DNA from: Streptomyces sp. NBC_01465 | GTDB lineage: Bacteria > Actinomycetota > Actinomycetes > Streptomycetales > Streptomycetaceae | Reading direction: 5' to 3' | DNA: 64,000 nt | NCBI RefSeq assembly: GCF_036227325.1 | Contig: NZ_CP109467.1 | Coordinates: 4,030,001-4,094,000, forward strand | Shown: piece after piece, positions 1 through 64,000 of the stretch | How positions within the stretch are numbered: position 1 is the first letter of the stretch | Layout of the letters: each line of letters starts with the position of its first letter | The notes under the pieces: model-generated | Seen by the model: only the letters and a program-made list of their open reading frames with translations | The model's database searches: none | Told to the model about the DNA's origin: nothing | Position numbers and translations under genes: made by a program

Positions 1-142
1 CGGGCGGCAGGTTGTTGCGGACTCCGGTCTCGAGGAGCCCGCCACAGGCGACCACGATCGCCGTACCGAAGAAGAGCGCCACGAAGGTGGCGACGAAGCC
101 GCCCTTCCGGAACCGCAGCGTGCGCAGAGCGAGAGTCAACAT
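1..142 (-). CDS. FtsX-like ABC transporter permease, N-terminal fragment
   Basis: Only the first 47 codons are inside the window; the gene continues beyond its left edge. The protein starts MLTLALRTLRFRKGGFVATF and runs into a hydrophobic segment (VALFFGTAIVVACGG), the usual start of MacB/FtsX-type permeases: a short cytoplasmic amphipathic stretch, an Arg-rich patch, then the first membrane helix. Such permeases pair with a MacB/LolD-type ATPase, presumably encoded to the left or upstream. The start is the ATG at 142-140. A full permease of this family (954 aa) is encoded at 56170, but the two N-termini differ, so this is another transporter. The family call rests on 47 residues only. Confidence 0.6.
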   Translation of the reverse strand, partial: MLTLALRTLRFRKGGFVATFVALFFGTAIVVACGGLLETGVRNNLPP

Positions 143-241
143 GGCTCCGACGCTACGGAGAACGGGCCCGCGCTCCCATGGGGTGCGCCGCCGACTTGTA
201 GGGGGGTAAACCCCACTGGCCCACTGGATACGATCCGCACC

Positions 242-529
242 ATGAGCTCTCTGGTGGTGGACCTGCGCCCGCTCGACCTGATCACGCTCGACGACTTCTG
301 GGACGCGGTGGCGGAACCGTGCGGTCTGCCGGACTGGTTCGGCCGGAATCTGGACGCGTGGTGGGACACGATCGAGACGCGCGACATTTCGCCGGTGATC
401 GACGCATACGAGGACTTGGTCGTACGAGCCACGCCAACGGGCCTGTTCGCACCGGGCAATCCGGACGGAACGCGCCTGGTGGGGGTGTTCGCGGAGGCGA
501 CACGGGCACGTCTGGACCTGGAACCGTAG
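242..529 (+). CDS. barstar-like (RNase inhibitor family) protein
   Basis: A 95-aa cytoplasmic protein with the barstar-family signature: a central WFGRNLDAWWDTIE segment at residues 37-50 matches the FGxNxDAxxDxL core of barnase inhibitors, preceded by an aromatic/acidic stretch (TLDDFWDAV). Barstar binds and blocks the RNase barnase with its acidic helix. No RNase gene lies next to it here, so it may be a solitary inhibitor or have another partner. The start is ATG 242; no strong Shine-Dalgarno is visible, and the gene is divergent from the permease fragment, 99 bp away. Length matches the family (about 90 aa). Function beyond the fold is inference. Confidence 0.75.
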   Translation: MSSLVVDLRPLDLITLDDFWDAVAEPCGLPDWFGRNLDAWWDTIETRDISPVIDAYEDLVVRATPTGLFAPGNPDGTRLVGVFAEATRARLDLEP

Positions 530-655
530 CCGTATCCCGACCCTCCCGATGATCACGGAGCGCGGTCGCTAACCTTACGTGTCCGCCCTGGCCTGGGATC
601 AGGTCCCGCCGGCGCGGACGTTTCTCGCACTCGACTCATGCGAAAGGTCTCGCCC

Positions 656-1990
656 ATGGGCATTCGGAGCTTGCTGCGCAAGGTGTTTGGACGCGACCAG
701 GCGGAGGCCGCAGCGTACGCAGAACCGGAGCGCGAGGCGGCGGCGGCGCCTTCGGCGCCGACTTCGGCATCGGTCCCGGCCCAGTCGGAACGCCCGGCGA
801 AGACGCAGCCGTCCAAGCCGCAGCCGACGAAGGCGAAGCCGAGCCTGGCGGACGACCTGGTGGCGGCGGCGTTCGACAACCCGACGCCGCGCACGACCCC
901 GGAACCGGAGGTCCCGGAACCGCGGACGGAGACGACAACACCGGCCCCGGCCAAGGAAGTCACCGCGGACCTCCCGGAACCGCGTACGGAACCGACCCCG
1001 GAGCAGGTGGCGGAGCCGGAGCCCGAGCCGACCCCCGCCCCGGTCGCAGAGACCGAGCCGGTGGCCGCCGCCCCGGAGCCCGAGGCAACGCCGGAACCGG
1101 CAGCCAAAGCCGAGCCCGAACTCGTCATCGCCGCCGAGCCCGCAGCCGCGACCGAGCCCGAGCTCGTGGTGGCCGCAGAGCCCGAGCCGGAGGCAACCCC
1201 CGAGCCGGTCGCCGCAGCCGAGCCGACGGCCGCCCCCGAGCCCGAGCCCGAGCCGGCAGCCGCAGCACCTGCAGCCACCACCCCCTCTGCCCCCGCCGGA
1301 AAGCCGGCCCTCACCCTCGCCAAGGTGAAGTCCAAGGCCCCTGAGCTGGTCACCGCGTACAAGGCGGCAGGCGCAGCCCTCAAGCAGGCCGAGGCGACCG
1401 GCGCCCGCGCCACCGTCTACCTGGTCCTGGACCGCTCCGGCTCGATGCGCCCCTTCTACAAGGACGGCAGCGCCCAGGCCCTCGCAGAGCAGACCCTCGG
1501 CCTCTCCGCGCACCTCGACCCGAACGCGACCGTCCCCGTGGTCCTCTTCTCCACGGACATCGACGGAACCGGCGATCTGACCCTCTCCTCCTACGAGAAC
1601 AAGATCGACGACCTGCACGCGGCAGCAGCCCGCATGGGCCGCACCAGCTACCACCGAGCCGTCGAAGAGATCGTCGCGCTCCACGAGAAGTCCGAGGACC
1701 CCACGGCCCCCGCCCTGGTGATCTTCCAGACTGACGGCCCCCCGGACACGAAGGGCCCGGCGCTCCAGGCCCTTACGGACGCGGCCGCGAAGCCCCTCTT
1801 CTGGCAGTTCGTCGCGTTCGGCGAGCACGACGCCAAGGGCTTCGACCTGCTCCGCAAGTTGGACGCGGACGAGGAGACGGACCACGTCGCGTTCTTCCAC
1901 GCGGGCCCGTCCCCCCGAGAACTGTCGGACACCGAGGTCTACGAAGGCCTCCTCGCCACCTTCCCGTCCTGGCTGGCGGCCCGCGCGTAA
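656..1990 (+). CDS. TerF-like vWA domain protein with Pro/Glu/Ala-rich N-terminal tail
   Basis: 444 aa. Residues 1-20 are a basic head ([15 protein letters not shown]), about 20-215 are a low-complexity Pro/Glu/Ala segment with many EPEP, EPEPE and TPEP units, and about 255-440 form a von Willebrand factor A domain. The MIDAS metal site is visible as DRSGS near residue 258, with the conserved TDG later (FQTDGPPDT). The vWA part resembles TerF/TerY proteins of tellurite/stress clusters, which act in the cytoplasm; no other ter genes are nearby. ATG 656 was chosen because GAAAGG (640-645) lies 10 nt upstream; an ATG at 638 has no ribosome site. The acidic tail is probably disordered. The role is unknown. 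Confidence 0.8.
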
Positions 1991-2007
1991 CCGGAGCCGC
2001 GACCGCC

Positions 2008-2046
2008 TGATCCACTCACACCAGCAATAACGGTGTGAGTGGATCA
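2008..2046 (+). terminator. 15-bp perfect inverted repeat after the vWA gene
   Basis: TGATCCACTCACACC (2008-2022) and its exact complement at 2032-2046 flank a 9-nt AT-rich loop, 17 nt after the vWA stop and 25 nt before metG. It has no T-run, typical of GC-rich actinobacterial terminators. It could instead be an operator for metG because it is so close to that start. Confidence 0.6.
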
Positions 2047-2071
2047 TCGGCGGGCCGTTAGGATTTCGACC

Positions 2072-3679
2072 ATGGCGGCCACTGGATCCGAGAAGCAGGG
2101 GGCGAAGGCGTTCTACGTCTCGACCCCCATCTATTACGTAAACGACGCTCCTCACCTGGGCCACGCCTACACGACCGTTGCAGGGGACGTGCTCACGCGC
2201 TGGCACCGTCAGCGCGGCGAGAAGGTGTGGTACCTCACCGGCACGGACGAGCACGGTCAGAAGATCATGCGCACGGCCGAGGCGAACAACGTCACACCGC
2301 AGGAGTGGTGCGACAAGCTCGTCGAGGAAGCATGGAAGCCCCTCTGGGAGCACCTGAACATCGCAAATGACGACTTCATCCGCACGACGGAGAAACGTCA
2401 CACGGACCGCGTGCAGGAGTTCGTCCAGGATCTCTACGACAAGGACGAGATCTACAAGGGCGGCTACGAAGGCCCGTACTGCGTGGGCTGCGAGGAGTAC
2501 AAGCTCCCCGGCGACCTGATCGAGGCAGAGGACGGCACGAAGCTCTGCCCGATCCACAAGAAGCCGGTGGAGATCCTCAAGGAGGAGAACTACTTCTTCA
2601 AGCTCTCGACCTACGGCCCGAAGCTCCTCGAGTTCTACGAGGCGAACCCGGGCTTCATCCAGCCCGAGTCGGCCCGCAACGAGGTAGTGAACTTCGTCAA
2701 GCAGGGCCTGCAGGACCTCTCGATCTCGCGCTCGACCTTCGACTGGGGCGTCCCGGTCCCGTGGGACGACAAGCACGTGATCTACGTCTGGGTCGACGCG
2801 CTCCTGAACTACGCGACGGCGGTCGGCTACGGCGCCAACCAGGAGAAGTTCGACGAGACCTTCCCCGCCAACGTGCACCTGGTCGGCAAGGACATCCTGC
2901 GCTTCCACGCGGTGATCTGGCCCGCGATGCTGATGGCGCAGGGCCTGCCGGTCCCCGGCAAGGTCGCGGCCAACGGATGGCTGATGGTCGGCGGCGAGAA
3001 GATGTCGAAGTCGAACCTGACGGGCATCAAGCCCCAGGACCTGACGTCGCACTTCGGCGTGGACGCGTACCGCTGGTACTTCCTGCGCGCGATCGCGTTC
3101 GGCGCGGACGGCTCCTTCTCCTGGGAGGACTTCTCGGCCCGCTACACCTCCGAGCTCGCCAACGACTACGGCAACCTCGCCTCGCGCGTGGCTGCGATGG
3201 TCGGCAAGTACTTCGGAGGCGCACTCCCCGAGGCAACGGCGTCGGGCGATGCGGAGAAGGCGGTCCAGGAAGGCCTGGCCAAGGCCGTCTCCGAGTCGGA
3301 CCGCCTGATCGGCGAGGAGCTGGACTTCCAGGCCGGCATCCTGGCGATCTTCGACTTCGTGAAGCAGGTCAACGGCTACATCACGGAGCAGGAGCCGTGG
3401 AAGGTGGCCAAGGACACGAGCGAGGAGGGCCAGGCCCGCCTGGCGACGATCCTCTACACGGCGGCCGAGTCGCTCCGCGGTGTGGCGGTCCTCCTGAACC
3501 CGATCATGCCGGTGACGTCCCAGGCCCTCTGGGACTCCCTGGGCGCGGAGCCCGCCCTGGGCGCCCTGCCCACCCAGCAGGTCCAGAACGCGGGCACGTG
3601 GGGCCAGCTCCCCGTGGGCGCGACGGTGACGAAGGGCGCGGTGCTCTTCCCCCGCCTGGAGGAGAAGCCGGCCGCGTAG
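2072..3679 (+). CDS. metG: methionyl-tRNA synthetase
   Basis: 535 aa, class I aminoacyl-tRNA synthetase that charges tRNA(Met) and initiator tRNA with methionine. The HIGH motif is present as HLGH near residue 27 (NDAPHLGHAYTT), and KMSKS near residue 310 (GGEKMSKSNLTG). A zinc-knuckle region with CVGCEEY and CPIHKK lies near residues 140-170. The C-terminal part is the helical anticodon-binding domain; the C-terminal tRNA-binding extension of longer MetRS is absent, as in mycobacteria. The start is ATG 2072 behind AGGA at 2060-2063; an upstream in-frame start at 2039 falls inside the inverted repeat. It is followed by a strong terminator, so it is probably monocistronic. Confidence 0.96.
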   Translation: MAATGSEKQGAKAFYVSTPIYYVNDAPHLGHAYTTVAGDVLTRWHRQRGEKVWYLTGTDEHGQKIMRTAEANNVTPQEWCDKLVEEAWKPLWEHLNIANDDFIRTTEKRHTDRVQEFVQDLYDKDEIYKGGYEGPYCVGCEEYKLPGDLIEAEDGTKLCPIHKKPVEILKEENYFFKLSTYGPKLLEFYEANPGFIQPESARNEVVNFVKQGLQDLSISRSTFDWGVPVPWDDKHVIYVWVDALLNYATAVGYGANQEKFDETFPANVHLVGKDILRFHAVIWPAMLMAQGLPVPGKVAANGWLMVGGEKMSKSNLTGIKPQDLTSHFGVDAYRWYFLRAIAFGADGSFSWEDFSARYTSELANDYGNLASRVAAMVGKYFGGALPEATASGDAEKAVQEGLAKAVSESDRLIGEELDFQAGILAIFDFVKQVNGYITEQEPWKVAKDTSEEGQARLATILYTAAESLRGVAVLLNPIMPVTSQALWDSLGAEPALGALPTQQVQNAGTWGQLPVGATVTKGAVLFPRLEEKPAA

Positions 3680-3695
3680 CAACGCGTACGCGAAT

Positions 3696-3736
3696 GAAGG
3701 GGGCCCGGACCGAGCAGATCGGTCCGGGCCCCCTTC
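3696..3736 (+). terminator. metG terminator hairpin
   Basis: A 17-bp perfect stem, 3696-3712 paired with 3720-3736, with a 7-nt loop, begins 16 nt after the metG stop. Very GC-rich and without a U-tract, as usual in Streptomyces. Confidence 0.85.
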
Positions 3737-4149
3737 GTTCCCCTCCACCGATGCACCACATCACCCTCCGCGATCAAGAGACCACTAACGGGTCTGGGGC
3801 CCGGTGGTGGGCTTCGGGTGCCGGACAGTCTGCAGGTTTCGTCTCGCGCCTCCGGCGCAAGGAGGCTGGCTACAGCGAACAGGTGGGGGGCGCGGGCGGG
3901 TTCGCTGGGTGGCGGGTTGTTCGGTGTTGGTGTTGCGGGATGTACGACGCTGCGCGTCGTAGGCCTCGCCCTGGGGGCGAGTCCGGCTGGCTGCTGCCGC
4001 GTGGTGGTTGCGGTTTCGTGGACACCGCGATGCTCGTGCGGACCGGTAGGGCTGATCGGTTCGGCTGCGGGGCACTTCGGCGGGGGGTGACCGTTACAGC
4101 TTCCGGGGTGGAGCTCCGCTCCCCGCGCCGGTGGCACAGGTCGCACCAC

Positions 4150-4552
4150 CTGAATGGGGCTGCTGGCCTCGGCTCGGCGTCAACGGGCCGCCGCCGGGCG
4201 GGACTTCATGCCCGGCTGGTCGCCGCCCGGTGGGTGAGGTGGGGGCGGGGGCCTGTTACCCCGGGTTACTGTCGGAAACGGACAGGCATAGCGGACATAT
4301 GGGCCCGCCTGGTGTCCGCTTCCGGCCGCAACGGGGCAACTGGCGTCGACTCCGACTACTCCGAGATGCGGAGGTCCGGTCCCACCGGACCTCCGTATCT
4401 CGGAGTGGCAGCCACACCGCCCAAACCGGGCAAAGGGTGCACTGTGGGTGTCGCCGCCCCACCACCCACCGGGCGGTGACCAGCGGGGCATGAAGTCGAG
4501 CCAACGGACCGGCGGTTGACGCTGAGCCGGGAGCAACTGCCCCATGCCAAGG
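4150..4552. repeat. long imperfect inverted repeat enclosing a hairpin
   Basis: The strand from 4552 down to about 4455 read in complement matches 4150-4248 at roughly three bases in four. Shared blocks include GGCTCRGCGTCAAC, GACTTCATGCCC, and CTGGTC(A/G)CCGCCCGGTGGGTG. The two arms are about 205 bp apart, and the space between carries the 4358-4406 hairpin and a second imperfect one around 4269-4325 (CGGAAACGGACA against TGTCCGCTTCCG). Confidence 0.65.
4358..4406. repeat. 23-bp hairpin with 3-nt loop
   Basis: Arm 4358-4380 and arm 4384-4406 are complementary except for one G-U-type pair, with loop CCC at 4381-4383. It is the strongest single hairpin of the gene-free region. It could be a terminator, but no gene ends near it on either strand. 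Confidence 0.75.
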
Positions 4553-4936
4553 GTGCGCGAACCGGCCGCCCCGCACCCACCCCGCCCCGGACCACATCCC
4601 GGCCGGGGTGCCGTTGCGGGCGCAGCCCGCACCTGGGCACCGGCCCACCGCCCGCAGCCCCTGGCTCGCCCTGGCCCCCACCCTTCCGGTCCGGGCCACA
4701 CCCCACCCCAGGTCCCCTTGCCACTGTGGCCAGGCCTCCCTGCCGACCGATAGCCGCCAACCCCAGCGCTGGAGGGGCCGGAGTCAAGGGTGGAGCGAAG
4801 CGGAATCGCGCAGCGACGCGACCGAAGGGAGCGCCCTTTACTCCGGACCCGGAAGCGCGCACACTCCCGGCGTCGGTTGACAGGGAGACCCACCCAACGA
4901 AGCCCCCGACCAGGGGAAACGGGTAGGAGCCCCGCC

Positions 4937-5125
4937 TCAGCCGCGCCAGAGCTTCGCTGCGGCGAGGAGGGCGCGGAGCTGGGCAGGGGTGGTCGAGAGC
5001 TCCGTGCTGGGGTCGTCGCTCTCGCGGAGGAGGATCGCGGACCCGGTGGCAGTCAGCTCGACGCAGGCGTTGCCGTCACCGCTGCCGGAGAAGGACGACT
5101 TCTGCCAAGTGATCGGGGTGACCAT
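4937..5125 (-). CDS. DUF397 domain protein (partner of HTH regulator)
   Basis: A 62-aa protein with the DUF397 pattern: WQKSSFSGSGDGNACVELTA near the N-terminus, then a short strand-turn-strand (ILLRESDDPS) and a C-terminal helix. DUF397 proteins of Streptomyces are usually encoded beside WhiJ/Scr1-like HTH proteins. The Scr1/Scr2 pair of S. coelicolor is the described example of such a two-gene unit. ATG 5125 has GAGG six nt upstream; an alternative GTG at 5137 overlaps the stop of the HTH gene (GTGA) and would add four residues. Either way the two genes are translationally coupled. It is the last gene of its operon; its function is inferred from context. Confidence 0.88.
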   Translation of the reverse strand: MVTPITWQKSSFSGSGDGNACVELTATGSAILLRESDDPSTELSTTPAQLRALLAAAKLWRG

Positions 5126-5133
5126 GCTCTGCC

Positions 5134-5985
5134 TCACAGTTCCTTCGCCGTCCGGTGGATGAAGTCGCGCGACTCCCTGGGGCCGAGCGACACCCCCTCC
5201 ACTTTACGGAACAGTGTTCGAAACCTGGCGAGTTGGGATTCAGCATCCAGGAACGCCGTACCGTGTGGCGCATCCCGCAGCACCGTGTCCAGTCGAGGGA
5301 TCGGTCCGCCCGCGAACACCATCGCGCACTCGGCGCCCGCGAACCCGTCCACGTCGAAGGGGATGATCCGCAGCGTCACATCGGGTGCCGCCGAGAGGTC
5401 CAGGAGCTGGGCGAGCTGCTCACGCGCGATCCTGCGGTCGCCGACCCTGATCCGCAGCGCCGATTCATGGATCACCGCTTCGTATTGAATCGAGGCGTCT
5501 CCCTGGAACACCACCCGCCGCTGCATCCGGTGCTCCACCCTCGGGTCGAGTTCGCTGGCCGGCAGCGGCGGCACCGCGTATGCGTAGACGGCGCGGGCGT
5601 ACTCCTCCGTCTGGAGAATCCCTGGCACGTAGGTGATGGCGACTTCACGCAAAGACCTGGCGTGATGCTCCAGCTCCGCCAGGTCGAGGAAGCCCGGCGG
5701 CAGAACATTCGCGTACTCCGTCCACCATCCACGCGTTCGGTCGGTGGCCATTTCGACGAGGGCTTCGATCAACTCGCCGTCCGCACAGGCGCAGTGAGCC
5801 GCGAGCCTGCGCACCCGCTCCTCACTGATCCCCGAGCTGCCCGCCTCGATCTGGCTCATGTGGGAAGAGCTCGCCCCCAGAACCCCGCCCACTTCGCGGG
5901 CCGACACACCTGCCGCCTCGCGGACCCTGCGCAGCTCAGTCCCCAGACGGATCTGCCGAGCGGTGGGTTGAGTTCTCATCGTCAT
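5134..5985 (-). CDS. WhiJ/Scr1-type XRE-family HTH regulator with DUF5753
   Basis: 283 aa. Residues 8-65 are a Cro/C1 helix-turn-helix (LRRVREAAGVSAREVGGVLG, then SSSHMSQIEAG as the recognition helix region). About 90-280 is the DUF5753 sensor-like domain, recognisable by YVPGILQTEEYARAV and YEAVIHESALR. Such proteins control development and antibiotic production, or act as antitoxin-like regulators, with a DUF397 partner. The partner gene follows directly with overlap. The gene is divergent from an RsbW-like ATPase at 6233, giving the common three-gene arrangement. A near-perfect palindrome at 6070-6089 between them is a likely operator. Start is ATG 5985; ATG 5979 is possible. Confidence 0.9.
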   Translation of the reverse strand: MTMRTQPTARQIRLGTELRRVREAAGVSAREVGGVLGASSSHMSQIEAGSSGISEERVRRLAAHCACADGELIEALVEMATDRTRGWWTEYANVLPPGFLDLAELEHHARSLREVAITYVPGILQTEEYARAVYAYAVPPLPASELDPRVEHRMQRRVVFQGDASIQYEAVIHESALRIRVGDRRIAREQLAQLLDLSAAPDVTLRIIPFDVDGFAGAECAMVFAGGPIPRLDTVLRDAPHGTAFLDAESQLARFRTLFRKVEGVSLGPRESRDFIHRTAKEL

Positions 5986-6069
5986 ACGGATCCGGACCCC
6001 TCAACGGCGTTGGCACCGGGCATGGTTGAAGCACCCCATTCGAGTGCCAGATTACGCGATCCACTTGCG

Positions 6070-6089
6070 AGGGTAGAAATTCCTACCCT
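6070..6089. promoter_or_regulatory. palindromic operator candidate between HTH and ATPase genes
   Basis: AGGGTAGAAATTCCTACCCT pairs 9 of 10 positions about its centre. It lies in the 247-bp divergent intergenic region, 85 bp from the HTH start and 144 bp from the ATPase start. An autoregulatory site for the adjacent XRE-family protein is the simplest reading, but this is inference. Confidence 0.5.
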
Positions 6090-6232
6090 ACTGTCAGTGA
6101 CGCGTCGCAAACGCAGCGAGACCGGGACCCCCGGAAGCGCACCGCCCCGCCATGCCATGGCGGCTGCGGCACGGCCACCGCCCGCAGTCCGCCGCGCCAC
6201 ACCAACCCCGCCTCCCTGACCAGGAGTTCGCC

Positions 6233-6640
6233 ATGCCCGCAAGTGCCGATGAACCGTGGGAGTACACCCTCTATATCCCCCACGACCCCCGCGCCGTCCC
6301 CGTCTCGCGCCACACCCTGCGCCTGATCCTCACCGCGCACGGCCTCCTCCAACTCGCCGAGTACGCCGAGCTCCTGGCCACGGAGCTGGTCTCCAACGCC
6401 CTTCGCCACACCAAAGGCCCGGCCGCCCTCCGCCTCCGCTGGACGTACGGAACCCTCCGCATCGGCGTCTGGGACGCGGACCCCACCCCGCCCGCGCCGC
6501 CACTCCGCCTGGCTATGGACGCCGAGCAGGGACGCGGGCTCGACCTGGTCCGTAACTGCGCCTCCGACTGGGGCTGGTATCCGCTCGCCGCCTCCGGCGA
6601 CACCGGCAAATACGTCTGGTGCGAGCTGGCCGCCGTCTGA
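6233..6640 (+). CDS. RsbW-like ATP-binding protein (HATPase_c)
   Basis: 135 aa, a single GHKL/HATPase domain like anti-sigma factor RsbW and its many Streptomyces relatives. The N-box is visible as ELLATELVSNALRHT (residues 48-62), the G1-box region as IGVWDAD (about 80-86), and the G2 region as EQGRGLDLVRN (about 98-108). Such proteins bind ATP and may phosphorylate or sequester a partner (anti-sigma or anti-anti-sigma). ATG 6233 follows CAGGAG (6221-6226) at good spacing; an upstream in-frame ATG at 6152 lacks one. It is divergent from the HTH/DUF397 pair, a frequent Streptomyces combination. The target is unknown. Confidence 0.88.
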   Translation: MPASADEPWEYTLYIPHDPRAVPVSRHTLRLILTAHGLLQLAEYAELLATELVSNALRHTKGPAALRLRWTYGTLRIGVWDADPTPPAPPLRLAMDAEQGRGLDLVRNCASDWGWYPLAASGDTGKYVWCELAAV

Positions 6641-6719
6641 GTCCACCGGCCGCGCCCCCAATGAGTGATCACCGTCTTTCCGCCCGCCTACATGCCTTCC
6701 CCACCCCTAGGTTGCCTTC

Positions 6720-7094
6720 ATGCGCACACCGCAGCACGTTTGCTCGCACCGCCCCTCCACGTTCCGCCGCGACCCTGCGCTGGAGGCAATCGCCCGCTCC
6801 CGGGCAGCCACCCACAGAGAGAACGCCGCCGCCGAGGGTCGAGCCGAAGTCTGGATCGAAAGCTGGATCGATGGGTGGATCGAAGGCTGGAACCAAGGTC
6901 GGGTCGAAGCGCAGGCCAGGGGGGTTCTCTTGCTGCTTGATCGGCGTCAGGTGCCTGTCTCTGACCGTGCCCGCTCCCATATCACCGCCTGCACCGACCT
7001 CGACACCCTCGGCCTGTGGCTCGACCGGGCCTTCAACGTCAACTCCGTCGAGGATCTGTTCGCGGAGCCCGAGGCCGAGGCCGACCAGCGCTAA
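6720..7094 (+). CDS. hypothetical protein with Trp-containing tetrad repeats
   Basis: 124 aa, not confidently recognised. Residues 44-63 repeat a 4-residue unit (WIES, WIDG, WIEG, WNQG), encoded by five 12-bp tandem copies at 6851-6910. The C-terminal part (DRRQVPVSDRARSHITACTD, then LDTLGLWLDRAF) resembles the tail of Streptomyces Rpn/YhgA-type nuclease-transposase proteins, where GYxxGYxxG-like repeats precede a short helical domain. It may therefore be a truncated remnant that has lost the nuclease part. The ribosome site is weak. Its stop overlaps the stop of the convergent L,D-transpeptidase gene by 4 nt (7091-7094). Confidence 0.6.
   Translation: MRTPQHVCSHRPSTFRRDPALEAIARSRAATHRENAAAEGRAEVWIESWIDGWIEGWNQGRVEAQARGVLLLLDRRQVPVSDRARSHITACTDLDTLGLWLDRAFNVNSVEDLFAEPEAEADQR
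6851..6910 (+). repeat. five 12-bp tandem repeats in frame
   Basis: Copies: CTGGATCGAAAG, CTGGATCGATGG, GTGGATCGAAGG, CTGGAACCAAGG, TCGGGTCGAAGC. The unit is a multiple of three, so the protein gains or loses four residues (W-I-E/D-G/S) per unit. Confidence 0.8.
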
Positions 7095-7849
7095 CGCGCC
7101 AGCGACCCCGCGTCCCCCATCACCACCACCGGCTTCTTCGACGGGTCGAGCCAGCGCAGGAGCTCCTTCATGCGGGGCTCTGCCAGGGCGACGCAGCCAT
7201 GGGTCGGGCCGCCGTGTTCCACGTGAAACCAGACGCCACCCCCTCGCGAGGCGCCCATCGGGCGTGTCCAGTCGAGCGGGGTGGTTCCTGGTTTCCGGTT
7301 GTAGTTGATCGCCACCACGTAGTCGAACGAGCCCGCCAGGGACTCTCCGTGGAAGCCGGTCCCGTGCGCCACGAAGGCGGGTCCCCTGTCGTACGGGAGC
7401 CGGGTGCCCGGGTTGGCCCGGCGGCCTCCCGCATCCGTGAGCGTGAAGACGCCCGTCGGGGAGTGCAGGTCGCCCGCGTGGTGGTCCTCCGACCAGCCGC
7501 GCAGGGCGTTGTGGGCCTGCCAGGGGCCGGAGTCCGGGGACCAGCCGCCCTTCGCGTCGCGTACGTACAGGGTGACCGAGGAGCGGTTGGAGTCCGCTGA
7601 CTCGCCCGTCACCACGACCACTTGGCGGGCCGTGGCCGGGATCCGGTCGCGCGTCTTGGCTCCCAGGGACGGTATCTCGCGCGGCAGTTGGGGCTCAGGG
7701 GCCGAGCGGCCCGCGTGGCCGGCAGCCGCGGAGATCGTGCTGGGCGACGACGCGGGGGGTGCGGGGGTTTTGGTGCCGCAGGCCGCGGTCAGGAGCAGGC
7801 CGGTGGTCAGGAGTACGGCGGCGGTCGCCGTCCGGGGGCGGCGGTTCAT
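7091..7849 (-). CDS. L,D-transpeptidase (YkuD) family lipoprotein
   Basis: 252 aa. A lipoprotein signal ends at a lipobox (LLLTAACGT, Cys about residue 25), then a Pro/Ser linker and a YkuD-type domain. The catalytic motif appears as HGGPTHGCVAL, with the nucleophile Cys near residue 218. The family forms 3-3 peptide crosslinks in peptidoglycan or attaches proteins to it, outside the membrane. The start ATG 7849 overlaps the stop of the upstream gene (ATGA, 7849-7846), so it is the third gene of the sigma factor operon. Codons for FHVEH (7215-7230) coincide with a parS-like site. Substrate is unknown. Confidence 0.85.
   Translation of the reverse strand: MNRRPRTATAAVLLTTGLLLTAACGTKTPAPPASSPSTISAAAGHAGRSAPEPQLPREIPSLGAKTRDRIPATARQVVVVTGESADSNRSSVTLYVRDAKGGWSPDSGPWQAHNALRGWSEDHHAGDLHSPTGVFTLTDAGGRRANPGTRLPYDRGPAFVAHGTGFHGESLAGSFDYVVAINYNRKPGTTPLDWTRPMGASRGGGVWFHVEHGGPTHGCVALAEPRMKELLRWLDPSKKPVVVMGDAGSLAR
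7215..7230 (+). other. parS-like ParB-binding site 1
   Basis: TGTTCCACGTGAAACC matches the bacterial parS consensus TGTTNCACGTGAAACA at all but the last base. It lies inside the L,D-transpeptidase coding region. The same 16-mer occurs on the other strand at 56908-56923. Confidence 0.75.
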
Positions 7850-8514
7850 GGTGCTGCTCTCTTGGGTGTGGGGGCCGAGGTGGGGCCCGGGAAGAGTGCC
7901 TCCGCGACAGCAGAGCGGACGTCGGCGACCAGCCGGGGCGCCGGGCCCGCGACACAGAGTTCGACGATGACGGTCTTGGCCGCGGAGGGGCTGCCGATCA
8001 GGCCCGAGTACGACGTGGTGCCGCCTTGGATCCTGCACTGCCTCGACACCGTCAGCGATGCGGACAGGGAGGGCGGGGTGGTGACCTTGGAGTTCAGGGT
8101 CTTGCTGTTTTCGAGGGTCAGGCTGAGCAGCCCGCCCCCGGATTCCAGCGTGCGCACCGGGAGGGGCTGGGAGGCCGCGACGGTCGTGCCCCCCGACACC
8201 CCCGTGTGCCAGCCGTTGGGGAGCGCGAGGGACAGCCCCTCGATCCGCGGGAAGTACATCTCGGTGTACGAGGACGACGGCGCCTGCGTGACGGGGGCCG
8301 CCGGGAGCACGGCAGTGTGCTCGGTGGGCAGCAGCGTCACGGTTACTGCCGCGGCGGCCGCGGCGAGGGCCGCCCCGCCGGCCGCCCGGCGGGCGCGACG
8401 GCGCACCATCCGTTTCCGTACGGAGGTGAGTCGGTCCGGTGGGGCGGGGAGTTGGGGGACGGTGCGCTCCAGGAGGACGCGCAGCTCGTTCTCGTACGGG
8501 GCCTCGTCAGTCAT
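7846..8514 (-). CDS. membrane protein in SigE-family sigma operon, possible anti-sigma factor
   Basis: 222 aa. A basic cytoplasmic N-terminus (about 1-45, RKRMVRRRARR) is followed by one membrane helix (AAGGAALAAAAAAVTVTLLP, about 45-64) and a 155-residue extracellular part without a family I recognise. The gene overlaps the sigma factor gene by 8 nt and the L,D-transpeptidase gene by 4 nt. The one-helix topology and position directly after an ECF sigma factor suggest an anti-sigma factor or sigma-associated membrane protein. No zinc-binding HxxxCxxC motif of the common ZAS class is present. Start is ATG 8514. Confidence 0.65.
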   Translation of the reverse strand: MTDEAPYENELRVLLERTVPQLPAPPDRLTSVRKRMVRRRARRAAGGAALAAAAAAVTVTLLPTEHTAVLPAAPVTQAPSSSYTEMYFPRIEGLSLALPNGWHTGVSGGTTVAASQPLPVRTLESGGGLLSLTLENSKTLNSKVTTPPSLSASLTVSRQCRIQGGTTSYSGLIGSPSAAKTVIVELCVAGPAPRLVADVRSAVAEALFPGPTSAPTPKRAAP

Positions 8515-9007
8515 GGAGCTCCTCCGCCCGGGCGGGGAGCGCGGTCCGCAGCGTACGCAGCGCCTTGGACGCCTGGCTCTTGACCGTGCCGGGCGCGCAG
8601 CCCAGCGTGGCCGCCGTCTCCTCGACGCTCAGGTCCTCGAAGTAACGCAGCACGATCACCGCGCGCTGGCGGGCGGGCAGGGAGCGGATCGCGGCGGCGA
8701 GGGACTGCTCCAGGTCGACGTCCGCGTACGGGTCGGCCGCCCCCGCGCTCTCCGGCAGTTCGCCCGTCGGCACCTCGCCGCGCCAGTGTCTGCGCCACCA
8801 GGAGGTGTGCGTGGTCACGAGGACCTTGCGGATGTACGCCTCGGGGTGGTCCTGCGCGATCCGCGCCCACTTCGGCCACACCTTGGCGAGCGCGGTCTGC
8901 AGCAGGTCCTCCGCGAGATGCGCGTCGCCCGTCAGCAGCCAGGCCGTCCGCAGCAGCCGGGGTCCCCGGGCGGCGACGAACTCCTCGAAGTCGCCGCCAC
9001 TCACCAT
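8507..9007 (-). CDS. SigE-family (ECF-type) RNA polymerase sigma factor
   Basis: 166 aa, a two-domain sigma factor that redirects RNA polymerase. Region 2 is at about residues 6-75 (FEEFVAARGPRLLRTAWLLT, then AEDLLQTALAKVW). Region 4 is at about 105-155 (LPARQRAVIVLRYFEDLSVE, then the HTH AATLGCAPGTVKSQASKAL). This is the actinobacterial SigE family often called by the 'SigE family' model. It is first in an operon with a membrane protein (8-nt overlap) and an L,D-transpeptidase lipoprotein, which points to a cell-envelope response. Start is ATG 9007 (a GTG one codon later is possible). Confidence 0.9.
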   Translation of the reverse strand: MVSGGDFEEFVAARGPRLLRTAWLLTGDAHLAEDLLQTALAKVWPKWARIAQDHPEAYIRKVLVTTHTSWWRRHWRGEVPTGELPESAGAADPYADVDLEQSLAAAIRSLPARQRAVIVLRYFEDLSVEETAATLGCAPGTVKSQASKALRTLRTALPARAEELHD

Positions 9008-9096
9008 GTCCTCGCCGTCCTGTCCGGTCTCCCACGCCTGTGGAACGCGGTGGGGTGCCGTTCAGGTTGCCCGCGATCTGCCGCGACATGGAAGAA

Positions 9097-9126
9097 GGCC
9101 CCCGGGACCTTTCGGTTCCGGGGGCC
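9097..9126 (-). terminator. terminator of the dioxygenase gene
   Basis: Arms 9097-9109 (GGCCCCCGGGACC) and 9114-9126 pair with a single G-U and a TTTC loop. It lies 21 nt after the dioxygenase stop and before the sigma factor start, all on the minus strand. Confidence 0.8.
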
Positions 9127-9147
9127 GCTCCCGCGGGGGGAGTGAGG

Positions 9148-10107
9148 TCAGGAGGCGGTGGGCGAGGCGGTGGCCGTCACCCAGTCCTCGCCGTCCTGGG
9201 TGTCGTCCGGGTCGACGCCGACCGTGATGGAGGCCTGGACTCCGCGGGCGATCCTGTCCTTGCGGTAGTGCAGCTTGAGCAGGCCGCCGGTGACGCCGCT
9301 CTGGTCGTAGATCGTGTCCTCGGTGAGGGTGGTGCGCTCGGCGGTGTTCGTCGAGTACGGGGAGACCTCGGCGGAGGCCAGCACGGACTCCTCGGAGAAG
9401 AAGAACTGGCCGGTGTGGCAGGTGTGCCCGCCCTCGTAACCGGCGTCGGTCATCTTCCCGCCGACGTGCACCTTGGCGTGGATGTGCACGGCGCGGCCGC
9501 GGTACCAGCCGGGGAAGATCGTCTTGAACTCGACGAGGCCGTCCCGGTCGGTGAGCCACGTGCCGCGCAGATAGCGGTTCTCGTCGGTGGGGTCGGTCTT
9601 CCCGCCGCCCCCGCCGCCCGGACCGCCGGAGGGCGGGGTGCCGGTCGGGGTGCCGGTCGGGGTGCCGGTGGGCGCGTCGGTGGGGGCTCCGCTCGGGGGC
9701 GTACCGCCGCCACCGCCGCCGCCCTGGGAGGCTTCCTCGTAACCCGAGTAGATGCCGGTCGCGTCGCAGTGCCAGATGTCGACGGCCGCGCGCTTCAGCG
9801 GGCGGCAGGTCTCCGAGTCGATCACCTTGATACGGAGCGAGAAGGGGATGCCCGGCTTGTCCTCGGTGACGTCCCGGCGGATCTTGTCGGCGTCGATGTA
9901 GTACGGGCCCTCGGTCGTCTCCGAGGTGAGCTCGAGGCACTCCTCGCGCGGGGCGCCCGGCTTCTTCTTCCCGGGCTCCGGGGAGGCGGACGCGGTGGTG
10001 GCGATCGCACCGCCGATCCCCACGGCGGCAACCGCCGCGCCACCTGCGACGACGGCCCGACGGCGCGTCATATCCCTTTTGTGTGCGGGTACTTGGGCTT
10101 CAGTCAT
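9148..10107 (-). CDS. secreted intradiol ring-cleavage dioxygenase with low-complexity insert
   Basis: 319 aa. A twin-arginine signal (TRRRAVVAGGAAVAAVGIGG, from about residue 14) is followed by an intradiol dioxygenase fold like the protocatechuate 3,4-dioxygenase beta chain. Candidate Fe(III) ligands are visible: Tyr in GIYSGY (about 119), and Tyr and two His in GWYRGRAVHIH (about 200-210). Secreted actinobacterial members cleave catechols and lignin-derived aromatics. An odd Gly/Pro/Thr-rich insert of about 43 residues (126-168; GGGGGGG, then repeated PTGT, then GGGGGGK) interrupts the fold between the ligand Tyr and the next strand. ATG 10107 is used; ATG 10071 would keep only the twin-Arg core. 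Confidence 0.87.
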   Translation of the reverse strand: MTEAQVPAHKRDMTRRRAVVAGGAAVAAVGIGGAIATTASASPEPGKKKPGAPREECLELTSETTEGPYYIDADKIRRDVTEDKPGIPFSLRIKVIDSETCRPLKRAAVDIWHCDATGIYSGYEEASQGGGGGGGTPPSGAPTDAPTGTPTGTPTGTPPSGGPGGGGGGKTDPTDENRYLRGTWLTDRDGLVEFKTIFPGWYRGRAVHIHAKVHVGGKMTDAGYEGGHTCHTGQFFFSEESVLASAEVSPYSTNTAERTTLTEDTIYDQSGVTGGLLKLHYRKDRIARGVQASITVGVDPDDTQDGEDWVTATASPTAS

Positions 10108-10273
10108 GGGGCAGAACGGTAGGGACCCGACCTGTCAGGGACATGAGAGCGGGCTGTGCGTACGCGCGGAACCGCACCTCGCGCGACACCCCTGTTACTG
10201 CGATCAGATGACTGCCGTCTCATACGGAGAGTCGCGTCCCCCCTGCCCAGGACCGGCACCGCACTCTGACCAG

Positions 10274-11899
10274 GTGAGGACAACAGCAAGAATCAGGCGA
10301 GCAGCCCGTGTCTGGGCCACGGCACTGGCCGTGTGGATGGTCTCCACCGCTCCCGCCGGAGCCGTCGAAGCCCCGGACCACACTCCCGCCGCCAGAGCCG
10401 CCACCGGACTTCGCCTGACCCTGGCCGCGCGCGTCTGCGACAGCTACACGGACGTCATGGCCAACCTGCTCAGGGACAACAACATGCAGTCCCTGCGCGA
10501 CCTCGGCAAGGATTCCGTGTACACGTCGGGGGAACCCGTGGCCCCTGCGATCGAGAAGGCCAACGACCCCAACTGCCGCCCCCTGACCGGCTGGCGGTTC
10601 ACGCTGGGGAAGGGCATCAGCAGCGACGTCGACGGGCTGTCCACGGTCGTCCCCAGCGACTCCGGCGTACAGCCCGTCACCGAGGCCTCCACTCCGCTCC
10701 TCGACGACCAGGGCGACCCGACCGGCACGAACCTCCCCGGCGCCGTCACCGTCGCACTCGGCCCCACCGACACCGTCGTCGCCCAGAACAGGCGCCTGCA
10801 GATCCAGGGCGGCACGCCCACCGACCCCCTGAACACCGCCGATCTGGGCAACAAGTACGCCTTCGGGGCGCTGCGCTGCGCCGTCGACAACCAGAAGAAC
10901 GACAACGTCGACCGGGCCGCGTACCCCACCGGCGTCCAGCACGTCTTCTGCTACTACTACACGGTCACGCCGAACCCCGGAGCGGGCACGATCGTCGTCC
11001 GCAAGCAGGTCAGGAACAGCACGGCCGGCCAGATCTTCCACTACGCCGGCAACATCTCGTACACCGCCGACCACACCTTCCCGCTCGACGTGACGGACGG
11101 TTCCCCCGCCGAGATGTCCTTCCGGAGGGCCGCGACCAAGGGGTCGGGCGACGATCCGTGGTCGTTCACGGAGACCGCCGTGCCCGGCTGGACACTGACC
11201 GGACTGGACTGCGCCTCCCAGGACGGCCGCAGTACGAGCACGACGACCGCGGCGGGCAAGGCCACCGTCGACCTGGCCAAGGGGGACACGGTCACCTGCA
11301 CCTACACCAACGCCCCGAGCAGCACCGTCGCCCCGCTGACCCTGCGCAAGCAGACGGAGGGCGGCACCGGCGGCCCGTTCCCGTTCAGCGCCAAGGGTGC
11401 GTCGGGGGTCGTCACCGACTTCGGTACGGCCACGACCGCCTCCGCCGGTACGCCGGTGGCGGCGGGACGGCACGACGTGGACCTCGGTACGCAGACCGTG
11501 ACCGAGCAGCTGCCCGCCGATACGGCCTCCGGCGGCTGGGAGTTCACCCGGGCGGAGTGCGGAGGACGTGAGGCGACGGCCACCCCGGGGGCGAACCGCA
11601 CGGTGTCGTTCCCCGTGGACGTCACCGCGGCCGGGGCCGACTGCACGGTCACCAACACGTTCGTTCCCGCGCCGGCACCCGCGCCCAGCCCGAAGCCGAC
11701 GCCCACCCCGAAGCCGACGCCGCATACGACACCGACGGCAACGCCGGCGCCGTCGCACGCCCCCACCGGCGCGCCCGGCCCCGGAACCTCTCAACTCGCG
11801 GAAACGGGCGGCCACTCCGCCACCGGTACCGCCCTGTTCGCCCTCGTCCTCGTCACCCTCGGCGGCGCATGCGTCGCCATCGGGCGCCGGTTGCGCTGA
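10274..11899 (+). CDS. sortase-anchored surface protein with DUF5979-like repeats
   Basis: 541 aa. The order is: signal peptide (VRTTARIRRAARVWATALAV, cleavage after PAGA); a 200-residue N-terminal domain; two prealbumin/SpaA-like modules (TIVVRKQVRN from about 240, PLTLRKQTEG from about 355); a Pro/Thr/Lys-rich wall-spanning linker (about 465-505); the sorting signal LAETG (about 508); a membrane helix; and an Arg-rich tail. LAxTG is the motif of actinobacterial class E sortases, so the protein is probably linked to peptidoglycan. GTG 10274 was chosen because the signal peptide begins there; an ATG at 10208 would put 22 non-signal residues in front. Ligand and role are unknown. Confidence 0.8.
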   Translation: MRTTARIRRAARVWATALAVWMVSTAPAGAVEAPDHTPAARAATGLRLTLAARVCDSYTDVMANLLRDNNMQSLRDLGKDSVYTSGEPVAPAIEKANDPNCRPLTGWRFTLGKGISSDVDGLSTVVPSDSGVQPVTEASTPLLDDQGDPTGTNLPGAVTVALGPTDTVVAQNRRLQIQGGTPTDPLNTADLGNKYAFGALRCAVDNQKNDNVDRAAYPTGVQHVFCYYYTVTPNPGAGTIVVRKQVRNSTAGQIFHYAGNISYTADHTFPLDVTDGSPAEMSFRRAATKGSGDDPWSFTETAVPGWTLTGLDCASQDGRSTSTTTAAGKATVDLAKGDTVTCTYTNAPSSTVAPLTLRKQTEGGTGGPFPFSAKGASGVVTDFGTATTASAGTPVAAGRHDVDLGTQTVTEQLPADTASGGWEFTRAECGGREATATPGANRTVSFPVDVTAAGADCTVTNTFVPAPAPAPSPKPTPTPKPTPHTTPTATPAPSHAPTGAPGPGTSQLAETGGHSATGTALFALVLVTLGGACVAIGRRLR

Positions 11900-11922
11900 A
11901 GCTGAACCGGCAGCACACATGA

Positions 11923-11963
11923 CGAAGGGGCCCGGAACCGCCGTGCGGTTCCGGGCCCCTTCG
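11923..11963. terminator. bidirectional terminator between surface protein gene and aspS
   Basis: An 18-bp perfect stem (11923-11940 with 11946-11963) and 5-nt loop sits between two convergent stops, 23 nt after one and 10 nt after the other. Confidence 0.88.
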
Positions 11964-11972
11964 CCGTAAGAA

Positions 11973-13739
11973 CTACTTCTCGACCGGCTTGCGCAGCTGG
12001 ATGTTCAGCTCGCGCAGACGCGTCTCGTCGAGGACCGTGGGCGCGCCCATCATCAGGTCCTGCGCGTTGCCGTTGAGCGGGAAGGCGATCGTCTCGCGGA
12101 TGTTCGGCTCGTCCGCGAGGAGCATGACGATGCGGTCCACGCCCGGGGCGATGCCGCCGTGCGGCGGGGCGCCGAGGCGGAAGGCGCGCAGCATGCCCGC
12201 GAACTCCTGCTCCACGGTCTCGCGGTCGTAGCCCGCGATCTCGAAGGCCTTGAGCATCAGCTCGGGCTCGTGGTTGCGGATCGCGCCCGAGGAGAGCTCG
12301 ATGCCGTTGCAGACGATGTCGTACTGGAACGCCAGGATGTCCAGCGGGTCCTTCTCCTCCAGGTCGGCGAGGCCGCCCTGGGGCATCGAGAACGGGTTGT
12401 GCGAGAAGTCGATCTTGCCGGTCTCCTCGTCCTTCTCGTACATCGGGAAGTCGACGATCCAGCAGAAGCGGAAGACGCCCTCCTCGAAGTGGCCGGCGCG
12501 CTTGGCGGCCTCCACGCGGACGCCCGACATGATCTTCGAGACCTCGTCGAACTCGCCCGCGCCGAAGAAGACCGCGTGGCCCGGCTTCAGCTCCAGGCGC
12601 TCGGTCAGCGCCGCGATGTCGTCCTCGGTGAGGAACTTGGCGATCGGTCCGGCCAGCGCGCCGTCGTCGCCGACGCGCACCCAGGCCAGGCCCTTCGCGC
12701 CCAGCGAGACCGCGTAGTCGCCGAGGCCGTCGAAGAACTTCCGGGACTGCGAGGCGGTGTCCGGTACGGGCAGGGCGCGCACGTGCTTGCCCGCGAAGGC
12801 CTTGAAGCCCGAGTCGGCGAAGACGTCCGTGACGTCGACGAGCTCCAGCTTGGCGCGCAGGTCGGGCTTGTCGTTGCCGTACTTCAGCATCGACTCACGG
12901 AACGGGATGCGCGGGAAGGGGGAGGTGACCTCGCGGCCGTTGCCGAACTCGGTGAAGATCTCCGTCATCAGCTTCTCGATCGGCTGGAAGACGTCCTCCT
13001 GCTCGACGAAGCTCATCTCGACGTCGAGCTGGTAGAACTCGCCCGGCGAGCGGTCGGCGCGGGCGTCCTCGTCGCGGAAGCAGGGCGCGATCTGGAAGTA
13101 GCGGTCGAAGCCCGAGATCATCAGCAGCTGCTTGAACTGCTGCGGGGCCTGCGGCAGCGCGTAGAACTTGCCCGGGTTGAGGCGCGAGGGGACCACGAAG
13201 TCGCGGGCGCCCTCGGGGGAGGTCGCCGTGAGGATCGGGGTGGCCATCTCGTTGAAGCCGAGCGCGACCATCTTCGAGCGGATGGACGCGATGACCGAGG
13301 ACCGCAGCATGATGTTGCGGTGCATGCGCTCGCGGCGCAGGTCCAGGAAGCGGTACTCCAGGCGGCGCTCCTCGTTCACGCCGTCCTCGGCGTTGATCGT
13401 GAAGGGCAGCGGGGCGGCCTCGCCGAGGATCTCGACCTCGCCGACCTCGATCTCGACCTCGCCGGTGGGCAGCTCGGAGTTCACGTTGTCCGCGCCGCGG
13501 GCGGAGACCTTGCCGTCGATGCGTACGACGGTCTCCTTGGTCAGCTTCGCCAGGGCCTCGTTGCCGGGGGTGCCGGGACGGGCGACGAGCTGGGTGATCC
13601 CGTAGTGGTCGCGGAGGTCGATGAAGAGGATGCCGCCCAGGTCACGGCGATTGTGCAGCCAGCCGCTCAGCCGGACGTCGCTGCCGACGTCGGAGGCGCG
13701 GAGCTCGCCGCACGTGTGGGACCTGTACCGATGCTGCAT
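11973..13739 (-). CDS. aspS: aspartyl-tRNA synthetase
   Basis: 588 aa, class IIb synthetase that charges tRNA(Asp). The N-terminal OB-fold anticodon-binding domain is at about 15-110 ([20 protein letters not shown]). Motif 2 is [19 protein letters not shown] at about 220-238, and motif 3 [14 protein letters not shown] lies near residue 540. The bacterial GAD insertion domain lies between them. The length is that of bacterial-type AspRS. The leader just upstream carries a tandem 12-bp repeat (13751-13774) and no clear Shine-Dalgarno. It is convergent with the surface protein gene and divergent from the SpoIIE-type phosphatase gene at 13843. Confidence 0.96.
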
Positions 13740-13750
13740 CGTTCATCCAA

Positions 13751-13774
13751 TTCTTCGCGAGATTCTTCGCGAGA
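13751..13774 (-). repeat. tandem 12-bp repeat in the aspS leader
   Basis: TTCTTCGCGAGA occurs twice in direct succession (13751-13762, 13763-13774), starting 12 nt upstream of the aspS start codon. On the coding strand this reads TCTCGCGAAGAA twice. It may be a regulator site or part of a leader structure; no role is known to me. Confidence 0.6.
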
Positions 13775-13842
13775 CAGGCGGGAATCAACCCCCCAAGAGT
13801 ACCGGCCCTGCTCAGTCGCCCCTGTCGGAATAAAGTGGGGCA

Positions 13843-15951
13843 ATGCGTACCGAGGATGTACTGGCTGCCATCGCCACCGGAGTGTGGCGGTGGGACATGG
13901 CCGCCGGGGTCGTCACGCTCGACTCCGAGGCCGCCCGTCTCCTCGGGCTGCCCACCGGACAGACCAGTCATTCGGTGACGGCCGTGCGCTCCCGCTTCCA
14001 CCCCGTCGACTGGAACGAGATGCGCGGCGTCGTGAACCTGTCGATCGCCGAGGGCACCCTCGCCGAGGTGCGGCTGCGCGTGGTCGACGAGGCCGGGCAC
14101 GTCCTCCGTACGGTACGAAGCCGGTCGAAGCCCCAGCTCATAGGCCAGACCGCGGACGTCTACGTCGGAGTCGGCACCATCCAGGAGGCCGTCGAACCCC
14201 ACCCCGGCACCTCCGGCGGCCGCGCCCGCATCACCGGCGACTGGCGCCGCTCCCGCGAGGCGTTCCTCCTCGACGCGGGCCGTGCGCTCGCCGAGGCCCG
14301 CTCGACCTCCGAGGTGCTGCGGGTCGCCGCCTCCCTCTCCATGCCCGGGTTCTCGCCGGACGGGCTCGCGGTCTTCGGCGTGGAGGGCGACCGGCTGACG
14401 ATCATCGGCCACCACGGGCACAACCCGGGCGCCGACGGCCCCTTCACCGACATGACGCTGGACACGGACTATCCGGCGGCCGAGGTCGTGCGCAACGGGC
14501 AGGCCATCTATCTGCCGACCCCGCAGGAGTACGAGCACCGCTACCCCGCCGCCTGGCCCCTCGCGCAGGTCTTCCACCGCCAGTCCTGGGCGTTCCTGCC
14601 GCTGGTCGTCGCGGGCCGCACGATGGGCGCCTGGATGGCGGCGTTCAAGCACCCCGTCGCCTTCACCCCCGACGAGCGCTCGGTGCTGACGACGGTGGCC
14701 AGGATGCTGGCGCAGGCGCTCGCGCGGGCCGTGGTCGCGGAGTCGGAGCGCGAGCTGTCGCTGGGGCTGCAGCGGTCCATGCTGCCGACGCTCGGGCCCG
14801 AGATCCCGGGGATGACGGTCGCCGCACGCTATGTCCCGACGGGTGGCGGGCTGCAGGTCGGCGGGGACTGGTACGACATGATCCCGCTGCCCAGCGGCCG
14901 GGTGGCGCTGGTCATCGGTGACGTACAGGGCCATGACGTACGGGCGGCCGGCGTCATGGGCCAGCTCCGGATCGCGCTCCGTGCGTACGCCTCCGAGGGC
15001 CACCGCCCCGACGCGGTGCTCTCCCGGGCCGGGCGCTTCCTGAGCGGGCTGACCGACACGTACGAGGACGACGACTTCGGCGGCCCGCGCTTCGCGACCT
15101 GCCTGTACGCGGAGGTCGACCCGGTCGCCGGCACCCTCGACGTCGCACGCGCCGGCCACCCCGACCCGGTCCTCATCACGGCCGACGGCACCCCGATGCT
15201 GCACCCCACGGCGGGCGGGCTGCCGCTGGGCATCGAGGAGGACACGGACTATCCGACGACGCGCATCTCCCTCCAGGAGGGGGAGGCGCTGATGTTCTGC
15301 ACGGACGGCCTGATCGAGACCGGCGGCCACGACATGGCGACGGGCTGGGACCGGCTCCGCCCGATCATGGAGGAGTACGCGGAGGGGTCCCTGGAGAAGA
15401 TGGCCGACGCCCTGGTCCAGGGCGTCATCGGCCCCTCCTCGCACCACACGGTGGGCCCCCTCGCCGACCGCCGCGAGGACGACATCGCGGTGCTGCTGCT
15501 CTCCCGCGACAGCGAGCAGCGCGTCTCCGTACGCCGTACGGCACTCACCGTCGCGCAGGCCCAGCCCGAGCGGATCGCGGAGGCCCGCAGGCAGCTGCGC
15601 GACCTCCTCCACGACTGGTCCGACCAGGAACAGGTCGACTCCGCCGAGCTGATGGTCTCCGAGATGGTCACCAACGTCCTGGTCCACACGGACGGCGACG
15701 CGGCGCTGGTCGCGACGGCGACGGGCGAGCTGGGCGCGCGGCGGCTGCGCGTCGAGGTGGCGGACGCGAGCGACGAGCTCCCCCACAAGCGGCGCCCCGG
15801 CGAGATGGCGTCGTCGGGGCGTGGTCTGGTGCTGATGGAGATGCTGGCGGACGCGTGGGGCGTGGACCCCAGGGGCGCGGGCAAGTCGATCTGGTTCGAG
15901 CTCTACGAGTCGAAGTCGGGCTCCGGCGCGGACGACTCACCCGAGCCGTAA
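13843..15951 (+). CDS. SpoIIE-type PP2C phosphatase with PAS, GAF and HATPase domains
   Basis: 702 aa. PAS domain at about 1-110 (IATGVWRWDMAAGVVTLDSE), GAF at about 145-300, SpoIIE/RsbU-type Ser/Thr phosphatase at about 310-545 (GLQRSMLPTLGPEIPGM, metal Asp in GGDWYDMI and VIGDVQGHD, then CTDGLIE), and an RsbW-like kinase fold at about 560-690 (ELMVSEMVTNVLVHTDGDAA, SSGRGLVLME). Such proteins sense a signal and set the phosphorylation state of anti-sigma factor antagonists; here kinase and phosphatase folds are fused. Soluble, no membrane segments. Start is ATG 13843. Its 3' end overlaps the convergent AI-2E gene by 49 nt. Confidence 0.92.
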   Translation: MRTEDVLAAIATGVWRWDMAAGVVTLDSEAARLLGLPTGQTSHSVTAVRSRFHPVDWNEMRGVVNLSIAEGTLAEVRLRVVDEAGHVLRTVRSRSKPQLIGQTADVYVGVGTIQEAVEPHPGTSGGRARITGDWRRSREAFLLDAGRALAEARSTSEVLRVAASLSMPGFSPDGLAVFGVEGDRLTIIGHHGHNPGADGPFTDMTLDTDYPAAEVVRNGQAIYLPTPQEYEHRYPAAWPLAQVFHRQSWAFLPLVVAGRTMGAWMAAFKHPVAFTPDERSVLTTVARMLAQALARAVVAESERELSLGLQRSMLPTLGPEIPGMTVAARYVPTGGGLQVGGDWYDMIPLPSGRVALVIGDVQGHDVRAAGVMGQLRIALRAYASEGHRPDAVLSRAGRFLSGLTDTYEDDDFGGPRFATCLYAEVDPVAGTLDVARAGHPDPVLITADGTPMLHPTAGGLPLGIEEDTDYPTTRISLQEGEALMFCTDGLIETGGHDMATGWDRLRPIMEEYAEGSLEKMADALVQGVIGPSSHHTVGPLADRREDDIAVLLLSRDSEQRVSVRRTALTVAQAQPERIAEARRQLRDLLHDWSDQEQVDSAELMVSEMVTNVLVHTDGDAALVATATGELGARRLRVEVADASDELPHKRRPGEMASSGRGLVLMEMLADAWGVDPRGAGKSIWFELYESKSGSGADDSPEP

Positions 15952-17006
15952 CGCTTCTTCAGCTCCCCGATGATCCCGAAGGCGGCCGCCGTCACGGGCA
16001 CGGCGAGCAGCATCCCGAGGATCCCGGCGACGGACGCCCCGGCGGTGATGGCCAGCATGACCATGGCCGGGTGCATCTGGACGGTGCGCGACTGGATCAT
16101 GGGCTGGAGCACGTTCCCCTCCAGCTGCTGTACGGCGAGGATCACACCCAGCGTCCAGAGCCCGATGACCCAGCCCCGGTCGGCCAGCGCGACCAGCACG
16201 GCGACGGCGCCGGAGAGCGTGGCGCCGAGGTAGGGGATGTACGCGGTGATGAAGACCAGCGCCCCGAGCCCGACGGCGCCGGGCACGCGCAGGATCAGCA
16301 GCCCGACGGTGATGCAGACGGCGTCGATGAGGGCGATGATCGTCGTCCCGCGCATGAAGCCCTCGACCGCTTCGAAGGCGCGGCGCCCCATGGCTTCGAC
16401 GATGTCGCCGATGCCGCGCGGCGCGATGGAGTGCGCGAGGCCGACGGCGCGGTCGGAGTCCTTGAGGAAGAAGAAGGTCAGCAGCAGGGCGAGCACGCTG
16501 GTGGCGAGCAGCGAAGCGAGTACGGACAGACCGGCGATGACTCCGCTGGCGGCGCTGGCACCCCATTTGGAGATCAGGCTCTTGGCACTGTCGGCGGCGG
16601 AGCCGATGTCGGAGGCCTGGGTGATCCCGAAGTGCTCACGGATCCAGTTCCCGGCGTCGCCCAGCGAGGAGACGATCTGGTCACCGGTGTCGATGAGGGC
16701 GGCGACCACGATGTACCCGGTCCCGCCGACGACGGCGACGAGTGCGACGCAGGTCAGCATGGCGGCCAGCGCCCGGTTGACCCGCCGCCTGACCAGCCAC
16801 CCGTGGACGGGGCCGAGCAGCGCGGTGCCGAGGAGGGCGAGCAGGACGGGGGTGACGGCGGTCTGGAAGATGATGCAGAGCCAGACCCCGACGGCCGCGA
16901 CCCCGGTGACCAGCAGCACCACCGCGCACCAGGCGGCGGTGCGGCGGGCGGCTTCGGGGAGGAGAGGCTTCTGACTGGTCGTCACCGGTCCAGCGGACCA
17001 CGGCAA
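15903..17006 (-). CDS. AI-2E family transporter (PerM-like membrane protein)
   Basis: 367 aa, seven or eight membrane segments in the PerM/AI-2E arrangement: helices near the N-terminus (WCAVVLLVTGVAAVGVWLCI, then TPVLLALLGTALL), a long loop at about 110-190, and a second helical cluster from about 195 with the typical PGAVGLGALVFITAYIPYLG. Some members export autoinducer-2 or Na+/H+-exchange, but most are uncharacterised. The start may be ATG 17006, or a GTG at 16985 seven codons later; neither has a strong ribosome site. The last 49 nt overlap the end of the convergent phosphatase gene, so the two transcripts share antisense 3' ends. Confidence 0.85.
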   Translation of the reverse strand: MPWSAGPVTTSQKPLLPEAARRTAAWCAVVLLVTGVAAVGVWLCIIFQTAVTPVLLALLGTALLGPVHGWLVRRRVNRALAAMLTCVALVAVVGGTGYIVVAALIDTGDQIVSSLGDAGNWIREHFGITQASDIGSAADSAKSLISKWGASAASGVIAGLSVLASLLATSVLALLLTFFFLKDSDRAVGLAHSIAPRGIGDIVEAMGRRAFEAVEGFMRGTTIIALIDAVCITVGLLILRVPGAVGLGALVFITAYIPYLGATLSGAVAVLVALADRGWVIGLWTLGVILAVQQLEGNVLQPMIQSRTVQMHPAMVMLAITAGASVAGILGMLLAVPVTAAAFGIIGELKKRYGSGESSAPEPDFDS

Positions 17007-17014
17007 ACGCCTGA

Positions 17015-17034
17015 CGGCCCCTCAGAAGGGGCCG
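17015..17034 (-). terminator. short terminator after the pirin gene
   Basis: CGGCCCCT (17015-17022), loop CAGA, AGGGGCCG (17027-17034). It lies 16 nt beyond the pirin stop and just upstream of the AI-2E start on the same strand. Confidence 0.65.
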
Positions 17035-17050
17035 CCAGGGTGACAGCGGG

Positions 17051-18013
17051 TTACGTGTGCGGCACGCGCTCCGTGGGGATGACGCCCAGGCGGCCCGCCT
17101 GGTAGTCGTCGAAGGCCTCCTGCAGCTCCGCGCGGGTGTTCATGACGAACGGCCCGTAGTGCGCCATCGGTTCACGGATCGGACGGCCGCCCAGGAGCAC
17201 GATCTCCAGGTCCGGCGTGTTCGAGTCCTGCTGCTCGTCCGCGCGGACGGTCAGCGAGGAGCCCTTGCCGAACACCGCGGTCTGGCCGGTGTGGACGGGG
17301 CGGCGGTCGGTGCCGACCGAGCCGCGTCCGGCCATCACGTACGCCAGGCCGTTGAAGTCCTCGCGCCAGGGGAGCGTGACCTCGGCGCCGGGGCGGACCG
17401 TCGCGTGGATCATCGTGATCGGGGTGTGCGTGATGCCCGGGCCGTCGTGGCCGTCGAGCGAACCCGCGATGACCCGCAGCAGCGCGCCGCCGTCGGGCGA
17501 GGCGAGGAGCTGGACCTCGCCGCCGCGGATGTCCTGGTAGCGCGGCGCCATCATCTTGTCGGCGGCCGGGAGGTTCACCCACAGCTGGAGGCCGTGGAAG
17601 AGCCCGCCCGAGACGACCAGCGACTCCGGCGGCGCCTCGATGTGCAGGAGCCCGGAGCCGGCGGTCATCCACTGGGTGTCGCCGTCGTTGATCGTGCCGC
17701 CGCCACCGTGGCTGTCCTGGTGGATGAAGGTGCCGTCGATCAGGTACGTGACGGTCTCGAAGCCGCGGTGGGGGTGCCAGGGCGTGCCCTTGGGCTCTCC
17801 CGGCGCGTACTCCACCTCGCCCATCTGGTCCATCATGATGAACGGGTCGAGGTGCTGGTAGTTGATCCCGGCGAAGGCACGGCGCACCGGGAAGCCCTCG
17901 CCCTCGAATCCGCCCGGCGCCGTGGTCACGGCAAGCACGGGGCGCGGTACGGAGCCCTCCGGTGCGGTCACACGCGGCAGGGTCAACGGGTTTTCGACGG
18001 TTACGGCAGGCAT
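17051..18013 (-). CDS. pirin family protein
   Basis: 320 aa, bicupin of the pirin family. The N-terminal metal site is visible as WHPHRGFETVTYLIDG (about 79-94) with the further ligands in FIHQDSHGG and LLHIEAPPE. The C-terminal cupin is at about 185-290. Bacterial pirins act as quercetin 2,3-dioxygenases or bind metabolic enzymes; the exact role cannot be told from sequence. ATG 18013 follows GGAGGG at good distance; a further in-frame start 60 nt upstream lacks one. Upstream lies a pair of TGAAC elements (18053-18064). Confidence 0.92.
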   Translation of the reverse strand: MPAVTVENPLTLPRVTAPEGSVPRPVLAVTTAPGGFEGEGFPVRRAFAGINYQHLDPFIMMDQMGEVEYAPGEPKGTPWHPHRGFETVTYLIDGTFIHQDSHGGGGTINDGDTQWMTAGSGLLHIEAPPESLVVSGGLFHGLQLWVNLPAADKMMAPRYQDIRGGEVQLLASPDGGALLRVIAGSLDGHDGPGITHTPITMIHATVRPGAEVTLPWREDFNGLAYVMAGRGSVGTDRRPVHTGQTAVFGKGSSLTVRADEQQDSNTPDLEIVLLGGRPIREPMAHYGPFVMNTRAELQEAFDDYQAGRLGVIPTERVPHT

Positions 18014-18052
18014 GGTGCCCTCCTTGGCGGGATGCTCAGCTCCCAAAGTAGT

Positions 18053-18064
18053 TGAACAGTGAAC
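18053..18064. promoter_or_regulatory. direct repeat upstream of the pirin gene
   Basis: TGAAC occurs twice with 7-bp phasing (18053-18057 and 18060-18064), 40-51 bp upstream of the pirin start. It could overlap a promoter or bind a regulator. No known operator is matched with certainty. Confidence 0.25.
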
Positions 18065-18107
18065 ATCCCGCAAGTGGAGCGTTATTCCGAAGCTGTTCCG
18101 GGGCGCC

Positions 18108-20201
18108 CTACGGCAGCAGCGCCTCGTCCCGCGCCGAGCAGCCGTTGGCGCACCTCGGGTCCTCGGCGAGCACCGGCGGATCCACGTGCACCTCGCTGAC
18201 CAGCGGGTCTCTGGGAAGGAGGCCGACCATCGTGTACGTGACCTCGTCGCCGGCCGCGATGTCCGCGGTGGTGTCCACGGGACCGCGCCCGGTCGCGTCC
18301 CCGCACCGGCTCGGCGCCTTCGCCGCGCAGGTCCACGGCAGGTCGGAGAGCGCGTCGGGGGCCTGCTGCACGATCTGGGAGCCGACCGCGTCCGAGGGGC
18401 CCTCGTTGCGTACGACGATCGTGTACGTCACCTTGCCGCCCGGCTCCAGCACCTTCGGCAGATGCTCGTGGCGCACGCTCAGCGCGGTGTGCACCGACCC
18501 GTCGGCCGAGGCCTCCGCCGTGCACTCCTTGAGGCAGTTGGCGTCCTCCGCGTCCCGCGGCGGCACGATCCGCGCGGTGCCCTTCAGCGGGCCGCCGCTG
18601 GAGGGAGCCACCGTCCCGGTCGCGGCGAAGGCCAGCTTGGCGCCGACCGGCAGGTCGATCTCCGTGTCCAGGTCCCCGCCGGGCACCTTCGGGCATGTCG
18701 CCCCGCCCATCGGCACACAGCTCCAGCGCACCTCGCTCAGCGGCGCCGGCAGCTGGGCCGTGAGGCGGGCGCCGCGCGCACGTCCCGGACCGTCGTTGCC
18801 CGCCGTCACGGTGTACGTCAGCTTCTCGCCCGCGACATACGGATCCGGAGCGACGTCCTCCTTGACCCAGAGCCCGGTGCGGGAGGCCACCTTCACCGCG
18901 TAGTCCGCCTTGTCGTTGCCGTGGTCGGCGTCGTCCGGGGTGGTCACGGCGGAGACCAGCGGCAGCTTCCCCACCGCATCGGGCGCCGCCTGGACCGGGA
19001 TCACCACCGGCGGATACGACGCCCCCGGCTCCAGCGAGTCCGGCCCGGTGCCGGGCCGGGCGCAGGTCACCCGGGAGCCGTCCACCTTGCAGGTCCAGCC
19101 GCCGCCCGTCGCGCCGGTGGGCACGAGGCCCGGCGGCAGCGTGGTGCGCAGGGTGACGGGCTGGTCGCTGGGACCGGCCAACGGCTTGTTGTGGACGGTG
19201 AGTTCGAGCTTGCCGGTGCCCCCGGCCGTGAAGTCGCCCTCGGTGCGCGGGGTGACGTACAGGTCCGGCGGCAGTCCCTCGACCCGCACCCTGCGCACCT
19301 CGTGGTACGCCGTGGAGGCGCCGGTGGAGGCGGCGAAGCCGAGCTTGAAGGTGGGCGGCAGGGCGGGCTGGCCGGGGATCTTCCTCAGGTTCACCGGGCC
19401 GAGCAGACGCCGGTAGCCCTTGCCGTCGTGGTAGTCCATCTCGAGGGTGAGCATCATCGCGGTCGAGAGCCTGACGCGCACCGAACGCTGCGCGGGCCCC
19501 CGGGTCTTGGCCGCGCCCAGCGACAGGCTCTGCGGCAGCGACTTCGTACCGGTGATGTACGGCGATCCGATGCTGGTCGCACCGCGCAGCGCGACCGCGT
19601 TCCGCACCATGCCGGGGCCGCCCTTGCCGGCCCAGGCGGGGTTGGAGAAGTTCCCGAACTGGTCGAGGCCGATGCCGATGTAGCCGCCGACCAGGCCCTT
19701 GTAGCCGAGCGCCCCGCCGTACATCCCCTCACGCGTGGGGTGTGCGCTGCCGTCGATCAGGAAGAAGCTGATGCCGTCGGCGCCGCGGGCGGTCGTGGTG
19801 TCGTACTGGAAACTGTCGAAGGTCGCCTCCAGCCCCTCGGCCGTGGAGAACGGCCGGTCGAAGAAGGCGAAGCCGCCCTGGTGACCGGTCTTGTCGGTGA
19901 TCCGCAGGGTGCCGTGGCCCGGCTTGTCCCTGGGGCCGCCGGGGCAGGCCTTCAGCGGGCCGGTCGCACCCTTGGCCGCGGTCAGGCAGGCGAACCCGGT
20001 GCCGGGCTTCCCGTAGCCAGAGATCCAGCGGCCGTCCGCGATCGACGCGTCGGTGAAGGTCTCCTCGACCAGCAGCGGGTTGGGCGGAGGGGCGGCGGCG
20101 CGGGCGGGCGCGGATGCGGCGAACGCGCCGGCGAGGCCCGCACAGGCCAGGGTGAGCGCGGTTGCCGCCGCGGTGAGACGTGCTCTCAAGCCGGACACCA
20201 T
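18108..20201 (-). CDS. secreted L-type-lectin-like/DUF11 protein (paralogue 1)
   Basis: 697 aa. Signal peptide (LTLACAGLAGAFAASAPARA), then an N-terminal beta-sandwich at about 40-285 with L-type lectin features: GADGISFFLIDG, and GGYIGIGLDQFGN where Asp and Asn are placed like the lectin metal ligands. It is followed by three DUF11/CARDB-type Ig-like modules to the end, each with GPSD and a WxC pair (GGWTCKVDGSRVTCARPGTG, VRWSCVPMGGATCP, LPWTCAAKAPSRCG). No sorting signal or membrane anchor is visible, so it is probably released or wall-associated. Start ATG 20201 has AGAGG upstream. It lies directly after a paralogue but behind a terminator. Confidence 0.8.
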   Translation of the reverse strand: MVSGLRARLTAAATALTLACAGLAGAFAASAPARAAAPPPNPLLVEETFTDASIADGRWISGYGKPGTGFACLTAAKGATGPLKACPGGPRDKPGHGTLRITDKTGHQGGFAFFDRPFSTAEGLEATFDSFQYDTTTARGADGISFFLIDGSAHPTREGMYGGALGYKGLVGGYIGIGLDQFGNFSNPAWAGKGGPGMVRNAVALRGATSIGSPYITGTKSLPQSLSLGAAKTRGPAQRSVRVRLSTAMMLTLEMDYHDGKGYRRLLGPVNLRKIPGQPALPPTFKLGFAASTGASTAYHEVRRVRVEGLPPDLYVTPRTEGDFTAGGTGKLELTVHNKPLAGPSDQPVTLRTTLPPGLVPTGATGGGWTCKVDGSRVTCARPGTGPDSLEPGASYPPVVIPVQAAPDAVGKLPLVSAVTTPDDADHGNDKADYAVKVASRTGLWVKEDVAPDPYVAGEKLTYTVTAGNDGPGRARGARLTAQLPAPLSEVRWSCVPMGGATCPKVPGGDLDTEIDLPVGAKLAFAATGTVAPSSGGPLKGTARIVPPRDAEDANCLKECTAEASADGSVHTALSVRHEHLPKVLEPGGKVTYTIVVRNEGPSDAVGSQIVQQAPDALSDLPWTCAAKAPSRCGDATGRGPVDTTADIAAGDEVTYTMVGLLPRDPLVSEVHVDPPVLAEDPRCANGCSARDEALLP

Positions 20202-20232
20202 CAATACCTCTCGTCACAGGGGTGGTCAGGGG

Positions 20233-20270
20233 GCCGGGGCCCGTACCGCGGGTGCGGTACGGGCCCCGGC
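20233..20270 (-). terminator. terminator between the two lectin/DUF11 genes
   Basis: A 17-bp perfect stem, 20233-20249 with 20254-20270, and 4-nt loop, 15 nt after the stop of the upstream gene (20286). The two paralogues are therefore likely separate transcripts. Confidence 0.88.
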
Positions 20271-20285
20271 AAGAGGGGGGTGCGG

Positions 20286-22418
20286 TCAGTGGACGGCGAC
20301 CTGGTCACCGGCCGAGCAGCCCTCGGCGCAGCTGGTGTCGGTGACGCTGTCGGGCGGGGTGACACCCACCGAGTCGGTGATGATCGCGGGGGCGACCACT
20401 CCGGTCACCGTGTAGACGACCTGGCTGTTCGCGGCCACGTCGACGGTCTCGTCGATGTCGCCCTGGCCCTTGGCCGATCCGCAGGCGCTGCCCGCGGCGG
20501 CCTTGCAGGTCCAGCTGAACTTCCGCAGCTGCTCGGGCAGTTGGTCCTTGATCCTGGCGCCGATGGCGTCCGAGGGACCGCCGTTGGTCACGGTGATCGT
20601 CATGGTCAGCTGCTGTCCCGCGCTGTACGGGTCGGGGCGGTGCGTCTCGGTGACCGCGAGCGAGGTGACGGCCTGGCCCTCCAGCGTCGCGGAGTCCGAG
20701 CAGCCACCGTCGCACAGCTCGTCGACAGTGTCCGGCGGCGGCGAGACATGGGCCCGCGCGGTGATGGGGTCGGTGCTGTCGCCCGGGGTCGTGCCGGTGA
20801 CGGTGAAGTCCTTCTCGCCGCCGGCCGGGACGTCCACGGGGAAGTTGAGCTTGCCGTCGGGGTCGGCCGTGCCGCAGGTCTTGCCGTCGGCGGTCCTGCA
20901 GACCGCACCGGCCAGGTACTTCGGCAGCTGTACGGAGAGCGGGGCGCCCTTGGCGTCCGAGGGGCCCTCGTTGCCGACGGCGATCGCGAAGGCGACGTCC
21001 GCGCCTGCCGTGTAGGTGTCCGGGTTGCCCGCGACGGCGATGGACAGGCCCGTCTGCGGCTTCACCGGGATCGGGGTCTTGTCCTCGTCGTTCTTCGGGT
21101 TCTTGTCGTCCGGGGTGGAGACGTCGCCCTCGGTGGGGACGTCACCGGACGCGTCCGGCGCGGCCTGCAGCGGGATGTCGACCGGAGGGTAGGAGGCGCC
21201 GGGCGGCAGCGAGTCGCCGCCGGTCCCGGGGCGGGTGCAGTCGACATCGGTGTCGGTGTACGTACAGTCCCAGCCGTCTCCGGACGCGTCGGTCGGGGTG
21301 AGACCGTCGCCGAAGTGCCGGTGGAAGGTGACGGGCTGGTCGGAGGGGCCGGCGTTCGGGTCGTTGGAGACCGTGTAGTGGATGGTGCCGGTGCCGCCCG
21401 CGACGATGTCGCCGTCGGTGGTGCGCTTGATGGAGAGGTCGGGGCCGAGGGTGTCGACGTCCACGTTGGCGATCTCGTGGACGGCGGTGTTGTCGCCGGT
21501 CCCCGCCGCGAAGCCGATCTTCAGCGTCTCGGGCAGCGCGGGCTGTCCCTTGACGCTGTCGATGTCGACCTTGTTGACCAGGGTCACGTACCCCTTGCCG
21601 TCCCCGAAGTCGACGGCGATGCTGAACCGGCCCGAGGGCGTCAGGTCGGCCTTGACCTTGCGGATCGCCTTGGAGCGGGACTTCGCCCCGTCGACGGCGA
21701 TGGGCCTGGGCATCTTCTTGGTGTGGATCCAGGGGTTCTTGGCACTGGTCGCGCCGCGCACCGTGACCGAGTTGGGGGTGCGTCCCGGGCCGCCGGGGGC
21801 CTTGGACTTCCCCGGGTCGGCCATGTTCCCCCACTGGTCGAGGGTGACGCCGATGTAGCCGCCCTCGATGCCGACGTAGCCGTTGCCGCCGCCGACGTTC
21901 CCGGAGTCCTTGGGCGAGACGGAGCCGTCGAGGAGGAAGACGGTGATGCCGTCGGCGCCGCCGCCGACCGGCTTGCCCTTCTTCTTGCCCGTCTTGAACG
22001 TGCCGCCGGTGGTGGTGCCGTACTGGTACGCGTCGAAGGTCGCCGAAACGCCCTGGTGGGACGGGAAGGCGGTGTTGAGGACGGCGAACCCGCTCTGGCC
22101 GCGCGCGCTGCCCGTCAGCCGCAGAGCGCCCCGGCCCGCCTTGTCGATCGCCTTGCCGCCCTTGCACGCCTTCAGCGGGCCCTGTGTGCCGGAGGCCGCG
22201 GTGAGGCAGGCGAAGCCGGTGCGGTCCTTGGCGCCGCCCTTGGAGTTGCTGAACCACTTGCCTTCCGGCACCGTCACGCCGCTGAACGCCTCGTCCACCA
22301 GTGGGGCGTTGTCGGCGGCGGCCGGCGAGGCCGGGATGCCGGTGAACGCGGCGAGGGCGAGCGCGAGGGTGGATCCCCAGCTCAGAGCCCTGTCCGTGAT
22401 GCAGCGCGTACGCGCCAT
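20286..22418 (-). CDS. secreted L-type-lectin-like/DUF11 protein (paralogue 2)
   Basis: 710 aa with the same plan as the neighbour at 18108: signal peptide (cleavage near ASPAAA), lectin-like sandwich at about 35-305 (GGGADGITVFLLDGS, GGYIGVTLDQWGN), then three DUF11 modules with GPSDQPVTF-, GPSDAKGA- and GPSDAIGA-type motifs. Each module has a W-C/C-R pair, which suggests a disulfide per repeat. Residues 140-150 (KTGKKKGKPVGGG) are a Lys-rich loop absent from the others. No membrane anchor. ATG 22418 has GGAGAG upstream. An inverted repeat at 22439-22469 lies just upstream. Ligand is unknown; surface carbohydrate binding is inferred from the fold. Confidence 0.8.
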   Translation of the reverse strand: MARTRCITDRALSWGSTLALALAAFTGIPASPAAADNAPLVDEAFSGVTVPEGKWFSNSKGGAKDRTGFACLTAASGTQGPLKACKGGKAIDKAGRGALRLTGSARGQSGFAVLNTAFPSHQGVSATFDAYQYGTTTGGTFKTGKKKGKPVGGGADGITVFLLDGSVSPKDSGNVGGGNGYVGIEGGYIGVTLDQWGNMADPGKSKAPGGPGRTPNSVTVRGATSAKNPWIHTKKMPRPIAVDGAKSRSKAIRKVKADLTPSGRFSIAVDFGDGKGYVTLVNKVDIDSVKGQPALPETLKIGFAAGTGDNTAVHEIANVDVDTLGPDLSIKRTTDGDIVAGGTGTIHYTVSNDPNAGPSDQPVTFHRHFGDGLTPTDASGDGWDCTYTDTDVDCTRPGTGGDSLPPGASYPPVDIPLQAAPDASGDVPTEGDVSTPDDKNPKNDEDKTPIPVKPQTGLSIAVAGNPDTYTAGADVAFAIAVGNEGPSDAKGAPLSVQLPKYLAGAVCRTADGKTCGTADPDGKLNFPVDVPAGGEKDFTVTGTTPGDSTDPITARAHVSPPPDTVDELCDGGCSDSATLEGQAVTSLAVTETHRPDPYSAGQQLTMTITVTNGGPSDAIGARIKDQLPEQLRKFSWTCKAAAGSACGSAKGQGDIDETVDVAANSQVVYTVTGVVAPAIITDSVGVTPPDSVTDTSCAEGCSAGDQVAVH

Positions 22419-22438
22419 GACGCCTCTCCTTGACCCTG

Positions 22439-22469
22439 CGTAGTCGATTGATCACATTAAGTGACTACG
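22439..22469. promoter_or_regulatory. inverted repeat upstream of lectin/DUF11 paralogue 2
   Basis: CGTAGTC (22439-22445) and GACTACG (22463-22469) flank an AT-rich 17-bp core containing TGATCA. In this GC-rich genome such a core usually marks a promoter or operator. It lies 21-51 bp upstream of the start at 22418. Confidence 0.4.
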
Positions 22470-22498
22470 AACAGGGCGAAGGGAAGGAGCCGCGCCGG

Positions 22499-22969
22499 TC
22501 AGCCGTACATACGGCGCATCGCGAAGTCGACCATCTGCTCGACGGCCTTCGCGTCGAAGACCATCCGGTGCTCGCCCTCCATGTCCAGGACGAAGCCGTA
22601 CCCGGTGGGCAGCAGGTCGATGACCTCGGCGCCGGTGATCACGAAGTACTTGGACTCCTTGCCGGCGTACCGACGGAGCTCCTTCAGCGAGGTGAACATG
22701 GGGATCACCGGCTGCTGGGTGTTGTGCAGGGCCAGGAATCCGGGGTTGTCACCGCGCGGGCAGTAGACCTTCGAGGTCGCGAAGATCTGCTGGAAGTCCT
22801 CGGCGGCGAGAGAACCCGTGGTGAAGGCCCGTACGGCGTCGGCCAGGGACGGCGGGGACGGCTCGGGGTACAGCGGCTGCTCGCCGTAGCCGGGCTGCGG
22901 CGGCTGCTGCTGCGGCTGGGCGTACTGCTGGTGCTGCTGAGCGCCCGGGGTCTGGTCGTAGCCGTACAT
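22499..22969 (-). CDS. SseB family protein
   Basis: 156 aa. A Gln/Pro/Tyr-rich N-terminal tail (1-40, MYGYDQTPGAQQHQQYAQPQ) precedes an SseB-like domain at about 42-155, with ATSKVYCPRGDNPGFLALHN and VIPMFTSLKEL in the usual places. The domain is named after a type III secretion protein but is widespread in actinobacteria, where its role is unknown; it is cytoplasmic here. ATG 22969 gives the usual MYGYDQ start. An ATG at 22993 would add eight residues and has a better AAGG ribosome site. The gene is divergent from the acyl-CoA dehydrogenase gene. Confidence 0.85.
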   Translation of the reverse strand: MYGYDQTPGAQQHQQYAQPQQQPPQPGYGEQPLYPEPSPPSLADAVRAFTTGSLAAEDFQQIFATSKVYCPRGDNPGFLALHNTQQPVIPMFTSLKELRRYAGKESKYFVITGAEVIDLLPTGYGFVLDMEGEHRMVFDAKAVEQMVDFAMRRMYG

Positions 22970-23028
22970 GAGCGCAAGAGTAGTGCGCCACATATGGGCC
23001 TTGCGGGGTTGCGTCTTATTACTCGCGG

Positions 23029-23052
23029 GTAGCATCATCGTAGCTACTAACC
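23029..23052. promoter_or_regulatory. candidate operator/promoter of the acyl-CoA dehydrogenase gene
   Basis: GTAGC occurs at 23029-23033 and again at 23040-23044, followed by TACTAACCGGT. This AT-richer stretch between two divergent genes is a probable control region. No specific regulator can be named. Confidence 0.3.
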
Positions 23053-23092
23053 GGTATTGGTCATAGGTATGCGTTACGAGAGGGCCGTTGCC

Positions 23093-24919
23093 ATGGGGCA
23101 CTACAAGTCGAATCTCCGCGACATCGAGTTCAACCTGTTCGAGGTGCTCGGTCGCGACAGTACGTACGGCAGCGGCCCGTTCGCCGAGATGGACGTCGAG
23201 ACCGCCAAGTCGATCCTCGACGAGATCGGCCGTCTCGCCGAGAAGGACTTCGCCGACTCCTTCGCGGACGCCGACCGCAACCCGCCGGTCTTCGACCCGG
23301 AGACCAACACCGCGCCGGTCCCCGCGGCCTTCAAGAAGAGCTACCAGACCTTCATGGACTCCGAGTACTGGCGGCTCGGCCTGCCCGAGGAGATCGGCGG
23401 CACGACCTCCCCGCGCTCGCTGATCTGGGCCTTCGCGGAGCTGATCCTCGGCTCGAACCCGGCGATCTGGATGTACTCCTCGGGTCCGGCCTTCGCCGGG
23501 ATCCTCTACGAGGAGGGCAACGACGTACAGAAGAAGATCGCCGAGATCGCTGTGGAGAAGCAGTGGGGCTCGACGATGGTGCTCACCGAGCCCGACGCGG
23601 GCTCGGACGTCGGCGCCGGCCGGACGAAGGCCGTGCAGCAGGACGACGGCTCCTGGCACATCGAGGGTGTGAAGCGCTTCATCACCTCGGGCGAGCACGA
23701 CATGTCCGAGAACATCATTCACTACGTGCTCGCACGCCCCGAGGGTGCGGGACCGGGGACGAAGGGGCTCTCCCTCTTCATGGTCCCGAAGTTCCACTTC
23801 GACTTCGAGACCGGTGAGCTGGGCGAGCGCAACGGCGTCTACGCGACCAACGTCGAGCACAAGATGGGGCTGAAGGCCTCCAACACCTGCGAGATGACCT
23901 TCGGCGACCAGAGCCCGGCCGTCGGCTGGCTGGTCGGCGACAAGCACGAGGGCATCCGGCAGATGTTCCGGATCATCGAGTTCGCCCGGATGATGGTCGG
24001 CACGAAGGCCATCGCGACGCTCTCGACGGGGTACCTGAACGCGCTGGAGTACGCCAAGGAGCGCGTCCAGGGTCCCGACCTCGCCGAGTTCATGGACAAG
24101 GCCGCCCCGAAGGTGACGATCACTCACCACCCGGACGTACGGCGCTCGTTGATGACGCAGAAGGCGTACGCCGAGGGCATGCGCTCGCTGGTGCTCTACA
24201 CCGCCACGGTCCAGGACGCGATCCAGGAGAAGGAGGCCGCGGGCGAGGACGCGAAGGCGCTGCACGGGCTGAATGACCTGCTGCTGCCGATCGTGAAGGG
24301 CTACGGCTCGGAGAAGTCCTACGAGCAGCTGGCGCAGTCCCTGCAGACCTTCGGCGGGTCGGGCTATCTGCAGGAGTACCCGATCGAGCAGTACATCCGC
24401 GACGCCAAGATCGACACCCTCTACGAGGGCACGACCGCCATCCAGGGCCAGGACTTCTTCTTCCGGAAGATCGTCCGTGACCAGGGTGCGTCGCTGAACA
24501 TGCTGTCGGAGGAGATCAAGAAGTTCCTCGCGGTCGGCACCGGCGGCGAGGAGCTGGGCGAGGCGCGTGAGCAGCTCGCCAAGGCGGCCGTGGACCTGGA
24601 GGCGATCGTCGGCACGATGATCACCGACCTGACCGCGACCGGCGAGGACGTCAAGAACATCTACAAGGTGGGCCTCAACACGACCCGCCTGCTGATGGCC
24701 TCGGGCGACGTCGTCGTCTCGTACCTGCTGCTCAAGGGTGCGGCCGTGGCCGCCGAGGCGCTGCCGACGGCCTCCCCGAAGGACGTCCCCTTCTACCAGG
24801 GCAAGATCGCGGCCGCGAAGTTCTTCGCCGCGAACGTGCTGCCGGGCGTCGGCAGCGCGCGTGCGCTGGCCGAGACGGTCGACAACTCCCTGATGGAGCT
24901 GGACGAAGCCGCCTTCTAG
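23093..24919 (+). CDS. acyl-CoA dehydrogenase, long FadE5-like type
   Basis: 608 aa, about 220 residues longer than the common acyl-CoA dehydrogenases, as in the mycobacterial FadE5 group. FAD and substrate motifs are clear: [20 protein letters not shown] at about 160-180, and [19 protein letters not shown] near residue 443, where Glu of YEG is the likely catalytic base. C-terminal helical extension from about 480. It catalyses the first, FAD-linked step of fatty-acid beta-oxidation in the cytoplasm. ATG 23093 has AGAGGG 8 nt upstream; an earlier start at 23057 lacks one. Monocistronic, ended by a strong hairpin. Confidence 0.93.
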
Positions 24920-24934
24920 TCCTGCGGGACCACA

Positions 24935-24975
24935 CACTGCGGCCCGCCCCCGGTGACCGGGGGCGGGCCGCAGTG
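24935..24975 (+). terminator. strong terminator after the acyl-CoA dehydrogenase gene
   Basis: A near-continuous palindrome of about 19 base pairs, 24935-24953 with 24957-24975, leaves only a 3-nt loop. It begins 16 nt after the stop codon. Confidence 0.88.
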
Positions 24976-25024
24976 CACAGGCCATGGCTGGGGGCTGTCG
25001 GCGGTCGTAGTTAGGCTGGAGTTC

Positions 25025-26314
25025 ATGAGCACTGCTATCCGCTTCGACCGCGGTCACACCGACGACCTGATGTCCTTCCTGGCGGCCAGCCCGTCGCCGT
25101 ACCACGCAGTGGCGAACGCGGCCGAGCGGCTGGAGAAGGCCGGCTTCCGTCAGGTCGCCGAGACCGACGCGTGGGACGCCTCCACGGGCGGGAAGTACGT
25201 GCTGCGCGGCGGCGCGATCGTCGCCTGGTACGTCCCCGAGGGCGCCGAGGCGCACACCCCCTTCCGGATCGTCGGAGCCCACACCGACTCCCCCAACCTG
25301 CGCGTGAAGCCGCTGCCCGACATGGGCACCGAGGGCTGGCGGCAGGTGGCCGTGGAGATCTACGGCGGGACGCTGCTCAACACCTGGCTCGACCGCGACC
25401 TCGGCCTCTCCGGCCGCCTCACCCTGCGCGACGGATCGCACCGCCTCGTCCTCATCGACCGCGCGCTGCTGCGCGTGCCGCAGCTCTCCGTCCACCTGGA
25501 CCGCTCGGCCAACACCGACGGCCTCAAGCTCGACAAGCAGCGCCACATGCAGCCCATCTGGGGCCTGGGCGACGTGCACGAGGGCGACCTCATCGCCTAC
25601 GTCGCGCAGGAGGCTGGCGTCGCCGCCGCGGACGTGACCGGCTGGGACCTGATGGTCCACTCGATCGAGGCGCCGTCGTACCTCGGCCGCGACCAGGAGC
25701 TCGTCGCCGGGCCGCGTATGGACAACCTCCTCTCCGTGCACGCGTGCACGGCCGCGCTGGCCGCCGTGGCCGGCGAGAAGCTCGACCACATCCCGGTGTT
25801 CGCCGCCTTCGACCACGAGGAGAACGGCTCGCAGTCCGACACCGGCGCCGACGGCCCGCTGCTCGGCACGGTCCTGGAGCGCTCCGTCCTCGCCCGCGGC
25901 GGCAGCTTCGAGGACAAGGCCCGCGCCTTCGCCGGCACCGTCTGTCTGTCGTCCGACACCGGCCACGCCGTGCACCCCAACTACAGCGAGCGCCACGACC
26001 CCACGCACCACCCGCGTGCCAACGGCGGACCGATCCTCAAGGTCAACGTGAACATGCGGTACGCGACCGACGGCAGCGGCCGGGCCGTCTTCGCCGAGGC
26101 CTGCGAGAAGGCCGGGGTGCCGATGCAGCACTTCGTCTCCAACAACGCGATGCCGTGCGGGACGACCATTGGTCCGATCACCGCCGCGCGCCACGGGATC
26201 AAGACCGTCGACATCGGCGTCGCGATCCTCTCCATGCACAGCGCGCGCGAGCTGTGCGGGGCCGACGACCCGTACCTGCTGGCCAACGCACTGGTGGCGT
26301 TCCTGGAGGGCTGA
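25025..26314 (+). CDS. M18 family aminopeptidase (aspartyl aminopeptidase type)
   Basis: 429 aa, cytoplasmic metallopeptidase of the M18 family, which removes N-terminal acidic residues and forms tetrahedral dodecamers. Metal-site motifs are in order: GAHTDSPNLRVKP (about 82-94, first His), AAFDHEENGSQS (about 258-270, catalytic and metal Glu), SDTGHAVHPNYSERH (about 312-326) and a late His in ILSMHSARELCG (about 400). Length fits the family. ATG 25025 has GGAG three nt upstream; an earlier in-frame ATG at 24953 lies within the preceding terminator and is rejected. Confidence 0.95.
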   Translation: MSTAIRFDRGHTDDLMSFLAASPSPYHAVANAAERLEKAGFRQVAETDAWDASTGGKYVLRGGAIVAWYVPEGAEAHTPFRIVGAHTDSPNLRVKPLPDMGTEGWRQVAVEIYGGTLLNTWLDRDLGLSGRLTLRDGSHRLVLIDRALLRVPQLSVHLDRSANTDGLKLDKQRHMQPIWGLGDVHEGDLIAYVAQEAGVAAADVTGWDLMVHSIEAPSYLGRDQELVAGPRMDNLLSVHACTAALAAVAGEKLDHIPVFAAFDHEENGSQSDTGADGPLLGTVLERSVLARGGSFEDKARAFAGTVCLSSDTGHAVHPNYSERHDPTHHPRANGGPILKVNVNMRYATDGSGRAVFAEACEKAGVPMQHFVSNNAMPCGTTIGPITAARHGIKTVDIGVAILSMHSARELCGADDPYLLANALVAFLEG

Positions 26315-26339
26315 CTGTGCCTGTTTTAACAACGCCGCT

Positions 26340-26402
26340 GGGTTGATTGGTTGTTGTGGCTGCGGGTACCCGCAGCCGTAGCCCGCTACAGCCAATCAAC
26401 CC
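26340..26402. repeat. nested palindromes upstream of the DUF6458 gene
   Basis: Outer arms GGGTTGATTGG (26340-26350) and CCAATCAACCC (26392-26402) are perfect complements. Inside lies a perfect 20-bp palindrome, GGCTGCGGGTACCCGCAGCC (26358-26377). It may be the terminator of the M18 gene, a structured leader, or a small dispersed repeat. The AT-rich outer arms are unusual for a Streptomyces terminator. Confidence 0.7.
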
Positions 26403-26416
26403 TGGAGGCGATTCGC

Positions 26417-26638
26417 ATGGGCCTGGGAGGCTGCATTCTCCTGGTCACGGTCGGCGCGATCCTGACCTTCGCCACGGACTGGAAGGTCCAGAGCGTCAAT
26501 CTCGACGTGGTCGGACTGATCATGATGCTGGTCGGATTCATCGGCATCTGCGTCTACACGAGCGTGCTGCGCCGCCGCCGTCCGCCGGTCGCCACGCAGT
26601 CCACGCTGATCGAGGAGGAGCGTCGGCACGGCCTGTGA
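26417..26638 (+). CDS. small membrane protein, DUF6458-like
   Basis: 73 aa with two membrane helices (LGGCILLVTVGAILTFAT at 2-19 and VVGLIMMLVGFIGICVYTSV at about 31-50) and a basic, then acidic tail (RRRRPP ... EEERRHGL). This is the small two-helix family common in actinobacteria now called DUF6458. Its role is unknown. ATG 26417 follows GGAGGCG (26404-26410) at good distance. It lies behind the nested palindromes and 52 nt before the SARP gene in the same direction. Confidence 0.8.
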   Translation: MGLGGCILLVTVGAILTFATDWKVQSVNLDVVGLIMMLVGFIGICVYTSVLRRRRPPVATQSTLIEEERRHGL

Positions 26639-26690
26639 CCCCCGCGTATCCTCGATCTCCGGGGAACAGGGGATCAAAGAGGAGTCATCG

Positions 26691-29336
26691 GTGGAGTTCC
26701 GGCTGCTGGGTTCGGTCGCCGTGGCGACCGAGAACGGTGACATACCCCTCGGGCCCGCCAAACGCTCCAGCCTCCTCGCGATGCTCCTGCTGCGGCCCAA
26801 CACGGCGGTGAAGGTCGAGCAGTTGACCGCCGCCCTCTGGGAGGACGAGCCGCCGACCCACTCGAAGACCGTTCTGCAGGGCCACGTCTCGCGCCTCCGC
26901 GCACTGCTCGCCGAGCACGGCGCGGAGGCGTACGGGGTCGAACTCGCCACCCAGGGCTCCGCGTACATCCTGCGCATGCCCGAATCGCTGGTCGACGCCC
27001 ACCGCTTCGAGGAGCTCGTCGCGCTCGCCCGGGTGCAGCGCCAGCCCGCCGACGCCGTTCAGATGCTGCGCGAGGCGCTCTCCGTCTGGCAGGGGCCCGC
27101 GCTCACCGGCACCGTGCAGAGCCGGCCACTGGAGGCCGCGGCGAACGGTCTCGAGGAGCTGCGGCTGGCTTCCGTGGAAGCCCTCGCCGCCGCGTACGGG
27201 CAGCTCGGCGAGCATGCGCGGGCCGCCGCCGTGCTCCGTACGGAATCCGTCACGCATCCGCTGCGCGAGTCCCTGGCGGCAGCCCTGATGCTGGCGCTCG
27301 GGCGGTCGGGGCGGCAGTCGGACGCCATGGACTGGTACCACCGCACCCGGCGCCTCCTCGCCGAGGAGCTCGGGGTCGACCCGGGCGAGACACTCAGCGA
27401 GGCGTACGCGACGATCCTGCGCGCCGCCGAACCGGCCACGGAGAAGCGCCCGGCCCCCGCCGCCGAGGCCCCCGTCCCCGAACTGCTGCCCCGCCCGCCG
27501 CGCGGCTTCACCGGGCGCGGAGACGAACTGGCCGTCCTGGCACGGGCGGTGGCGGGCGGGGACGCGCCCGTCGCTCTGGTCACCGGACCCGCCGGGGTCG
27601 GCAAGTCCGCGTTCGCCGTGCACTGGGCGCACGAGCGGCGCGCCGACTTCCCCGACGGGCGTCTCTTCGCCGACCTGCGCGGCTTCAGCGAGACGCAGGA
27701 GCCCGAATCGGCCGCCGTACTGCGGGAGTTCCTCGTCGCGCTCGGCACCCCGGCCCAGCGGATCCCGGAGCACGCCGACGCGATGGGCGCGCTCTTCCGC
27801 TCGCTCACCGCGGACCGCAGGCTCCTCGTCGTACTCGACAACGCCCGCTCCTCGGAGCAGGTGCGCCCGCTGCTGCCCGGCGGCGACCACTGCGCGACGC
27901 TGATCACCAGCCGCGACCGGCTCGGCGGGCTCATCGCCTCCGACGCGGCCCGTCCGGTGCCGCTCGGGCACCTTCCGGCGGCCGATGCCACCCGGCTCCT
28001 CGCCGCCGTACTGGGCGAGGAGCGCGTCGCCGCCGAGCCTGCCGCGGCCCTGCAGCTGGCCGCGCTCTGCGACGGGCTGCCGCTCGCGCTGCGCGTGACC
28101 GCGGCCCGGCTGGCCGAGCGTCCGCAGTGGACGCTGGAGGCGATGGCCGGTGAACTGGCATGCGAACAGGGCAGGTTGGCGCTCCTGGACATCGAGGACA
28201 CCGGGGTCTCGGCGGCCCTGGGCCTCACCGTGCAGCAGCTGCCCGAGTCCGCCGCCCGGATGTTCCGCGCGATCGGACTGCACACCGGGCCCGACCTGGA
28301 CCGGTTCGCGGCGGGCGCACTCGCCGGGACCTCCCCCGCGCAGGCCTCCGCCGCCCTGGACCGCCTCGCCGCCGCGCATCTGCTCACCGAGTCGGTGCCC
28401 GGCCGCTGGACGCCGCACGATCTCGTACGCCTCTACGCCCGCTCCCTCGCGCCGCAGGCCGACCCCGAGGGCCTCCCGCGCCTCCTCGACCACTACCTGC
28501 ACACCGGTCTCGCGGCCGACGCCGCCGCCGAACCCGGCTCCCAGCCCTGCTGCACGCTGCCCGCCGACGCCCGACGGCCCGCCGCGACAAGGGAGTTCGA
28601 GGACCGGTCGGCCGCGCTCGCCTGGTACGAGGCCGAACGAGCGGCGTTGGAAGGAGCAGTCGCCGCAGCCGTCTCCCTCGGCCTGCACGACCGGGCCTGG
28701 CGGCTCGCCCTGCTGCAGTGGCCGCTGATCCTGTGGCGCATCCGCGACGGCTGGACGCCGCTCCTGAGCACCGGGCTCGACTCGGCCGTGCAGGAGGGCG
28801 ACGCGGACGCGCAGTCGCGGGCGCGGGCGCTGCTGGGGTGGGTGCTGCACGAGGAGGGCAGGGACGCGGAAGCCCTCGTACATCTGGAGCAGGCACCGGA
28901 GTTGGCCGCGCAGGCGGGCGATGTGGTCAGTGAGGCCGTCGCGTACGTCAATCTCGCGGTCGTCCTGGACGGCACGGGCGAACACGAGCGCGCCGGGCTG
29001 CTGATGTCGCACGCGGTCTCGCTCGCGGTACAGACGGGGCATCCGGCGACGCAGGTGCTGACGCTGCAGCATCTGGCGCGGCACTGTCTGAAGACGCAGG
29101 CGTACGAGGCGGCGCTCACGCATGTTCTTCGCGCGGATGAACTCCTGCCGCCCGACGCGGTGATCGGTCAGGTCCAGCTGAGGATCGCGCGCGGGCAGGC
29201 GCTGGCCGGTGTCGGACGGCCGGAAGAGGCCGCTGACCAGCTGAGACAGGCGATACGGGGAGCCGAGTCGGCCGGTTTCACCGAGGGTGTGGCGGAGGCC
29301 ACAGACCTGCTGTCGCGGCTGCCAGCGGATCGTTAG
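26691..29336 (+). CDS. AfsR-like SARP regulator with BTAD, NB-ARC and TPR domains
   Basis: 881 aa. N-terminal OmpR-type winged HTH at about 1-90 (RLLGSVAVATENG, SKTVLQGHVSRLRALL), bacterial transcriptional activation domain at about 97-240 (DAHRFEELVALAR, then LAEELGVDPGETL), NB-ARC ATPase from about 265 with Walker A GPAGVGKS near residue 300 and Walker B LLVVLDN near 383, then helical TPR-like repeats to the end. AfsR-type proteins activate secondary metabolism genes by binding direct repeats phased at 11 bp near -35. Four such repeats lie at the end of this gene (29322-29365). GTG 26691 has AGAGGAG upstream. No biosynthetic cluster is adjacent, so it may be a global regulator. Confidence 0.93.
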   Translation: MEFRLLGSVAVATENGDIPLGPAKRSSLLAMLLLRPNTAVKVEQLTAALWEDEPPTHSKTVLQGHVSRLRALLAEHGAEAYGVELATQGSAYILRMPESLVDAHRFEELVALARVQRQPADAVQMLREALSVWQGPALTGTVQSRPLEAAANGLEELRLASVEALAAAYGQLGEHARAAAVLRTESVTHPLRESLAAALMLALGRSGRQSDAMDWYHRTRRLLAEELGVDPGETLSEAYATILRAAEPATEKRPAPAAEAPVPELLPRPPRGFTGRGDELAVLARAVAGGDAPVALVTGPAGVGKSAFAVHWAHERRADFPDGRLFADLRGFSETQEPESAAVLREFLVALGTPAQRIPEHADAMGALFRSLTADRRLLVVLDNARSSEQVRPLLPGGDHCATLITSRDRLGGLIASDAARPVPLGHLPAADATRLLAAVLGEERVAAEPAAALQLAALCDGLPLALRVTAARLAERPQWTLEAMAGELACEQGRLALLDIEDTGVSAALGLTVQQLPESAARMFRAIGLHTGPDLDRFAAGALAGTSPAQASAALDRLAAAHLLTESVPGRWTPHDLVRLYARSLAPQADPEGLPRLLDHYLHTGLAADAAAEPGSQPCCTLPADARRPAATREFEDRSAALAWYEAERAALEGAVAAAVSLGLHDRAWRLALLQWPLILWRIRDGWTPLLSTGLDSAVQEGDADAQSRARALLGWVLHEEGRDAEALVHLEQAPELAAQAGDVVSEAVAYVNLAVVLDGTGEHERAGLLMSHAVSLAVQTGHPATQVLTLQHLARHCLKTQAYEAALTHVLRADELLPPDAVIGQVQLRIARGQALAGVGRPEEAADQLRQAIRGAESAGFTEGVAEATDLLSRLPADR

Positions 29337-29365
29337 CGGAACGCAAGCGGGACGGCAGCGCGGCC
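29322..29365 (+). promoter_or_regulatory. four 11-bp-phased direct repeats, likely SARP operator
   Basis: CCAGCGGATCG, TTAGCGGAACG, CAAGCGGGACG, GCAGCGCGGCC follow one another without gap; AGCGG starts at 29324, 29335, 29346 and AGCGC at 29357. SARP activators bind such 11-bp phased heptamers just upstream of -10. A possible -10 (TAGTCA, 29376-29381) lies 11 bp after the last copy. The array overlaps the stop codon of the SARP gene and precedes the DUF4232 gene start by 64 bp. Binding by this SARP is inference. Confidence 0.6.
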
Positions 29366-29428
29366 CCAGAAGCTGTAGTCAACACCGAAAACGTGCACTG
29401 ACCGCAGTCGAAAACGGGGAGAACCACC

Positions 29429-30124
29429 GTGCGTACCTACCGCAAGAACACCGTCCTGGCCGTCGCCGCCGTCGCCGCCCTCTCGCTCGGCCTGACCGCC
29501 TGCGGCGGCAGCGACTCCGGCACCAAGGACGCGGGCAGCGCGACCGCCTCACAGACCGCCACCACGAACGACGGCGCGTCGAAGCAGACTTCGGGCGGTA
29601 CGGACGACACCTCGACCGGCAAGGCGGCGGACCAGGCCTCGTCGAAGAGCAAGGGCTCGACGACGGGCGGCACCACCGGCGGCGGCACGACCTCGACGGC
29701 GAAGACCCCCGAGTGCCAGGTCGGCGCCCTCACGTACTCGACCGAGCACAAGAACGCGGGCAAGCAGGGCGACCACATCCTGATCACGGCGACCAACAAC
29801 ACCGGCTCCTCCTGCACCCTGCAGAAGTTCCCGATCATCACCCCGGGCGCCGCCAACGGCGACGTACCGCACTCGAAGAAGGACTCGCAGCCCGCGCAGC
29901 CGCTGACCCTGAAGGCGGGCAGCCACGTCTACGCGGCGCTGGAGCTCTTCCCCGAGGGCACGAGCGACCTGAGCTTCAGCTCGATCCGCATGTCGCTCTA
30001 CATGAACAACGTGGACGACTCGGCGAAGCTCGTCACCCTCAACACCGGCAAGGCGTACTACGCCGACTCCGCCGACGGCATCGAGGTCTACTCCTGGAAC
30101 CCGGTCAAGCCCTTCGACTTCTGA
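29429..30124 (+). CDS. DUF4232 lipoprotein
   Basis: 231 aa. Lipoprotein signal with lipobox LGLTACG (Cys about residue 26), a Ser/Thr/Gly-rich linker (about 28-90), then a DUF4232 domain (about 92-228) with its typical features: CQVGALTYSTEHKN, TNNTGSSCTLQKFPII and a C-terminal strand pair. Exposed on the outer face of the membrane; function unknown. GTG 29429 has GGGGAG upstream. The likely SARP-type repeats directly upstream suggest control by the regulator encoded before it. It is convergent with the NHL/thioredoxin gene, sharing a compact terminator. Confidence 0.88.
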   Translation: MRTYRKNTVLAVAAVAALSLGLTACGGSDSGTKDAGSATASQTATTNDGASKQTSGGTDDTSTGKAADQASSKSKGSTTGGTTGGGTTSTAKTPECQVGALTYSTEHKNAGKQGDHILITATNNTGSSCTLQKFPIITPGAANGDVPHSKKDSQPAQPLTLKAGSHVYAALELFPEGTSDLSFSSIRMSLYMNNVDDSAKLVTLNTGKAYYADSADGIEVYSWNPVKPFDF

Positions 30125-30140
30125 TCCCGCCCGGGATCAG
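30121..30140. terminator. bidirectional terminator containing both stop codons
   Basis: CTGATCCC (30121-30128), loop GCCC, GGGATCAG (30133-30140). The TGA stops of both convergent genes (30122-30124 and, on the other strand, 30139-30137) lie within the stem. Confidence 0.65.
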
Positions 30141-31927
30141 CCGTCCATCCCGGCCAGCACCAGCGGCAGCCGTGTCACCCCGTCCGCACTCACGCGGACG
30201 GGGACGCCCCAGTCCTGCTGGTGCATGTGGCAGGCCGGGTACTCGTTCTCCGGGTCGTCGTCGCAGGACGCGGCCATCGCGGAGACGTGCAGAACGCCCT
30301 CGGTGATGTCGGGGTTGAGCTCCAGGGTGCGGGCGAGGTCGGTGTCCGTACCCTCGCCCGCGAGCAGCAGCTCCGGCGGGGTCGAGGAGACGAGCAGCCG
30401 GGTCGAGGGGCCGTAGCGGGTGTCGAGCTTCTGCCCGGCGGGCGCCTGGAAGATGACGTCCAACTCCAGCTTCCCCGGGGCGACATCGGTCGCCGCGCGC
30501 TGGGTGCGGTGGGCGACGGATTCGACCCGTACCGCCTCCTCGGGCAGCCGCAGCCGGGTCAGCCGGTGGCGCGCGGACTCCACGACCACGATGTCGTCGC
30601 CGACGAGGACCGCGTCGGACGGCTCCCTCAAGTCCGTTGCGAGCGTGGTGACTTCACCTGTCGCGGGGTCGAAGCGCCGCAGCGCGTGGTTGTACGTGTC
30701 CGAGACCGCGACCGAGCCGTCGGGCAGCGCCGTGACACCCAGCGGGTGCTGGAGCAGCGCCTGGTCGGCCGCCCCGTCCCGGTGCCCGAAGTCGAAGAGG
30801 CCCTTGCCGACGGCTGTGTGCACGGCCCCGTCCAGATCGACGAAGCGCAGCGAGGACGTCTCGGAGTCGGCGACCCAGAGCCGGTCCTCGGTCGCCTCGA
30901 GACCGGAGGGCTGGGCGAACCAGGCCTCGGCGCCGGGCCCGTCGACCAGCCCCTCGTTCGTCGTCCCGGCCGCGACCTCGACGGTCCCGCTCTCGGGGTC
31001 GTACGTCCACAACTGGTGCACGCCGGCCATCGCGATCCACAGCCGCCCGCCGAACCAGGCGACGTCCCAGGGCGAGGAGAGCGCGACGTCCAGGGCGGGC
31101 CCGGAGGTGGGCGCCCCCTGCCACCACTGCTTGCCGGTGCCCGCGACGAGCGCGATGTCGCCGGTGGCCGGGTCGTAGGTGCGGATGGCGTGGTTCACGG
31201 TGTCGGCGACGGCGATCTTCCCGTCGGGCAGCAGCGCGAGCCCCTGCGGCTCGTTGAAGACCCCTTCGCCGCCGATGCGCCGTACGACGGTCTCCCCGTC
31301 GGCGGCCATCTCGACGAGCTGGTGCCGGGTCGAGTCGGAGATCAGGAAGTTCCCGTTCTCAAGGAGCAGCGCCTTGCCGGGAAACCGCAGATCGGTGGCG
31401 ACGGGCTCGGGCGCGACGTACGGCCCGTCGCCCCGCCGCAGCGTCCCCTTCGCCCCGTGCTCGGCCTCCAGCTCCTCGACGAGCTTCTCGATGGCGTGCG
31501 CATGCCCCTCGCCGGCGTGCTGCGCGACGACGTACCCCTCGGGGTCGACGACGACGAGCGTGGGCCAGGCGCGGACCGCGTACTGCTTCCAGGTGGTGAG
31601 CTCGGGGTCGTCGAGGACCGGGTGGTGCACGTTGTAGCGCTCGACCGCGTCGACAACCGCGGCGTGCTCGGCCTCGTGCACGAACTTCGGGGAGTGGACG
31701 CCGATGATCACGACGGTGTCGCTGTGCTTCTGCTCCAGCTCGCGCAGCTCGTCGAGGACGTGCAGGCAGTTGATGCAGCAGAAGGTCCAGAAGTCGAGGA
31801 TGACGATGCGTCCGCGCAGGTCGGCGAGGGTGTAGCTCTTGTCCCCGGTGTTCAGCCAGCCACCCTTGCCGACGAGCTCGGGGGCGCGGACACGGGTACG
31901 GCGGGGGGCGGGAGTCACATCGTTCAT
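30137..31927 (-). CDS. NHL-repeat thioredoxin-like protein
   Basis: 596 aa. Thioredoxin-like domain at about 15-150 with the redox motif in FWTFCCINCLHVLDEL (CCINC, about 48-52), like TlpA/AhpC-type folds. It is followed by NHL/beta-propeller repeats at about 165-480 (LLPDGKIAVADTVNHAIRTY and LPDGSVAVSDTYNHALRRF are typical blades) and a C-terminal domain. No signal peptide is visible, so it is cytoplasmic or exported by another route. Related fusions exist in animals (NHLRC2) and many bacteria; the role is unproven but thiol redox is likely. ATG 31927; divergent from the LURP-one-like gene. Confidence 0.92.
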   Translation of the reverse strand: MNDVTPAPRRTRVRAPELVGKGGWLNTGDKSYTLADLRGRIVILDFWTFCCINCLHVLDELRELEQKHSDTVVIIGVHSPKFVHEAEHAAVVDAVERYNVHHPVLDDPELTTWKQYAVRAWPTLVVVDPEGYVVAQHAGEGHAHAIEKLVEELEAEHGAKGTLRRGDGPYVAPEPVATDLRFPGKALLLENGNFLISDSTRHQLVEMAADGETVVRRIGGEGVFNEPQGLALLPDGKIAVADTVNHAIRTYDPATGDIALVAGTGKQWWQGAPTSGPALDVALSSPWDVAWFGGRLWIAMAGVHQLWTYDPESGTVEVAAGTTNEGLVDGPGAEAWFAQPSGLEATEDRLWVADSETSSLRFVDLDGAVHTAVGKGLFDFGHRDGAADQALLQHPLGVTALPDGSVAVSDTYNHALRRFDPATGEVTTLATDLREPSDAVLVGDDIVVVESARHRLTRLRLPEEAVRVESVAHRTQRAATDVAPGKLELDVIFQAPAGQKLDTRYGPSTRLLVSSTPPELLLAGEGTDTDLARTLELNPDITEGVLHVSAMAASCDDDPENEYPACHMHQQDWGVPVRVSADGVTRLPLVLAGMDG

Positions 31928-32002
31928 GCTTCAAGCTTGCCACTAGCCCGGAACGGTCGTGCGTCTGGTGCGAACCGCCCCCCAGGGGGTAGGCCTGCCC
32001 CT

Positions 32003-32512
32003 ATGAAATTCCTCGTGCGCGACAAGATCTTCGACATCGGTGACGACTACTGGATCGAAGACCAGAACGGTGACAAGGCCTTCTTCGTCGACGGCAAGGT
32101 CATGCGGATCCGGGACACCCTGGAGATCAAGGACCGGTCGGGGCGGTCCCTGATCACCATCAAGGAGAAGATGCTCTCCATCCGGGACGCGATGACCCTC
32201 GAACGGGACGACGAGGAGCTCGCGACCATCCGGAAGAAGAAGTTCTCGCTGCTGCGCGACCACTACCGCGTGAAGCTCAACGAGGGCACCGAGCTCGACG
32301 TCAGCGGGAAGATCTTCGACCGTGAGTTCAAGATCGAGTACGACGACGAGCTGCTGGCCCTCGTCTCGCGCAAGTGGTTCCGGGTCCGCGAGACGTACGC
32401 CGTGGACGTGGTCCGGGAGGACGCGGACATCGCGCTGATGATCGCCGTCGCGGTCTGCGTGATCCACATGGCGGAGAAGGAGGACGGGCGCGTCGGCCAC
32501 GGCGAGGGCTGA
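32003..32512 (+). CDS. LURP-one-related/scramblase-like protein
   Basis: 169 aa, one Tubby-like beta-barrel domain of the LOR/scramblase family (YxjI-like): the N-terminus KFLVRDKIFDIGDDYWIED and internal repeats such as FDIGDDYWI, KVMRIRDTLEIKD and KEKMLSIRDAM are typical. A hydrophobic helix near the C-terminus (ADIALMIAVAVCVIHMA) fills the barrel as in phospholipid scramblases. Function in bacteria is unknown. Start ATG 32003; no clear ribosome site. It is divergent from the NHL gene and 115 nt before the secreted paralogue cluster. Confidence 0.85.
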   Translation: MKFLVRDKIFDIGDDYWIEDQNGDKAFFVDGKVMRIRDTLEIKDRSGRSLITIKEKMLSIRDAMTLERDDEELATIRKKKFSLLRDHYRVKLNEGTELDVSGKIFDREFKIEYDDELLALVSRKWFRVRETYAVDVVREDADIALMIAVAVCVIHMAEKEDGRVGHGEG

Positions 32513-32627
32513 GTGCCGGGGCTGACCCGGATGGCACCCACCACGTGCGCTTCACTCTGCGCAATGCTCCGATTACGGACAGTGGCCGACTCATCGGCCG
32601 ATCCCGTATTGGAAGGAGTGGGTGGCC

Positions 32628-33575
32628 ATGAGCAAGCGAAACGCATGGCGCACCACGGGTCTGCGTGCCGTCACGGCCGCTGGACTCGCACTGGCGACGG
32701 CCATCACGGCCGCAGGCGCCGCGCATTCTGCTTCGGCACCCATCACAGGCCCTGACAGCGGCGACTGGGGCACAGTCGTCGAAACCCCCGACGGCATCCA
32801 GTCCAACGCCTGGGTGGCCCGCGTCCAGGGCATCGGCAAGGTCGTCGACGCACGGCTCTTCGAGTCGGCCTACCCCGCCACCCCGACCGCCCCGGCGGAC
32901 CAGGCGGGCGGCAACGGCCTCATCAACCTGACCGTCGGCGGTGTCGGCCTCGGCAAGGCATCCGCCCTGTTCTCCCGCTCCCTCGGCAATGCTCTCCCGG
33001 CGACGATTTCGGGCAAGGAGACGGTGCCCGCCCCGGGCGTCGCCTACGCGGACGCCGGCGGCGCCTCGGTCGACGTCGGCATCCCGTACGTCGACAGCCC
33101 GACCGGCGGCACCCAGCTGTCCGCCATCGGCGTCCACGTCGACGCCATCCGGATCCACGCGATGTCCCGCCCGGGCAAGGCCCTGGAACTGGACGGCGGC
33201 GCCGCGCGCGGCTACATCTCGGTGCTCGGCAACCGGATCATCGACATCCCGTCGCTGTGGCCGGTCAACTTCGGCGCCCGCATCCCCGCCGACTACAGCC
33301 AGTCCCCGTTCGCCCTGGCCAGCACCAACGAGCAGGTGACGACGGACAACAAGGGCGTCCCGACCCTCGGCAAGGACGGGCACTACCAGTACGACCCGAA
33401 GGCGACCAGCGGTTACGTGACCGCCATCCACGCCAGCGTCCTCGGCCCGGAGGTGGCCGACGTCACCGTCGGACACGCCGCCGTCATCCGCGACCCCGCG
33501 AAGACGGACATGCTCGCTCCGAAGGTGCCCAAGCTGCCGACCTGGCTCGACAGCATCTTCGAGCCCAGGCCGTAA
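32628..33575 (+). CDS. secreted protein, paralogue A of a tandem family
   Basis: 315 aa. Signal peptide (LRAVTAAGLALATAITAAGA, cleavage near AHSASA), then a single extracellular domain I do not recognise by name. Landmarks: DWGTVVETPDGIQSNAWVAR, AYADAGGASVDVGIPYV, GYISVLGNRIIDIP and SGYVTAIHASVLG. No Cys in the mature part and no anchor. It is about two-thirds identical to the product at 34977 and more distantly related to that at 34015. ATG 32628 follows GGAAGGAG (32611-32618). It begins a cluster of four secreted products. It might belong to one of the choice-of-anchor families, but I cannot support a specific assignment. Confidence 0.75.
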   Translation: MSKRNAWRTTGLRAVTAAGLALATAITAAGAAHSASAPITGPDSGDWGTVVETPDGIQSNAWVARVQGIGKVVDARLFESAYPATPTAPADQAGGNGLINLTVGGVGLGKASALFSRSLGNALPATISGKETVPAPGVAYADAGGASVDVGIPYVDSPTGGTQLSAIGVHVDAIRIHAMSRPGKALELDGGAARGYISVLGNRIIDIPSLWPVNFGARIPADYSQSPFALASTNEQVTTDNKGVPTLGKDGHYQYDPKATSGYVTAIHASVLGPEVADVTVGHAAVIRDPAKTDMLAPKVPKLPTWLDSIFEPRP

Positions 33576-33594
33576 CCGCCTGAACCCGCAGCAC

Positions 33595-33644
33595 TTCCCG
33601 GCCGTGCCGCCGCGTCCGCACGTGCGCGTCGGCGCGGCCGGGAA
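33595..33644 (+). terminator. hairpin after secreted paralogue A
   Basis: TTCCCGGCCG (33595-33604) pairs with CGGCCGGGAA (33635-33644); the 30-nt interior is itself self-complementary (GCCGCCGCG against CGTCGGCG). Confidence 0.6.
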
Positions 33645-33677
33645 CCCCCGCCCCCGGTCCCCTCGAAGGGCACCCCC

Positions 33678-33968
33678 ATGCCGTTTTCGCTCCACCGCCC
33701 CTCCGCACGCCCCCTGGCCCTGGCGCTGGCCTCGGCCGCTCTCGTACTGACAGGACCGTCGTTCGCGGCCGCCGCCGAGCCGCCGCCTTTCCCGCCGCCC
33801 GGCGGGATCGAGACGACGGAGGAGGGCCTGCCGAAGGCCCCGGTCGAGGAGAAGACCCCCGACCAGTCCGACGGCCCCGCCTCCGGCGTCGAAAAGATCG
33901 TCCACGGCGCGTTCGACATCGCCGACGAGGCCTGGAAGTTCGCCTGGTCCTGGGTCCCGCACCGGTAA
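33678..33968 (+). CDS. small secreted protein of unknown function
   Basis: 96 aa with a clear signal peptide (RPLALALASAALVLTGPSFAAAA), a Pro-rich acidic middle (EPPPFPPPGGIETTEEGL, KAPVEEKTPDQS) and a C-terminal amphipathic helix rich in Trp (FDIADEAWKFAWSWVPHR). Mature length is about 65 residues. No Cys. ATG 33678 has GAAGGG 8 nt upstream. It lies between two members of a secreted paralogue family, 46 nt before the next. A partner or chaperone role for that family is a guess from location. Confidence 0.7.
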   Translation: MPFSLHRPSARPLALALASAALVLTGPSFAAAAEPPPFPPPGGIETTEEGLPKAPVEEKTPDQSDGPASGVEKIVHGAFDIADEAWKFAWSWVPHR

Positions 33969-34014
33969 CACGCAGCTCTCGCCCCGATCTCTCCGCACGA
34001 GGAGCACCTCTGCC

Positions 34015-34854
34015 ATGGCCGTACTGATCCCCGGCGCCGCCCGGATCGCACCACTCGTCGCGGCGGCTTTCCTCGCGGCGGTCCCCACCGCCGCCGCCAC
34101 TCCGGTCACCGCGTACGACGGCGACGAGCCGGGCAGCGCTGCCGCCCTCGGCTGGGGGACCGTCGTCCAGACCACCGAGTCCGGGCAGGCGGACGCCTGG
34201 CTGCTGCGGATCCTGGACCGCAACCGCAAGGCCGACATCCGCCTCGGCGAGGCGCACTACCCCGAACTGCCCGAGGCAGCGCAGGAGTTGAAGGCTGCGG
34301 ACGACAGCCAGCTGGAAATGACGTCGGGGAGCGAGGACTTCGGTTACGTCGCCCGCGTCCGCACCACCACCCTGCCCACCGCGGGCGGCGGCGCCCGCGC
34401 ACGCTCGCAGGCGGGCGAGGTCGCGTTCGGGCTGCCGTACGTGAAGAACCCCAAGGGCGGGGTCGCCCTGTCCCCGTTCGGGCTGATGCTGCAGGACGTC
34501 ACCGCGAGCGCCACCGCGCGCCCCGGCCTGCCCGTCGCGCTCAGGGCGTCCGTCAAGGACGGCTATCTGTCCGCCGACGGCAAGCGGCTGCACACCTTCG
34601 CCAAGGGCAAGCCCGTGCCGGTCAATCACGGCATGCGCGTACCGGCCGACCGCCGCAAGGCGCCGTGGCTGCTGGTGACGCTCAACGAGCAGATCACCAC
34701 CGACAGCCGCGGCGTGCCGACCTTCGACCCGACCGGCCGCTACCGGCCCGACCCGGCAGCGGCCAGCGGCTATGTGAACGCCGTGCATGTGACCGTCCTC
34801 GGCACCGAGCCGGTGGACCTGACGGTCGGCCATGCGGCGGCCCTGGGGCGGTAG
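34015..34854 (+). CDS. secreted protein, paralogue B of a tandem family (divergent)
   Basis: 279 aa. Signal peptide at 1-30 (PLVAAAFLAAVPTAAATPV), then the same unknown domain as its neighbours at 32628 and 34977, but strongly diverged. Shared landmarks are WGTVVQTTESGQADAWLLRI, FGLPYVKNPKGGVALSPFGL, LNEQITTDSRGVPTF and SGYVNAVHVTVLGTEPVDLT. The segment around 75-115 (EDFGYVARVRTTTLP, then GGGARARSQ) has no counterpart in the others. It starts at ATG 34015, behind GAGGAG (33998-34003), and is probably cotranscribed with the small secreted gene before it. Confidence 0.7.
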   Translation: MAVLIPGAARIAPLVAAAFLAAVPTAAATPVTAYDGDEPGSAAALGWGTVVQTTESGQADAWLLRILDRNRKADIRLGEAHYPELPEAAQELKAADDSQLEMTSGSEDFGYVARVRTTTLPTAGGGARARSQAGEVAFGLPYVKNPKGGVALSPFGLMLQDVTASATARPGLPVALRASVKDGYLSADGKRLHTFAKGKPVPVNHGMRVPADRRKAPWLLVTLNEQITTDSRGVPTFDPTGRYRPDPAAASGYVNAVHVTVLGTEPVDLTVGHAAALGR

Positions 34855-34976
34855 CGCCCCGGATGGGTGCCCCGACGTGCGAAGGTCGCACAGTGTAGCG
34901 AATGTATGACTATCAGTGGCCGAATGTCGTGGCCGCTGCCGTCTCCCCACCGTACGAATGGAAAGAGAGGGTGGTC

Positions 34977-35972
34977 ATGGCTTCATGGCGCACCTCAAGG
35001 GCGAACGCCCTGCTGACGGCCGGTCTCGCTCTCACGGCTGTGACGGCTGTCGCGACGCCGGCGACCGCGAACGCGCCGGTCGGTGCCGACGACTGGGGCA
35101 CCGTCGTCGACACGACCGACTGCCTGCAGGCTGACGCCTGGGTGGCCCGGGTGAAGGGCCTCGGCAGCATCCTCGACACCGCGCTGTTCGAGTCGCACTA
35201 CCCGTCCACCCCGAAGGCGCCGACGCAGCAGGCCGGCGGCAACAAGCTGGTGGACCTGGCTCCGGGCGGCATCGGCATCGGCAAGGTCTCCGCGCTGTAC
35301 AGCCGGGCGATGGGGCACAGCCACCCGAACACCGTCTCGGGCGGCACGGCGATCCCGGCACGCGGTGAGGCCTACGCGGACGCCGGTGGCGCCGCGGTGG
35401 ACGTCGGCGTCCCGTACGTACAGAACCCGCTCGGCGGCACCCAGCTCTCGCCGCTCGGTGTGCACGTCGAGGGCATCACGGTCTCCGCGTACAGCAAGCC
35501 CGGCAAGGCAGTTGCCTTCACCGGCGGCGCGGCCCGCGGCTACATCTCGGTCGCCGGCGCCAGGATCATCGAGATCCCGCCGATCTGGGCGACCAACCTG
35601 GGTGTGCGCATCCCGGAGGACTACAGCAAGCCGCCGCTGGCCACCGCCACCACCAACGAACAGGTGACGACGGACAGCAAGGGCATGCCGACCCTGGGCC
35701 CCGACGGTCACTACAAGTTCGACCCGAAGGCCACGAGCGGCTACGTCACCGGCATCCACGCCAGCGTGCTGGGCACCGAGGTCGCCGATGTGACCGTGGC
35801 GCACGCGGCCGTCATCCGGGACGCGGCGCGCACGGACAAGTTCGCGCTGACGACCAAGGCCTCGGCCGTACGATCGGGCGCTCCGGCGAAGTCGGTCAAC
35901 TGCACGCCGTTCGCCCCGCCGGCCCAGGTCGTCGGCGCGTTCCGCAACGCCGGCCGGACCGCCTGCTGGTAG
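34977..35972 (+). CDS. secreted protein, paralogue C of a tandem family
   Basis: 331 aa. Signal peptide (LLTAGLALTAVTAVATPATA), then the shared unknown domain with DWGTVVDTTDCLQADAWVAR, AYADAGGAAVDVGVPYV, GYISVAGARIIEIPP and SGYVTGIHASVLG. About two-thirds of residues match paralogue A. Unlike A and B it has Cys residues: one after the N-terminal strand and two in a C-terminal extension (NCTPFAPPAQ ... TACW), which may form disulfides. ATG 34977 follows AGAGAGG; an upstream in-frame start at 34902 is rejected for lack of a ribosome site. The upstream sequence CAGTGGCCGA (34914-34923) also precedes paralogue A (32580-32589). Confidence 0.75.
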   Translation: MASWRTSRANALLTAGLALTAVTAVATPATANAPVGADDWGTVVDTTDCLQADAWVARVKGLGSILDTALFESHYPSTPKAPTQQAGGNKLVDLAPGGIGIGKVSALYSRAMGHSHPNTVSGGTAIPARGEAYADAGGAAVDVGVPYVQNPLGGTQLSPLGVHVEGITVSAYSKPGKAVAFTGGAARGYISVAGARIIEIPPIWATNLGVRIPEDYSKPPLATATTNEQVTTDSKGMPTLGPDGHYKFDPKATSGYVTGIHASVLGTEVADVTVAHAAVIRDAARTDKFALTTKASAVRSGAPAKSVNCTPFAPPAQVVGAFRNAGRTACW

Positions 35973-35989
35973 CCGCGGCCTGATGGTCC

Positions 35990-36026
35990 CCCGATGCCGT
36001 ACGCCGAACGGGCGTACGGCATCGGG
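35990..36026 (+). terminator. terminator after secreted paralogue C
   Basis: A 16-bp perfect stem, 35990-36005 with 36011-36026, and 5-nt loop, 17 nt after the stop. Confidence 0.85.
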
Positions 36027-36109
36027 CGTTTCGCGGGTGCTGCGGTCCGGGGCCCGCCGCGCGGGCAACTGTGGGTGGTGCCACTGCCCCGCCCGAAGGA
36101 GGACCGCCG

Positions 36110-37069
36110 GTGCCCGCCCGCCGCCGTCACCACGCCCCCACCGCCCTTGCCGCGCTCGCCGTTCTGGCTTTCGCCGCCGCCGGCTGCTCAGATCCCGACC
36201 CGCAGAACATTCCGAAAGTGACCGGGGCGTTCGGCACCCGTCCGACCGTCCAGATCCCCTCGTTCCCACCTCCCAAGGGCGCCCGGATGAAGGTCCTCAA
36301 GGACGGCGACGGGGCCGAGACGAAGAAGGGCCAGGTCGTCGTCGCGCAGGTGGACATGCGGGTGTGGGAGCAGAACAGGCCCCTGATGGACACCTACCGC
36401 CTCGACCAGCCGACCACCGCGGTCCTGGACGGCGAGCACGTCTCGCGCACCTGGGACCAGGCGCTGCTCGGCCGGAAGGCGGGCAGCCGTGTCCTGCTGG
36501 TCACCCCGGCCACGCACGGTTTCGGGCCCGGCGGCATGGCGCCGGCCCAGGTCTCGCCGAGCGACCACATGGTGCTCGTCTTCGACGTGATCGGCGGATA
36601 CGACCCCAAGCAGCAGGTATCGGGAGAGCAGCGGCCCGCTGCCGGGGACTCGAAGAAGGGCGAGCAGAACGGGCCCTCCGTGACGGTCACCACGGGCGAG
36701 GAGCCGAAGCTCTCCGACTGGGGCGCCGCACCGCGCACGCTGGGGACGCGGACGCTGGTCGCCGGGCAGGGCGGGAAGATCGCCGACGGGGACACGGTGG
36801 TCCTGCAGTACACCGGCTTCGAGTGGGGCAAGCCGACGTCGTTCAGCTCGACGTACCTCAGGAGCGGGCCGAACGGCTTCGTGGTGCACGGCGGCGACTC
36901 GATGCTGCCGGGCTGGTACGACGGCCTCAAGGGGCAGCGGGTCGGCAGCCGGGTGCTGCTCACGGTGCCGGACGACCAGAGCCCGCACTTCAAGATGACC
37001 AAGGGCGGGGTGGCGGCGCCGCCCGGGAAGGCGGCCGCGTACGTCTTCGACATCCTCGACCGGCGCTGA
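36110..37069 (+). CDS. FKBP-type peptidyl-prolyl isomerase lipoprotein, tandem domains
   Basis: 319 aa. Signal with lipobox AAAGC (Cys about residue 24), then two FKBP-fold domains. Domain 1 at about 58-155 (GQVVVAQVDMRVWEQ, VSRTWDQALLGRKAGSRVLL) is degenerate; domain 2 at about 225-318 keeps the canonical active-site segments (VVLQYTGFEWGK, MLPGWYDGLKGQRVGSRVLLTVP). A linker of about 50 residues joins them. It should act on proteins outside the membrane as a proline isomerase or chaperone. GTG 36110 was chosen because GAAGGAGG (36095-36102) precedes it and the signal peptide starts here. It may serve the secreted cluster next to it. Confidence 0.9.
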   Translation: MPARRRHHAPTALAALAVLAFAAAGCSDPDPQNIPKVTGAFGTRPTVQIPSFPPPKGARMKVLKDGDGAETKKGQVVVAQVDMRVWEQNRPLMDTYRLDQPTTAVLDGEHVSRTWDQALLGRKAGSRVLLVTPATHGFGPGGMAPAQVSPSDHMVLVFDVIGGYDPKQQVSGEQRPAAGDSKKGEQNGPSVTVTTGEEPKLSDWGAAPRTLGTRTLVAGQGGKIADGDTVVLQYTGFEWGKPTSFSSTYLRSGPNGFVVHGGDSMLPGWYDGLKGQRVGSRVLLTVPDDQSPHFKMTKGGVAAPPGKAAAYVFDILDRR

Positions 37070-37084
37070 ACCCGTACGAACCGA

Positions 37085-37118
37085 GAGGCCCCCGGGAGCA
37101 GTTGCTCCCGGGGGCCTC
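37085..37118. terminator. terminator between FKBP gene and lectin/DUF11 paralogue 3
   Basis: A 16-bp perfect stem (37085-37100 with 37103-37118), 15 nt after the FKBP stop and 20 nt after the convergent stop. It can serve both strands. Confidence 0.85.
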
Positions 37119-37138
37119 CGTGTCACAGGGTGCGGTGA

Positions 37139-39307
37139 CTACTGGCAGACGCTGCGGATCCAGCCGCCGCAGGAGATGTCCGCGTTCGGGTCGTCGACGA
37201 CCACGAAGGTGTCGGTGACCTTGTTGTCGCTGTTCGGGTCACCGGCCGTACCGACCGAAGTGGTGCCCTCCAGCTGGCCGTTGGCCTTGCCGTCGACGTC
37301 GGTCACGACCTTGATCGGCGGGTAGCTCTTGCCCGGCTGCAGGGCGTCGGCCCCGGTGCCGGGGCGCGAGCAGGTGACCGTCTGGCCGTTGACCGAGCAC
37401 TTCCAGCCGTCGCCGGAGGCCGACTTCGGGGTGACACCGGCCGGGAAGGTCCGGGTCACGGTGACCTCGTCGCGCGTCGGACCCGCGGTGGGCGCGTCGC
37501 TGACGGTGATGCCGAAGGTGGCGGGGTTGCCCGCGACGACCTTGCCCTCGGGCTTGACCTCGACCGAGAGGCTCGGGTCCTTGACCGGGGCCGGCTTGAC
37601 CGTGGTCGTGTCCTTGACCGGGGTGCCCGGGTTGCCGCCGGCGGACGCCGTGGTGGTACCGGTCAGGTCGCCCTTGGCGCCCTCGTCGACCTTGGTGCCG
37701 ATGGAGATCGGCGGGTAGCCGGAGCCGGCGTTGAGCGCGTCGGCGCCGGTGCCCGGGCGGGTGCAGGTGACCGTCTGGCCCGCGATGTCGCAGGTCCAGC
37801 CGTCACCGACAGCGGTGACGGGGGTGATGCCCGCGGGGAACGTACGGACGACCTTGACCTCGCCGTTGGTGACACCGGCGTCCGGCTTGTTGGTGACGTC
37901 GACCTGGTACGTGGCGTTCTGGCCGCCGACGACCTCGCCGACCGGCTTCGCCGTGACGACGAGGCTCGGGTCCTTGGCCGGGCTGACCGTGATCAGGTCG
38001 GTCGACGGGGTCTGCTGCTTTCCGTCGGCGTCGCTCACGGAGGAGGTGACGGGGACGTCGCCCTTGATGGACGCGTCGGTCTTGGTGGTCACCTTGACCG
38101 GCGGGTAGCTCTTGGCCGGCTGCAGGGCGTCGGCCCCGGTGCCGGGCCGCTTGCAGGTGACCGTCTGGCCGACGACCGTGCACTTCCAGCCGTCGCCGGA
38201 GGCGGCGGTGGGCGTGATGCCCTTCGGGAAGGTCTGGACGGTGGTGACCTCTTCGGCCGTGGGTCCGGCCGTCGGGTCGTTGTCCGTCGTCATCGTGAAC
38301 GTGGCGTCCTGGCCCGCGACGACCGGACCGTCCGCGACGGTCTTGGTGGACAGCTTCGGGTCGAGGGATTCGACCTTCGCGTTCCAGATCTCGTGGATCT
38401 CGTTGTAGTCGCCGGTGCCGCTGGCGAGCCCGATACGGAGCGAACTCGGCATCTTGGGCTGGTTCTTGATGGTGTTGAGATCGAAGCTATCGATCTTGTT
38501 CTCCATGCCGTCGCCGTCATGGAAGTCGATGGCGACGGAGAGGCGGCCGGCCGTGGACAGCTCGACCCGGACGGTACGGACGGCCTCTTGGCGCGAGCCC
38601 GCCGACGCCACGTCGAGGGAGCGCTTCGACGGGTAGTTCGAGATGTACGGGTTCTTCACCGAGGTGGCGCCACGGACCGTGATCGAGTTGGGGGCACGGT
38701 CGCCCGACTCGTTGCCGCCGTCGCCGAAGCCCTTGGTGATGAAGTTGCCGTACGTGTCGAGGCCGATGCCCAGGTAGCCGCCGGTGATGCCGGTGTAGCC
38801 GAGGCCGCCGCCGAACTTGCCGGCGGTCTTGGGCATGGAGGCCGCACCGTCGAGCAGCATGATGGCGATGCCGTCCGCGGGCTTCACGCTCTTGGAGGCG
38901 TACTCCGCGAAGTCGGCCGTGAGCCGCAGACCCGCGTTGGCCGGGACGGCGTTCTGCGAGACGACGAAGCCGTTCTGGTTCTTCTTGTTCCCCGTCAGCC
39001 GCAGGGCGCCCTTGCCCGCGGCGTCGCCCACGGCACCGCCGGGGCAGGCCTTGAGCGGGCCGCTGTCGCCGGCCGCGGCGGTCAGACAGGCCCAGCCCGA
39101 CGGGTCGTCGGCGCCTTCGGAGGAGCTGAACCATTTCGAACCGTCGACCGAGGCGCCGCTGAAGGCCTCGTTGCCCAGCTCACGTGCCGAGGCCGCCTGC
39201 GGTGCCACGAGGCCGAGGCCCACGGCTGCCGCGGTAACAAGGCCGAGCGGGGCGGAGAGGCGAGACATGCGTCTCGCCCTTCGCCGACTGTGTCCGGTGT
39301 CCGTCAT
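37139..39307 (-). CDS. secreted L-type-lectin-like/DUF11 protein (paralogue 3)
   Basis: 722 aa. The N-terminus has a basic stretch (HSRRRARRMSRL), a signal sequence and cleavage near AASA. The lectin-like sandwich at about 45-300 keeps PADGIAIMLLDGA and GGYLGIGLDTYGN. Three near-identical DUF11-type modules follow (about 300-700), each with FP(A/K)GITP or FPAGVTP, a WxC ... CxRPGTGADAL segment and SYPPI. The modules are more alike than in the two paralogues at 18108 and 20286, so they arose by recent duplication. The C-terminus adds a short Cys pair (CGGWIRSVCQ). ATG 39307 has GAGAGG upstream. Confidence 0.8.
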   Translation of the reverse strand: MTDTGHSRRRARRMSRLSAPLGLVTAAAVGLGLVAPQAASARELGNEAFSGASVDGSKWFSSSEGADDPSGWACLTAAAGDSGPLKACPGGAVGDAAGKGALRLTGNKKNQNGFVVSQNAVPANAGLRLTADFAEYASKSVKPADGIAIMLLDGAASMPKTAGKFGGGLGYTGITGGYLGIGLDTYGNFITKGFGDGGNESGDRAPNSITVRGATSVKNPYISNYPSKRSLDVASAGSRQEAVRTVRVELSTAGRLSVAIDFHDGDGMENKIDSFDLNTIKNQPKMPSSLRIGLASGTGDYNEIHEIWNAKVESLDPKLSTKTVADGPVVAGQDATFTMTTDNDPTAGPTAEEVTTVQTFPKGITPTAASGDGWKCTVVGQTVTCKRPGTGADALQPAKSYPPVKVTTKTDASIKGDVPVTSSVSDADGKQQTPSTDLITVSPAKDPSLVVTAKPVGEVVGGQNATYQVDVTNKPDAGVTNGEVKVVRTFPAGITPVTAVGDGWTCDIAGQTVTCTRPGTGADALNAGSGYPPISIGTKVDEGAKGDLTGTTTASAGGNPGTPVKDTTTVKPAPVKDPSLSVEVKPEGKVVAGNPATFGITVSDAPTAGPTRDEVTVTRTFPAGVTPKSASGDGWKCSVNGQTVTCSRPGTGADALQPGKSYPPIKVVTDVDGKANGQLEGTTSVGTAGDPNSDNKVTDTFVVVDDPNADISCGGWIRSVCQ

Positions 39308-39358
39308 TGGGTGCCTCTCTCGGGCGCGCCACGCCCTGCCACAGGTCCGATGATTACG

Positions 39359-39374
39359 CTGCGTACGTACGCAG
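39359..39374. promoter_or_regulatory. 16-bp palindrome upstream of lectin/DUF11 paralogue 3
   Basis: CTGCGTACGTACGCAG is a perfect palindrome centred 60 bp upstream of the start at 39307. A TAATCA hexamer (39356-39351 on the minus strand) follows immediately in the direction of transcription and could be a -10 element, which would place the palindrome at an operator position. Confidence 0.4.
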
Positions 39375-39468
39375 ATGCGCACGGTGACAACTTTTCGATC
39401 ATCAGAACACCGGGCAGGGGCATCCGCGATCCGCGGAGACCAAGAGGGTGAAGGACCCCGGGAACGGC

Positions 39469-40263
39469 TCAGCGGCGGGGCGTACCCAGACCGAGAAGAC
39501 GGTCCTTGAGGGCCGGGAACTCCTCCCTGGTGGCGGCCGGTCGCGTGGGGTCGAGGTCGACGGTCAGCACCTCTTCGCCCGAGCCCGCCTCGGCGAGCAC
39601 CTCGCCCCAGGGGTCGACGACGACGGAGTGGCCGGCCTGCTCGACCCCGGCGTGCGTACCCGCGGTGCCGCAGGCCAGGACGTACGCCTGGTTCTCGACG
39701 GCGCGGGCGCGGGCGAGCAGCGACCAGTGGGCGCGGCGGCGCTCGGGCCAGCCGGCCGGGATCACGAGCATCTCGGCTCCCGCGTCGGTGAGGCCGCGGA
39801 AGAGCTCGGGGAAGCGCAGGTCGTAGCAGGTGGCCACGCCCAGGGTGGTCTCCGGCAGCCGTACGGTGACCAGTTCCTCGCCCGCGGCCATCAGGACGGC
39901 CTCGCCGCGGTCGAATCCGAAGCGGTGGATCTTCCGGTACGTGCGGGCGAGTTCACCGTCGGGGGAGAAGACGAGCGAGGTGTTGTAGAGGGGCCCGTCC
40001 GGGTCTCGTTCGACGATCGAGCCGGCGTGGAGCCAGACTCCGGCGTCGGACGCCGCCTTGGCCATCGCCTCGTACGTCGGACCTTCGAGGGGCTCGGCCT
40101 CGTCGGCGAACGTCTCGAAGGCGAAGGCGCCCACGGGCCAGAGCTCCGGGAGGACGACGAGGTCGGCGGCCGACTGCTCCCGTACCAGTGAAGCAACGCG
40201 CTGCCTACGGGAATTGGGAGATTCGTCCGGGTTTACGTCGATCTGGATGAGAGAGGCGCGCAC
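39469..40263 (-). CDS. carbon-nitrogen hydrolase (nitrilase superfamily)
   Basis: 264 aa with the catalytic Glu-Lys-Cys triad of the family: Glu in VVLPELWPVG (about 40), Lys in YRKIHRFGF (about 109), and Cys in GVATCYDLRFPELFR (about 145). The closest type is the omega-amidase/carbamoylase group that hydrolyses amide bonds of small substrates in the cytoplasm. The substrate is not evident. Start is GTG 40263, in the intergenic region shared with the divergent mycothiol-dependent enzyme gene 179 bp away. Typical length. Confidence 0.93.
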   Translation of the reverse strand: MRASLIQIDVNPDESPNSRRQRVASLVREQSAADLVVLPELWPVGAFAFETFADEAEPLEGPTYEAMAKAASDAGVWLHAGSIVERDPDGPLYNTSLVFSPDGELARTYRKIHRFGFDRGEAVLMAAGEELVTVRLPETTLGVATCYDLRFPELFRGLTDAGAEMLVIPAGWPERRRAHWSLLARARAVENQAYVLACGTAGTHAGVEQAGHSVVVDPWGEVLAEAGSGEEVLTVDLDPTRPAATREEFPALKDRLLGLGTPRR

Positions 40264-40442
40264 ACTACCACCGTCCTGGCATTCGAGCCGTCAACACAGG
40301 CCTACGATCGTCACACGAAAGCACTGCCGGGGTGCCGTTGGGCAGCGTACTGTGCCGTTCTGGGGGAGGCCCCCAGACCCCCGCAAACGCCGTTCAAGAC
40401 ACCCAGCCCGCGTACCGCAGAACACCGCTCCGAGGGGTCCCG

Positions 40443-41267
40443 TTGACCGTCCACCCAAGCCTCCAGCCCTACGCCGACGCCTGGACCCACTCCATCGAAG
40501 CGATATCCGAGCTGGTGGGACCGCTCGTAGAGGGCGAGTGGAACCGCGCGACCCCCTGCCCCGGCTGGTCGGTGCGCGACCTCGTCTCGCACATCATCGG
40601 GGTCGAGTGCGAGCAGCTCGGCGACCCGCGCCCCATCCACACCCTGCCGCGCGACCTCTACCACGTGAAGACCGAGCACCAGCGGTACATGGAGATGCAG
40701 GTCGACGTGCGCCGCCACCACACGGGGCCCGAGATGACCGCGGACCTCGAGTACACGATCATCCGCCGCCAGCGGCAGCTGCGGAACGAGAACCGCCAGC
40801 CCGAGACCAAGGTCCGCGCCCCGCTCGGCGCGGAGACCACCCTCGAACTCGCCCTGCGGATGCGGGCGTTCGACGTCTGGGTGCACGAGCAGGACCTGCG
40901 CACGGCGCTGAACCAGCCCGGCAACCTCGACTCCCCCGGCGCCTACGTCGCCCGCGACAACTTCCTGGCCGTGCTGCCGAAGGTGGTCGCCAAGGACGCG
41001 GGCGCGCCCCCGAATTCGGCGATCGTCTTCGACATCCACGGCCCGGTCGAGTTCATGCGGACGGTACGCATCGACGCGGAGGGCCGCGGCACGGTCGACG
41101 GCGCCCCCTCGCTGGGACCGCTCGCCACGATCGTCATGGACTGGGAGACCTACTTCCGCCTCGCCACGGGCCGGGTGCGGGCCGCGGCGGTCGCGGACCG
41201 GATCAAGGCCGAGGGCGACCAGGACCTGGCCGCGGCCATCCTGCGCGAGTTCGCGGTCACGCCCTGA
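40443..41267 (+). CDS. maleylpyruvate isomerase family mycothiol-dependent enzyme
   Basis: 274 aa, DinB/MDMPI fold at about 10-170 followed by a C-terminal SCP-like domain (about 180-270). Metal-ligand pattern of the family is visible: His in LVSHIIGVE (about 44), Glu later, and His-Glu in VWVHEQDLRT (about 147). Members use the actinobacterial thiol mycothiol for S-transfer, isomerisation or detoxification. TTG 40443 is the most likely start: GAGGGG lies 6 nt upstream and the N-terminus LTVHPSLQPYADAW fits the family. An in-frame ATG at 40332 has no ribosome site. Its stop lies 1 nt from that of the convergent MFS gene. Confidence 0.88.
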   Translation: MTVHPSLQPYADAWTHSIEAISELVGPLVEGEWNRATPCPGWSVRDLVSHIIGVECEQLGDPRPIHTLPRDLYHVKTEHQRYMEMQVDVRRHHTGPEMTADLEYTIIRRQRQLRNENRQPETKVRAPLGAETTLELALRMRAFDVWVHEQDLRTALNQPGNLDSPGAYVARDNFLAVLPKVVAKDAGAPPNSAIVFDIHGPVEFMRTVRIDAEGRGTVDGAPSLGPLATIVMDWETYFRLATGRVRAAAVADRIKAEGDQDLAAAILREFAVTP

Positions 41268-41268
41268 C

Positions 41269-42561
41269 CTATACCGGGACGTGCACGGCCTCCACCCGGC
41301 TCGGCGCCAGATGCTCCCGCTCCCTGCGCGCCGAGCGCGAGCGCAGCCGAAGGATCTGGGTGATGCCGACCGCCTGCAGCACGAAGACGCAGGAGAAGGC
41401 GGCCCGGTAGTTGTCGTCGGTGGCGTCGAGCAGTACACCGACCACGAGCAGCGTCGTCATCGAGGCCACGAAGCCGCCCATGTTGACGATGCCCGAGGCC
41501 GTCCCCTGACGCTCCGGCGGATTGGCCGGGCGCGCGAAGTCGAAGCCGATCATCGAGGCGGGACCGCAGGCGCCGAGCACCGTGCAGAGCGTCACCAGCA
41601 GCCACATCGGGGCGTGTTCACCGGGGTACGCGAGCGTGCCCGCCCAGGCCACCGCGGTCGCGCCGACCGTGGAGAGCGCGATCGGCAGCCGGGCCGCGTG
41701 GTGGCGCGCGATGATCTGTCCGTAGACGAGACCCACCACCATGTTGGAGAGCACGACCAGCGTGAGGAGTTCGCCCGCGGTCGCCTCCGAGAGGCCCTGG
41801 GCCTCCACCAGGAAGGGCATCCCCCACAGCAGCAGGAAGAACATCGCGGGGAACTGCGTCGTGAAGTGCACCCACAGACCGAGCCGGGTGCCGGGCTCCC
41901 GCCAGGCGGCGGCGATCATCTTCCGTACGTACACGGAACCCGCGTGCTGCGCCGGCGGCGGCTCGTGACCCTCGGGGTGGTCCTTCAGGAAGAGGACCAG
42001 CAGGACCAGGACCACGGCCCCGGCGACGGCGCTGCCCGCGAAGGTCGCCGTCCAGCCGATGCTGCCCAGCGCCCGGGAGATGACCACGGTCGAGACGAGG
42101 TTGCCCGCCATGCCGACCAGGCCCGCGAGCTGGGCGACGAGCGGTCCGCGACGGGCGGGGAACCAGCGGGTGCCGAGCCGCAGCACGCTGATGAACGTCA
42201 TCGCGTCGCCACAGCCGAGCAGGGCGCGGGATGCGAGGGCCATGCCGTACGAGGGCGAGAAGGCGAAGCCCAGCTGGCCGAGGGTGAAGAGGACGACCCC
42301 GAAGGTCAGGACCCGCTTGGCGCCCAGGCGGTCGACGAGCAGGCCGACGGGTATCTGCATGCCCGCGTAGACCAGCAGCTGGAGGATGGAGAAGGTGGAG
42401 AGCGCGGAGGCGTTGACGTGGAAGCGGTCGGCGGCGTCCAGGCCCGCGACGCCCAGGCTGGTGCGGAAGATGACGGCGACGAAGTAGACCGCGACGCCGA
42501 TGCCCCACATCGCGGCCGCGCGCCGGCCGCCCGGCGGATCACCGGGGAGGGCGGCGCTCAT
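41269..42561 (-). CDS. MFS transporter
   Basis: 430 aa with twelve predicted helices in two bundles of six. The signature between helices 2 and 3 is present (GLLVDRLGAKRVL), and a central cytoplasmic loop lies at about 205-235. The strong similarity of the first bundle to organic-acid (anion:cation symporter-like) families is suggestive only; substrate unknown. ATG 42561 overlaps the stop of the GntR gene (ATGA), so both form one operon and the regulator probably controls this transporter. It lies 1 nt from the convergent stop of the mycothiol enzyme gene. Confidence 0.9.
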   Translation of the reverse strand: MSAALPGDPPGGRRAAAMWGIGVAVYFVAVIFRTSLGVAGLDAADRFHVNASALSTFSILQLLVYAGMQIPVGLLVDRLGAKRVLTFGVVLFTLGQLGFAFSPSYGMALASRALLGCGDAMTFISVLRLGTRWFPARRGPLVAQLAGLVGMAGNLVSTVVISRALGSIGWTATFAGSAVAGAVVLVLLVLFLKDHPEGHEPPPAQHAGSVYVRKMIAAAWREPGTRLGLWVHFTTQFPAMFFLLLWGMPFLVEAQGLSEATAGELLTLVVLSNMVVGLVYGQIIARHHAARLPIALSTVGATAVAWAGTLAYPGEHAPMWLLVTLCTVLGACGPASMIGFDFARPANPPERQGTASGIVNMGGFVASMTTLLVVGVLLDATDDNYRAAFSCVFVLQAVGITQILRLRSRSARREREHLAPSRVEAVHVPV

Positions 42562-43211
42562 CGGACCTCACCCCAGACCAGATTCCGCACCCGGCCCACA
42601 TGGCGGTGGACGACGGCGACCGCCTCCTCCGTGTCCCCGGCGCGCATGGCGTCGAGGATCTCGGTGTGCTCGGTGACGTTCTTGGTGACGCGGTCGGGGT
42701 GGGCGTGCATGATCGCGACGCCCATCCTCAACTGCCGGTCGCGCAGCTGGTCGTAGAGGCGCGAGAGGATCTGGTTGCCGGCGCTGCGCACGATCTCGGC
42801 GTGGAAACAGCGGTCGGTGACGGACACCTCGGCCAGGTCCCCGGCCGCTGCCTGCTCCTTCTGCTGCTCCAGGAGCTCTTCGAGGCGGGCGATCAGAGCC
42901 GGGCTCGGCGGCACGGCCTTGCGTACGGCGAACTCCTCGACCAGCAGCCGGGTTTCGACCACGTCGGAGATCTCCTGCGCGGAGACGGCGAGGACGAGCG
43001 CGCCCTTCTTCGGGTAGAGCTTGATCAGCCCCTCGACCTCCAGCCGGAGCAGCGCCTCGCGCACGGGGGTGCGGGAGACGCCGACGGCCTCGGCGAGATC
43101 GCCCTCGGTGAGGAGGGTGCCCCCCTCGTAGCGGCGGTCGAGTACGGCTTGCTTGATGTGTGCGTAGACACGGTCGGCAGCGGGGGGCTGCTTGGCGGGG
43201 GCGGCAGGCAT
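42558..43211 (-). CDS. GntR/FCD-family transcriptional regulator
   Basis: 217 aa. N-terminal winged HTH at about 10-75 (VYAHIKQAVLDRRYEGGTLL, VGVSRTPVREALLRLEVEGL) and C-terminal FCD ligand domain at about 85-210, with metal-ligand positions in FHAEIVRSAG, TEHTEILDAM and VVHRHVGRVR. FCD members respond to organic acids such as gluconate, lactate or amino acids. ATG 43211 is used; a -10-like TATCCT lies about 10 nt upstream, so the mRNA may be leaderless. The gene overlaps the MFS transporter gene by 4 nt, and the two probably form an autoregulated uptake or efflux unit. Confidence 0.92.
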   Translation of the reverse strand: MPAAPAKQPPAADRVYAHIKQAVLDRRYEGGTLLTEGDLAEAVGVSRTPVREALLRLEVEGLIKLYPKKGALVLAVSAQEISDVVETRLLVEEFAVRKAVPPSPALIARLEELLEQQKEQAAAGDLAEVSVTDRCFHAEIVRSAGNQILSRLYDQLRDRQLRMGVAIMHAHPDRVTKNVTEHTEILDAMRAGDTEEAVAVVHRHVGRVRNLVWGEVR

Positions 43212-43246
43212 GCGGACAGGATAGATACAACAGAGGTGCATCAGAA

Positions 43247-43279
43247 GCACGGGTCCGCGATACGGACACGGACCCGTGC
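43247..43279 (-). terminator. terminator of the M1 peptidase gene
   Basis: GCACGGGTCCG (43247-43257) and CGGACCCGTGC (43269-43279) form an 11-bp stem 7 nt after the M1 peptidase stop. Confidence 0.8.
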
Positions 43280-43285
43280 GCTCTG

Positions 43286-44731
43286 TCAGCCTCTGGCCGG
43301 TTTGCCCTTTCCGTACAGCCAGGTGGCGAAGACCTTGTCCAGCTGCTTTCCAGAGGTCTTCTCGCAGAGCGCGATGAACTGCGCCGTGGTCGCGGACGTG
43401 CCCTTCCGCTCGGCGGTCCACGTCTTGAGGATCTTGAAGAAGGCCTTGTCACCGACGGCCTTGCGCACCTGGTGGAGGACCATCGCGCCCCGGTAGTAGA
43501 CCGGCAGGCCGAAGACCTGGCTGCCCTTGACCGGCTTGCCCGGCGGGTACGCCCACAGCTTGTCGCCCGCCGGGATCTCGTAGAGGTGGTCGAACCACTG
43601 CTTCGCCGAGTACGAGCCGTGGTCCTCGCTCCACAGCCACTCGGCATAGGTCGCGAAGCCCTCGTTCAGCCAGATGTCCGACCAGTCGGAGAGCCGGACC
43701 GAGTCGCCGAACCACATGTGCGCGTACTCGTGGACCATCACCTCCGGGTCCAGCGCCTTGCCGTACAGCGGCCGCCCGATCGTCTCCAGCGCGACGCCCA
43801 GCTTCGGGTCGTGGTCGACGATCGCGCCCGCCGAGTGGAAGGGGTAGGGGCCGAAGCGCTTCTCGCCCCAGGCGATGATCTCGGGGATCTTGGCCACGAA
43901 GGTGCGGGCCTTGGGGTTCTGGCGGGGGTCGATGGCGTTGACGACCGGGATTCCGGACTTCGTCGTGCTGGTGGACAGCTCGAACTTCCCGACGGCGAGG
44001 GTGACCTGATACGGGATGGTCGGGTCCTCGTCGTGCCAGCGGAAGGTGTTGCCGTCCTTCCCGGCATACGTGCCGACCGAGACGGCTGTCAGGCCCATGG
44101 GCACGGTCACGGCGATGTCGTACGTCGCCGGGTCCCGGACCGTGTCGTTGACCGGGTACCAGGTCATCGCGCCCAGCGGCTCGCCCATCACCAGGGCGCC
44201 GTCGTCCGTGGTGAGCCAGCCCTCCTCGGTCTCGCCCTTGCGCTTGAGGCTCTTGGGGTTGCCGCCGTACGTGACCGCGACCTTGAACTCCGCGCCCTTG
44301 GCGAGGGCTTGGGCGGGGGTGACGGTCAGTTCCGTACCGGCGCGGGTGAAGGCGGCCTTCTTGTTGTCGACCGTGACCGTCTTGACGGTGAAGCCGGAGA
44401 GGTCGAGGTTGAAGCGGGAGAGGTCCTGGGTGGCCCTCGCCGTCATGGTGCTGGTGCCGGCGAGGACCACGCTGGTCTTGGGCACCACGTTCAGGGCCAG
44501 GTCGTAGTGGATCGCGTCGTAGCCGCCGTTGCCCGAGGACGGGTAGATCGAGTCCTGCAGCCCGGTCGCACCGGGCGTTCCCCGTACGGGAGTTGCCGAA
44601 GGAGACGCCTTCTTCGAGCTGGACGGCTTGGCGTCCGCGGACGGGCTGTCGTCGGGGGAGCAGGCCGCGCAGGCGGCGGCCAGGCCGAGGCTCAGCGCGG
44701 CGGCTATGAAACGTCTGTGAGGTTCACGCAT
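43286..44731 (-). CDS. M1 family metallopeptidase lipoprotein
   Basis: 481 aa. Lipoprotein signal with lipobox (AACAACS, Cys about 24), Ser/Lys-rich linker, N-terminal beta saddle (about 60-245) and thermolysin-like domain. The zinc site is HEYAHMWFG (about 332-340) with the third ligand in NEGFATYAEW (about 355). The GAMEN exopeptidase motif is replaced by GVALETIG. No C-terminal helical domain, as in short secreted M1 peptidases. Aminopeptidase activity outside the cell is likely. ATG 44731 has no good ribosome site; the mRNA may be leaderless. It stands alone between two terminators. Confidence 0.92.
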   Translation of the reverse strand: MREPHRRFIAAALSLGLAAACAACSPDDSPSADAKPSSSKKASPSATPVRGTPGATGLQDSIYPSSGNGGYDAIHYDLALNVVPKTSVVLAGTSTMTARATQDLSRFNLDLSGFTVKTVTVDNKKAAFTRAGTELTVTPAQALAKGAEFKVAVTYGGNPKSLKRKGETEEGWLTTDDGALVMGEPLGAMTWYPVNDTVRDPATYDIAVTVPMGLTAVSVGTYAGKDGNTFRWHDEDPTIPYQVTLAVGKFELSTSTTKSGIPVVNAIDPRQNPKARTFVAKIPEIIAWGEKRFGPYPFHSAGAIVDHDPKLGVALETIGRPLYGKALDPEVMVHEYAHMWFGDSVRLSDWSDIWLNEGFATYAEWLWSEDHGSYSAKQWFDHLYEIPAGDKLWAYPPGKPVKGSQVFGLPVYYRGAMVLHQVRKAVGDKAFFKILKTWTAERKGTSATTAQFIALCEKTSGKQLDKVFATWLYGKGKPARG

Positions 44732-44756
44732 GCGCGCATCATGGCGCACTGCGGAA

Positions 44757-44793
44757 GGACCCCGCGACGGAGAATCGATCCGTCGCGGGGTCC
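44757..44793 (-). terminator. terminator of the bkd operon
   Basis: A 15-bp perfect stem, 44757-44771 with 44779-44793, 6 nt after the E2 stop on the minus strand, with a 7-nt loop. Confidence 0.86.
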
Positions 44794-44798
44794 GACTG

Positions 44799-46154
44799 CT
44801 AGGCCCAGGTGATGAGGCGCTTGGGCTGCTCCAGGATGGCCGCCACATCGGCGAGAACCTTGGAGCCGAGCTCGCCGTCGACCAGGCGGTGGTCGAAGGA
44901 GAGCGCCAGGGTGGTGACCTGACGCGGCTTGACCTTGCCCTTGTGGACCCAGGGCTGGAGCTTGATCGCACCGACCGCGAGGATCGCGGACTCGCCCGGG
45001 TTGAGGATGGGCGTACCGGTGTCGATGCCGAAGACACCGACGTTGGTGATGGTGACCGTGCCGCCCTGCATGGCCGCGGGGGACGTCTTGCCCTCGCGTG
45101 CCGTGGAGACCAGCTCGCCGAGCGCGGCGGCCAGTTCGGGCAGCGTCTTGGCGTCCGCGTCCTTGATGTTCGGGACGATCAGACCGCGCGGGGTGGCCGC
45201 GGCGATGCCCAGGTTCACGTAGTGCTTCTGCACGATCTCCTGGTTCGCCTCGTCCCAGGCCGCGTTGACCTCCGGGTTGCGCTTGATCGCGACCAGGAGG
45301 GCCTTGGCGATGAGCAGGAGGGGGTTCACGCGGAGACCCGCGAGCTCCTTGTCCTCCTTCAGCTCGGCGACGAGCTTCATCGTCCGCGTCACATCGAGCG
45401 TGATGAACTCGGTGACGTGCGGCGCGGTGAAGGCCGATCCGACCATCGCCTGGGCGATCGCCTTGCGAACTCCCTTGACGGGAATGCGTGTTTCACGTGA
45501 AACACGCTCCGTGACCGGCGCCTGCTCCACTGCTACGGGAGCCGGCGTCGCGGCGGGCGCGGGCGCTGCCGCGGCGTGCACGTCCGCACGCGTGACGATG
45601 CCGTCGGGCCCGGTGGCCGTGACGGTCGCCAGGTCGATGCCCAGGTCCTTGGCGAGCTTACGCACCGGAGGCTTGGCCAGCGGGCGGTTCGCGGCCGGCG
45701 CACTGCCGTTGGAGTAGTACGTGCCCTCGGGGGCGCTCTCCGTCTCGGGCTGCGCAGGAACGTCCTTACGGGCGCGGCGCTTGGTCGAGGACTCGGAGAC
45801 CCCGTACCCGACGAGGACCGGCTGGCGGCCTGCGGGCTTGGCCTCCGTGGCGGGCTCCGGCACTGCGGCGGCCACCACCGGCTCGGCGGATCCGGGAGCA
45901 ACGTCGACCGCGATGATCACCTGGCCGACGTCGACCGTCGTGCCCTCGGGGAAGCGCAGCTCGTGCACCACACCGTCGAAGGGGATGGGGAGTTCGACGG
46001 CGGCCTTCGCCGTCTCGACCTCGCACACCACCTGGCCGTCGGTCACCGTGTCACCCGGTGCGACGTACCACTTGAGGATCTCCGCCTCGGTCAGTCCCTC
46101 GCCCACGTCGGGCATCTTGAACTCTCGGAAGCGCGTTGGGTTCTGTGTAGTCAT
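44799..46154 (-). CDS. bkdC: branched-chain 2-oxoacid dehydrogenase E2 (dihydrolipoyl acyltransferase)
   Basis: 451 aa. Lipoyl domain at about 8-85 with the modified Lys in CEVETAKAAVELP (about 47), peripheral-subunit-binding domain at about 145-182 (KLAKDLGIDLATVTATGPDG), and a catalytic domain at about 220-450 ending with LSFDHRLVDGELG, which holds the His/Asp pair. It moves the acyl group from E1 to CoA, forming branched-chain starter CoA esters for fatty acids and polyketides. ATG 46154 is used; GTG 46160 is closer to GAGGAG. It is third in the operon. A perfect parS lies in its linker codons (45489-45504). Confidence 0.94.
   Translation of the reverse strand: MTTQNPTRFREFKMPDVGEGLTEAEILKWYVAPGDTVTDGQVVCEVETAKAAVELPIPFDGVVHELRFPEGTTVDVGQVIIAVDVAPGSAEPVVAAAVPEPATEAKPAGRQPVLVGYGVSESSTKRRARKDVPAQPETESAPEGTYYSNGSAPAANRPLAKPPVRKLAKDLGIDLATVTATGPDGIVTRADVHAAAAPAPAATPAPVAVEQAPVTERVSRETRIPVKGVRKAIAQAMVGSAFTAPHVTEFITLDVTRTMKLVAELKEDKELAGLRVNPLLLIAKALLVAIKRNPEVNAAWDEANQEIVQKHYVNLGIAAATPRGLIVPNIKDADAKTLPELAAALGELVSTAREGKTSPAAMQGGTVTITNVGVFGIDTGTPILNPGESAILAVGAIKLQPWVHKGKVKPRQVTTLALSFDHRLVDGELGSKVLADVAAILEQPKRLITWA
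45489..45504 (+). other. parS-like ParB-binding site 2 (perfect)
   Basis: TGTTTCACGTGAAACA matches the Streptomyces parS consensus at all 16 positions, and the palindrome continues to 22 bp (45486-45507). It is in the coding region of E2, in the codons for the segment RVSRETR of an interdomain linker. Confidence 0.88.
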
Positions 46155-46168
46155 GGTCACGGCGCTCC

Positions 46169-47149
46169 TCAGTACGCAAGCGAGCGGTCGACGGCGTCGA
46201 GCACCCGGTCCAGGCCCGGCAGGTACTCCTCTTCCAGACGCGCCGGCGGATACGGCGTGTGGTACCCGCCGACCCGCAGCACGGGCGCCTCCAGGTGGTA
46301 GAAGCTCCGCTCGGTGATGCGGGCGGCGATCTCCGCGCCCGTACCGAGGAAGACCGGAGCCTCGTGCACGACGACCAGGCGCCGTGTCTTCTCCACCGAG
46401 GACTGGATCGTGTCGAAGTCGAGCGGCGACATCGAGCGCAGGTCGACGACCTCGAGGGACTTGCCCTCCTCCTGCGCCGCTGCGGCCGCCTCCAGGCAGA
46501 CCTTCACCATCGGCCCGTACGCGACGAGCGTCAGGTCCGTGCCCTCACGGGCGATGCGCGCCTTGTGCAGCGGGGACGGGATGGCGTCGGTGTCGACGTC
46601 GCCCTTGTCCCAGTAGCGCCGCTTGGGCTCGAAGAAAATGATCGGGTCGTCGCTCTGGATGGCCTGCTGCATCATCCAGTAGGCGTCCGAGGAGTTGGAA
46701 GGCGAGACGACCTTCAGGCCCGCCACGTGCGCGAACAGCGCCTCGGGCGACTCGGAGTGGTGCTCGACGGCACCGATGCCGCCGCCGTACGGGATGCGGA
46801 TGACGACGGGGAGCTTGATCTTGCCGAGCGCGCGGGCGTGCATCTTCGCGAGCTGCGTGACGATCTGGTCGTACGCGGGGAAGACGAAGCCGTCGAACTG
46901 GATCTCCACGACGGGCCGGTAGCCGCGCAGCGCGAGCCCGATCGCGGTGCCGACGATTCCGGACTCGGCGAGCGGGGTGTCGATGACGCGGCCGTCGCCG
47001 AAGTCCTTGTGGAGGCCGTCGGTGACGCGGAAGACGCCGCCGAGACGGCCGACGTCCTCGCCCATGATGAGGACCTTGGGGTCGTTCTCCATCGCCTTGC
47101 GCAGCGATTCGTTGATCGCCTTGGCGATCGGCATCTTGGTCGCAGCCAT
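46169..47149 (-). CDS. bkdB: branched-chain 2-oxoacid dehydrogenase E1 beta subunit
   Basis: 326 aa, transketolase-like pyrimidine-binding domain (about 4-180, KVLIMGEDVGRLGGVF, DTPLAESGIVGTAIG) and C-terminal transketolase domain (about 200-320). It pairs with E1 alpha as alpha2beta2 to decarboxylate branched-chain 2-oxoacids from Val, Leu and Ile. ATG 47149 lies 2 nt after the E1 alpha stop, and the next gene, E2, follows 14 nt downstream, so the three genes are one operon. A pyruvate-type specificity cannot be fully excluded from sequence alone. Confidence 0.94.
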   Translation of the reverse strand: MAATKMPIAKAINESLRKAMENDPKVLIMGEDVGRLGGVFRVTDGLHKDFGDGRVIDTPLAESGIVGTAIGLALRGYRPVVEIQFDGFVFPAYDQIVTQLAKMHARALGKIKLPVVIRIPYGGGIGAVEHHSESPEALFAHVAGLKVVSPSNSSDAYWMMQQAIQSDDPIIFFEPKRRYWDKGDVDTDAIPSPLHKARIAREGTDLTLVAYGPMVKVCLEAAAAAQEEGKSLEVVDLRSMSPLDFDTIQSSVEKTRRLVVVHEAPVFLGTGAEIAARITERSFYHLEAPVLRVGGYHTPYPPARLEEEYLPGLDRVLDAVDRSLAY

Positions 47150-47151
47150 GA

Positions 47152-48309
47152 TCAGTTGCCCTCCTCTGCGAAGGACGCCTGGTAGGCGGCGAACTGCGCG
47201 CGCTCCTCGTCGACCAGTGCGTGGCCGTCCGCGTGGGTGTGCTCGAAGATGGCGAGGGGGTCCGGGTCGGGCATCGCCCGCACGGCCTCGCGCACCCGCT
47301 TGCCCATGGTCTCGCTCTCGGCCTCGAGCTCGTCGAAGTACGCCTGGTCGGCGGCGCCTTCGGCCTCCAGATAGCGCTGGAGCCTGAGGATCGGGTCCTT
47401 GGCCTCCCAGGCGACGCGCTCGTCGTCGTTGCGGTACTTGGAGGGGTCGTCGGAGGTGGTGTGCGCACCCATGCGGTACGTGAACGCCTCGATCAACGTG
47501 GGCCCTTCGCCCCTGCGGGCGCGCTCCAGCGCCTCCTTCGTCACGGCGAGGCAGGCCAGGACGTCGTTGCCGTCGACCCGTACGCCGGGGAAGCCGAAGC
47601 CCTGGGCGCGCTGGTAGAGCGGCACGCGCATCTGCTTCTCGGTGGGCTCGGAGATCGCCCACTGGTTGTTCTGGCAGAAGAAGACGACCGGGGCGTTGTA
47701 GACGGCCGCGAAGTTGAAGGACTCCAGGACGTCGCCCTGGCTGGAGGCGCCGTCACCGAAGTACGCGACGACCGCGGAGTCCGCGCCGTCCTTGGCCACG
47801 CCCATCGCGTAACCGGTCGCGTGCAGCGTCTGCGAGCCGATGACGATCGTGTAGAGGTGGAAGTTGTTGGTGTTGGGGTCCCAGCCGCCGTGGTTCACGC
47901 CGCGGAACATGCCGAGCAGGTTGGTCGGGTCGACCCCGCGGCACCAGGCGACGCCGTGCTCGCGGTAGGTCGGGAAGACGTAGTCGTCCTCGCGGGTGGC
48001 CCGCCCCGAGCCGATCTGCGCGGCCTCCTGGCCGAGCAGGGACGCCCACAGGCCCAGTTCGCCCTGGCGCTGGAGGCTGGTGGCCTCGGCGTCGAAGCGG
48101 CGGGTCAGGACCATGTCCCGGTACAGACCGCGCAGCTCGTCGTGGGTCAGCTCCACGTCGTAGTCGGGGTGCCGTACGCGCTCGCCCTCGGGCGTCAGCA
48201 GCTGTACGAGCTGGGGCTCGGAACTCTGTGGCGGCTTGGCGGCTGCGCTGCTTGCGCGCTTGCTGCTGCTGCGTCGCGGTTTACGCGCGGCAGTGCTCTC
48301 CACGGTCAC
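47152..48309 (-). CDS. bkdA: branched-chain 2-oxoacid dehydrogenase E1 alpha subunit
   Basis: 385 aa. A Lys/Arg/Ser-rich N-terminal tail (about 1-35) precedes the thiamine diphosphate domain. The cofactor motif runs from GDGASSQGD (about 185) to NNQWAIS (about 214). The phosphorylation-loop-like segment YRMGAHTTSDDPSKYR (about 275-290) is typical of branched-chain E1 alpha. It carries out the decarboxylation of branched-chain 2-oxoacids. GTG 48309 has GGAGGAG upstream. First gene of the bkd operon; the region to 48648 separates it from a divergent response regulator gene. Confidence 0.95.
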   Translation of the reverse strand: MTVESTAARKPRRSSSKRASSAAAKPPQSSEPQLVQLLTPEGERVRHPDYDVELTHDELRGLYRDMVLTRRFDAEATSLQRQGELGLWASLLGQEAAQIGSGRATREDDYVFPTYREHGVAWCRGVDPTNLLGMFRGVNHGGWDPNTNNFHLYTIVIGSQTLHATGYAMGVAKDGADSAVVAYFGDGASSQGDVLESFNFAAVYNAPVVFFCQNNQWAISEPTEKQMRVPLYQRAQGFGFPGVRVDGNDVLACLAVTKEALERARRGEGPTLIEAFTYRMGAHTTSDDPSKYRNDDERVAWEAKDPILRLQRYLEAEGAADQAYFDELEAESETMGKRVREAVRAMPDPDPLAIFEHTHADGHALVDEERAQFAAYQASFAEEGN

Positions 48310-48647
48310 GTGCGTGCTCCTCCGTCGGTCCGGTCCCCGGGTTCGCCGGTGACCAGTGCGGCTCGCCTGTTGTCCTCTGCCCCCGCACGGGGTGGGTGCG
48401 GCGCGGCCGGGAACAGGCGTGACAGGTGCCCCGGCGAGCGCCCTGTCAAAAGCACGTTACCCAGTGTCTGACGGAACTGCGAAACCCCATTTGACCTGCG
48501 ATTTTGCTTGGATTTCCAAGTAAATCGAGAAAAGGGGAAACAGCCGCTGGTCAGAGCACTGGTATCAGCCTGACAGGGAGCCGGAACAGAGGCACGTTAT
48601 CCCGGTCACCCCGGGCACGGGAAGAGTTCGTATGTGAGACTGAGCCC
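48310..48647. promoter_or_regulatory. divergent control region between bkdA and response regulator genes
   Basis: 338 bp without a gene. About 48480-48540 is clearly AT-richer than its surroundings and contains TTGACC (48491-48496), a possible -35, and the palindrome CTTGGATTTCCAAG (48507-48520). Divergent promoters with a shared operator are likely, but I cannot identify start points. Streptomyces bkd genes are known to be controlled by Lrp/AsnC-type regulators; no such gene is near. Confidence 0.45.
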
Positions 48648-49307
48648 GTGCGCGAAGACGGAAAAATCCGGGTATTTCTCCTTGACGACCATGAAGTGGT
48701 GCGTCGTGGAGTCCATGAGCTGCTCTCGGTCGAGGAGGACATCGAGGTCGTCGGCGAGGCCGGTACGGCAGCAGATGCCCTGGTCAGGATCCCTGCGACC
48801 CGGCCGGACGTCGCGGTGCTCGACGTACGGCTGCCCGACGGCAGCGGTGTCGAGGTCTGCCGCGAGATCCGCTCCCAGGACGAGTCGATCAAGTGCCTGA
48901 TGCTGACCTCGTTCGCCGACGACGAGGCGCTCTTCGACGCGATCATGGCCGGGGCCTCGGGTTACGTACTCAAGGCGATCCGCGGCAATGAGCTGCTGAA
49001 CGCGGTACGGGACGTGGCCGCGGGCAAGTCCCTGCTCGACCCGGTCGCCACCGCCCGGGTGCTCGAGCGGCTGCGCGACGGCGGGAAGTCCAAGGGCGAC
49101 GACCGGCTCGCGAACCTCACCGAGCAGGAGCGGAAGATCCTCGACCTGATCGGCGAGGGCCTGACCAACCGCGTGATCGGCGAAAGGCTGCACCTCGCCG
49201 AGAAAACGATCAAGAATTATGTCTCCAGTCTCCTTTCCAAGCTGGGCATGGAACGGCGCTCGCAGGCCGCGGCCTATGTGGCGCGCATTCAGGCCGAGAA
49301 GCGCTGA
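48648..49307 (+). CDS. NarL/FixJ-type response regulator
   Basis: 219 aa. Receiver domain at about 6-122 with the acidic pair DDHE, the phospho-acceptor Asp in VAVLDVRLPDG (about 56) and Lys in GYVLKAIRG (about 106). LuxR-type HTH at about 150-213 (LTEQERKILDLIGEGLTNRV, then EKTIKNYVSSLLSKLGMERR). Similar to DevR/NarL regulators. No sensor kinase gene is adjacent, so it is an orphan; the S. coelicolor gene in this position (SCO3818, from memory) is also one. GTG 48648 is taken as start because no in-frame start with a ribosome site lies upstream. Confidence 0.92.
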   Translation: MREDGKIRVFLLDDHEVVRRGVHELLSVEEDIEVVGEAGTAADALVRIPATRPDVAVLDVRLPDGSGVEVCREIRSQDESIKCLMLTSFADDEALFDAIMAGASGYVLKAIRGNELLNAVRDVAAGKSLLDPVATARVLERLRDGGKSKGDDRLANLTEQERKILDLIGEGLTNRVIGERLHLAEKTIKNYVSSLLSKLGMERRSQAAAYVARIQAEKR

Positions 49308-49392
49308 CGGAGATTATTCGGGACTTACGTCCCGATTCGTCGGGGCCGGAGCCCCTTTTGCGACACCCTGCCGGCGGCGCAGAGTGGAGAAC

Positions 49393-49812
49393 ATGTCCAC
49401 CGAGGAACTCCGCGCCCTGCAGCTGCTCCGCCGTGTCACCTACGGCCGGGTGGCCACCAGCATGCGAGCGCTGCCCTTCCTCGCCATAGCCCGCCACATC
49501 GTGACCCCCGACGGCGAGGTCGTCCTGCGGATGCACTCGGGCCTCGGCCACCACGAGGCCTGCCTGGGCAGCGTGGTCACCTACGCCGCCGACAACCTGG
49601 GGCTCGGGGAGCCCGAGCTGTGGACGGTGCAGTTCACCGGCACCGCCGAAGCGACCGAACCGACGCACGAGGAGCTCGCACTCTTCGAGCCCGCCCCGGT
49701 CGAGGTCAACGGCGAACCCTTCGACCCGGTCCACATGCGGATCGCCCCGCAGTTCGTGAACATCGACCGCATCGCATATGCCCGACCGCGAGCAGTCAGC
49801 CACGCTGCGTGA
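49393..49812 (+). CDS. pyridoxamine 5'-phosphate oxidase-like FMN-binding protein
   Basis: 139 aa, split-barrel fold of the pyridoxamine oxidase-like family: GRVATSMRALPFLAIARHIV (about 20-40), VVLRMHSGLGHHEACLGSVV (about 45-65) and VQFTGTAEATEP (about 80-90) are the usual strands. Such proteins bind FMN or F420 or have lost cofactor binding; which applies is not evident. ATG 49393 has GGAG upstream. It lies between the response regulator and an APH-like gene, 15 nt before the latter; the two may be cotranscribed. Confidence 0.85.
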   Translation: MSTEELRALQLLRRVTYGRVATSMRALPFLAIARHIVTPDGEVVLRMHSGLGHHEACLGSVVTYAADNLGLGEPELWTVQFTGTAEATEPTHEELALFEPAPVEVNGEPFDPVHMRIAPQFVNIDRIAYARPRAVSHAA

Positions 49813-49827
49813 ATTAACATCTGGCGA

Positions 49828-50829
49828 GTGCCGCGCTCATCTGACAACGTGCCCCCCGTAGGCACTCTGCTGCGCCGCTACGCGTCCGCCGGCGACCCGC
49901 TCTCCTGCGAACCCGTCGCGCAGGGCCTGCTGAACCGCGGCTACCGGCTCGCCACCACCAGGGGCGACTACTTCCTCAAGCACCACCTCGACGGCGACGC
50001 GGACACCATTGCGCGCCAGCACCGGGCCACCCAGCGCCTCGGCCGGCTCGGCGTCCCGGTCGCACCTCCCGTGGCGGACGCCGACGGCTCCACCGTCGCG
50101 GTGATCGGCGGGCACTGCTACGCCCTCCACCCCTGGATCGACGGGCGCCACCGCGTCGGTGCGCAGCTCAGCGCCGTCGGATCGCGGCGGCTCGGGGCGC
50201 TGCTCGGTCTCGTACACACCTGCCTGGAACGGGTGATGGAGGCAGAGCCCCCGGCCACCCACGAGAGCGCCGACCCGGCGGACTCCTTCACGCTGATCGA
50301 CGAGCTGCTCGGGCTCGCGCGCGACCGCTCGCCCCGGGACGCCTTCGACGAGCTGGCCGAACACCGCCTGCTGGAGCGCCGTTCGCTGCTGGAGCACCAT
50401 GCGCACCGGCGGCCGCCGGCCGGGGGCGGCGGGGGCTGGGTGCACGGGGACTTCCATCCGCTGAACCTGCTCTACCGGGGCGCCGAACCCGCGGCGATCG
50501 TCGACTGGGACCGGCTGGGGGTGCAGCCGCGCGCGGAAGAGGCGGTGCGGGCCGCGATGATCTTCTTCGTACGGCCCGCGGGGGAGCTGGAGCTGGCGAA
50601 GGTACGGGCCTACGCGCGCGCCTACCGGCTCGCGGCGGGGGCGGACGCGGGGGAACTCGCCGCCGCGGTGCACCGGGTCTGGTGGGAGCGGCTCAACGAC
50701 TTCTGGATACTGCGCTGGCGCTACCAGCTGCACGACCGCAGGGCCGACGCGCAGTTTCCTGCGGCATCGGCCCTGGCGGTGTGGTGGACGCGCGAGTACG
50801 ACGCGGTGTGCGAGGCGTTCGCGGGGTGA
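49828..50829 (+). CDS. APH-like phosphotransferase
   Basis: 333 aa with the aminoglycoside phosphotransferase/choline kinase fold. The catalytic loop HGDFHPLNLLY is at about 206-216 and the metal Asp in AIVDWDRLGV near 228. The N-lobe nucleotide region is at about 25-110 (FLKHHLDGD holds the likely Lys). Substrate unknown; such genes act on antibiotics, sugars or homoserine. The codon use matches neighbours, so there is no sign of transfer. GTG 49828; it follows the FMN-fold gene and is convergent with the kinase gene at 50837 with a gap of 7 nt. Confidence 0.87.
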   Translation: MPRSSDNVPPVGTLLRRYASAGDPLSCEPVAQGLLNRGYRLATTRGDYFLKHHLDGDADTIARQHRATQRLGRLGVPVAPPVADADGSTVAVIGGHCYALHPWIDGRHRVGAQLSAVGSRRLGALLGLVHTCLERVMEAEPPATHESADPADSFTLIDELLGLARDRSPRDAFDELAEHRLLERRSLLEHHAHRRPPAGGGGGWVHGDFHPLNLLYRGAEPAAIVDWDRLGVQPRAEEAVRAAMIFFVRPAGELELAKVRAYARAYRLAAGADAGELAAAVHRVWWERLNDFWILRWRYQLHDRRADAQFPAASALAVWWTREYDAVCEAFAG

Positions 50830-50836
50830 GTCCTGG

Positions 50837-52351
50837 TCAGGGGGCGGCGGGGGAACTGCTGCCCCCGCCGGGGCCGCCCGCGCCGCCGCCTGCGGTGTCC
50901 GTGGGTTCGGGATCGGTCGGGGTGTCCGACGGGGTCGGCGTAGGCGGCTTGGACGTCGGAGTCTCCGACGGCGGCTCCGACGTGGGCGCCTCCGACGTCG
51001 GCGCCTGCGAAGACTCCGTCGGCGTCGGCGACTCCTCGCCGCCCGTCGACGTGTCCTCCGTGGACGGGTCCTCGGAGGTCGTGTCCGACGGGGTGTCCTC
51101 CGGCTGCTCCGACTGGGACTGCGTGACGGACGGGGACTTGGTCGTGTCCGTACCGCCGCCATCGCCCTTCGTGCCGAAGCCGTCCAGCGCGAAGACGATG
51201 CCCGTCACGATCGCGGCCACCGCGAGCGCGGCGACCACCCACATCCAGGCGCGGCCGTTCTTGCGCGGGCCGCCGGAGCCGTCGTACGCACCGTCGTCCG
51301 GGTTCATCGGCGGCAGGATCGGGCCCTGCGAGGTGTCGCTGTACTGGTTCTGGCCCAGCATGGCCGTCGCCGCCGTACTGCCCATGGGGGGCGTGCCCTC
51401 GGGCAGGACAACGGGACCGGTGTTCCAGGTGCCGGTGTGGCCACCCTGCTGCTGGAGCATCTGCAGGGAGTACGCGACCAGGCCGCGCATCTCCTCCGCG
51501 CTCTGGAAGCGGTCGTCGGGGTCCTTGGCAAGAGAACGCATGACGAGGCCGTCGAGTTCCGGCGGCACCGACGACGACGCCTGCGAGGGCGGCAGCGGGA
51601 TGTCCTGGACGTGCTGGTAGACCACGGACAGCGGCGTCTCACCCGTGAACGGGGGCCGCAGCGCGAGCAGTTCGTACAGCAGACAGCCCGTGGCGTACAG
51701 GTCGGACCGGTGGTCGACGGCCTTGCCGAGCGCCTGCTCGGGGGAGAGGTACTGCGGCGTGCCCATGACCATGCCGGTCTGCGTCATCGTCGACTGCGCA
51801 CCGTGCAGGGCGCGTGCGATGCCGAAGTCCATCACCTTCACCGCACCGCTGTTGGTGATGATGACGTTGGCCGGCTTGATGTCCCGGTGCACGATGCCGT
51901 GCTGGTGGGAGTAGGCGAGCGCCTCCAGCACACCGGAGACGATGATCAGCGCCTGCTCGGGCGGCGGGGCCTCCGCGCTGATCAGCAGATCGCGGATGGT
52001 GCGGCCCTCGACGAGCTCCATCACGATGTACGAGACGGTGTTGCCGCCCCAGTGGTCCTCGCCGGAGTCGTACACGGCGACGACCGCATGGTGGTTCAGA
52101 CCCGCGACCGACTGTGCCTCGCGGGTGAACCGGGCCTTGGAGACCGGGTCTTCGGCCAGATCGGAGCGGAGCAGCTTGACCGCGACGGTACGGCCGAGCC
52201 GTACGTCCTCGGCCGCGAAGACCTCGGCCATGCCGCCTCGTCCGAGACGGTGGGTGAGGCGGTAGCGGCCGTCGCCGACCAGCCCGCCGATCCCCCAGTT
52301 CTCCGGCGCGTCCGGCATACCGCCGCCGTTTGCCTCGGATTCGGGTGCCAT
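50837..52351 (-). CDS. membrane Ser/Thr protein kinase with Thr/Ser/Pro-rich extracellular tail
   Basis: 504 aa. Kinase domain at about 29-290: glycine loop LGRGGMAEVF, Lys in VAVKLL, catalytic HRDIKPANV (about 152), DFG and the activation loop TMTQTGMVMGTPQYLSPEQ. A membrane helix lies at about 372-393 (WVVAALAVAAIVTGIVFAL) and the last 105 residues are a Ser/Thr/Pro/Glu-rich extracellular tail with repeated TPT, TSE and PSD units. There is no PASTA domain, so its ligand would differ from the neighbour kinase at 52617. ATG 52351; divergent from that kinase. Confidence 0.93.
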   Translation of the reverse strand: MAPESEANGGGMPDAPENWGIGGLVGDGRYRLTHRLGRGGMAEVFAAEDVRLGRTVAVKLLRSDLAEDPVSKARFTREAQSVAGLNHHAVVAVYDSGEDHWGGNTVSYIVMELVEGRTIRDLLISAEAPPPEQALIIVSGVLEALAYSHQHGIVHRDIKPANVIITNSGAVKVMDFGIARALHGAQSTMTQTGMVMGTPQYLSPEQALGKAVDHRSDLYATGCLLYELLALRPPFTGETPLSVVYQHVQDIPLPPSQASSSVPPELDGLVMRSLAKDPDDRFQSAEEMRGLVAYSLQMLQQQGGHTGTWNTGPVVLPEGTPPMGSTAATAMLGQNQYSDTSQGPILPPMNPDDGAYDGSGGPRKNGRAWMWVVAALAVAAIVTGIVFALDGFGTKGDGGGTDTTKSPSVTQSQSEQPEDTPSDTTSEDPSTEDTSTGGEESPTPTESSQAPTSEAPTSEPPSETPTSKPPTPTPSDTPTDPEPTDTAGGGAGGPGGGSSSPAAP

Positions 52352-52616
52352 CAGTCCTCGCCGTCGTTTCGGTCCGCGTCAGCGGGTGGTCCTCAGGTAC
52401 TTTGCCTCGTCACGCTACAGGCTCGGTCTGATGGGCCGGTTCGGGAATGACCGGTCATCAAACCGGTTCTCGCTGTACCCATGCAAATTCTCTGTGCTTT
52501 CTCTTCCCGTACGGTCACGGAACGGGCATCCGGCTTGACGTGTCAGTGCCCTCGGGCAGACTTGCCCGGTACAACGGGAAGATCCGCAGGATCCGCGGCC
52601 AGGGGGATGCACAGTC

Positions 52617-54233
52617 ATGAGCCAGGACGGCGCACAGGGCCGCTATGCGGGCGGTTCGGTCGCGGGCGGCCGGTACCAGCTCCGCGACCTCCTCGGCGAG
52701 GGCGGCATGGCGTCGGTGTACCTGGCGTACGACGCCGCGCTCGACCGCCAGGTCGCGATCAAGACGCTCCACACGGAACTGGGCCGCGAGCAGTCCTTCC
52801 GCGAGAGATTCCGGCGCGAGGCGCAGGCCGTCGCCAAGCTCTCGCACACGAACATCGTCTCGGTCTTCGACACCGGCGAGGACGTGCTGGGCGAGGGCCC
52901 GATGCCGTACATCGTCATGGAGTACGTGGAGGGCCAGCCCCTCGGATCCCTGCTCCAGTCGGACATCACGCAGTACGGGGCGATGCCCGCCGACAAGGCG
53001 CTGAAGATCACCTTCGATGTGCTGGCGGCGCTCGAGGCCAGCCACGAAATGGGCCTGGTCCACCGGGACATCAAGCCCGGCAACGTGATGATGACCAAGC
53101 GCGGGACCGTCAAGGTCATGGACTTCGGCATCGCGCGCGCCATGCAGTCGGGCGTCACGTCGATGACCCAGACCGGCATGGTCGTCGGCACCCCGCAGTA
53201 CCTCTCGCCGGAGCAGGCGCTGGGGCGGGCCGTGGACGCCCGCTCCGATCTGTATTCGGTCGGGATCATGCTGTTCCAGCTGCTGACGGGGCGGCTTCCG
53301 TTCGACGCGGACTCGCCTCTGGCGATCGCGTACGCGCATGTGCAGGAGGAGCCTGTCGCTCCTTCGTCGATCAACAGGTCCATTCCTCCGGCGGTCGACG
53401 CACTGGTCGCACGGGCGCTGAAGAAGAACCCGAACGAGCGTTTCCCGAGCGCCGCGGCCATGGGTGACGAGTGCGCGCGGGTGATGTCGTCGGGGCAGAC
53501 GGGCGCCGCCCCGTCGGTCGTGGTGGGCAGCCCGCCGGCGAACAGCGGCTCGGGGGTCGGCTCGGCCGTCTTCCCGCCGGTGAACACGCCGCCCGTGATG
53601 CCGCAGCAGGGTTCCGTACAGCAGCCGTACCAGCCGGGGCCTTACGCCCCTCAGGCGCAGACGCCCGCACCGCCGAGCTACGGCTATCCGCAGCAGCAAC
53701 AGGGCTACCAGACGCCGGCGCCCGCCCAGCAGTACGGCGTGCAGACTCCGCCTCCGTACAACATCTCGCCCCAGCAGCCGGTGACTTCGGCCGGTGGCAC
53801 GGGCGGCGGCGGGAAGAACATGCCGCTGATCGTGGGGGCGATCGTGGTGGCGCTGCTCGCCGTTGGCGGTGTGATCGCGGCGATCCAGATGAACAAGCCG
53901 GACGACACCGGCAGTTCACCGAGCGGCAGCTCTTCGGTGGCGGGGCACAAGGGCCCCGACCGGTCCAGGACCATCGACTCCGCGCAGTGCACGGACCCCA
54001 TGGAAGACGGTCTGAACCCGAAGAAGGTCAGCGCACCGAACTTCCTCTACAAGGACATCGAGTCCGTGAAGGCCTGCGCCCTCGCCGCGGGCTGGACCAT
54101 CAAGGAAGAGTCGATCGACGAGAACGCGGAGGGGGAGGGCATCGTGATCGAGCAGTTCCCCGCCTACGCCGATGCCATCCCGCAGAAGGGCGCCAACTTC
54201 ACCCTGAAGGTGTCCACGGGCAACCCGTCGTAG
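52617..54233 (+). CDS. PASTA-domain Ser/Thr protein kinase
   Basis: 538 aa. Kinase domain at about 20-285 (LGEGGMASVY, VAIKTL, HRDIKPGNV near 148, DFGIARA, GTPQYLSPEQ), Pro/Gln-rich juxtamembrane segment (about 320-400), membrane helix at about 403-425 (PLIVGAIVVALLAVGGVIAA), and a single C-terminal PASTA domain (about 465-535, LYKDIESVKACALAAGWTIK). PASTA domains bind muropeptide or lipid II, so it senses cell wall state, like PknB. Usual PknB-like kinases have four PASTA units; this one has one. ATG 52617; divergent from a kinase without PASTA. Confidence 0.94.
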   Translation: MSQDGAQGRYAGGSVAGGRYQLRDLLGEGGMASVYLAYDAALDRQVAIKTLHTELGREQSFRERFRREAQAVAKLSHTNIVSVFDTGEDVLGEGPMPYIVMEYVEGQPLGSLLQSDITQYGAMPADKALKITFDVLAALEASHEMGLVHRDIKPGNVMMTKRGTVKVMDFGIARAMQSGVTSMTQTGMVVGTPQYLSPEQALGRAVDARSDLYSVGIMLFQLLTGRLPFDADSPLAIAYAHVQEEPVAPSSINRSIPPAVDALVARALKKNPNERFPSAAAMGDECARVMSSGQTGAAPSVVVGSPPANSGSGVGSAVFPPVNTPPVMPQQGSVQQPYQPGPYAPQAQTPAPPSYGYPQQQQGYQTPAPAQQYGVQTPPPYNISPQQPVTSAGGTGGGGKNMPLIVGAIVVALLAVGGVIAAIQMNKPDDTGSSPSGSSSVAGHKGPDRSRTIDSAQCTDPMEDGLNPKKVSAPNFLYKDIESVKACALAAGWTIKEESIDENAEGEGIVIEQFPAYADAIPQKGANFTLKVSTGNPS

Positions 54234-54299
54234 CCCACCTGGCCCGCCCCCTGCTCCGCCCGGGATGCCGGACTTCTTCCCGGGTGTGACGCTGGCTGC

Positions 54300-54704
54300 A
54301 TGATCGCTCTGGTGGCGTTGGCCGTTCTGTCCCTGCCTGCCTCGGTGCACGCCGACGAACCGGCAGCGCGCCCCTCGCAGAGCGCTTCACCCAGCGCCTC
54401 GGCCGAACCTCGGCTGGCCGGTTCGGTGGCCGGGGTGGGGCGGGCACGGCCGGGACGGAGCCCGGACGCCTTCGGGTCGCCGTCCGACATCCCGGATCTG
54501 AACCCCGCCGCCGAAGAAATCCAGCCGCCCCCTCCTGCCCTTCCCACGCCCACCCGCACCCCTGCGGCCGCCGGAAGAAAGCCCGCAGCTCAGGCCGTTT
54601 CCAGACCCGAACCCCTGGCCATTCGCGTCGAGGTGCTGGGCGGCGGACTTGCCCTGGTGGGTCTCGGTTTGGGCTTCCTCGCAATGCGCCTGCGCAGGCC
54701 GTAG
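54300..54704 (+). CDS. small secreted/anchored protein of unknown function
   Basis: 134 aa. Signal peptide at 1-18 (IALVALAVLSLPASVHA), a Pro/Ala/Ser-rich extracellular segment (about 19-110) and a C-terminal membrane helix (VEVLGGGLALVGLGLGFLAM) with an Arg tail (RLRRP). It has no LPxTG-like motif, so it is anchored by the helix itself. No domain recognised. Start ATG 54300 has no strong ribosome site. It stands 40 nt upstream of the PadR gene in the same direction and beside a membrane kinase; a kinase-linked role is a guess. Confidence 0.6.
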   Translation: MIALVALAVLSLPASVHADEPAARPSQSASPSASAEPRLAGSVAGVGRARPGRSPDAFGSPSDIPDLNPAAEEIQPPPPALPTPTRTPAAAGRKPAAQAVSRPEPLAIRVEVLGGGLALVGLGLGFLAMRLRRP

Positions 54705-54718
54705 CTGCTTGCGCCGAC

Positions 54719-54750
54719 CGACATACTCGGTATACATACTGAGTATGTCG
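54719..54750. promoter_or_regulatory. 32-bp palindrome covering the padR start, likely PadR operator
   Basis: Fourteen of sixteen positions pair about the centre. Outer arms are CGACATACTC (54719-54728) and GAGTATGTCG (54741-54750); the start codon ATG (54745-54747) lies in the right arm. Inner GTATACATAC is also nearly symmetric. Ends with ACAT/ATGT are like known PadR-family sites. Autorepression of the padR-ABC operon is inferred; the transcript would be short-leadered or leaderless. Confidence 0.75.
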
Positions 54751-55374
54751 ATCCGCCACGGGCTCCTCGCCCTCCTCGAGCGGGGCCCTCGATACGGCTC
54801 CCAGCTCCGCAGCGAATTCGAGTCCCGCACCGGTGCCACCTGGCCCCTCAACGTCGGCCAGGTCTATACGACCCTCAGCCGCCTCGAGCGCGACGGGATG
54901 GTCGTGCAGGACGGTGAGGACGCGGCCGGCCATGCGCTGTACGCCATCACCACCGAGGGCCGCCAAGAGCTGAAGAACTGGTACGAGGCGCCCGTCGACC
55001 GCACCAGCCCGGCCCGCGACGAGCTGTCGATCAAGCTCGCGATGGCGGTCGGCGCACCCGGTGTGGACATCCGCGGGGTCATCCAGTCGCAGCGCCACCA
55101 CACCGTGAAGGCGATGCAGGACTACACCCGGCTCAAGTCCCAGGCGCTCACCGCCATCGAGAAGGCCGGGGCGAAGGGGACCCAGGAGCGCGACGACGTG
55201 GCCTGGCTGCTCGTCCTGGAACAGCTGATCTTCCAGACGGAGGCCGAGGCGCGCTGGCTCGACCACTGCGAGGCACGGCTGATCAGGCTCTCGGCGGCGG
55301 TCGTGCCGGGGGCCGAACGTACGACGGCCGCACCAACCGCCGCGGCCCCCGCGCCGCTCACCACCGACCACTGA
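54745..55374 (+). CDS. PadR family transcriptional regulator
   Basis: 209 aa. Winged HTH at about 1-80 (IRHGLLALLERGPRYGSQLR, then GQVYTTLSRLERDGMV) and a C-terminal helical dimerisation region at about 95-180 (PadR subfamily 2, Vir-C). ATG 54745 is used; no ribosome site is visible and the operator palindrome overlaps the start codon, so the mRNA is probably leaderless. It stands first in an operon with an ABC ATPase and FtsX permease, a common arrangement in which the regulator represses its own transporter. The inducer is unknown. Confidence 0.93.
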   Translation: MSIRHGLLALLERGPRYGSQLRSEFESRTGATWPLNVGQVYTTLSRLERDGMVVQDGEDAAGHALYAITTEGRQELKNWYEAPVDRTSPARDELSIKLAMAVGAPGVDIRGVIQSQRHHTVKAMQDYTRLKSQALTAIEKAGAKGTQERDDVAWLLVLEQLIFQTEAEARWLDHCEARLIRLSAAVVPGAERTTAAPTAAAPAPLTTDH

Positions 55375-55420
55375 CCGCATTTCAGACCGTACGTCCGTAC
55401 GCCCAGGGGGGACCCTCACC

Positions 55421-56173
55421 ATGTCCGAACGCCCGACACAGCCGCCGCAGCAGCCGGTGCTGCAGCTCAAGGAACTGACCCGCGTCCACGGCAGCGGCGC
55501 CACCGAGGTGCACGCCCTGCGCGGGATCAACCTCGACGTCTTCCCCGGTGAACTCGTCGCCGTCATGGGCCCGTCGGGCTCCGGGAAGTCCACGCTGCTC
55601 ACCATCGCGGGCGGCCTCGACACCCCGACCTCGGGCCAGGTGATCGTCGAGGGAACCGACATCACCACCTCGGGCCGCAAGGTGCTCGCCGCACTGCGCA
55701 GGCGCTCCATCGGTTACGTCTTCCAGGACTACAACCTCATCCCCGCGCTCACCGCGGCCGAGAACGTCGCCCTGCCGCGCGAGCTCGACGGCGTCTCCGC
55801 CCGCAAGGCCCGTGCCGAGGCCATGGCCTCGCTGGAGGAGATGGACCTGGCGCATCTCGCCGACCGCTTCCCCGACGAGATGTCCGGCGGCCAGCAGCAG
55901 CGCATCGCCATAGCCCGCGCCCTGGTCGGCGACCGCCGACTGGTCCTGGCCGACGAGCCGACCGGCGCGCTGGACTCCGAGACCGGCGAATCCGTACTGG
56001 CCCTGCTGCGCGCCCGCTGCGACGCCGGAGCGGCCGGGGTCCTCGTCACACACGAGCCGCGCTTCGCGGCCTGGGCGGACCGGGTCGTCTTCCTGCGCGA
56101 CGGCGGGGTCGTCGACCAGACCGTACGCAGCGACGCCGAGTCGCTCCTGACCGGCCAGGCGGCCGAACTGTGA
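55421..56173 (+). CDS. ABC transporter ATP-binding protein (MacB/LolD type)
   Basis: 250 aa. Walker A GPSGSGKS (about 50), Q-loop YVFQDYNL, signature MSGGQQQRIAIARA (about 155) and Walker B LVLADEP (about 178), then the H-loop VLVTHEPRFA. The family energises FtsX-fold permeases that act by mechanical coupling (lipoprotein release, peptide export or resistance). ATG 55421 has GGGGGG upstream. The stop overlaps the permease start by 4 nt (GTGA, 56170-56173). Regulated with the permease by PadR, it may act in export or detoxification of antimicrobials. Confidence 0.94.
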   Translation: MSERPTQPPQQPVLQLKELTRVHGSGATEVHALRGINLDVFPGELVAVMGPSGSGKSTLLTIAGGLDTPTSGQVIVEGTDITTSGRKVLAALRRRSIGYVFQDYNLIPALTAAENVALPRELDGVSARKARAEAMASLEEMDLAHLADRFPDEMSGGQQQRIAIARALVGDRRLVLADEPTGALDSETGESVLALLRARCDAGAAGVLVTHEPRFAAWADRVVFLRDGGVVDQTVRSDAESLLTGQAAEL

Positions 56174-59034
56174 GCAACTGGTTCCACTCCTGGCGGGCCG
56201 CGGTCCGCATCGCCCGCCGTGACGCCTGGCGCTACAAGGGCCGCAGCTTCCTGGTCCTCGCCATGATCGCGCTGCCGATCCTCGGGGTGAGCGCCGCCGA
56301 TCTGACCCTGCGCAGCTCCGAGCTCTCCACCGAGCAGAAGGTCGAGCGCTCCCTGGGGCGGGCCGATGCGCGGATCACCGACCCGGGCATGGGCGGCACG
56401 GCCGTCTTCCAGGACCCCGCCGGCGAGCAGAACGCTCCGGCGAAGGACATCAAGGACGGCGAGTCCTGGCCCGAGGGCACGACCGATCTCTCCAAGGTCG
56501 TCCCGGCAGGCGCCAAGACCCTTGAGGACACGACGGCTTCGGGCAAGTTCCGCACCACTCACGGGCTTCTGTACGCCGACATCCGTGAGCTGAAGGCCAC
56601 GGACCCGATGGCCGAGGGCATCATGGACCTCACCGACGGCCGCTTCCCGGAGAGGGCCGGTGAAGTCGCCGCGACGACGCACTTCCTGGACGCCAGCGGG
56701 CTGAAGGTCGGCTCGTCGGTCTCCGCACGCGGCGTGGAAGGCACCAAGTACCTGATCGTCGGTGCGTACGAACTGCCCAACGACCTCAAGGCCGAACAGG
56801 TCAACGCACTTCCCGGCACGTTCATCGACCCGCTCAACAAGGCGCTCGCGGCGGTCGACCTGCCCACGTCGGGCAAGAACACCACTCAACTGGTCACCGT
56901 CACCGGTGGTTTCACGTGGAACATGGTCAAGGAGGCCAACACCAAGGGCGCGATCGTCACGTCGCGCCTGGTGGCCCTCGACCCGCCCGCCGACTCCGAG
57001 GTGCCGCTGTACCAGAAGGGCGGCTGGAGCAACTACGAGCAGAGCACCGCCGCCAAGGCCGCACTGCTCGCGGCCGTCGGCACCATCGTGGGCCTGGCCA
57101 TTCTGGAGATCTGCCTGCTCGCCGGGCCCGCGTTCGCGGTCGGCGCCCGGCGCTCGCGCCGTCAGCTCGGGCTGGTCGGCGCCAACGGCGGTGAGCGCAG
57201 GCACATCCGGGCCATCGTGCTCTCCGGCGGACTCGTGATCGGCATCGCGGCCGCGGTCGTCGGAACGCTCCTCGGCATGCTGCTCACCTTCGCGCTCCAG
57301 CCGCTGCTCGAGGACTACATGGGCAAGCGCTTCGGCAGCTTCGACATCCGCCCGCTGGAGCTCCTGGGCATCGGGCTGCTCGCCGTCTTCACCGGTCTGA
57401 TGGCGGCGATCGTGCCCGCCGTCACCTCGTCCCGGCAGACCGTCCTGGCCTCGCTCACCGGCCGCCGCGGGGTGCGCCGCTCCAGCCGAGTGCTGCCGGT
57501 GATCGGCTTGATCGCGGTCGCTCTGGGTGCCGCGACAGCCCTGTACGGATCCACGATGTCCAGCTCCTCACTGATCGTGGCGGGCGGCAGCGCCGTCGCC
57601 GAACTGGGCATTGTCGCTCTCACCCCCGCCATGGTCGGTCTGTTCGGCCGGGCCGGGCGCATCCTGCCGCTCTCGCCCCGACTGGCGCTGCGCGACGCGG
57701 TACGCAACCGGGGGCGCACGGCCCCCGCGGTCGCCGCGGTGCTGGCCGCCGTCGCGGGCACGGTCGCGGTGGCGACGTACACGGCGAGCACCGAGGCGCA
57801 GCACAAGGCCGAGTACACGGCCGAACTTCCGTACGGCACCGTCTCGGTGTCGACCACGGAGGCCGGCGGGCGCGATGTGCCTCAGGTGCGCAGCACCGTG
57901 CAGAAGGACCTGCCGGTGGACGTGCGGGCCGATGTGGACCGGATCGCCGTGGGGAAGGCGAGCTGCGAGTTGTACAGCGATTCGCCGGGCTGTGGCCGCT
58001 ATGAAGTGGTCACCCCCAAGGCCAACATCTGCCCGCTGTGGGCGCCGTCGGCCGAAGGCGAGGACCCTTCGTCGAAGTACACCGTCGAGGAACGGCGCAA
58101 GCTCGGCAAGGACTGGCGCTGCCTGCAGAACAACGGCGGTGGCATCGAGGTCCAGGACGGGTTGCTGGTCGGCGACGCGAAGCTGATGAAGGTGCTGGGC
58201 ATCAACGACCCGGCGTCCGTGACCGCCCTGTCCCAGGGGCAGATCGTCTCCTTCGACAAGCGCAACATCACCCCTCAGAGCAAGATCGACATTCGGCTGA
58301 TCACCGATCCGAAGGCCGCCGACGCAGCCAGCGCCAAGGGCAAGGACGCACCCGGAGCGATCAAGTCCTTCGCCGCGCACCAGGCTTCGGGATCCCCGAA
58401 GACGTACGGCATCACCATGATCATGCCGCCGTCCGCCGCCAGGGCCGCGGGCCTCGTCACGGTCCCCTACGGTGCGTACTTCACGACGGACAAGATGCCC
58501 AGCAGCGCGCAGCAGCAGCGTCTGGACAGCGACATCGACAAGCTCGGCACCGAGGTCGCCCTGCGCATCGAGAAGGGCTGGACCCCTGAGAGCAGCATCG
58601 TCCTGATCTCCCTGACCGTCTTCGCCGGGCTGATCACGATCGGCGCCGCGGGCATCGCCACCGGTCTCGCCCAGGCGGACGCCGAGGCCGACCTCAAGAC
58701 GCTCGCCGCCGTGGGAGCGGCGCCGCGGGTGCGCCGGACACTCAGCGGGTTCCAGTGCGGGGTGGTGGCCGTGATGGGTGTGGTGCTCGGCTCGGCGGCG
58801 GGCGTACTGCCCGCGATCGGGCTGAGGTTCACCGAGAAGCGCGAGCAGACGGACTTCTACCGGGAGTTGGTCGACCAGGGCTACGGGGCCATGAACCCGG
58901 CCCCGTACGTCCCGGTCGTCGTCCCCTGGGCCACCCTGGCCGCGCTGCTGATCGCCGTCCCGCTGGGCGCGGCCCTGCTGGCGGCCCTGGTCACGCGCTC
59001 GCACGGGGCCCTCGCCCGGCGCGCCGCGGTCTGA
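56170..59034 (+). CDS. FtsX-like ABC transporter permease
   Basis: 954 aa, duplicated FtsX/MacB-type permease. Helix near the N-terminus (FLVLAMIALPILGVSAAD), a large extracellular domain (about 45-290), a first bundle of helices (about 298-425), a second extracellular domain (about 530-800) and the final three helices (about 810-945). It translocates or expels substrates with the preceding ATPase. A parS-like site lies in its coding region (56908-56923). GTG 56170 overlaps the ATPase stop. Substrate unknown; a further FtsX-type permease begins at the left edge of the window. Confidence 0.92.
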   Translation: MSNWFHSWRAAVRIARRDAWRYKGRSFLVLAMIALPILGVSAADLTLRSSELSTEQKVERSLGRADARITDPGMGGTAVFQDPAGEQNAPAKDIKDGESWPEGTTDLSKVVPAGAKTLEDTTASGKFRTTHGLLYADIRELKATDPMAEGIMDLTDGRFPERAGEVAATTHFLDASGLKVGSSVSARGVEGTKYLIVGAYELPNDLKAEQVNALPGTFIDPLNKALAAVDLPTSGKNTTQLVTVTGGFTWNMVKEANTKGAIVTSRLVALDPPADSEVPLYQKGGWSNYEQSTAAKAALLAAVGTIVGLAILEICLLAGPAFAVGARRSRRQLGLVGANGGERRHIRAIVLSGGLVIGIAAAVVGTLLGMLLTFALQPLLEDYMGKRFGSFDIRPLELLGIGLLAVFTGLMAAIVPAVTSSRQTVLASLTGRRGVRRSSRVLPVIGLIAVALGAATALYGSTMSSSSLIVAGGSAVAELGIVALTPAMVGLFGRAGRILPLSPRLALRDAVRNRGRTAPAVAAVLAAVAGTVAVATYTASTEAQHKAEYTAELPYGTVSVSTTEAGGRDVPQVRSTVQKDLPVDVRADVDRIAVGKASCELYSDSPGCGRYEVVTPKANICPLWAPSAEGEDPSSKYTVEERRKLGKDWRCLQNNGGGIEVQDGLLVGDAKLMKVLGINDPASVTALSQGQIVSFDKRNITPQSKIDIRLITDPKAADAASAKGKDAPGAIKSFAAHQASGSPKTYGITMIMPPSAARAAGLVTVPYGAYFTTDKMPSSAQQQRLDSDIDKLGTEVALRIEKGWTPESSIVLISLTVFAGLITIGAAGIATGLAQADAEADLKTLAAVGAAPRVRRTLSGFQCGVVAVMGVVLGSAAGVLPAIGLRFTEKREQTDFYRELVDQGYGAMNPAPYVPVVVPWATLAALLIAVPLGAALLAALVTRSHGALARRAAV
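56908..56923 (-). other. parS-like ParB-binding site 3
   Basis: On the minus strand it reads TGTTCCACGTGAAACC, the same 16-mer as at 7215-7230. It differs from the parS consensus only at the last base and lies inside the FtsX permease coding region. Confidence 0.7.
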
Positions 59035-59051
59035 CCGGAGTCCGGGCCTCC

Positions 59052-59094
59052 TGTGCCCCCGTACGAGGGTGGATCACTCTCGTACGGGGGCACA
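59052..59094 (+). terminator. terminator of the ABC operon
   Basis: A 16-bp perfect stem (59052-59067 with 59079-59094) and 11-nt loop starts 18 nt after the permease stop. Confidence 0.85.
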
Positions 59095-59130
59095 CCGTCA
59101 TGTGAGTCACGTGTACGAGAGAATGACGGC

Positions 59131-59688
59131 ATGGAGATGCCGAGGAGTGAACGGCCGGAACGGTCGCAGGAGCACCCGCAGGTCCTCGTGGTGGGACAGG
59201 ACGGGATGGCGCTCGGCGGCGGCCCCGGCGGCGGTGACGAGGCGCGCGAGGTCCCAGTGACAGAGATGGTCGAACAACCCGCGAAGGTCATGCGCATCGG
59301 CAGCATGATCAAGCAACTGCTCGAGGAAGTCCGTGCGGCTCCTCTCGACGAGGCGAGCCGGGTCCGCCTCAAGAACATCCACGCCAGCTCGGTGAAGGAG
59401 CTGGAGGACGGCCTCGCCCCCGAACTGGTCGAGGAGCTCGAGCGTCTCTCCCTTCCGTTCACCGACGAGGCGATCCCCTCCGAGGCCGAACTGCGCATCG
59501 CGCAGGCCCAGTTGGTGGGCTGGCTGGAGGGCCTCTTCCACGGCATCCAGACCGCGCTGTTCGCCCAGCAGATGGCCGCCAGGGCCCAGCTGGAGCAGAT
59601 GCGCCGCGCGCTCCCGCCGGGTGCGGGCGGCCACGACGACGAGGACGACGACGGCCACGGTGCCGTCCGCTCGGGCCCGTACCTCTAG
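59131..59688 (+). CDS. bpa: bacterial proteasome activator Bpa/PafE
   Basis: 185 aa, the four-helix-bundle proteasome activator of actinobacteria that forms a dodecameric ring and opens the 20S gate without ATP. Helical core at about 45-160 (KVMRIGSMIKQLLEEVRAAP, LEDGLAPELVEELERLSLPF). The C-terminus ends in GPYL, the HbYX-type motif that docks to the proteasome alpha ring; Tyr is second to last. A His/Asp-rich stretch (GHDDEDDDGH) precedes it. ATG 59131 is used (59137 is possible). The stop codon lies in the end of a transposon-like element that follows (59685-59927). Confidence 0.9.
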   Translation: MEMPRSERPERSQEHPQVLVVGQDGMALGGGPGGGDEAREVPVTEMVEQPAKVMRIGSMIKQLLEEVRAAPLDEASRVRLKNIHASSVKELEDGLAPELVEELERLSLPFTDEAIPSEAELRIAQAQLVGWLEGLFHGIQTALFAQQMAARAQLEQMRRALPPGAGGHDDEDDDGHGAVRSGPYL

Positions 59689-59927
59689 GGGGTGTCCGGC
59701 GGATCATGCCGCAGTCGCGCCGGCCCGGCACGCACATCTGCCGCGTTGTCGTCAGTTGCCAACGCTCCGCGTTGTCGCCTTCCTCCGCCTTGCAGCTGCG
59801 CTCGGCATCCGAAGGATGAATCAAAGAGCCGAGACGGAGCGAAGCGCAGTGCACCGGACCACCGCTCACCCGCGGTAAAGGCTTCAACGCAGAGCAAGGG
59901 CGACCCGATCCGCCGGACACCCCCTAG
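59685..59927. mobile_element. 235-bp MITE-like element with CTAG target duplication
   Basis: Perfect 17-bp terminal inverted repeats (GGGGTGTCCGGCGGATC at 59689-59705; complement at 59907-59923) are flanked on both sides by CTAG (59685-59688, 59924-59927), as expected of a 4-bp target duplication. The interior has no gene; CGCGTTGTCG occurs twice (59738 and 59768). CTAG targets are typical of IS5-group elements, and similar sequence is, from memory, dispersed in Streptomyces genomes. The left CTAG supplies the last base pairs of the bpa stop codon. The element would need a transposase from elsewhere. Confidence 0.75.
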
Positions 59928-60002
59928 AACCGCCGACCGGGCGGGGCGATCACCGGGCGCTGCCCCGTTCCCCCCGCCCGCTCAGCGCCGCATACTCACC
60001 GG

Positions 60003-60857
60003 ATGACCACCTACGACGCCGTCGTCCTCGCAGGCGGGGCGGCCAGACGGCTCGGCGGAGCCGACAAGCCAGGGCTGACCGTCGGCGGCCGCGCCCTGCT
60101 CGACCGTGTGCTGGCCGCCTGTGCGGGAGCGGCGTCGACCGTCGTGGTCGGCGGCCGGCGCACCACGTCGCGTCCCGTCACCTGGGTACGCGAAGACCCG
60201 CCCGGCGGCGGCCCGTTGGCCGCGCTGGACGCCGGCGTCCGCGCCACCCGCGCCGACCGGATCCTCGTCCTCTCCGCGGACCTGCCCTTCCTCGACGGGC
60301 GGAGCGTGGCGGCGCTGCTCTCCGCACTCGCCGACGGCAGCCACGAAGCCGCCCTCCTCACCGACGCGGGCGGCCGCGACCAGCCCCTCGTCGCCGTCTA
60401 CCGCGCCGAGCCGCTCCGCCGTGAACTGGCCCTGCTCGCCTCCGAACACGGCGCGCTCACCGGTCTGCCCCTCCGACTGCTCACCGCCGAACTCGACCTC
60501 GCCCGAATCGCCGCCGACCCGGCCCGGCCCCTCGCGTCGTTCGACTGCGACACCTGGGAGGACATCGCCGCGGCAAGGGCCCGCATCAGGGAGCATGGAC
60601 ACGTGCTGGATGAATGGATCACCGCAGTCAAGGCCGAACTCGGCATCGAGCTCGACGTCGACACCGGCGTCCTCCTCGACCTGGCCCGCGACGCCGCACA
60701 CGGTGTCGCCCGGCCTGCCGCTCCACTGACCACCTTCTTGGTGGGGTACGCGGCGGCGAAGGCCGAGAAGGACGGCCCCGAGGCCGTCGCCGAGGCGGCC
60801 CGCAAGGCCGCGGCCCTCGCCAACCAGTGGGCCGCAGAGGCGAACGAGGCCGGATGA
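60003..60857 (+). CDS. MobA-like nucleotidyltransferase fused to DUF6457
   Basis: 284 aa. N-terminal GT-A nucleotidyltransferase of MobA/IspD type at about 3-190: VVLAGGAARRLGGADKPGL is the nucleotide-binding loop, and DLPFLDG the metal Asp region (LSADLPF). MobA adds GMP to molybdopterin. The C-terminal 85 residues (about 198-280, LDEWITAVKAELGIELDVDT) are a DUF6457 module common in actinobacteria as separate or fused protein. ATG 60003. The stop overlaps the moeA start by 4 nt (ATGA), so the pair is translationally coupled. A role in molybdenum cofactor synthesis is well supported by that neighbour. Confidence 0.88.
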   Translation: MTTYDAVVLAGGAARRLGGADKPGLTVGGRALLDRVLAACAGAASTVVVGGRRTTSRPVTWVREDPPGGGPLAALDAGVRATRADRILVLSADLPFLDGRSVAALLSALADGSHEAALLTDAGGRDQPLVAVYRAEPLRRELALLASEHGALTGLPLRLLTAELDLARIAADPARPLASFDCDTWEDIAAARARIREHGHVLDEWITAVKAELGIELDVDTGVLLDLARDAAHGVARPAAPLTTFLVGYAAAKAEKDGPEAVAEAARKAAALANQWAAEANEAG

Positions 60858-62188
60858 GCGAGACGCACGGCCCCGAGGACACCGACGTCGACGAGGCCCT
60901 CGCGCTCGTCAACACGGTGCCGCCGCCCACCGTCCCGCAGGCCGCGGGACCCGCCCTCCCGCAGCCGTCCCCGCCCGTACGCCACCGGGCCACACCCTGG
61001 CCCGAAGCACGCGCCCGCGCCGCACAGGCCGGCCGCAGCGCCCCCGTACGGACCCGGCGCACCCCCCTCGACGACGCGCTCGGTCAGATCCTCGCCGAGC
61101 CCCTCACCGCCCTCACCGACCTGCCGTCCTTCGACACCTCGGCGATGGACGGCTGGGTCGTGGCGGGACCGGGGCCCTGGCGGATCCGGCAGGACAGCAT
61201 CCTCGCCGGACGCGCCGCGCCCGACCCGCTGGCCGACGGGGAGGCCGTACGCATCGCCACCGGCGCCCGGATCCCGGCCGACGCCACCGCCGTCATCCGC
61301 TCCGAACACGCCCGCACCGACGGGGCCGGGCGCCAGCTGTCCGCCGGGCGCGAGGTCGTACCCGGCCAGGACATCCGCCCGCGCGGCCAGGAGTGCCGCT
61401 CCGGCGACCATCTGCTGCCCGCCGCCTCGCTGGTGACCCCCGCCGTGCTCGGCCTCGCCGCGGCCGCCGGTTACGACACGCTGCTCACCGTCCCCCGCCC
61501 CACCGTCGAAGTCCTCGTCCTGGGCGACGAGTTGCTGACCGAAGGGCTGCCGCACGACGGGCTGATCCGCGACGCCCTGGGCCCGATGATCGGCCCCTGG
61601 CTGCGCTCCCTCGGTGCGGAGGTCGTCGCCACGCGCCGTCTCGGCGACGACCCCGGCGCGCTCTACGAGGCCGTCACCACCTCCGGGGCCGATCTGGTCG
61701 TCACCACCGGCGGCACCGCTTCGGGCCCCGTCGACCATGTCCACCCGACCCTGCGGAAGGCCGGCGCCGAACTGCTCGTCGACGGTGTCGCAGTCCGCCC
61801 CGGCCATCCGATGCTGCTGGCGCGGCTGGCCCCCGGGCGCCACCTCGTGGGTCTGCCGGGGAATCCCCTCGCCGCCGTCTCCGGACTCCTCACGCTGGCC
61901 GCGCCCCTGCTGCGTACGCTCTCCGGCCGCGAAGCCCAGGCGCCGGCAGATTCTTTTTTCTATGGCTCCGCCGTGCGCGACGAGGTGCAGGGGCACCCGT
62001 ACGACACCCGGCTCGTGCCCGTCGTGCACCACGGCGACGAGGCCGTGCCGCTGCACTTCAACGGGCCCGCGATGCTCCGCGGGATCGCCGCCGCCGACGG
62101 ACTCGCCGTCGTCCCGCCGGGCGGTGCCCTGGCCGGTCAGGAGCTGGACGTCATCGATCTGCCGTGGGCCGGGGAGTGTTTCACGTGA
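60854..62188 (+). CDS. moeA: molybdopterin molybdenumtransferase MoeA
   Basis: 444 aa. A Pro/Ala-rich N-terminal extension (about 1-60) precedes the MoeA core: LTDLPSFDTSAMDGWVVAG (about 90-108, catalytic Asp region), VRIATGARIPADATAV, and the MoaB-like domain at about 215-350 with DLVVTTGGTASGPVDHVHP. MoeA inserts molybdate into adenylated molybdopterin. The N-terminal extension is longer than in E. coli MoeA. ATG 60854 overlaps the previous stop; its own stop overlaps the start of the K+ channel gene (GTGA at 62185-62188), within a parS-like site. Confidence 0.92.
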   Translation: MSETHGPEDTDVDEALALVNTVPPPTVPQAAGPALPQPSPPVRHRATPWPEARARAAQAGRSAPVRTRRTPLDDALGQILAEPLTALTDLPSFDTSAMDGWVVAGPGPWRIRQDSILAGRAAPDPLADGEAVRIATGARIPADATAVIRSEHARTDGAGRQLSAGREVVPGQDIRPRGQECRSGDHLLPAASLVTPAVLGLAAAAGYDTLLTVPRPTVEVLVLGDELLTEGLPHDGLIRDALGPMIGPWLRSLGAEVVATRRLGDDPGALYEAVTTSGADLVVTTGGTASGPVDHVHPTLRKAGAELLVDGVAVRPGHPMLLARLAPGRHLVGLPGNPLAAVSGLLTLAAPLLRTLSGREAQAPADSFFYGSAVRDEVQGHPYDTRLVPVVHHGDEAVPLHFNGPAMLRGIAAADGLAVVPPGGALAGQELDVIDLPWAGECFT

Positions 62189-62192
62189 AACT
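62177..62192 (+). other. parS-like ParB-binding site 4 at a gene junction
   Basis: TGTTTCACGTGAAACT matches the parS consensus at 15 of 16 positions. It contains both the stop of moeA (TGA, 62186-62188) and the GTG start (62185-62187) of the next gene. Confidence 0.82.
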
Positions 62193-63270
62193 TTCCGGCC
62201 ATGACGCCCTCGACCGCCCCGTCGGCGAAGCCCTCGCCACCCGGCGCATCAAGCTCCCCCGCCGCGTCGTCGAACGTCCGCTGCGCCAGGTCGGCCGACG
62301 CGTACTGATCGCGCTGCTCGTCCTGGTGACCACCGCGATGGTCGTCTGGCTCGACCGCTCCGGCTACCACGACAACGCCGACGGCAAGGTCGACCTGCTC
62401 GACGCCTTCTACTACGCCACGGTCACCCTCTCCACCACGGGTTACGGCGACATCGTCCCGTACAGCGACCCCGCCAGGCTGGCGAACATCCTTGTGATCA
62501 CGCCCCTGCGCGTGCTCTTCCTGATCATCCTGGTCGGCACCACTCTCGAGGTCCTCACGGAGCGGACCCGGGAGGAGTTCCGGCTGAAACGCTGGAGGAC
62601 CCAGTTGCGTGACCACACCGTCGTCGTCGGCTTCGGCACCAAGGGCCGCTCGGCGATCCAGACCCTCTGCGCAACGGGCCTGAAGAAGGACCAGATCGTC
62701 ATCGTCGACCCCAGCGCGAAGGTCATCGAGGCGGCCAACGCGGACGGTTTCGTCGGCGTGGTCGGCGATGCCACGCGCAGCGACGTACTGCTGCGGGCCG
62801 AACTGCAGCGGGCCCGTCAGGTGGTCATCGCCACCCAGCGCGACGACACCGCCGTCCTGGTCACGCTGACGGCGCGCCAGCTCAACCGGGGCGCCAAGAT
62901 CGTGGCCGCGGTCCGCGAGGAGGAGAACGCGCCGCTGCTGAAGCAGTCCGGCGCGGACGCGGTGATCACCAGCGCCAGCGCGGCGGGACGACTGCTCGGT
63001 CTCTCCGTCCTCAGCCCCAGCGCAGGCACCGTGATGGAGGACCTGATCCAGCAGGGCAGCGGCCTCGACCTGATCGAGCGGCCGGTCCGCAAGCCCGAGG
63101 TCGGCAAGAACGTCCGGGACGTCGAGGACCTGGTGGTGACCGTCAAGCGCGGGCACCGGCTGCTGGGTTACGACAGCTCCGAGGCGAGCCCCCTGCAGGC
63201 CATGGACCGGCTGATCGCGATCGTGCGGGTGTCGCCGGGGGCCGCCGAGCCGGCGGGCAGGTCGGAGTAG
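62185..63270 (+). CDS. potassium channel with TrkA/RCK domain
   Basis: 361 aa. Two membrane helices (about 48-64, LIALLVLVTTAMVVWLD; about 98-118) flank the pore loop with the selectivity filter TTGYGD (about 83-88). A cytoplasmic TrkA-N/RCK domain (about 145-270, VVVGFGTKGRSAIQTL, then DPSAKVIEAANADGFVGVVGDATRSD) and a C-terminal TrkA-C-like part follow. Such channels conduct K+ gated by NAD(H), ATP or Ca2+. GTG 62185 overlaps the moeA stop; GGGGAG (62171-62176) is the ribosome site. Its coupling to molybdenum cofactor genes is unusual and unexplained. Confidence 0.92.
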   Translation: MKLSGHDALDRPVGEALATRRIKLPRRVVERPLRQVGRRVLIALLVLVTTAMVVWLDRSGYHDNADGKVDLLDAFYYATVTLSTTGYGDIVPYSDPARLANILVITPLRVLFLIILVGTTLEVLTERTREEFRLKRWRTQLRDHTVVVGFGTKGRSAIQTLCATGLKKDQIVIVDPSAKVIEAANADGFVGVVGDATRSDVLLRAELQRARQVVIATQRDDTAVLVTLTARQLNRGAKIVAAVREEENAPLLKQSGADAVITSASAAGRLLGLSVLSPSAGTVMEDLIQQGSGLDLIERPVRKPEVGKNVRDVEDLVVTVKRGHRLLGYDSSEASPLQAMDRLIAIVRVSPGAAEPAGRSE

Positions 63271-63280
63271 CCTCGCGGGC

Positions 63281-64000
63281 ATGCATGCGATCACGATCCC
63301 CGAGCCCGGCGGTCCCGAGGCGCTTGTCTGGGCCGAAGTCCCCGATGCCGTACCCGGCGAGGGCGAAGTCCTCGTCGAGGTGGTGGCCGCCGCCGTCAAC
63401 CGCGCCGACGTACTGCAGCGGCAGGGCTTCTACGAGCCGCCGCCCGGCGCCTCCCCCTACCCCGGCCTGGAATGCTCCGGGCGCATCACGGCGCTCGGTG
63501 CGGGCGTCTCGGGATGGGCGGTCGGCGACGAGGTGTGCGCGCTGCTGAGCGGCGGCGGGTACGCCCAGCAGGTGGCCGTCCCCGTGGGGCAGCTGCTGCC
63601 CGTACCGGACGGCATCGACCTGGCGACGGCGGCGGCGCTGCCGGAGGTCGTCTGCACGGTGTGGTCGAACGTCTTCATGGTGGCCCATCTGCGGCCCGGC
63701 GAGACCCTGTTGGTGCACGGCGGCGCGAGCGGCATCGGCACCATGGCGATCCAGCTGGCGAAGGCGGTGGGGGCGCGGGTCGCCGTCACCGCGGGCGGTC
63801 CCGACAAGCTCGCCCGGTGCGCGGAGCTCGGGGCGGACATCCTGATCGACTACCGCGAACAGGATTTCGTCGAGGAGATCCGCAAGGCGACCGACGGGGC
63901 CGGTGCGGACGTCATCCTCGACATCGTCGGGGCGAAGTACCTGGACCGGAACGTGCAGGCCCTCGCGCTGAGCGGGCGCCTCGCGGTGATCGGGATGCAG
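63281..64000 (+). CDS. NAD(P)H:quinone oxidoreductase (PIG3-like MDR), partial
   Basis: The first 240 codons are in the window and the frame is open to its right edge. Zinc-free medium-chain dehydrogenase fold: AVNRADVLQRQGFYEPPPGA (about 37-56), YPGLECSGRI, and the NADPH-binding loop LLVHGGASGIGTMAIQLAK (about 142-160). The PIG3/p53-inducible quinone reductase group reduces quinones and aldehydes with NADPH. ATG 63281 was chosen; an overlapping ATG at 63285 is in another frame. It follows the K+ channel gene by 10 nt, so cotranscription is likely. Confidence 0.9.
   Translation, partial: MHAITIPEPGGPEALVWAEVPDAVPGEGEVLVEVVAAAVNRADVLQRQGFYEPPPGASPYPGLECSGRITALGAGVSGWAVGDEVCALLSGGGYAQQVAVPVGQLLPVPDGIDLATAAALPEVVCTVWSNVFMVAHLRPGETLLVHGGASGIGTMAIQLAKAVGARVAVTAGGPDKLARCAELGADILIDYREQDFVEEIRKATDGAGADVILDIVGAKYLDRNVQALALSGRLAVIGMQ

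Follow-up and report, generated by a model that had tools for sequence, protein, structure and literature searches.

Putative parS sites on the left flank of the oriC cluster of a Streptomyces chromosome and their imprint on codons, residues and a gene junction

In ParABS systems, ParB-CTP loads at parS sites, spreads from there, and recruits SMC and ParA (PMC12511625). Streptomyces chromosomes are reported to carry many such sites. For S. coelicolor 23 central sites and one additional site near an end were described, and for S. venezuelae 16 sites (PMC4852455). The consensus is the same as that used here, and binding of ParB near oriC was proven by ChIP-seq for S. venezuelae (PMC4852455, PMC12511625). 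A comparison of 20 closed streptomycete genomes gave a mean of 22.8 parS sites, with a range of 11-65, and 79.86% of them were located to the right of oriC (PMC8743542). Sites in coding regions have been described for other bacteria, i.e., one of ten parS sites of C. glutamicum lies in trpCF (PMC7083940), and one parS site of M. bovis BCG lies in parA (PMC2346475). Chromosomal parS sites, their clustering near oriC, and their presence in coding regions are, according to these reports, known already. The passages on streptomycete parS clusters discuss neither reading frames nor start or stop codons (PMC4852455, PMC8743542). A literature search, which covered mostly titles and the openings of abstracts, revealed no parS site that serves as a stop or start codon and no parS-containing gene junction that is found genus-wide.

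The DNA analyzed here is a stretch of 64,000 nucleotides of Streptomyces sp. NBC_01465 (the window), which corresponds to positions 4,030,001-4,094,000 of the genome, a single contig of 9,138,776 bp. Both strands of the window were searched with the parS pattern TGTTNCACGTGAAACA, N was counted as a match, and up to three mismatches were allowed. The search yielded eight rows on the two strands, which represent exactly four places: 7215-7230 (site A, one mismatch), 45489-45504 (site B, no mismatch), 56908-56923 (site C, minus strand, one mismatch), and 62177-62192 (site D, one mismatch). In 100 dinucleotide shuffles of the window the mean was 0.39 rows and the maximum was two. The initial annotation had reported four 16-mers with matches at 15, 16, 15, and 15 positions and no other comparable match, and the search and the shuffles verified this. 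It had also placed all four sites in coding DNA or at a gene junction; indeed, sites A, B, and C are within genes and site D is at a junction.

The whole genome was searched with the core GTTTCACGTGAAAC, and up to two mismatches were allowed. In this case 21 places were found, i.e., 16 exact cores, three copies of the variant GTTTCACGTGGAAC, and two places with two mismatches, while a control with the reversed pattern gave two rows per strand. The sites were not spread evenly over the chromosome, because 18 of the 19 cores with no or one mismatch were found inside 317 kb, or 3.5% of the chromosome. This cluster extends from 3,891,448 to 4,208,101 and contains all 16 exact cores as well as two of the three GTTTCACGTGGAAC variants. 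The dnaN and dnaA genes flank the region 4,143,378-4,144,203, in which DnaA-like boxes are densest. The genes for ParA and ParB are next, at about 4.150-4.152 Mb and within the cluster, and the cognate partners are encoded in the same genome (a ParB with the domains ParB_N, HTH_ParB, and ParB_C, and a ParA-type AAA_31 protein). The consensus and the clustering at oriC are the same as in the published accounts of other Streptomyces species, and the number of sites is similar (18 plus one outlier). However, the cluster is less biased to the right than reported for the 20 streptomycete genomes, as eight sites are located to the left and ten of the 18 to the right of oriC.

By their sequence and by their clustering around oriC and parAB, the four sites look like parS. 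Very probably, all four are working chromosomal parS sites of Streptomyces in the outer left part of the oriC cluster, the palindrome is under selection for segregation, and sites C and D are old while sites A and B are recent. This explanation is supported by the clustering, by the central position of dnaA, dnaN, parA, and parB, by the conservation of sites C and D, and by the unchanged cores in a sister species. Counting against it are the lack of sites A and B in nearly all relatives, the variant outside of the cluster, two codons of gene C that are described below (516 and 517), and the lack of site D in one group of relatives. That the four matches arose by chance is close to inconceivable; no result was in favor of it, and the shuffles, the reversed control, the clustering, and the conservation of sites C and D all argue against it. 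Hardly more credible is the possibility that the palindrome is the operator of a DNA-binding protein other than ParB, because the sequence equals the parS consensus that was proven in other Streptomyces species (PMC4852455) and because oriC and parAB lie in the middle of the cluster.

The distances of the four sites from oriC are -106.6 kb (site A), -68.3 kb (site B), -56.9 kb (site C), and -51.6 kb (site D). The window is thus the outer left flank of the parS zone, 52-107 kb from oriC. ChIP-seq had revealed that ParB of S. venezuelae spreads 2.5-3 kb from parS (PMC12511625). If the spreading were 3 kb also in this species, ParB is predicted to cover 34.5% of the window at most. The initial annotation had put the window into the ParB-bound core. 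The parS sequence and the clustering at oriC and parAB agree with this; in contrast, the window is not the densest part of the cluster, which is located from -4 to +21 kb, and together with the limited predicted coverage this ruled out that the whole window is a dense ParB core. The third GTTTCACGTGGAAC core lies far away from the cluster, at 8,335,765, in an ABC permease gene. It is retained in the sister species (genome G381), showing that the variant is not confined to the surroundings of oriC.

In the genes that carry them, the putative parS sites constrain codons and residues, as judged from the sequence comparisons. The canonical core is readable in two frames, which yield VSRET and FHVK, while the third frame ends in TGA. 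A gene with the core in the TGA frame has two options, either to avoid the stop codon by the use of TGG (site C), or to take TGA as its true stop codon (site D). The four sites would be accommodated in four different ways, i.e., in a protein linker (site B), in a motif that was already near to parS (site A), in the TGG form (site C), and at a stop/start junction (site D). In comparison to the coding parS sites described for C. glutamicum and M. bovis BCG, the effects on the reading frames were traced here, namely the VSRET linker, the TGG form, and the conserved stop/start junction.

Site C (56908-56923) is located in a gene for an FtsX-type permease (56170-59034, plus strand; PF02687, 29.6 bits versus a cut-off of 25.5). 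On the plus strand it is the GTTTCACGTGGAAC variant, which is read in the frame GGT TTC ACG TGG AAC. As the canonical core would give TGA in this frame, only the GTGGAAC form, with TGG, fits within the gene. Of 30 loci (L117-L146, including the own one), 27 have an intact site C; the proteins of the relatives have an identity of 56-73% to the own protein. It was found in none of 16 more distant homologues from 15 loci; three further matches were left out. A codon alignment of 30 rows was used to rank 525 columns by codon excess, and the rank is a fair measure of it because all columns share one common ancestry. The codon GGT of residue 247 had rank 2; it has a usage of 11% and was present at 26 of 29 glycines. 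The codon ACG of residue 249 had rank 7; it has a usage of 33% and was present in 28 of 30 rows. The remaining codons of site C are near-forced and thus uninformative with respect to codon conservation. Ranks 1 and 3 were codons 516 and 517, which are outside of parS, indicating that codon conservation in this gene has other causes too.

The phenylalanine and the asparagine encoded by site C were present in all 27 sequences with the site, whereas in 19 sequences without the site phenylalanine was found three times and asparagine once. These results bear on a protein-driven origin of sites C and A, in which conserved residues would just happen to spell a parS-like word. The one-mismatch form is present at sites C and A and also at the outlier in the ABC permease gene, which is in favor of such an origin. 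However, it is very unlikely, because unusual codons were retained at site C, because the two residues track the site, and because it is not the glutamate of site A but an aspartate that is conserved in the relatives.

Site A (7215-7230) is located in the gene for an L,D-transpeptidase (YkuD; 7091-7849, minus strand; PF03734, 35.2 bits versus a cut-off of 23.4). The core on the minus strand is GTTTCACGTGGAAC, and the frame TTT CAC GTG GAA CAC encodes FHVEH. In a first sample, none of 29 relatives had a parS site at this position, and all 29 proteins read HVDH. A second, overlapping sample comprised 30 close loci. The own locus and that of G381 had HVEH together with the site, 27 loci had HVDH and no site, and one locus was unreadable. 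In 11 of the 29 relatives of the first sample another parS was present 0.8-1.9 kb upstream, and on visual inspection it was next to a hairpin that resembles a terminator. In the own genome no other parS was found near site A, as the best match within the surrounding 4 kb has five mismatches. Site A may have moved.

Site B (45489-45504, no strand assigned) is an exact 16-bp parS in the gene for a 2-oxoacid dehydrogenase E2 acyltransferase (44799-46160, minus strand; PF00198, PF00364, PF02817). The frame GTT TCA CGT GAA ACA encodes VSRET, and it falls into the linker between the E3_binding domain and the catalytic domain. A parS site at this position was absent in all 29 relatives among the 30 best loci of 91 genomes, and also in all 78 scored loci of a set of 80 named relatives (79 Streptomyces and one Kitasatospora). 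The residue preceding RET in these 78 loci was alanine in 65 cases, valine in six, glycine in five, and threonine in two, and serine was not found at all. In six of the 80 named loci a parS was present 48-51 bases upstream of the position of site B, in the same linker and also read as VSRET, indicating that the E2 linker acquired parS at least twice.

A four-base GTGA overlap of stop and start codon is typical of coupled gene pairs. Site D (62177-62192, plus strand; TGTTTCACGTGAAACT) has the same overlap, but here it coincides with the middle of the parS palindrome. The upstream MoeA-like gene ends with TGT TTC ACG TGA, its stop codon being TGA at 62186-62188. The downstream gene begins with GTG AAA CTT, its start codon being GTG at 62185-62187; it encodes an ion channel with the Pfam domains TrkA_N and Ion_trans_2 (62185-63270, plus strand). 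The open frame of the MoeA-like gene is 60614-62188 (plus strand), but its true start is probably further in, because the Pfam domain MoeA_N begins only at residue 132. Directly 5' of site D is the Shine-Dalgarno-like run GGGGAG (62171-62176, plus strand).

A channel homologue with E <= 1e-100 was found in 115 of 121 genomes of the genus; one locus per genome was used, and three second, partial matches were left out. The alignment reached the first residues in 94 of the 115 loci, which could be judged, while the other 21 were too distant or badly anchored. The core was located exactly on the GTG start in 83 of the 94 loci. One of the 11 others (L211) has a parS nearby, and the same is true for L200, which could not be anchored. 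Upstream of the 83 sites, 72 loci have a reading frame that shares the LPW/LDL-type ending of the MoeA-like protein and stops at the TGA of parS, nine have an open frame without the motif, and in two the frame is closed. Codon 2 of the channel gene was AAA in 83 of 83 loci, as demanded by the core, whereas the following up to 150 codons contained 70 AAA and 249 AAG (319 lysines). In nine of the 11 loci without site D codon 2 was AAG. A tree of 96 channel proteins contained 13 rows labelled absent, which need three changes, and 11 of the 13 form one group. A family-wide sample, three genomes of which overlap with the first sample, contained 19 loci from the genus that were aligned to the start, and 17 of them carry site D; in L254 it differs by one base, and L260 lacks it. 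Beyond the genus, no parS was found in eight loci from other genera, only one of which (L272) was aligned to the start.

A second start-codon parS opens the cydDC genes (TIGR02857, TIGR02868). Matches were found in 120 genomes; among the 30 best loci the core was in the same place in 29, and the exception, L302, is one T short. The central GTG of this core is the better candidate for the cydDC start, because the codon at its edge varies among relatives. An ATG at the edge is an unlikely start, as the same codon is GTG, CTG (L278, L283), or ACG (L291) in relatives. In a rough, post hoc null calculation, in which genes were assumed to be spaced by 1,050 bases, 0.017 overlaps with start codons were expected among 18 sites, and the probability of two or more was about 1e-4.

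The conserved placement on the start codon would be in accordance with site D and the cydDC site being kept mainly for gene control, either via ParB or via an RNA hairpin formed by the palindrome. Transcription or translation of the channel gene and of cydDC would be tuned in this way, which would be compatible with a role in segregation. Precedents are the parS in parA of M. bovis, for which a block of transcription or translation was proposed (PMC2346475), and P. aeruginosa, in which ParB is reported to repress two genes with an intergenic parS (PMC7022226). Furthermore, the own start region at site D folds into a hairpin of -20.1 kcal/mol. However, the mean folding energies at the channel start were alike with and without parS (-10.65 and -10.90 kcal/mol), and an RNA-structure role of site D was, therefore, rejected. 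At positions -14 to -9 the 83 loci with site D are purine-rich, and 62 of them have a Shine-Dalgarno-like word (77 of 83 if GGGT is included). All 11 loci without site D on the start have a start-like GTG and a Shine-Dalgarno-like word as well, showing that the channel start is independent of parS. Gene control as the main reason for the retention of the two sites is, thus, rather unlikely. We regard it as similarly doubtful that the centre of parS is a translation signal in Streptomyces, in which case ParB loading would link channel and CydDC exporter expression to chromosome segregation during sporulation.

The sister species G381 has a DNA identity of about 90%, and all four cores are unchanged in it. 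Of the other codons for identical residues, 20-25% differ between the two species in the genes with sites A-C and 12% in the gene with site D. Among the relatives read, sites A and B were found only in the own genome and in G381. Judged by this distribution, sites C and D are old and sites A and B are recent, and the four sites are not equivalent. Nearly all relatives lack sites A and B, which are, therefore, dispensable. The initial annotation had proposed that the protein sequence is shaped by the ParB site. This is in agreement with the residues at sites A and B, which were not seen in other relatives, the site-linked residues at site C, and the start and stop codons at site D. Codon conservation beyond the need of the protein was evident for site C and, at codon 2 of the channel gene, for site D. 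Sites A and B were unchanged in one sister species and were not found at these positions in the other relatives read.

If all four sites are segregation sites, as we favor, ParB with CTP would load at each palindrome, close into a clamp, slide a few kilobases, and connect the origin region with ParA and SMC. The DNA palindrome would be under selection, probably for segregation, and the genes would yield where they are able to. A segregation signal would thereby go along with certain codons and residues and with the borders of genes, and old parS sites could be told apart from recent sites. The two start-codon sites that are conserved lend themselves to studying a possible effect of ParB loading on expression, and the results also bear on the question of whether the position of parS sites or only their number matters for segregation. 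The VSRET frame is present at three more sites of the cluster, two of which are in the parA and parB open frames, while the third is in that of a gene for which Pfam gave no match. A further three cores each lie in the middle of a perfect palindrome of 34-40 bp.

A second conserved start-codon parS, in addition to that on the GTG of the TrkA_N/Ion_trans_2 channel gene (site D, 62177-62192 of the window), opens cydDC at position 4,208,099 of the own genome (L023:14099), and its core is at the same place in 29 of the 30 best cydDC loci (L275-L304, from 120 genomes with a match). In 15 of these 30 best loci an extra parS lies 32-54 bases upstream. At 4,188,600 (L022), a further parS coincides with an ATG that may be the start codon (reading MFHVKP) of a 176-aa gene, for which no Pfam match was obtained and no SD was seen. 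Around the start codon of the channel gene (window 62165-62204), an RNA hairpin of -20.1 kcal/mol was computed, which includes the SD-like run and is stronger than the mean of the 83 loci with the core on GTG (-10.65 kcal/mol).

Within the FtsX-type permease gene, codons 516 and 517 (CGT ACG, window 57715-57720) were kept in 24 and 30 of 30 rows, respectively, and they rank 1 and 3 among 525 in codon excess. In six orthologues of the E2 gene (L307, L322, L325, L332, L336 and L341), a different parS is present within the same linker; it encodes VSRETTPA and is 48-51 bases away from the position of site B (45489-45504).

The variant core GTTTCACGTGGAAC is an outlier at 8,335,765 (L025), within an ABC permease gene (BPD_transp_1). 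The sister species (G381) also has this outlying variant core, which is perhaps protein-driven.

Three parS cores of the own genome are central in perfect palindromes, of 40 bp at 3,891,448, 38 bp at 4,164,481 and 34 bp at 4,177,685; judged by eye, these palindromes appear terminator-like.

In one relative (G404) the parS cores amounted to 35 forward rows, about twice the 14-18 of the five other relatives searched. Many cores of this genome are closely spaced in tandem.
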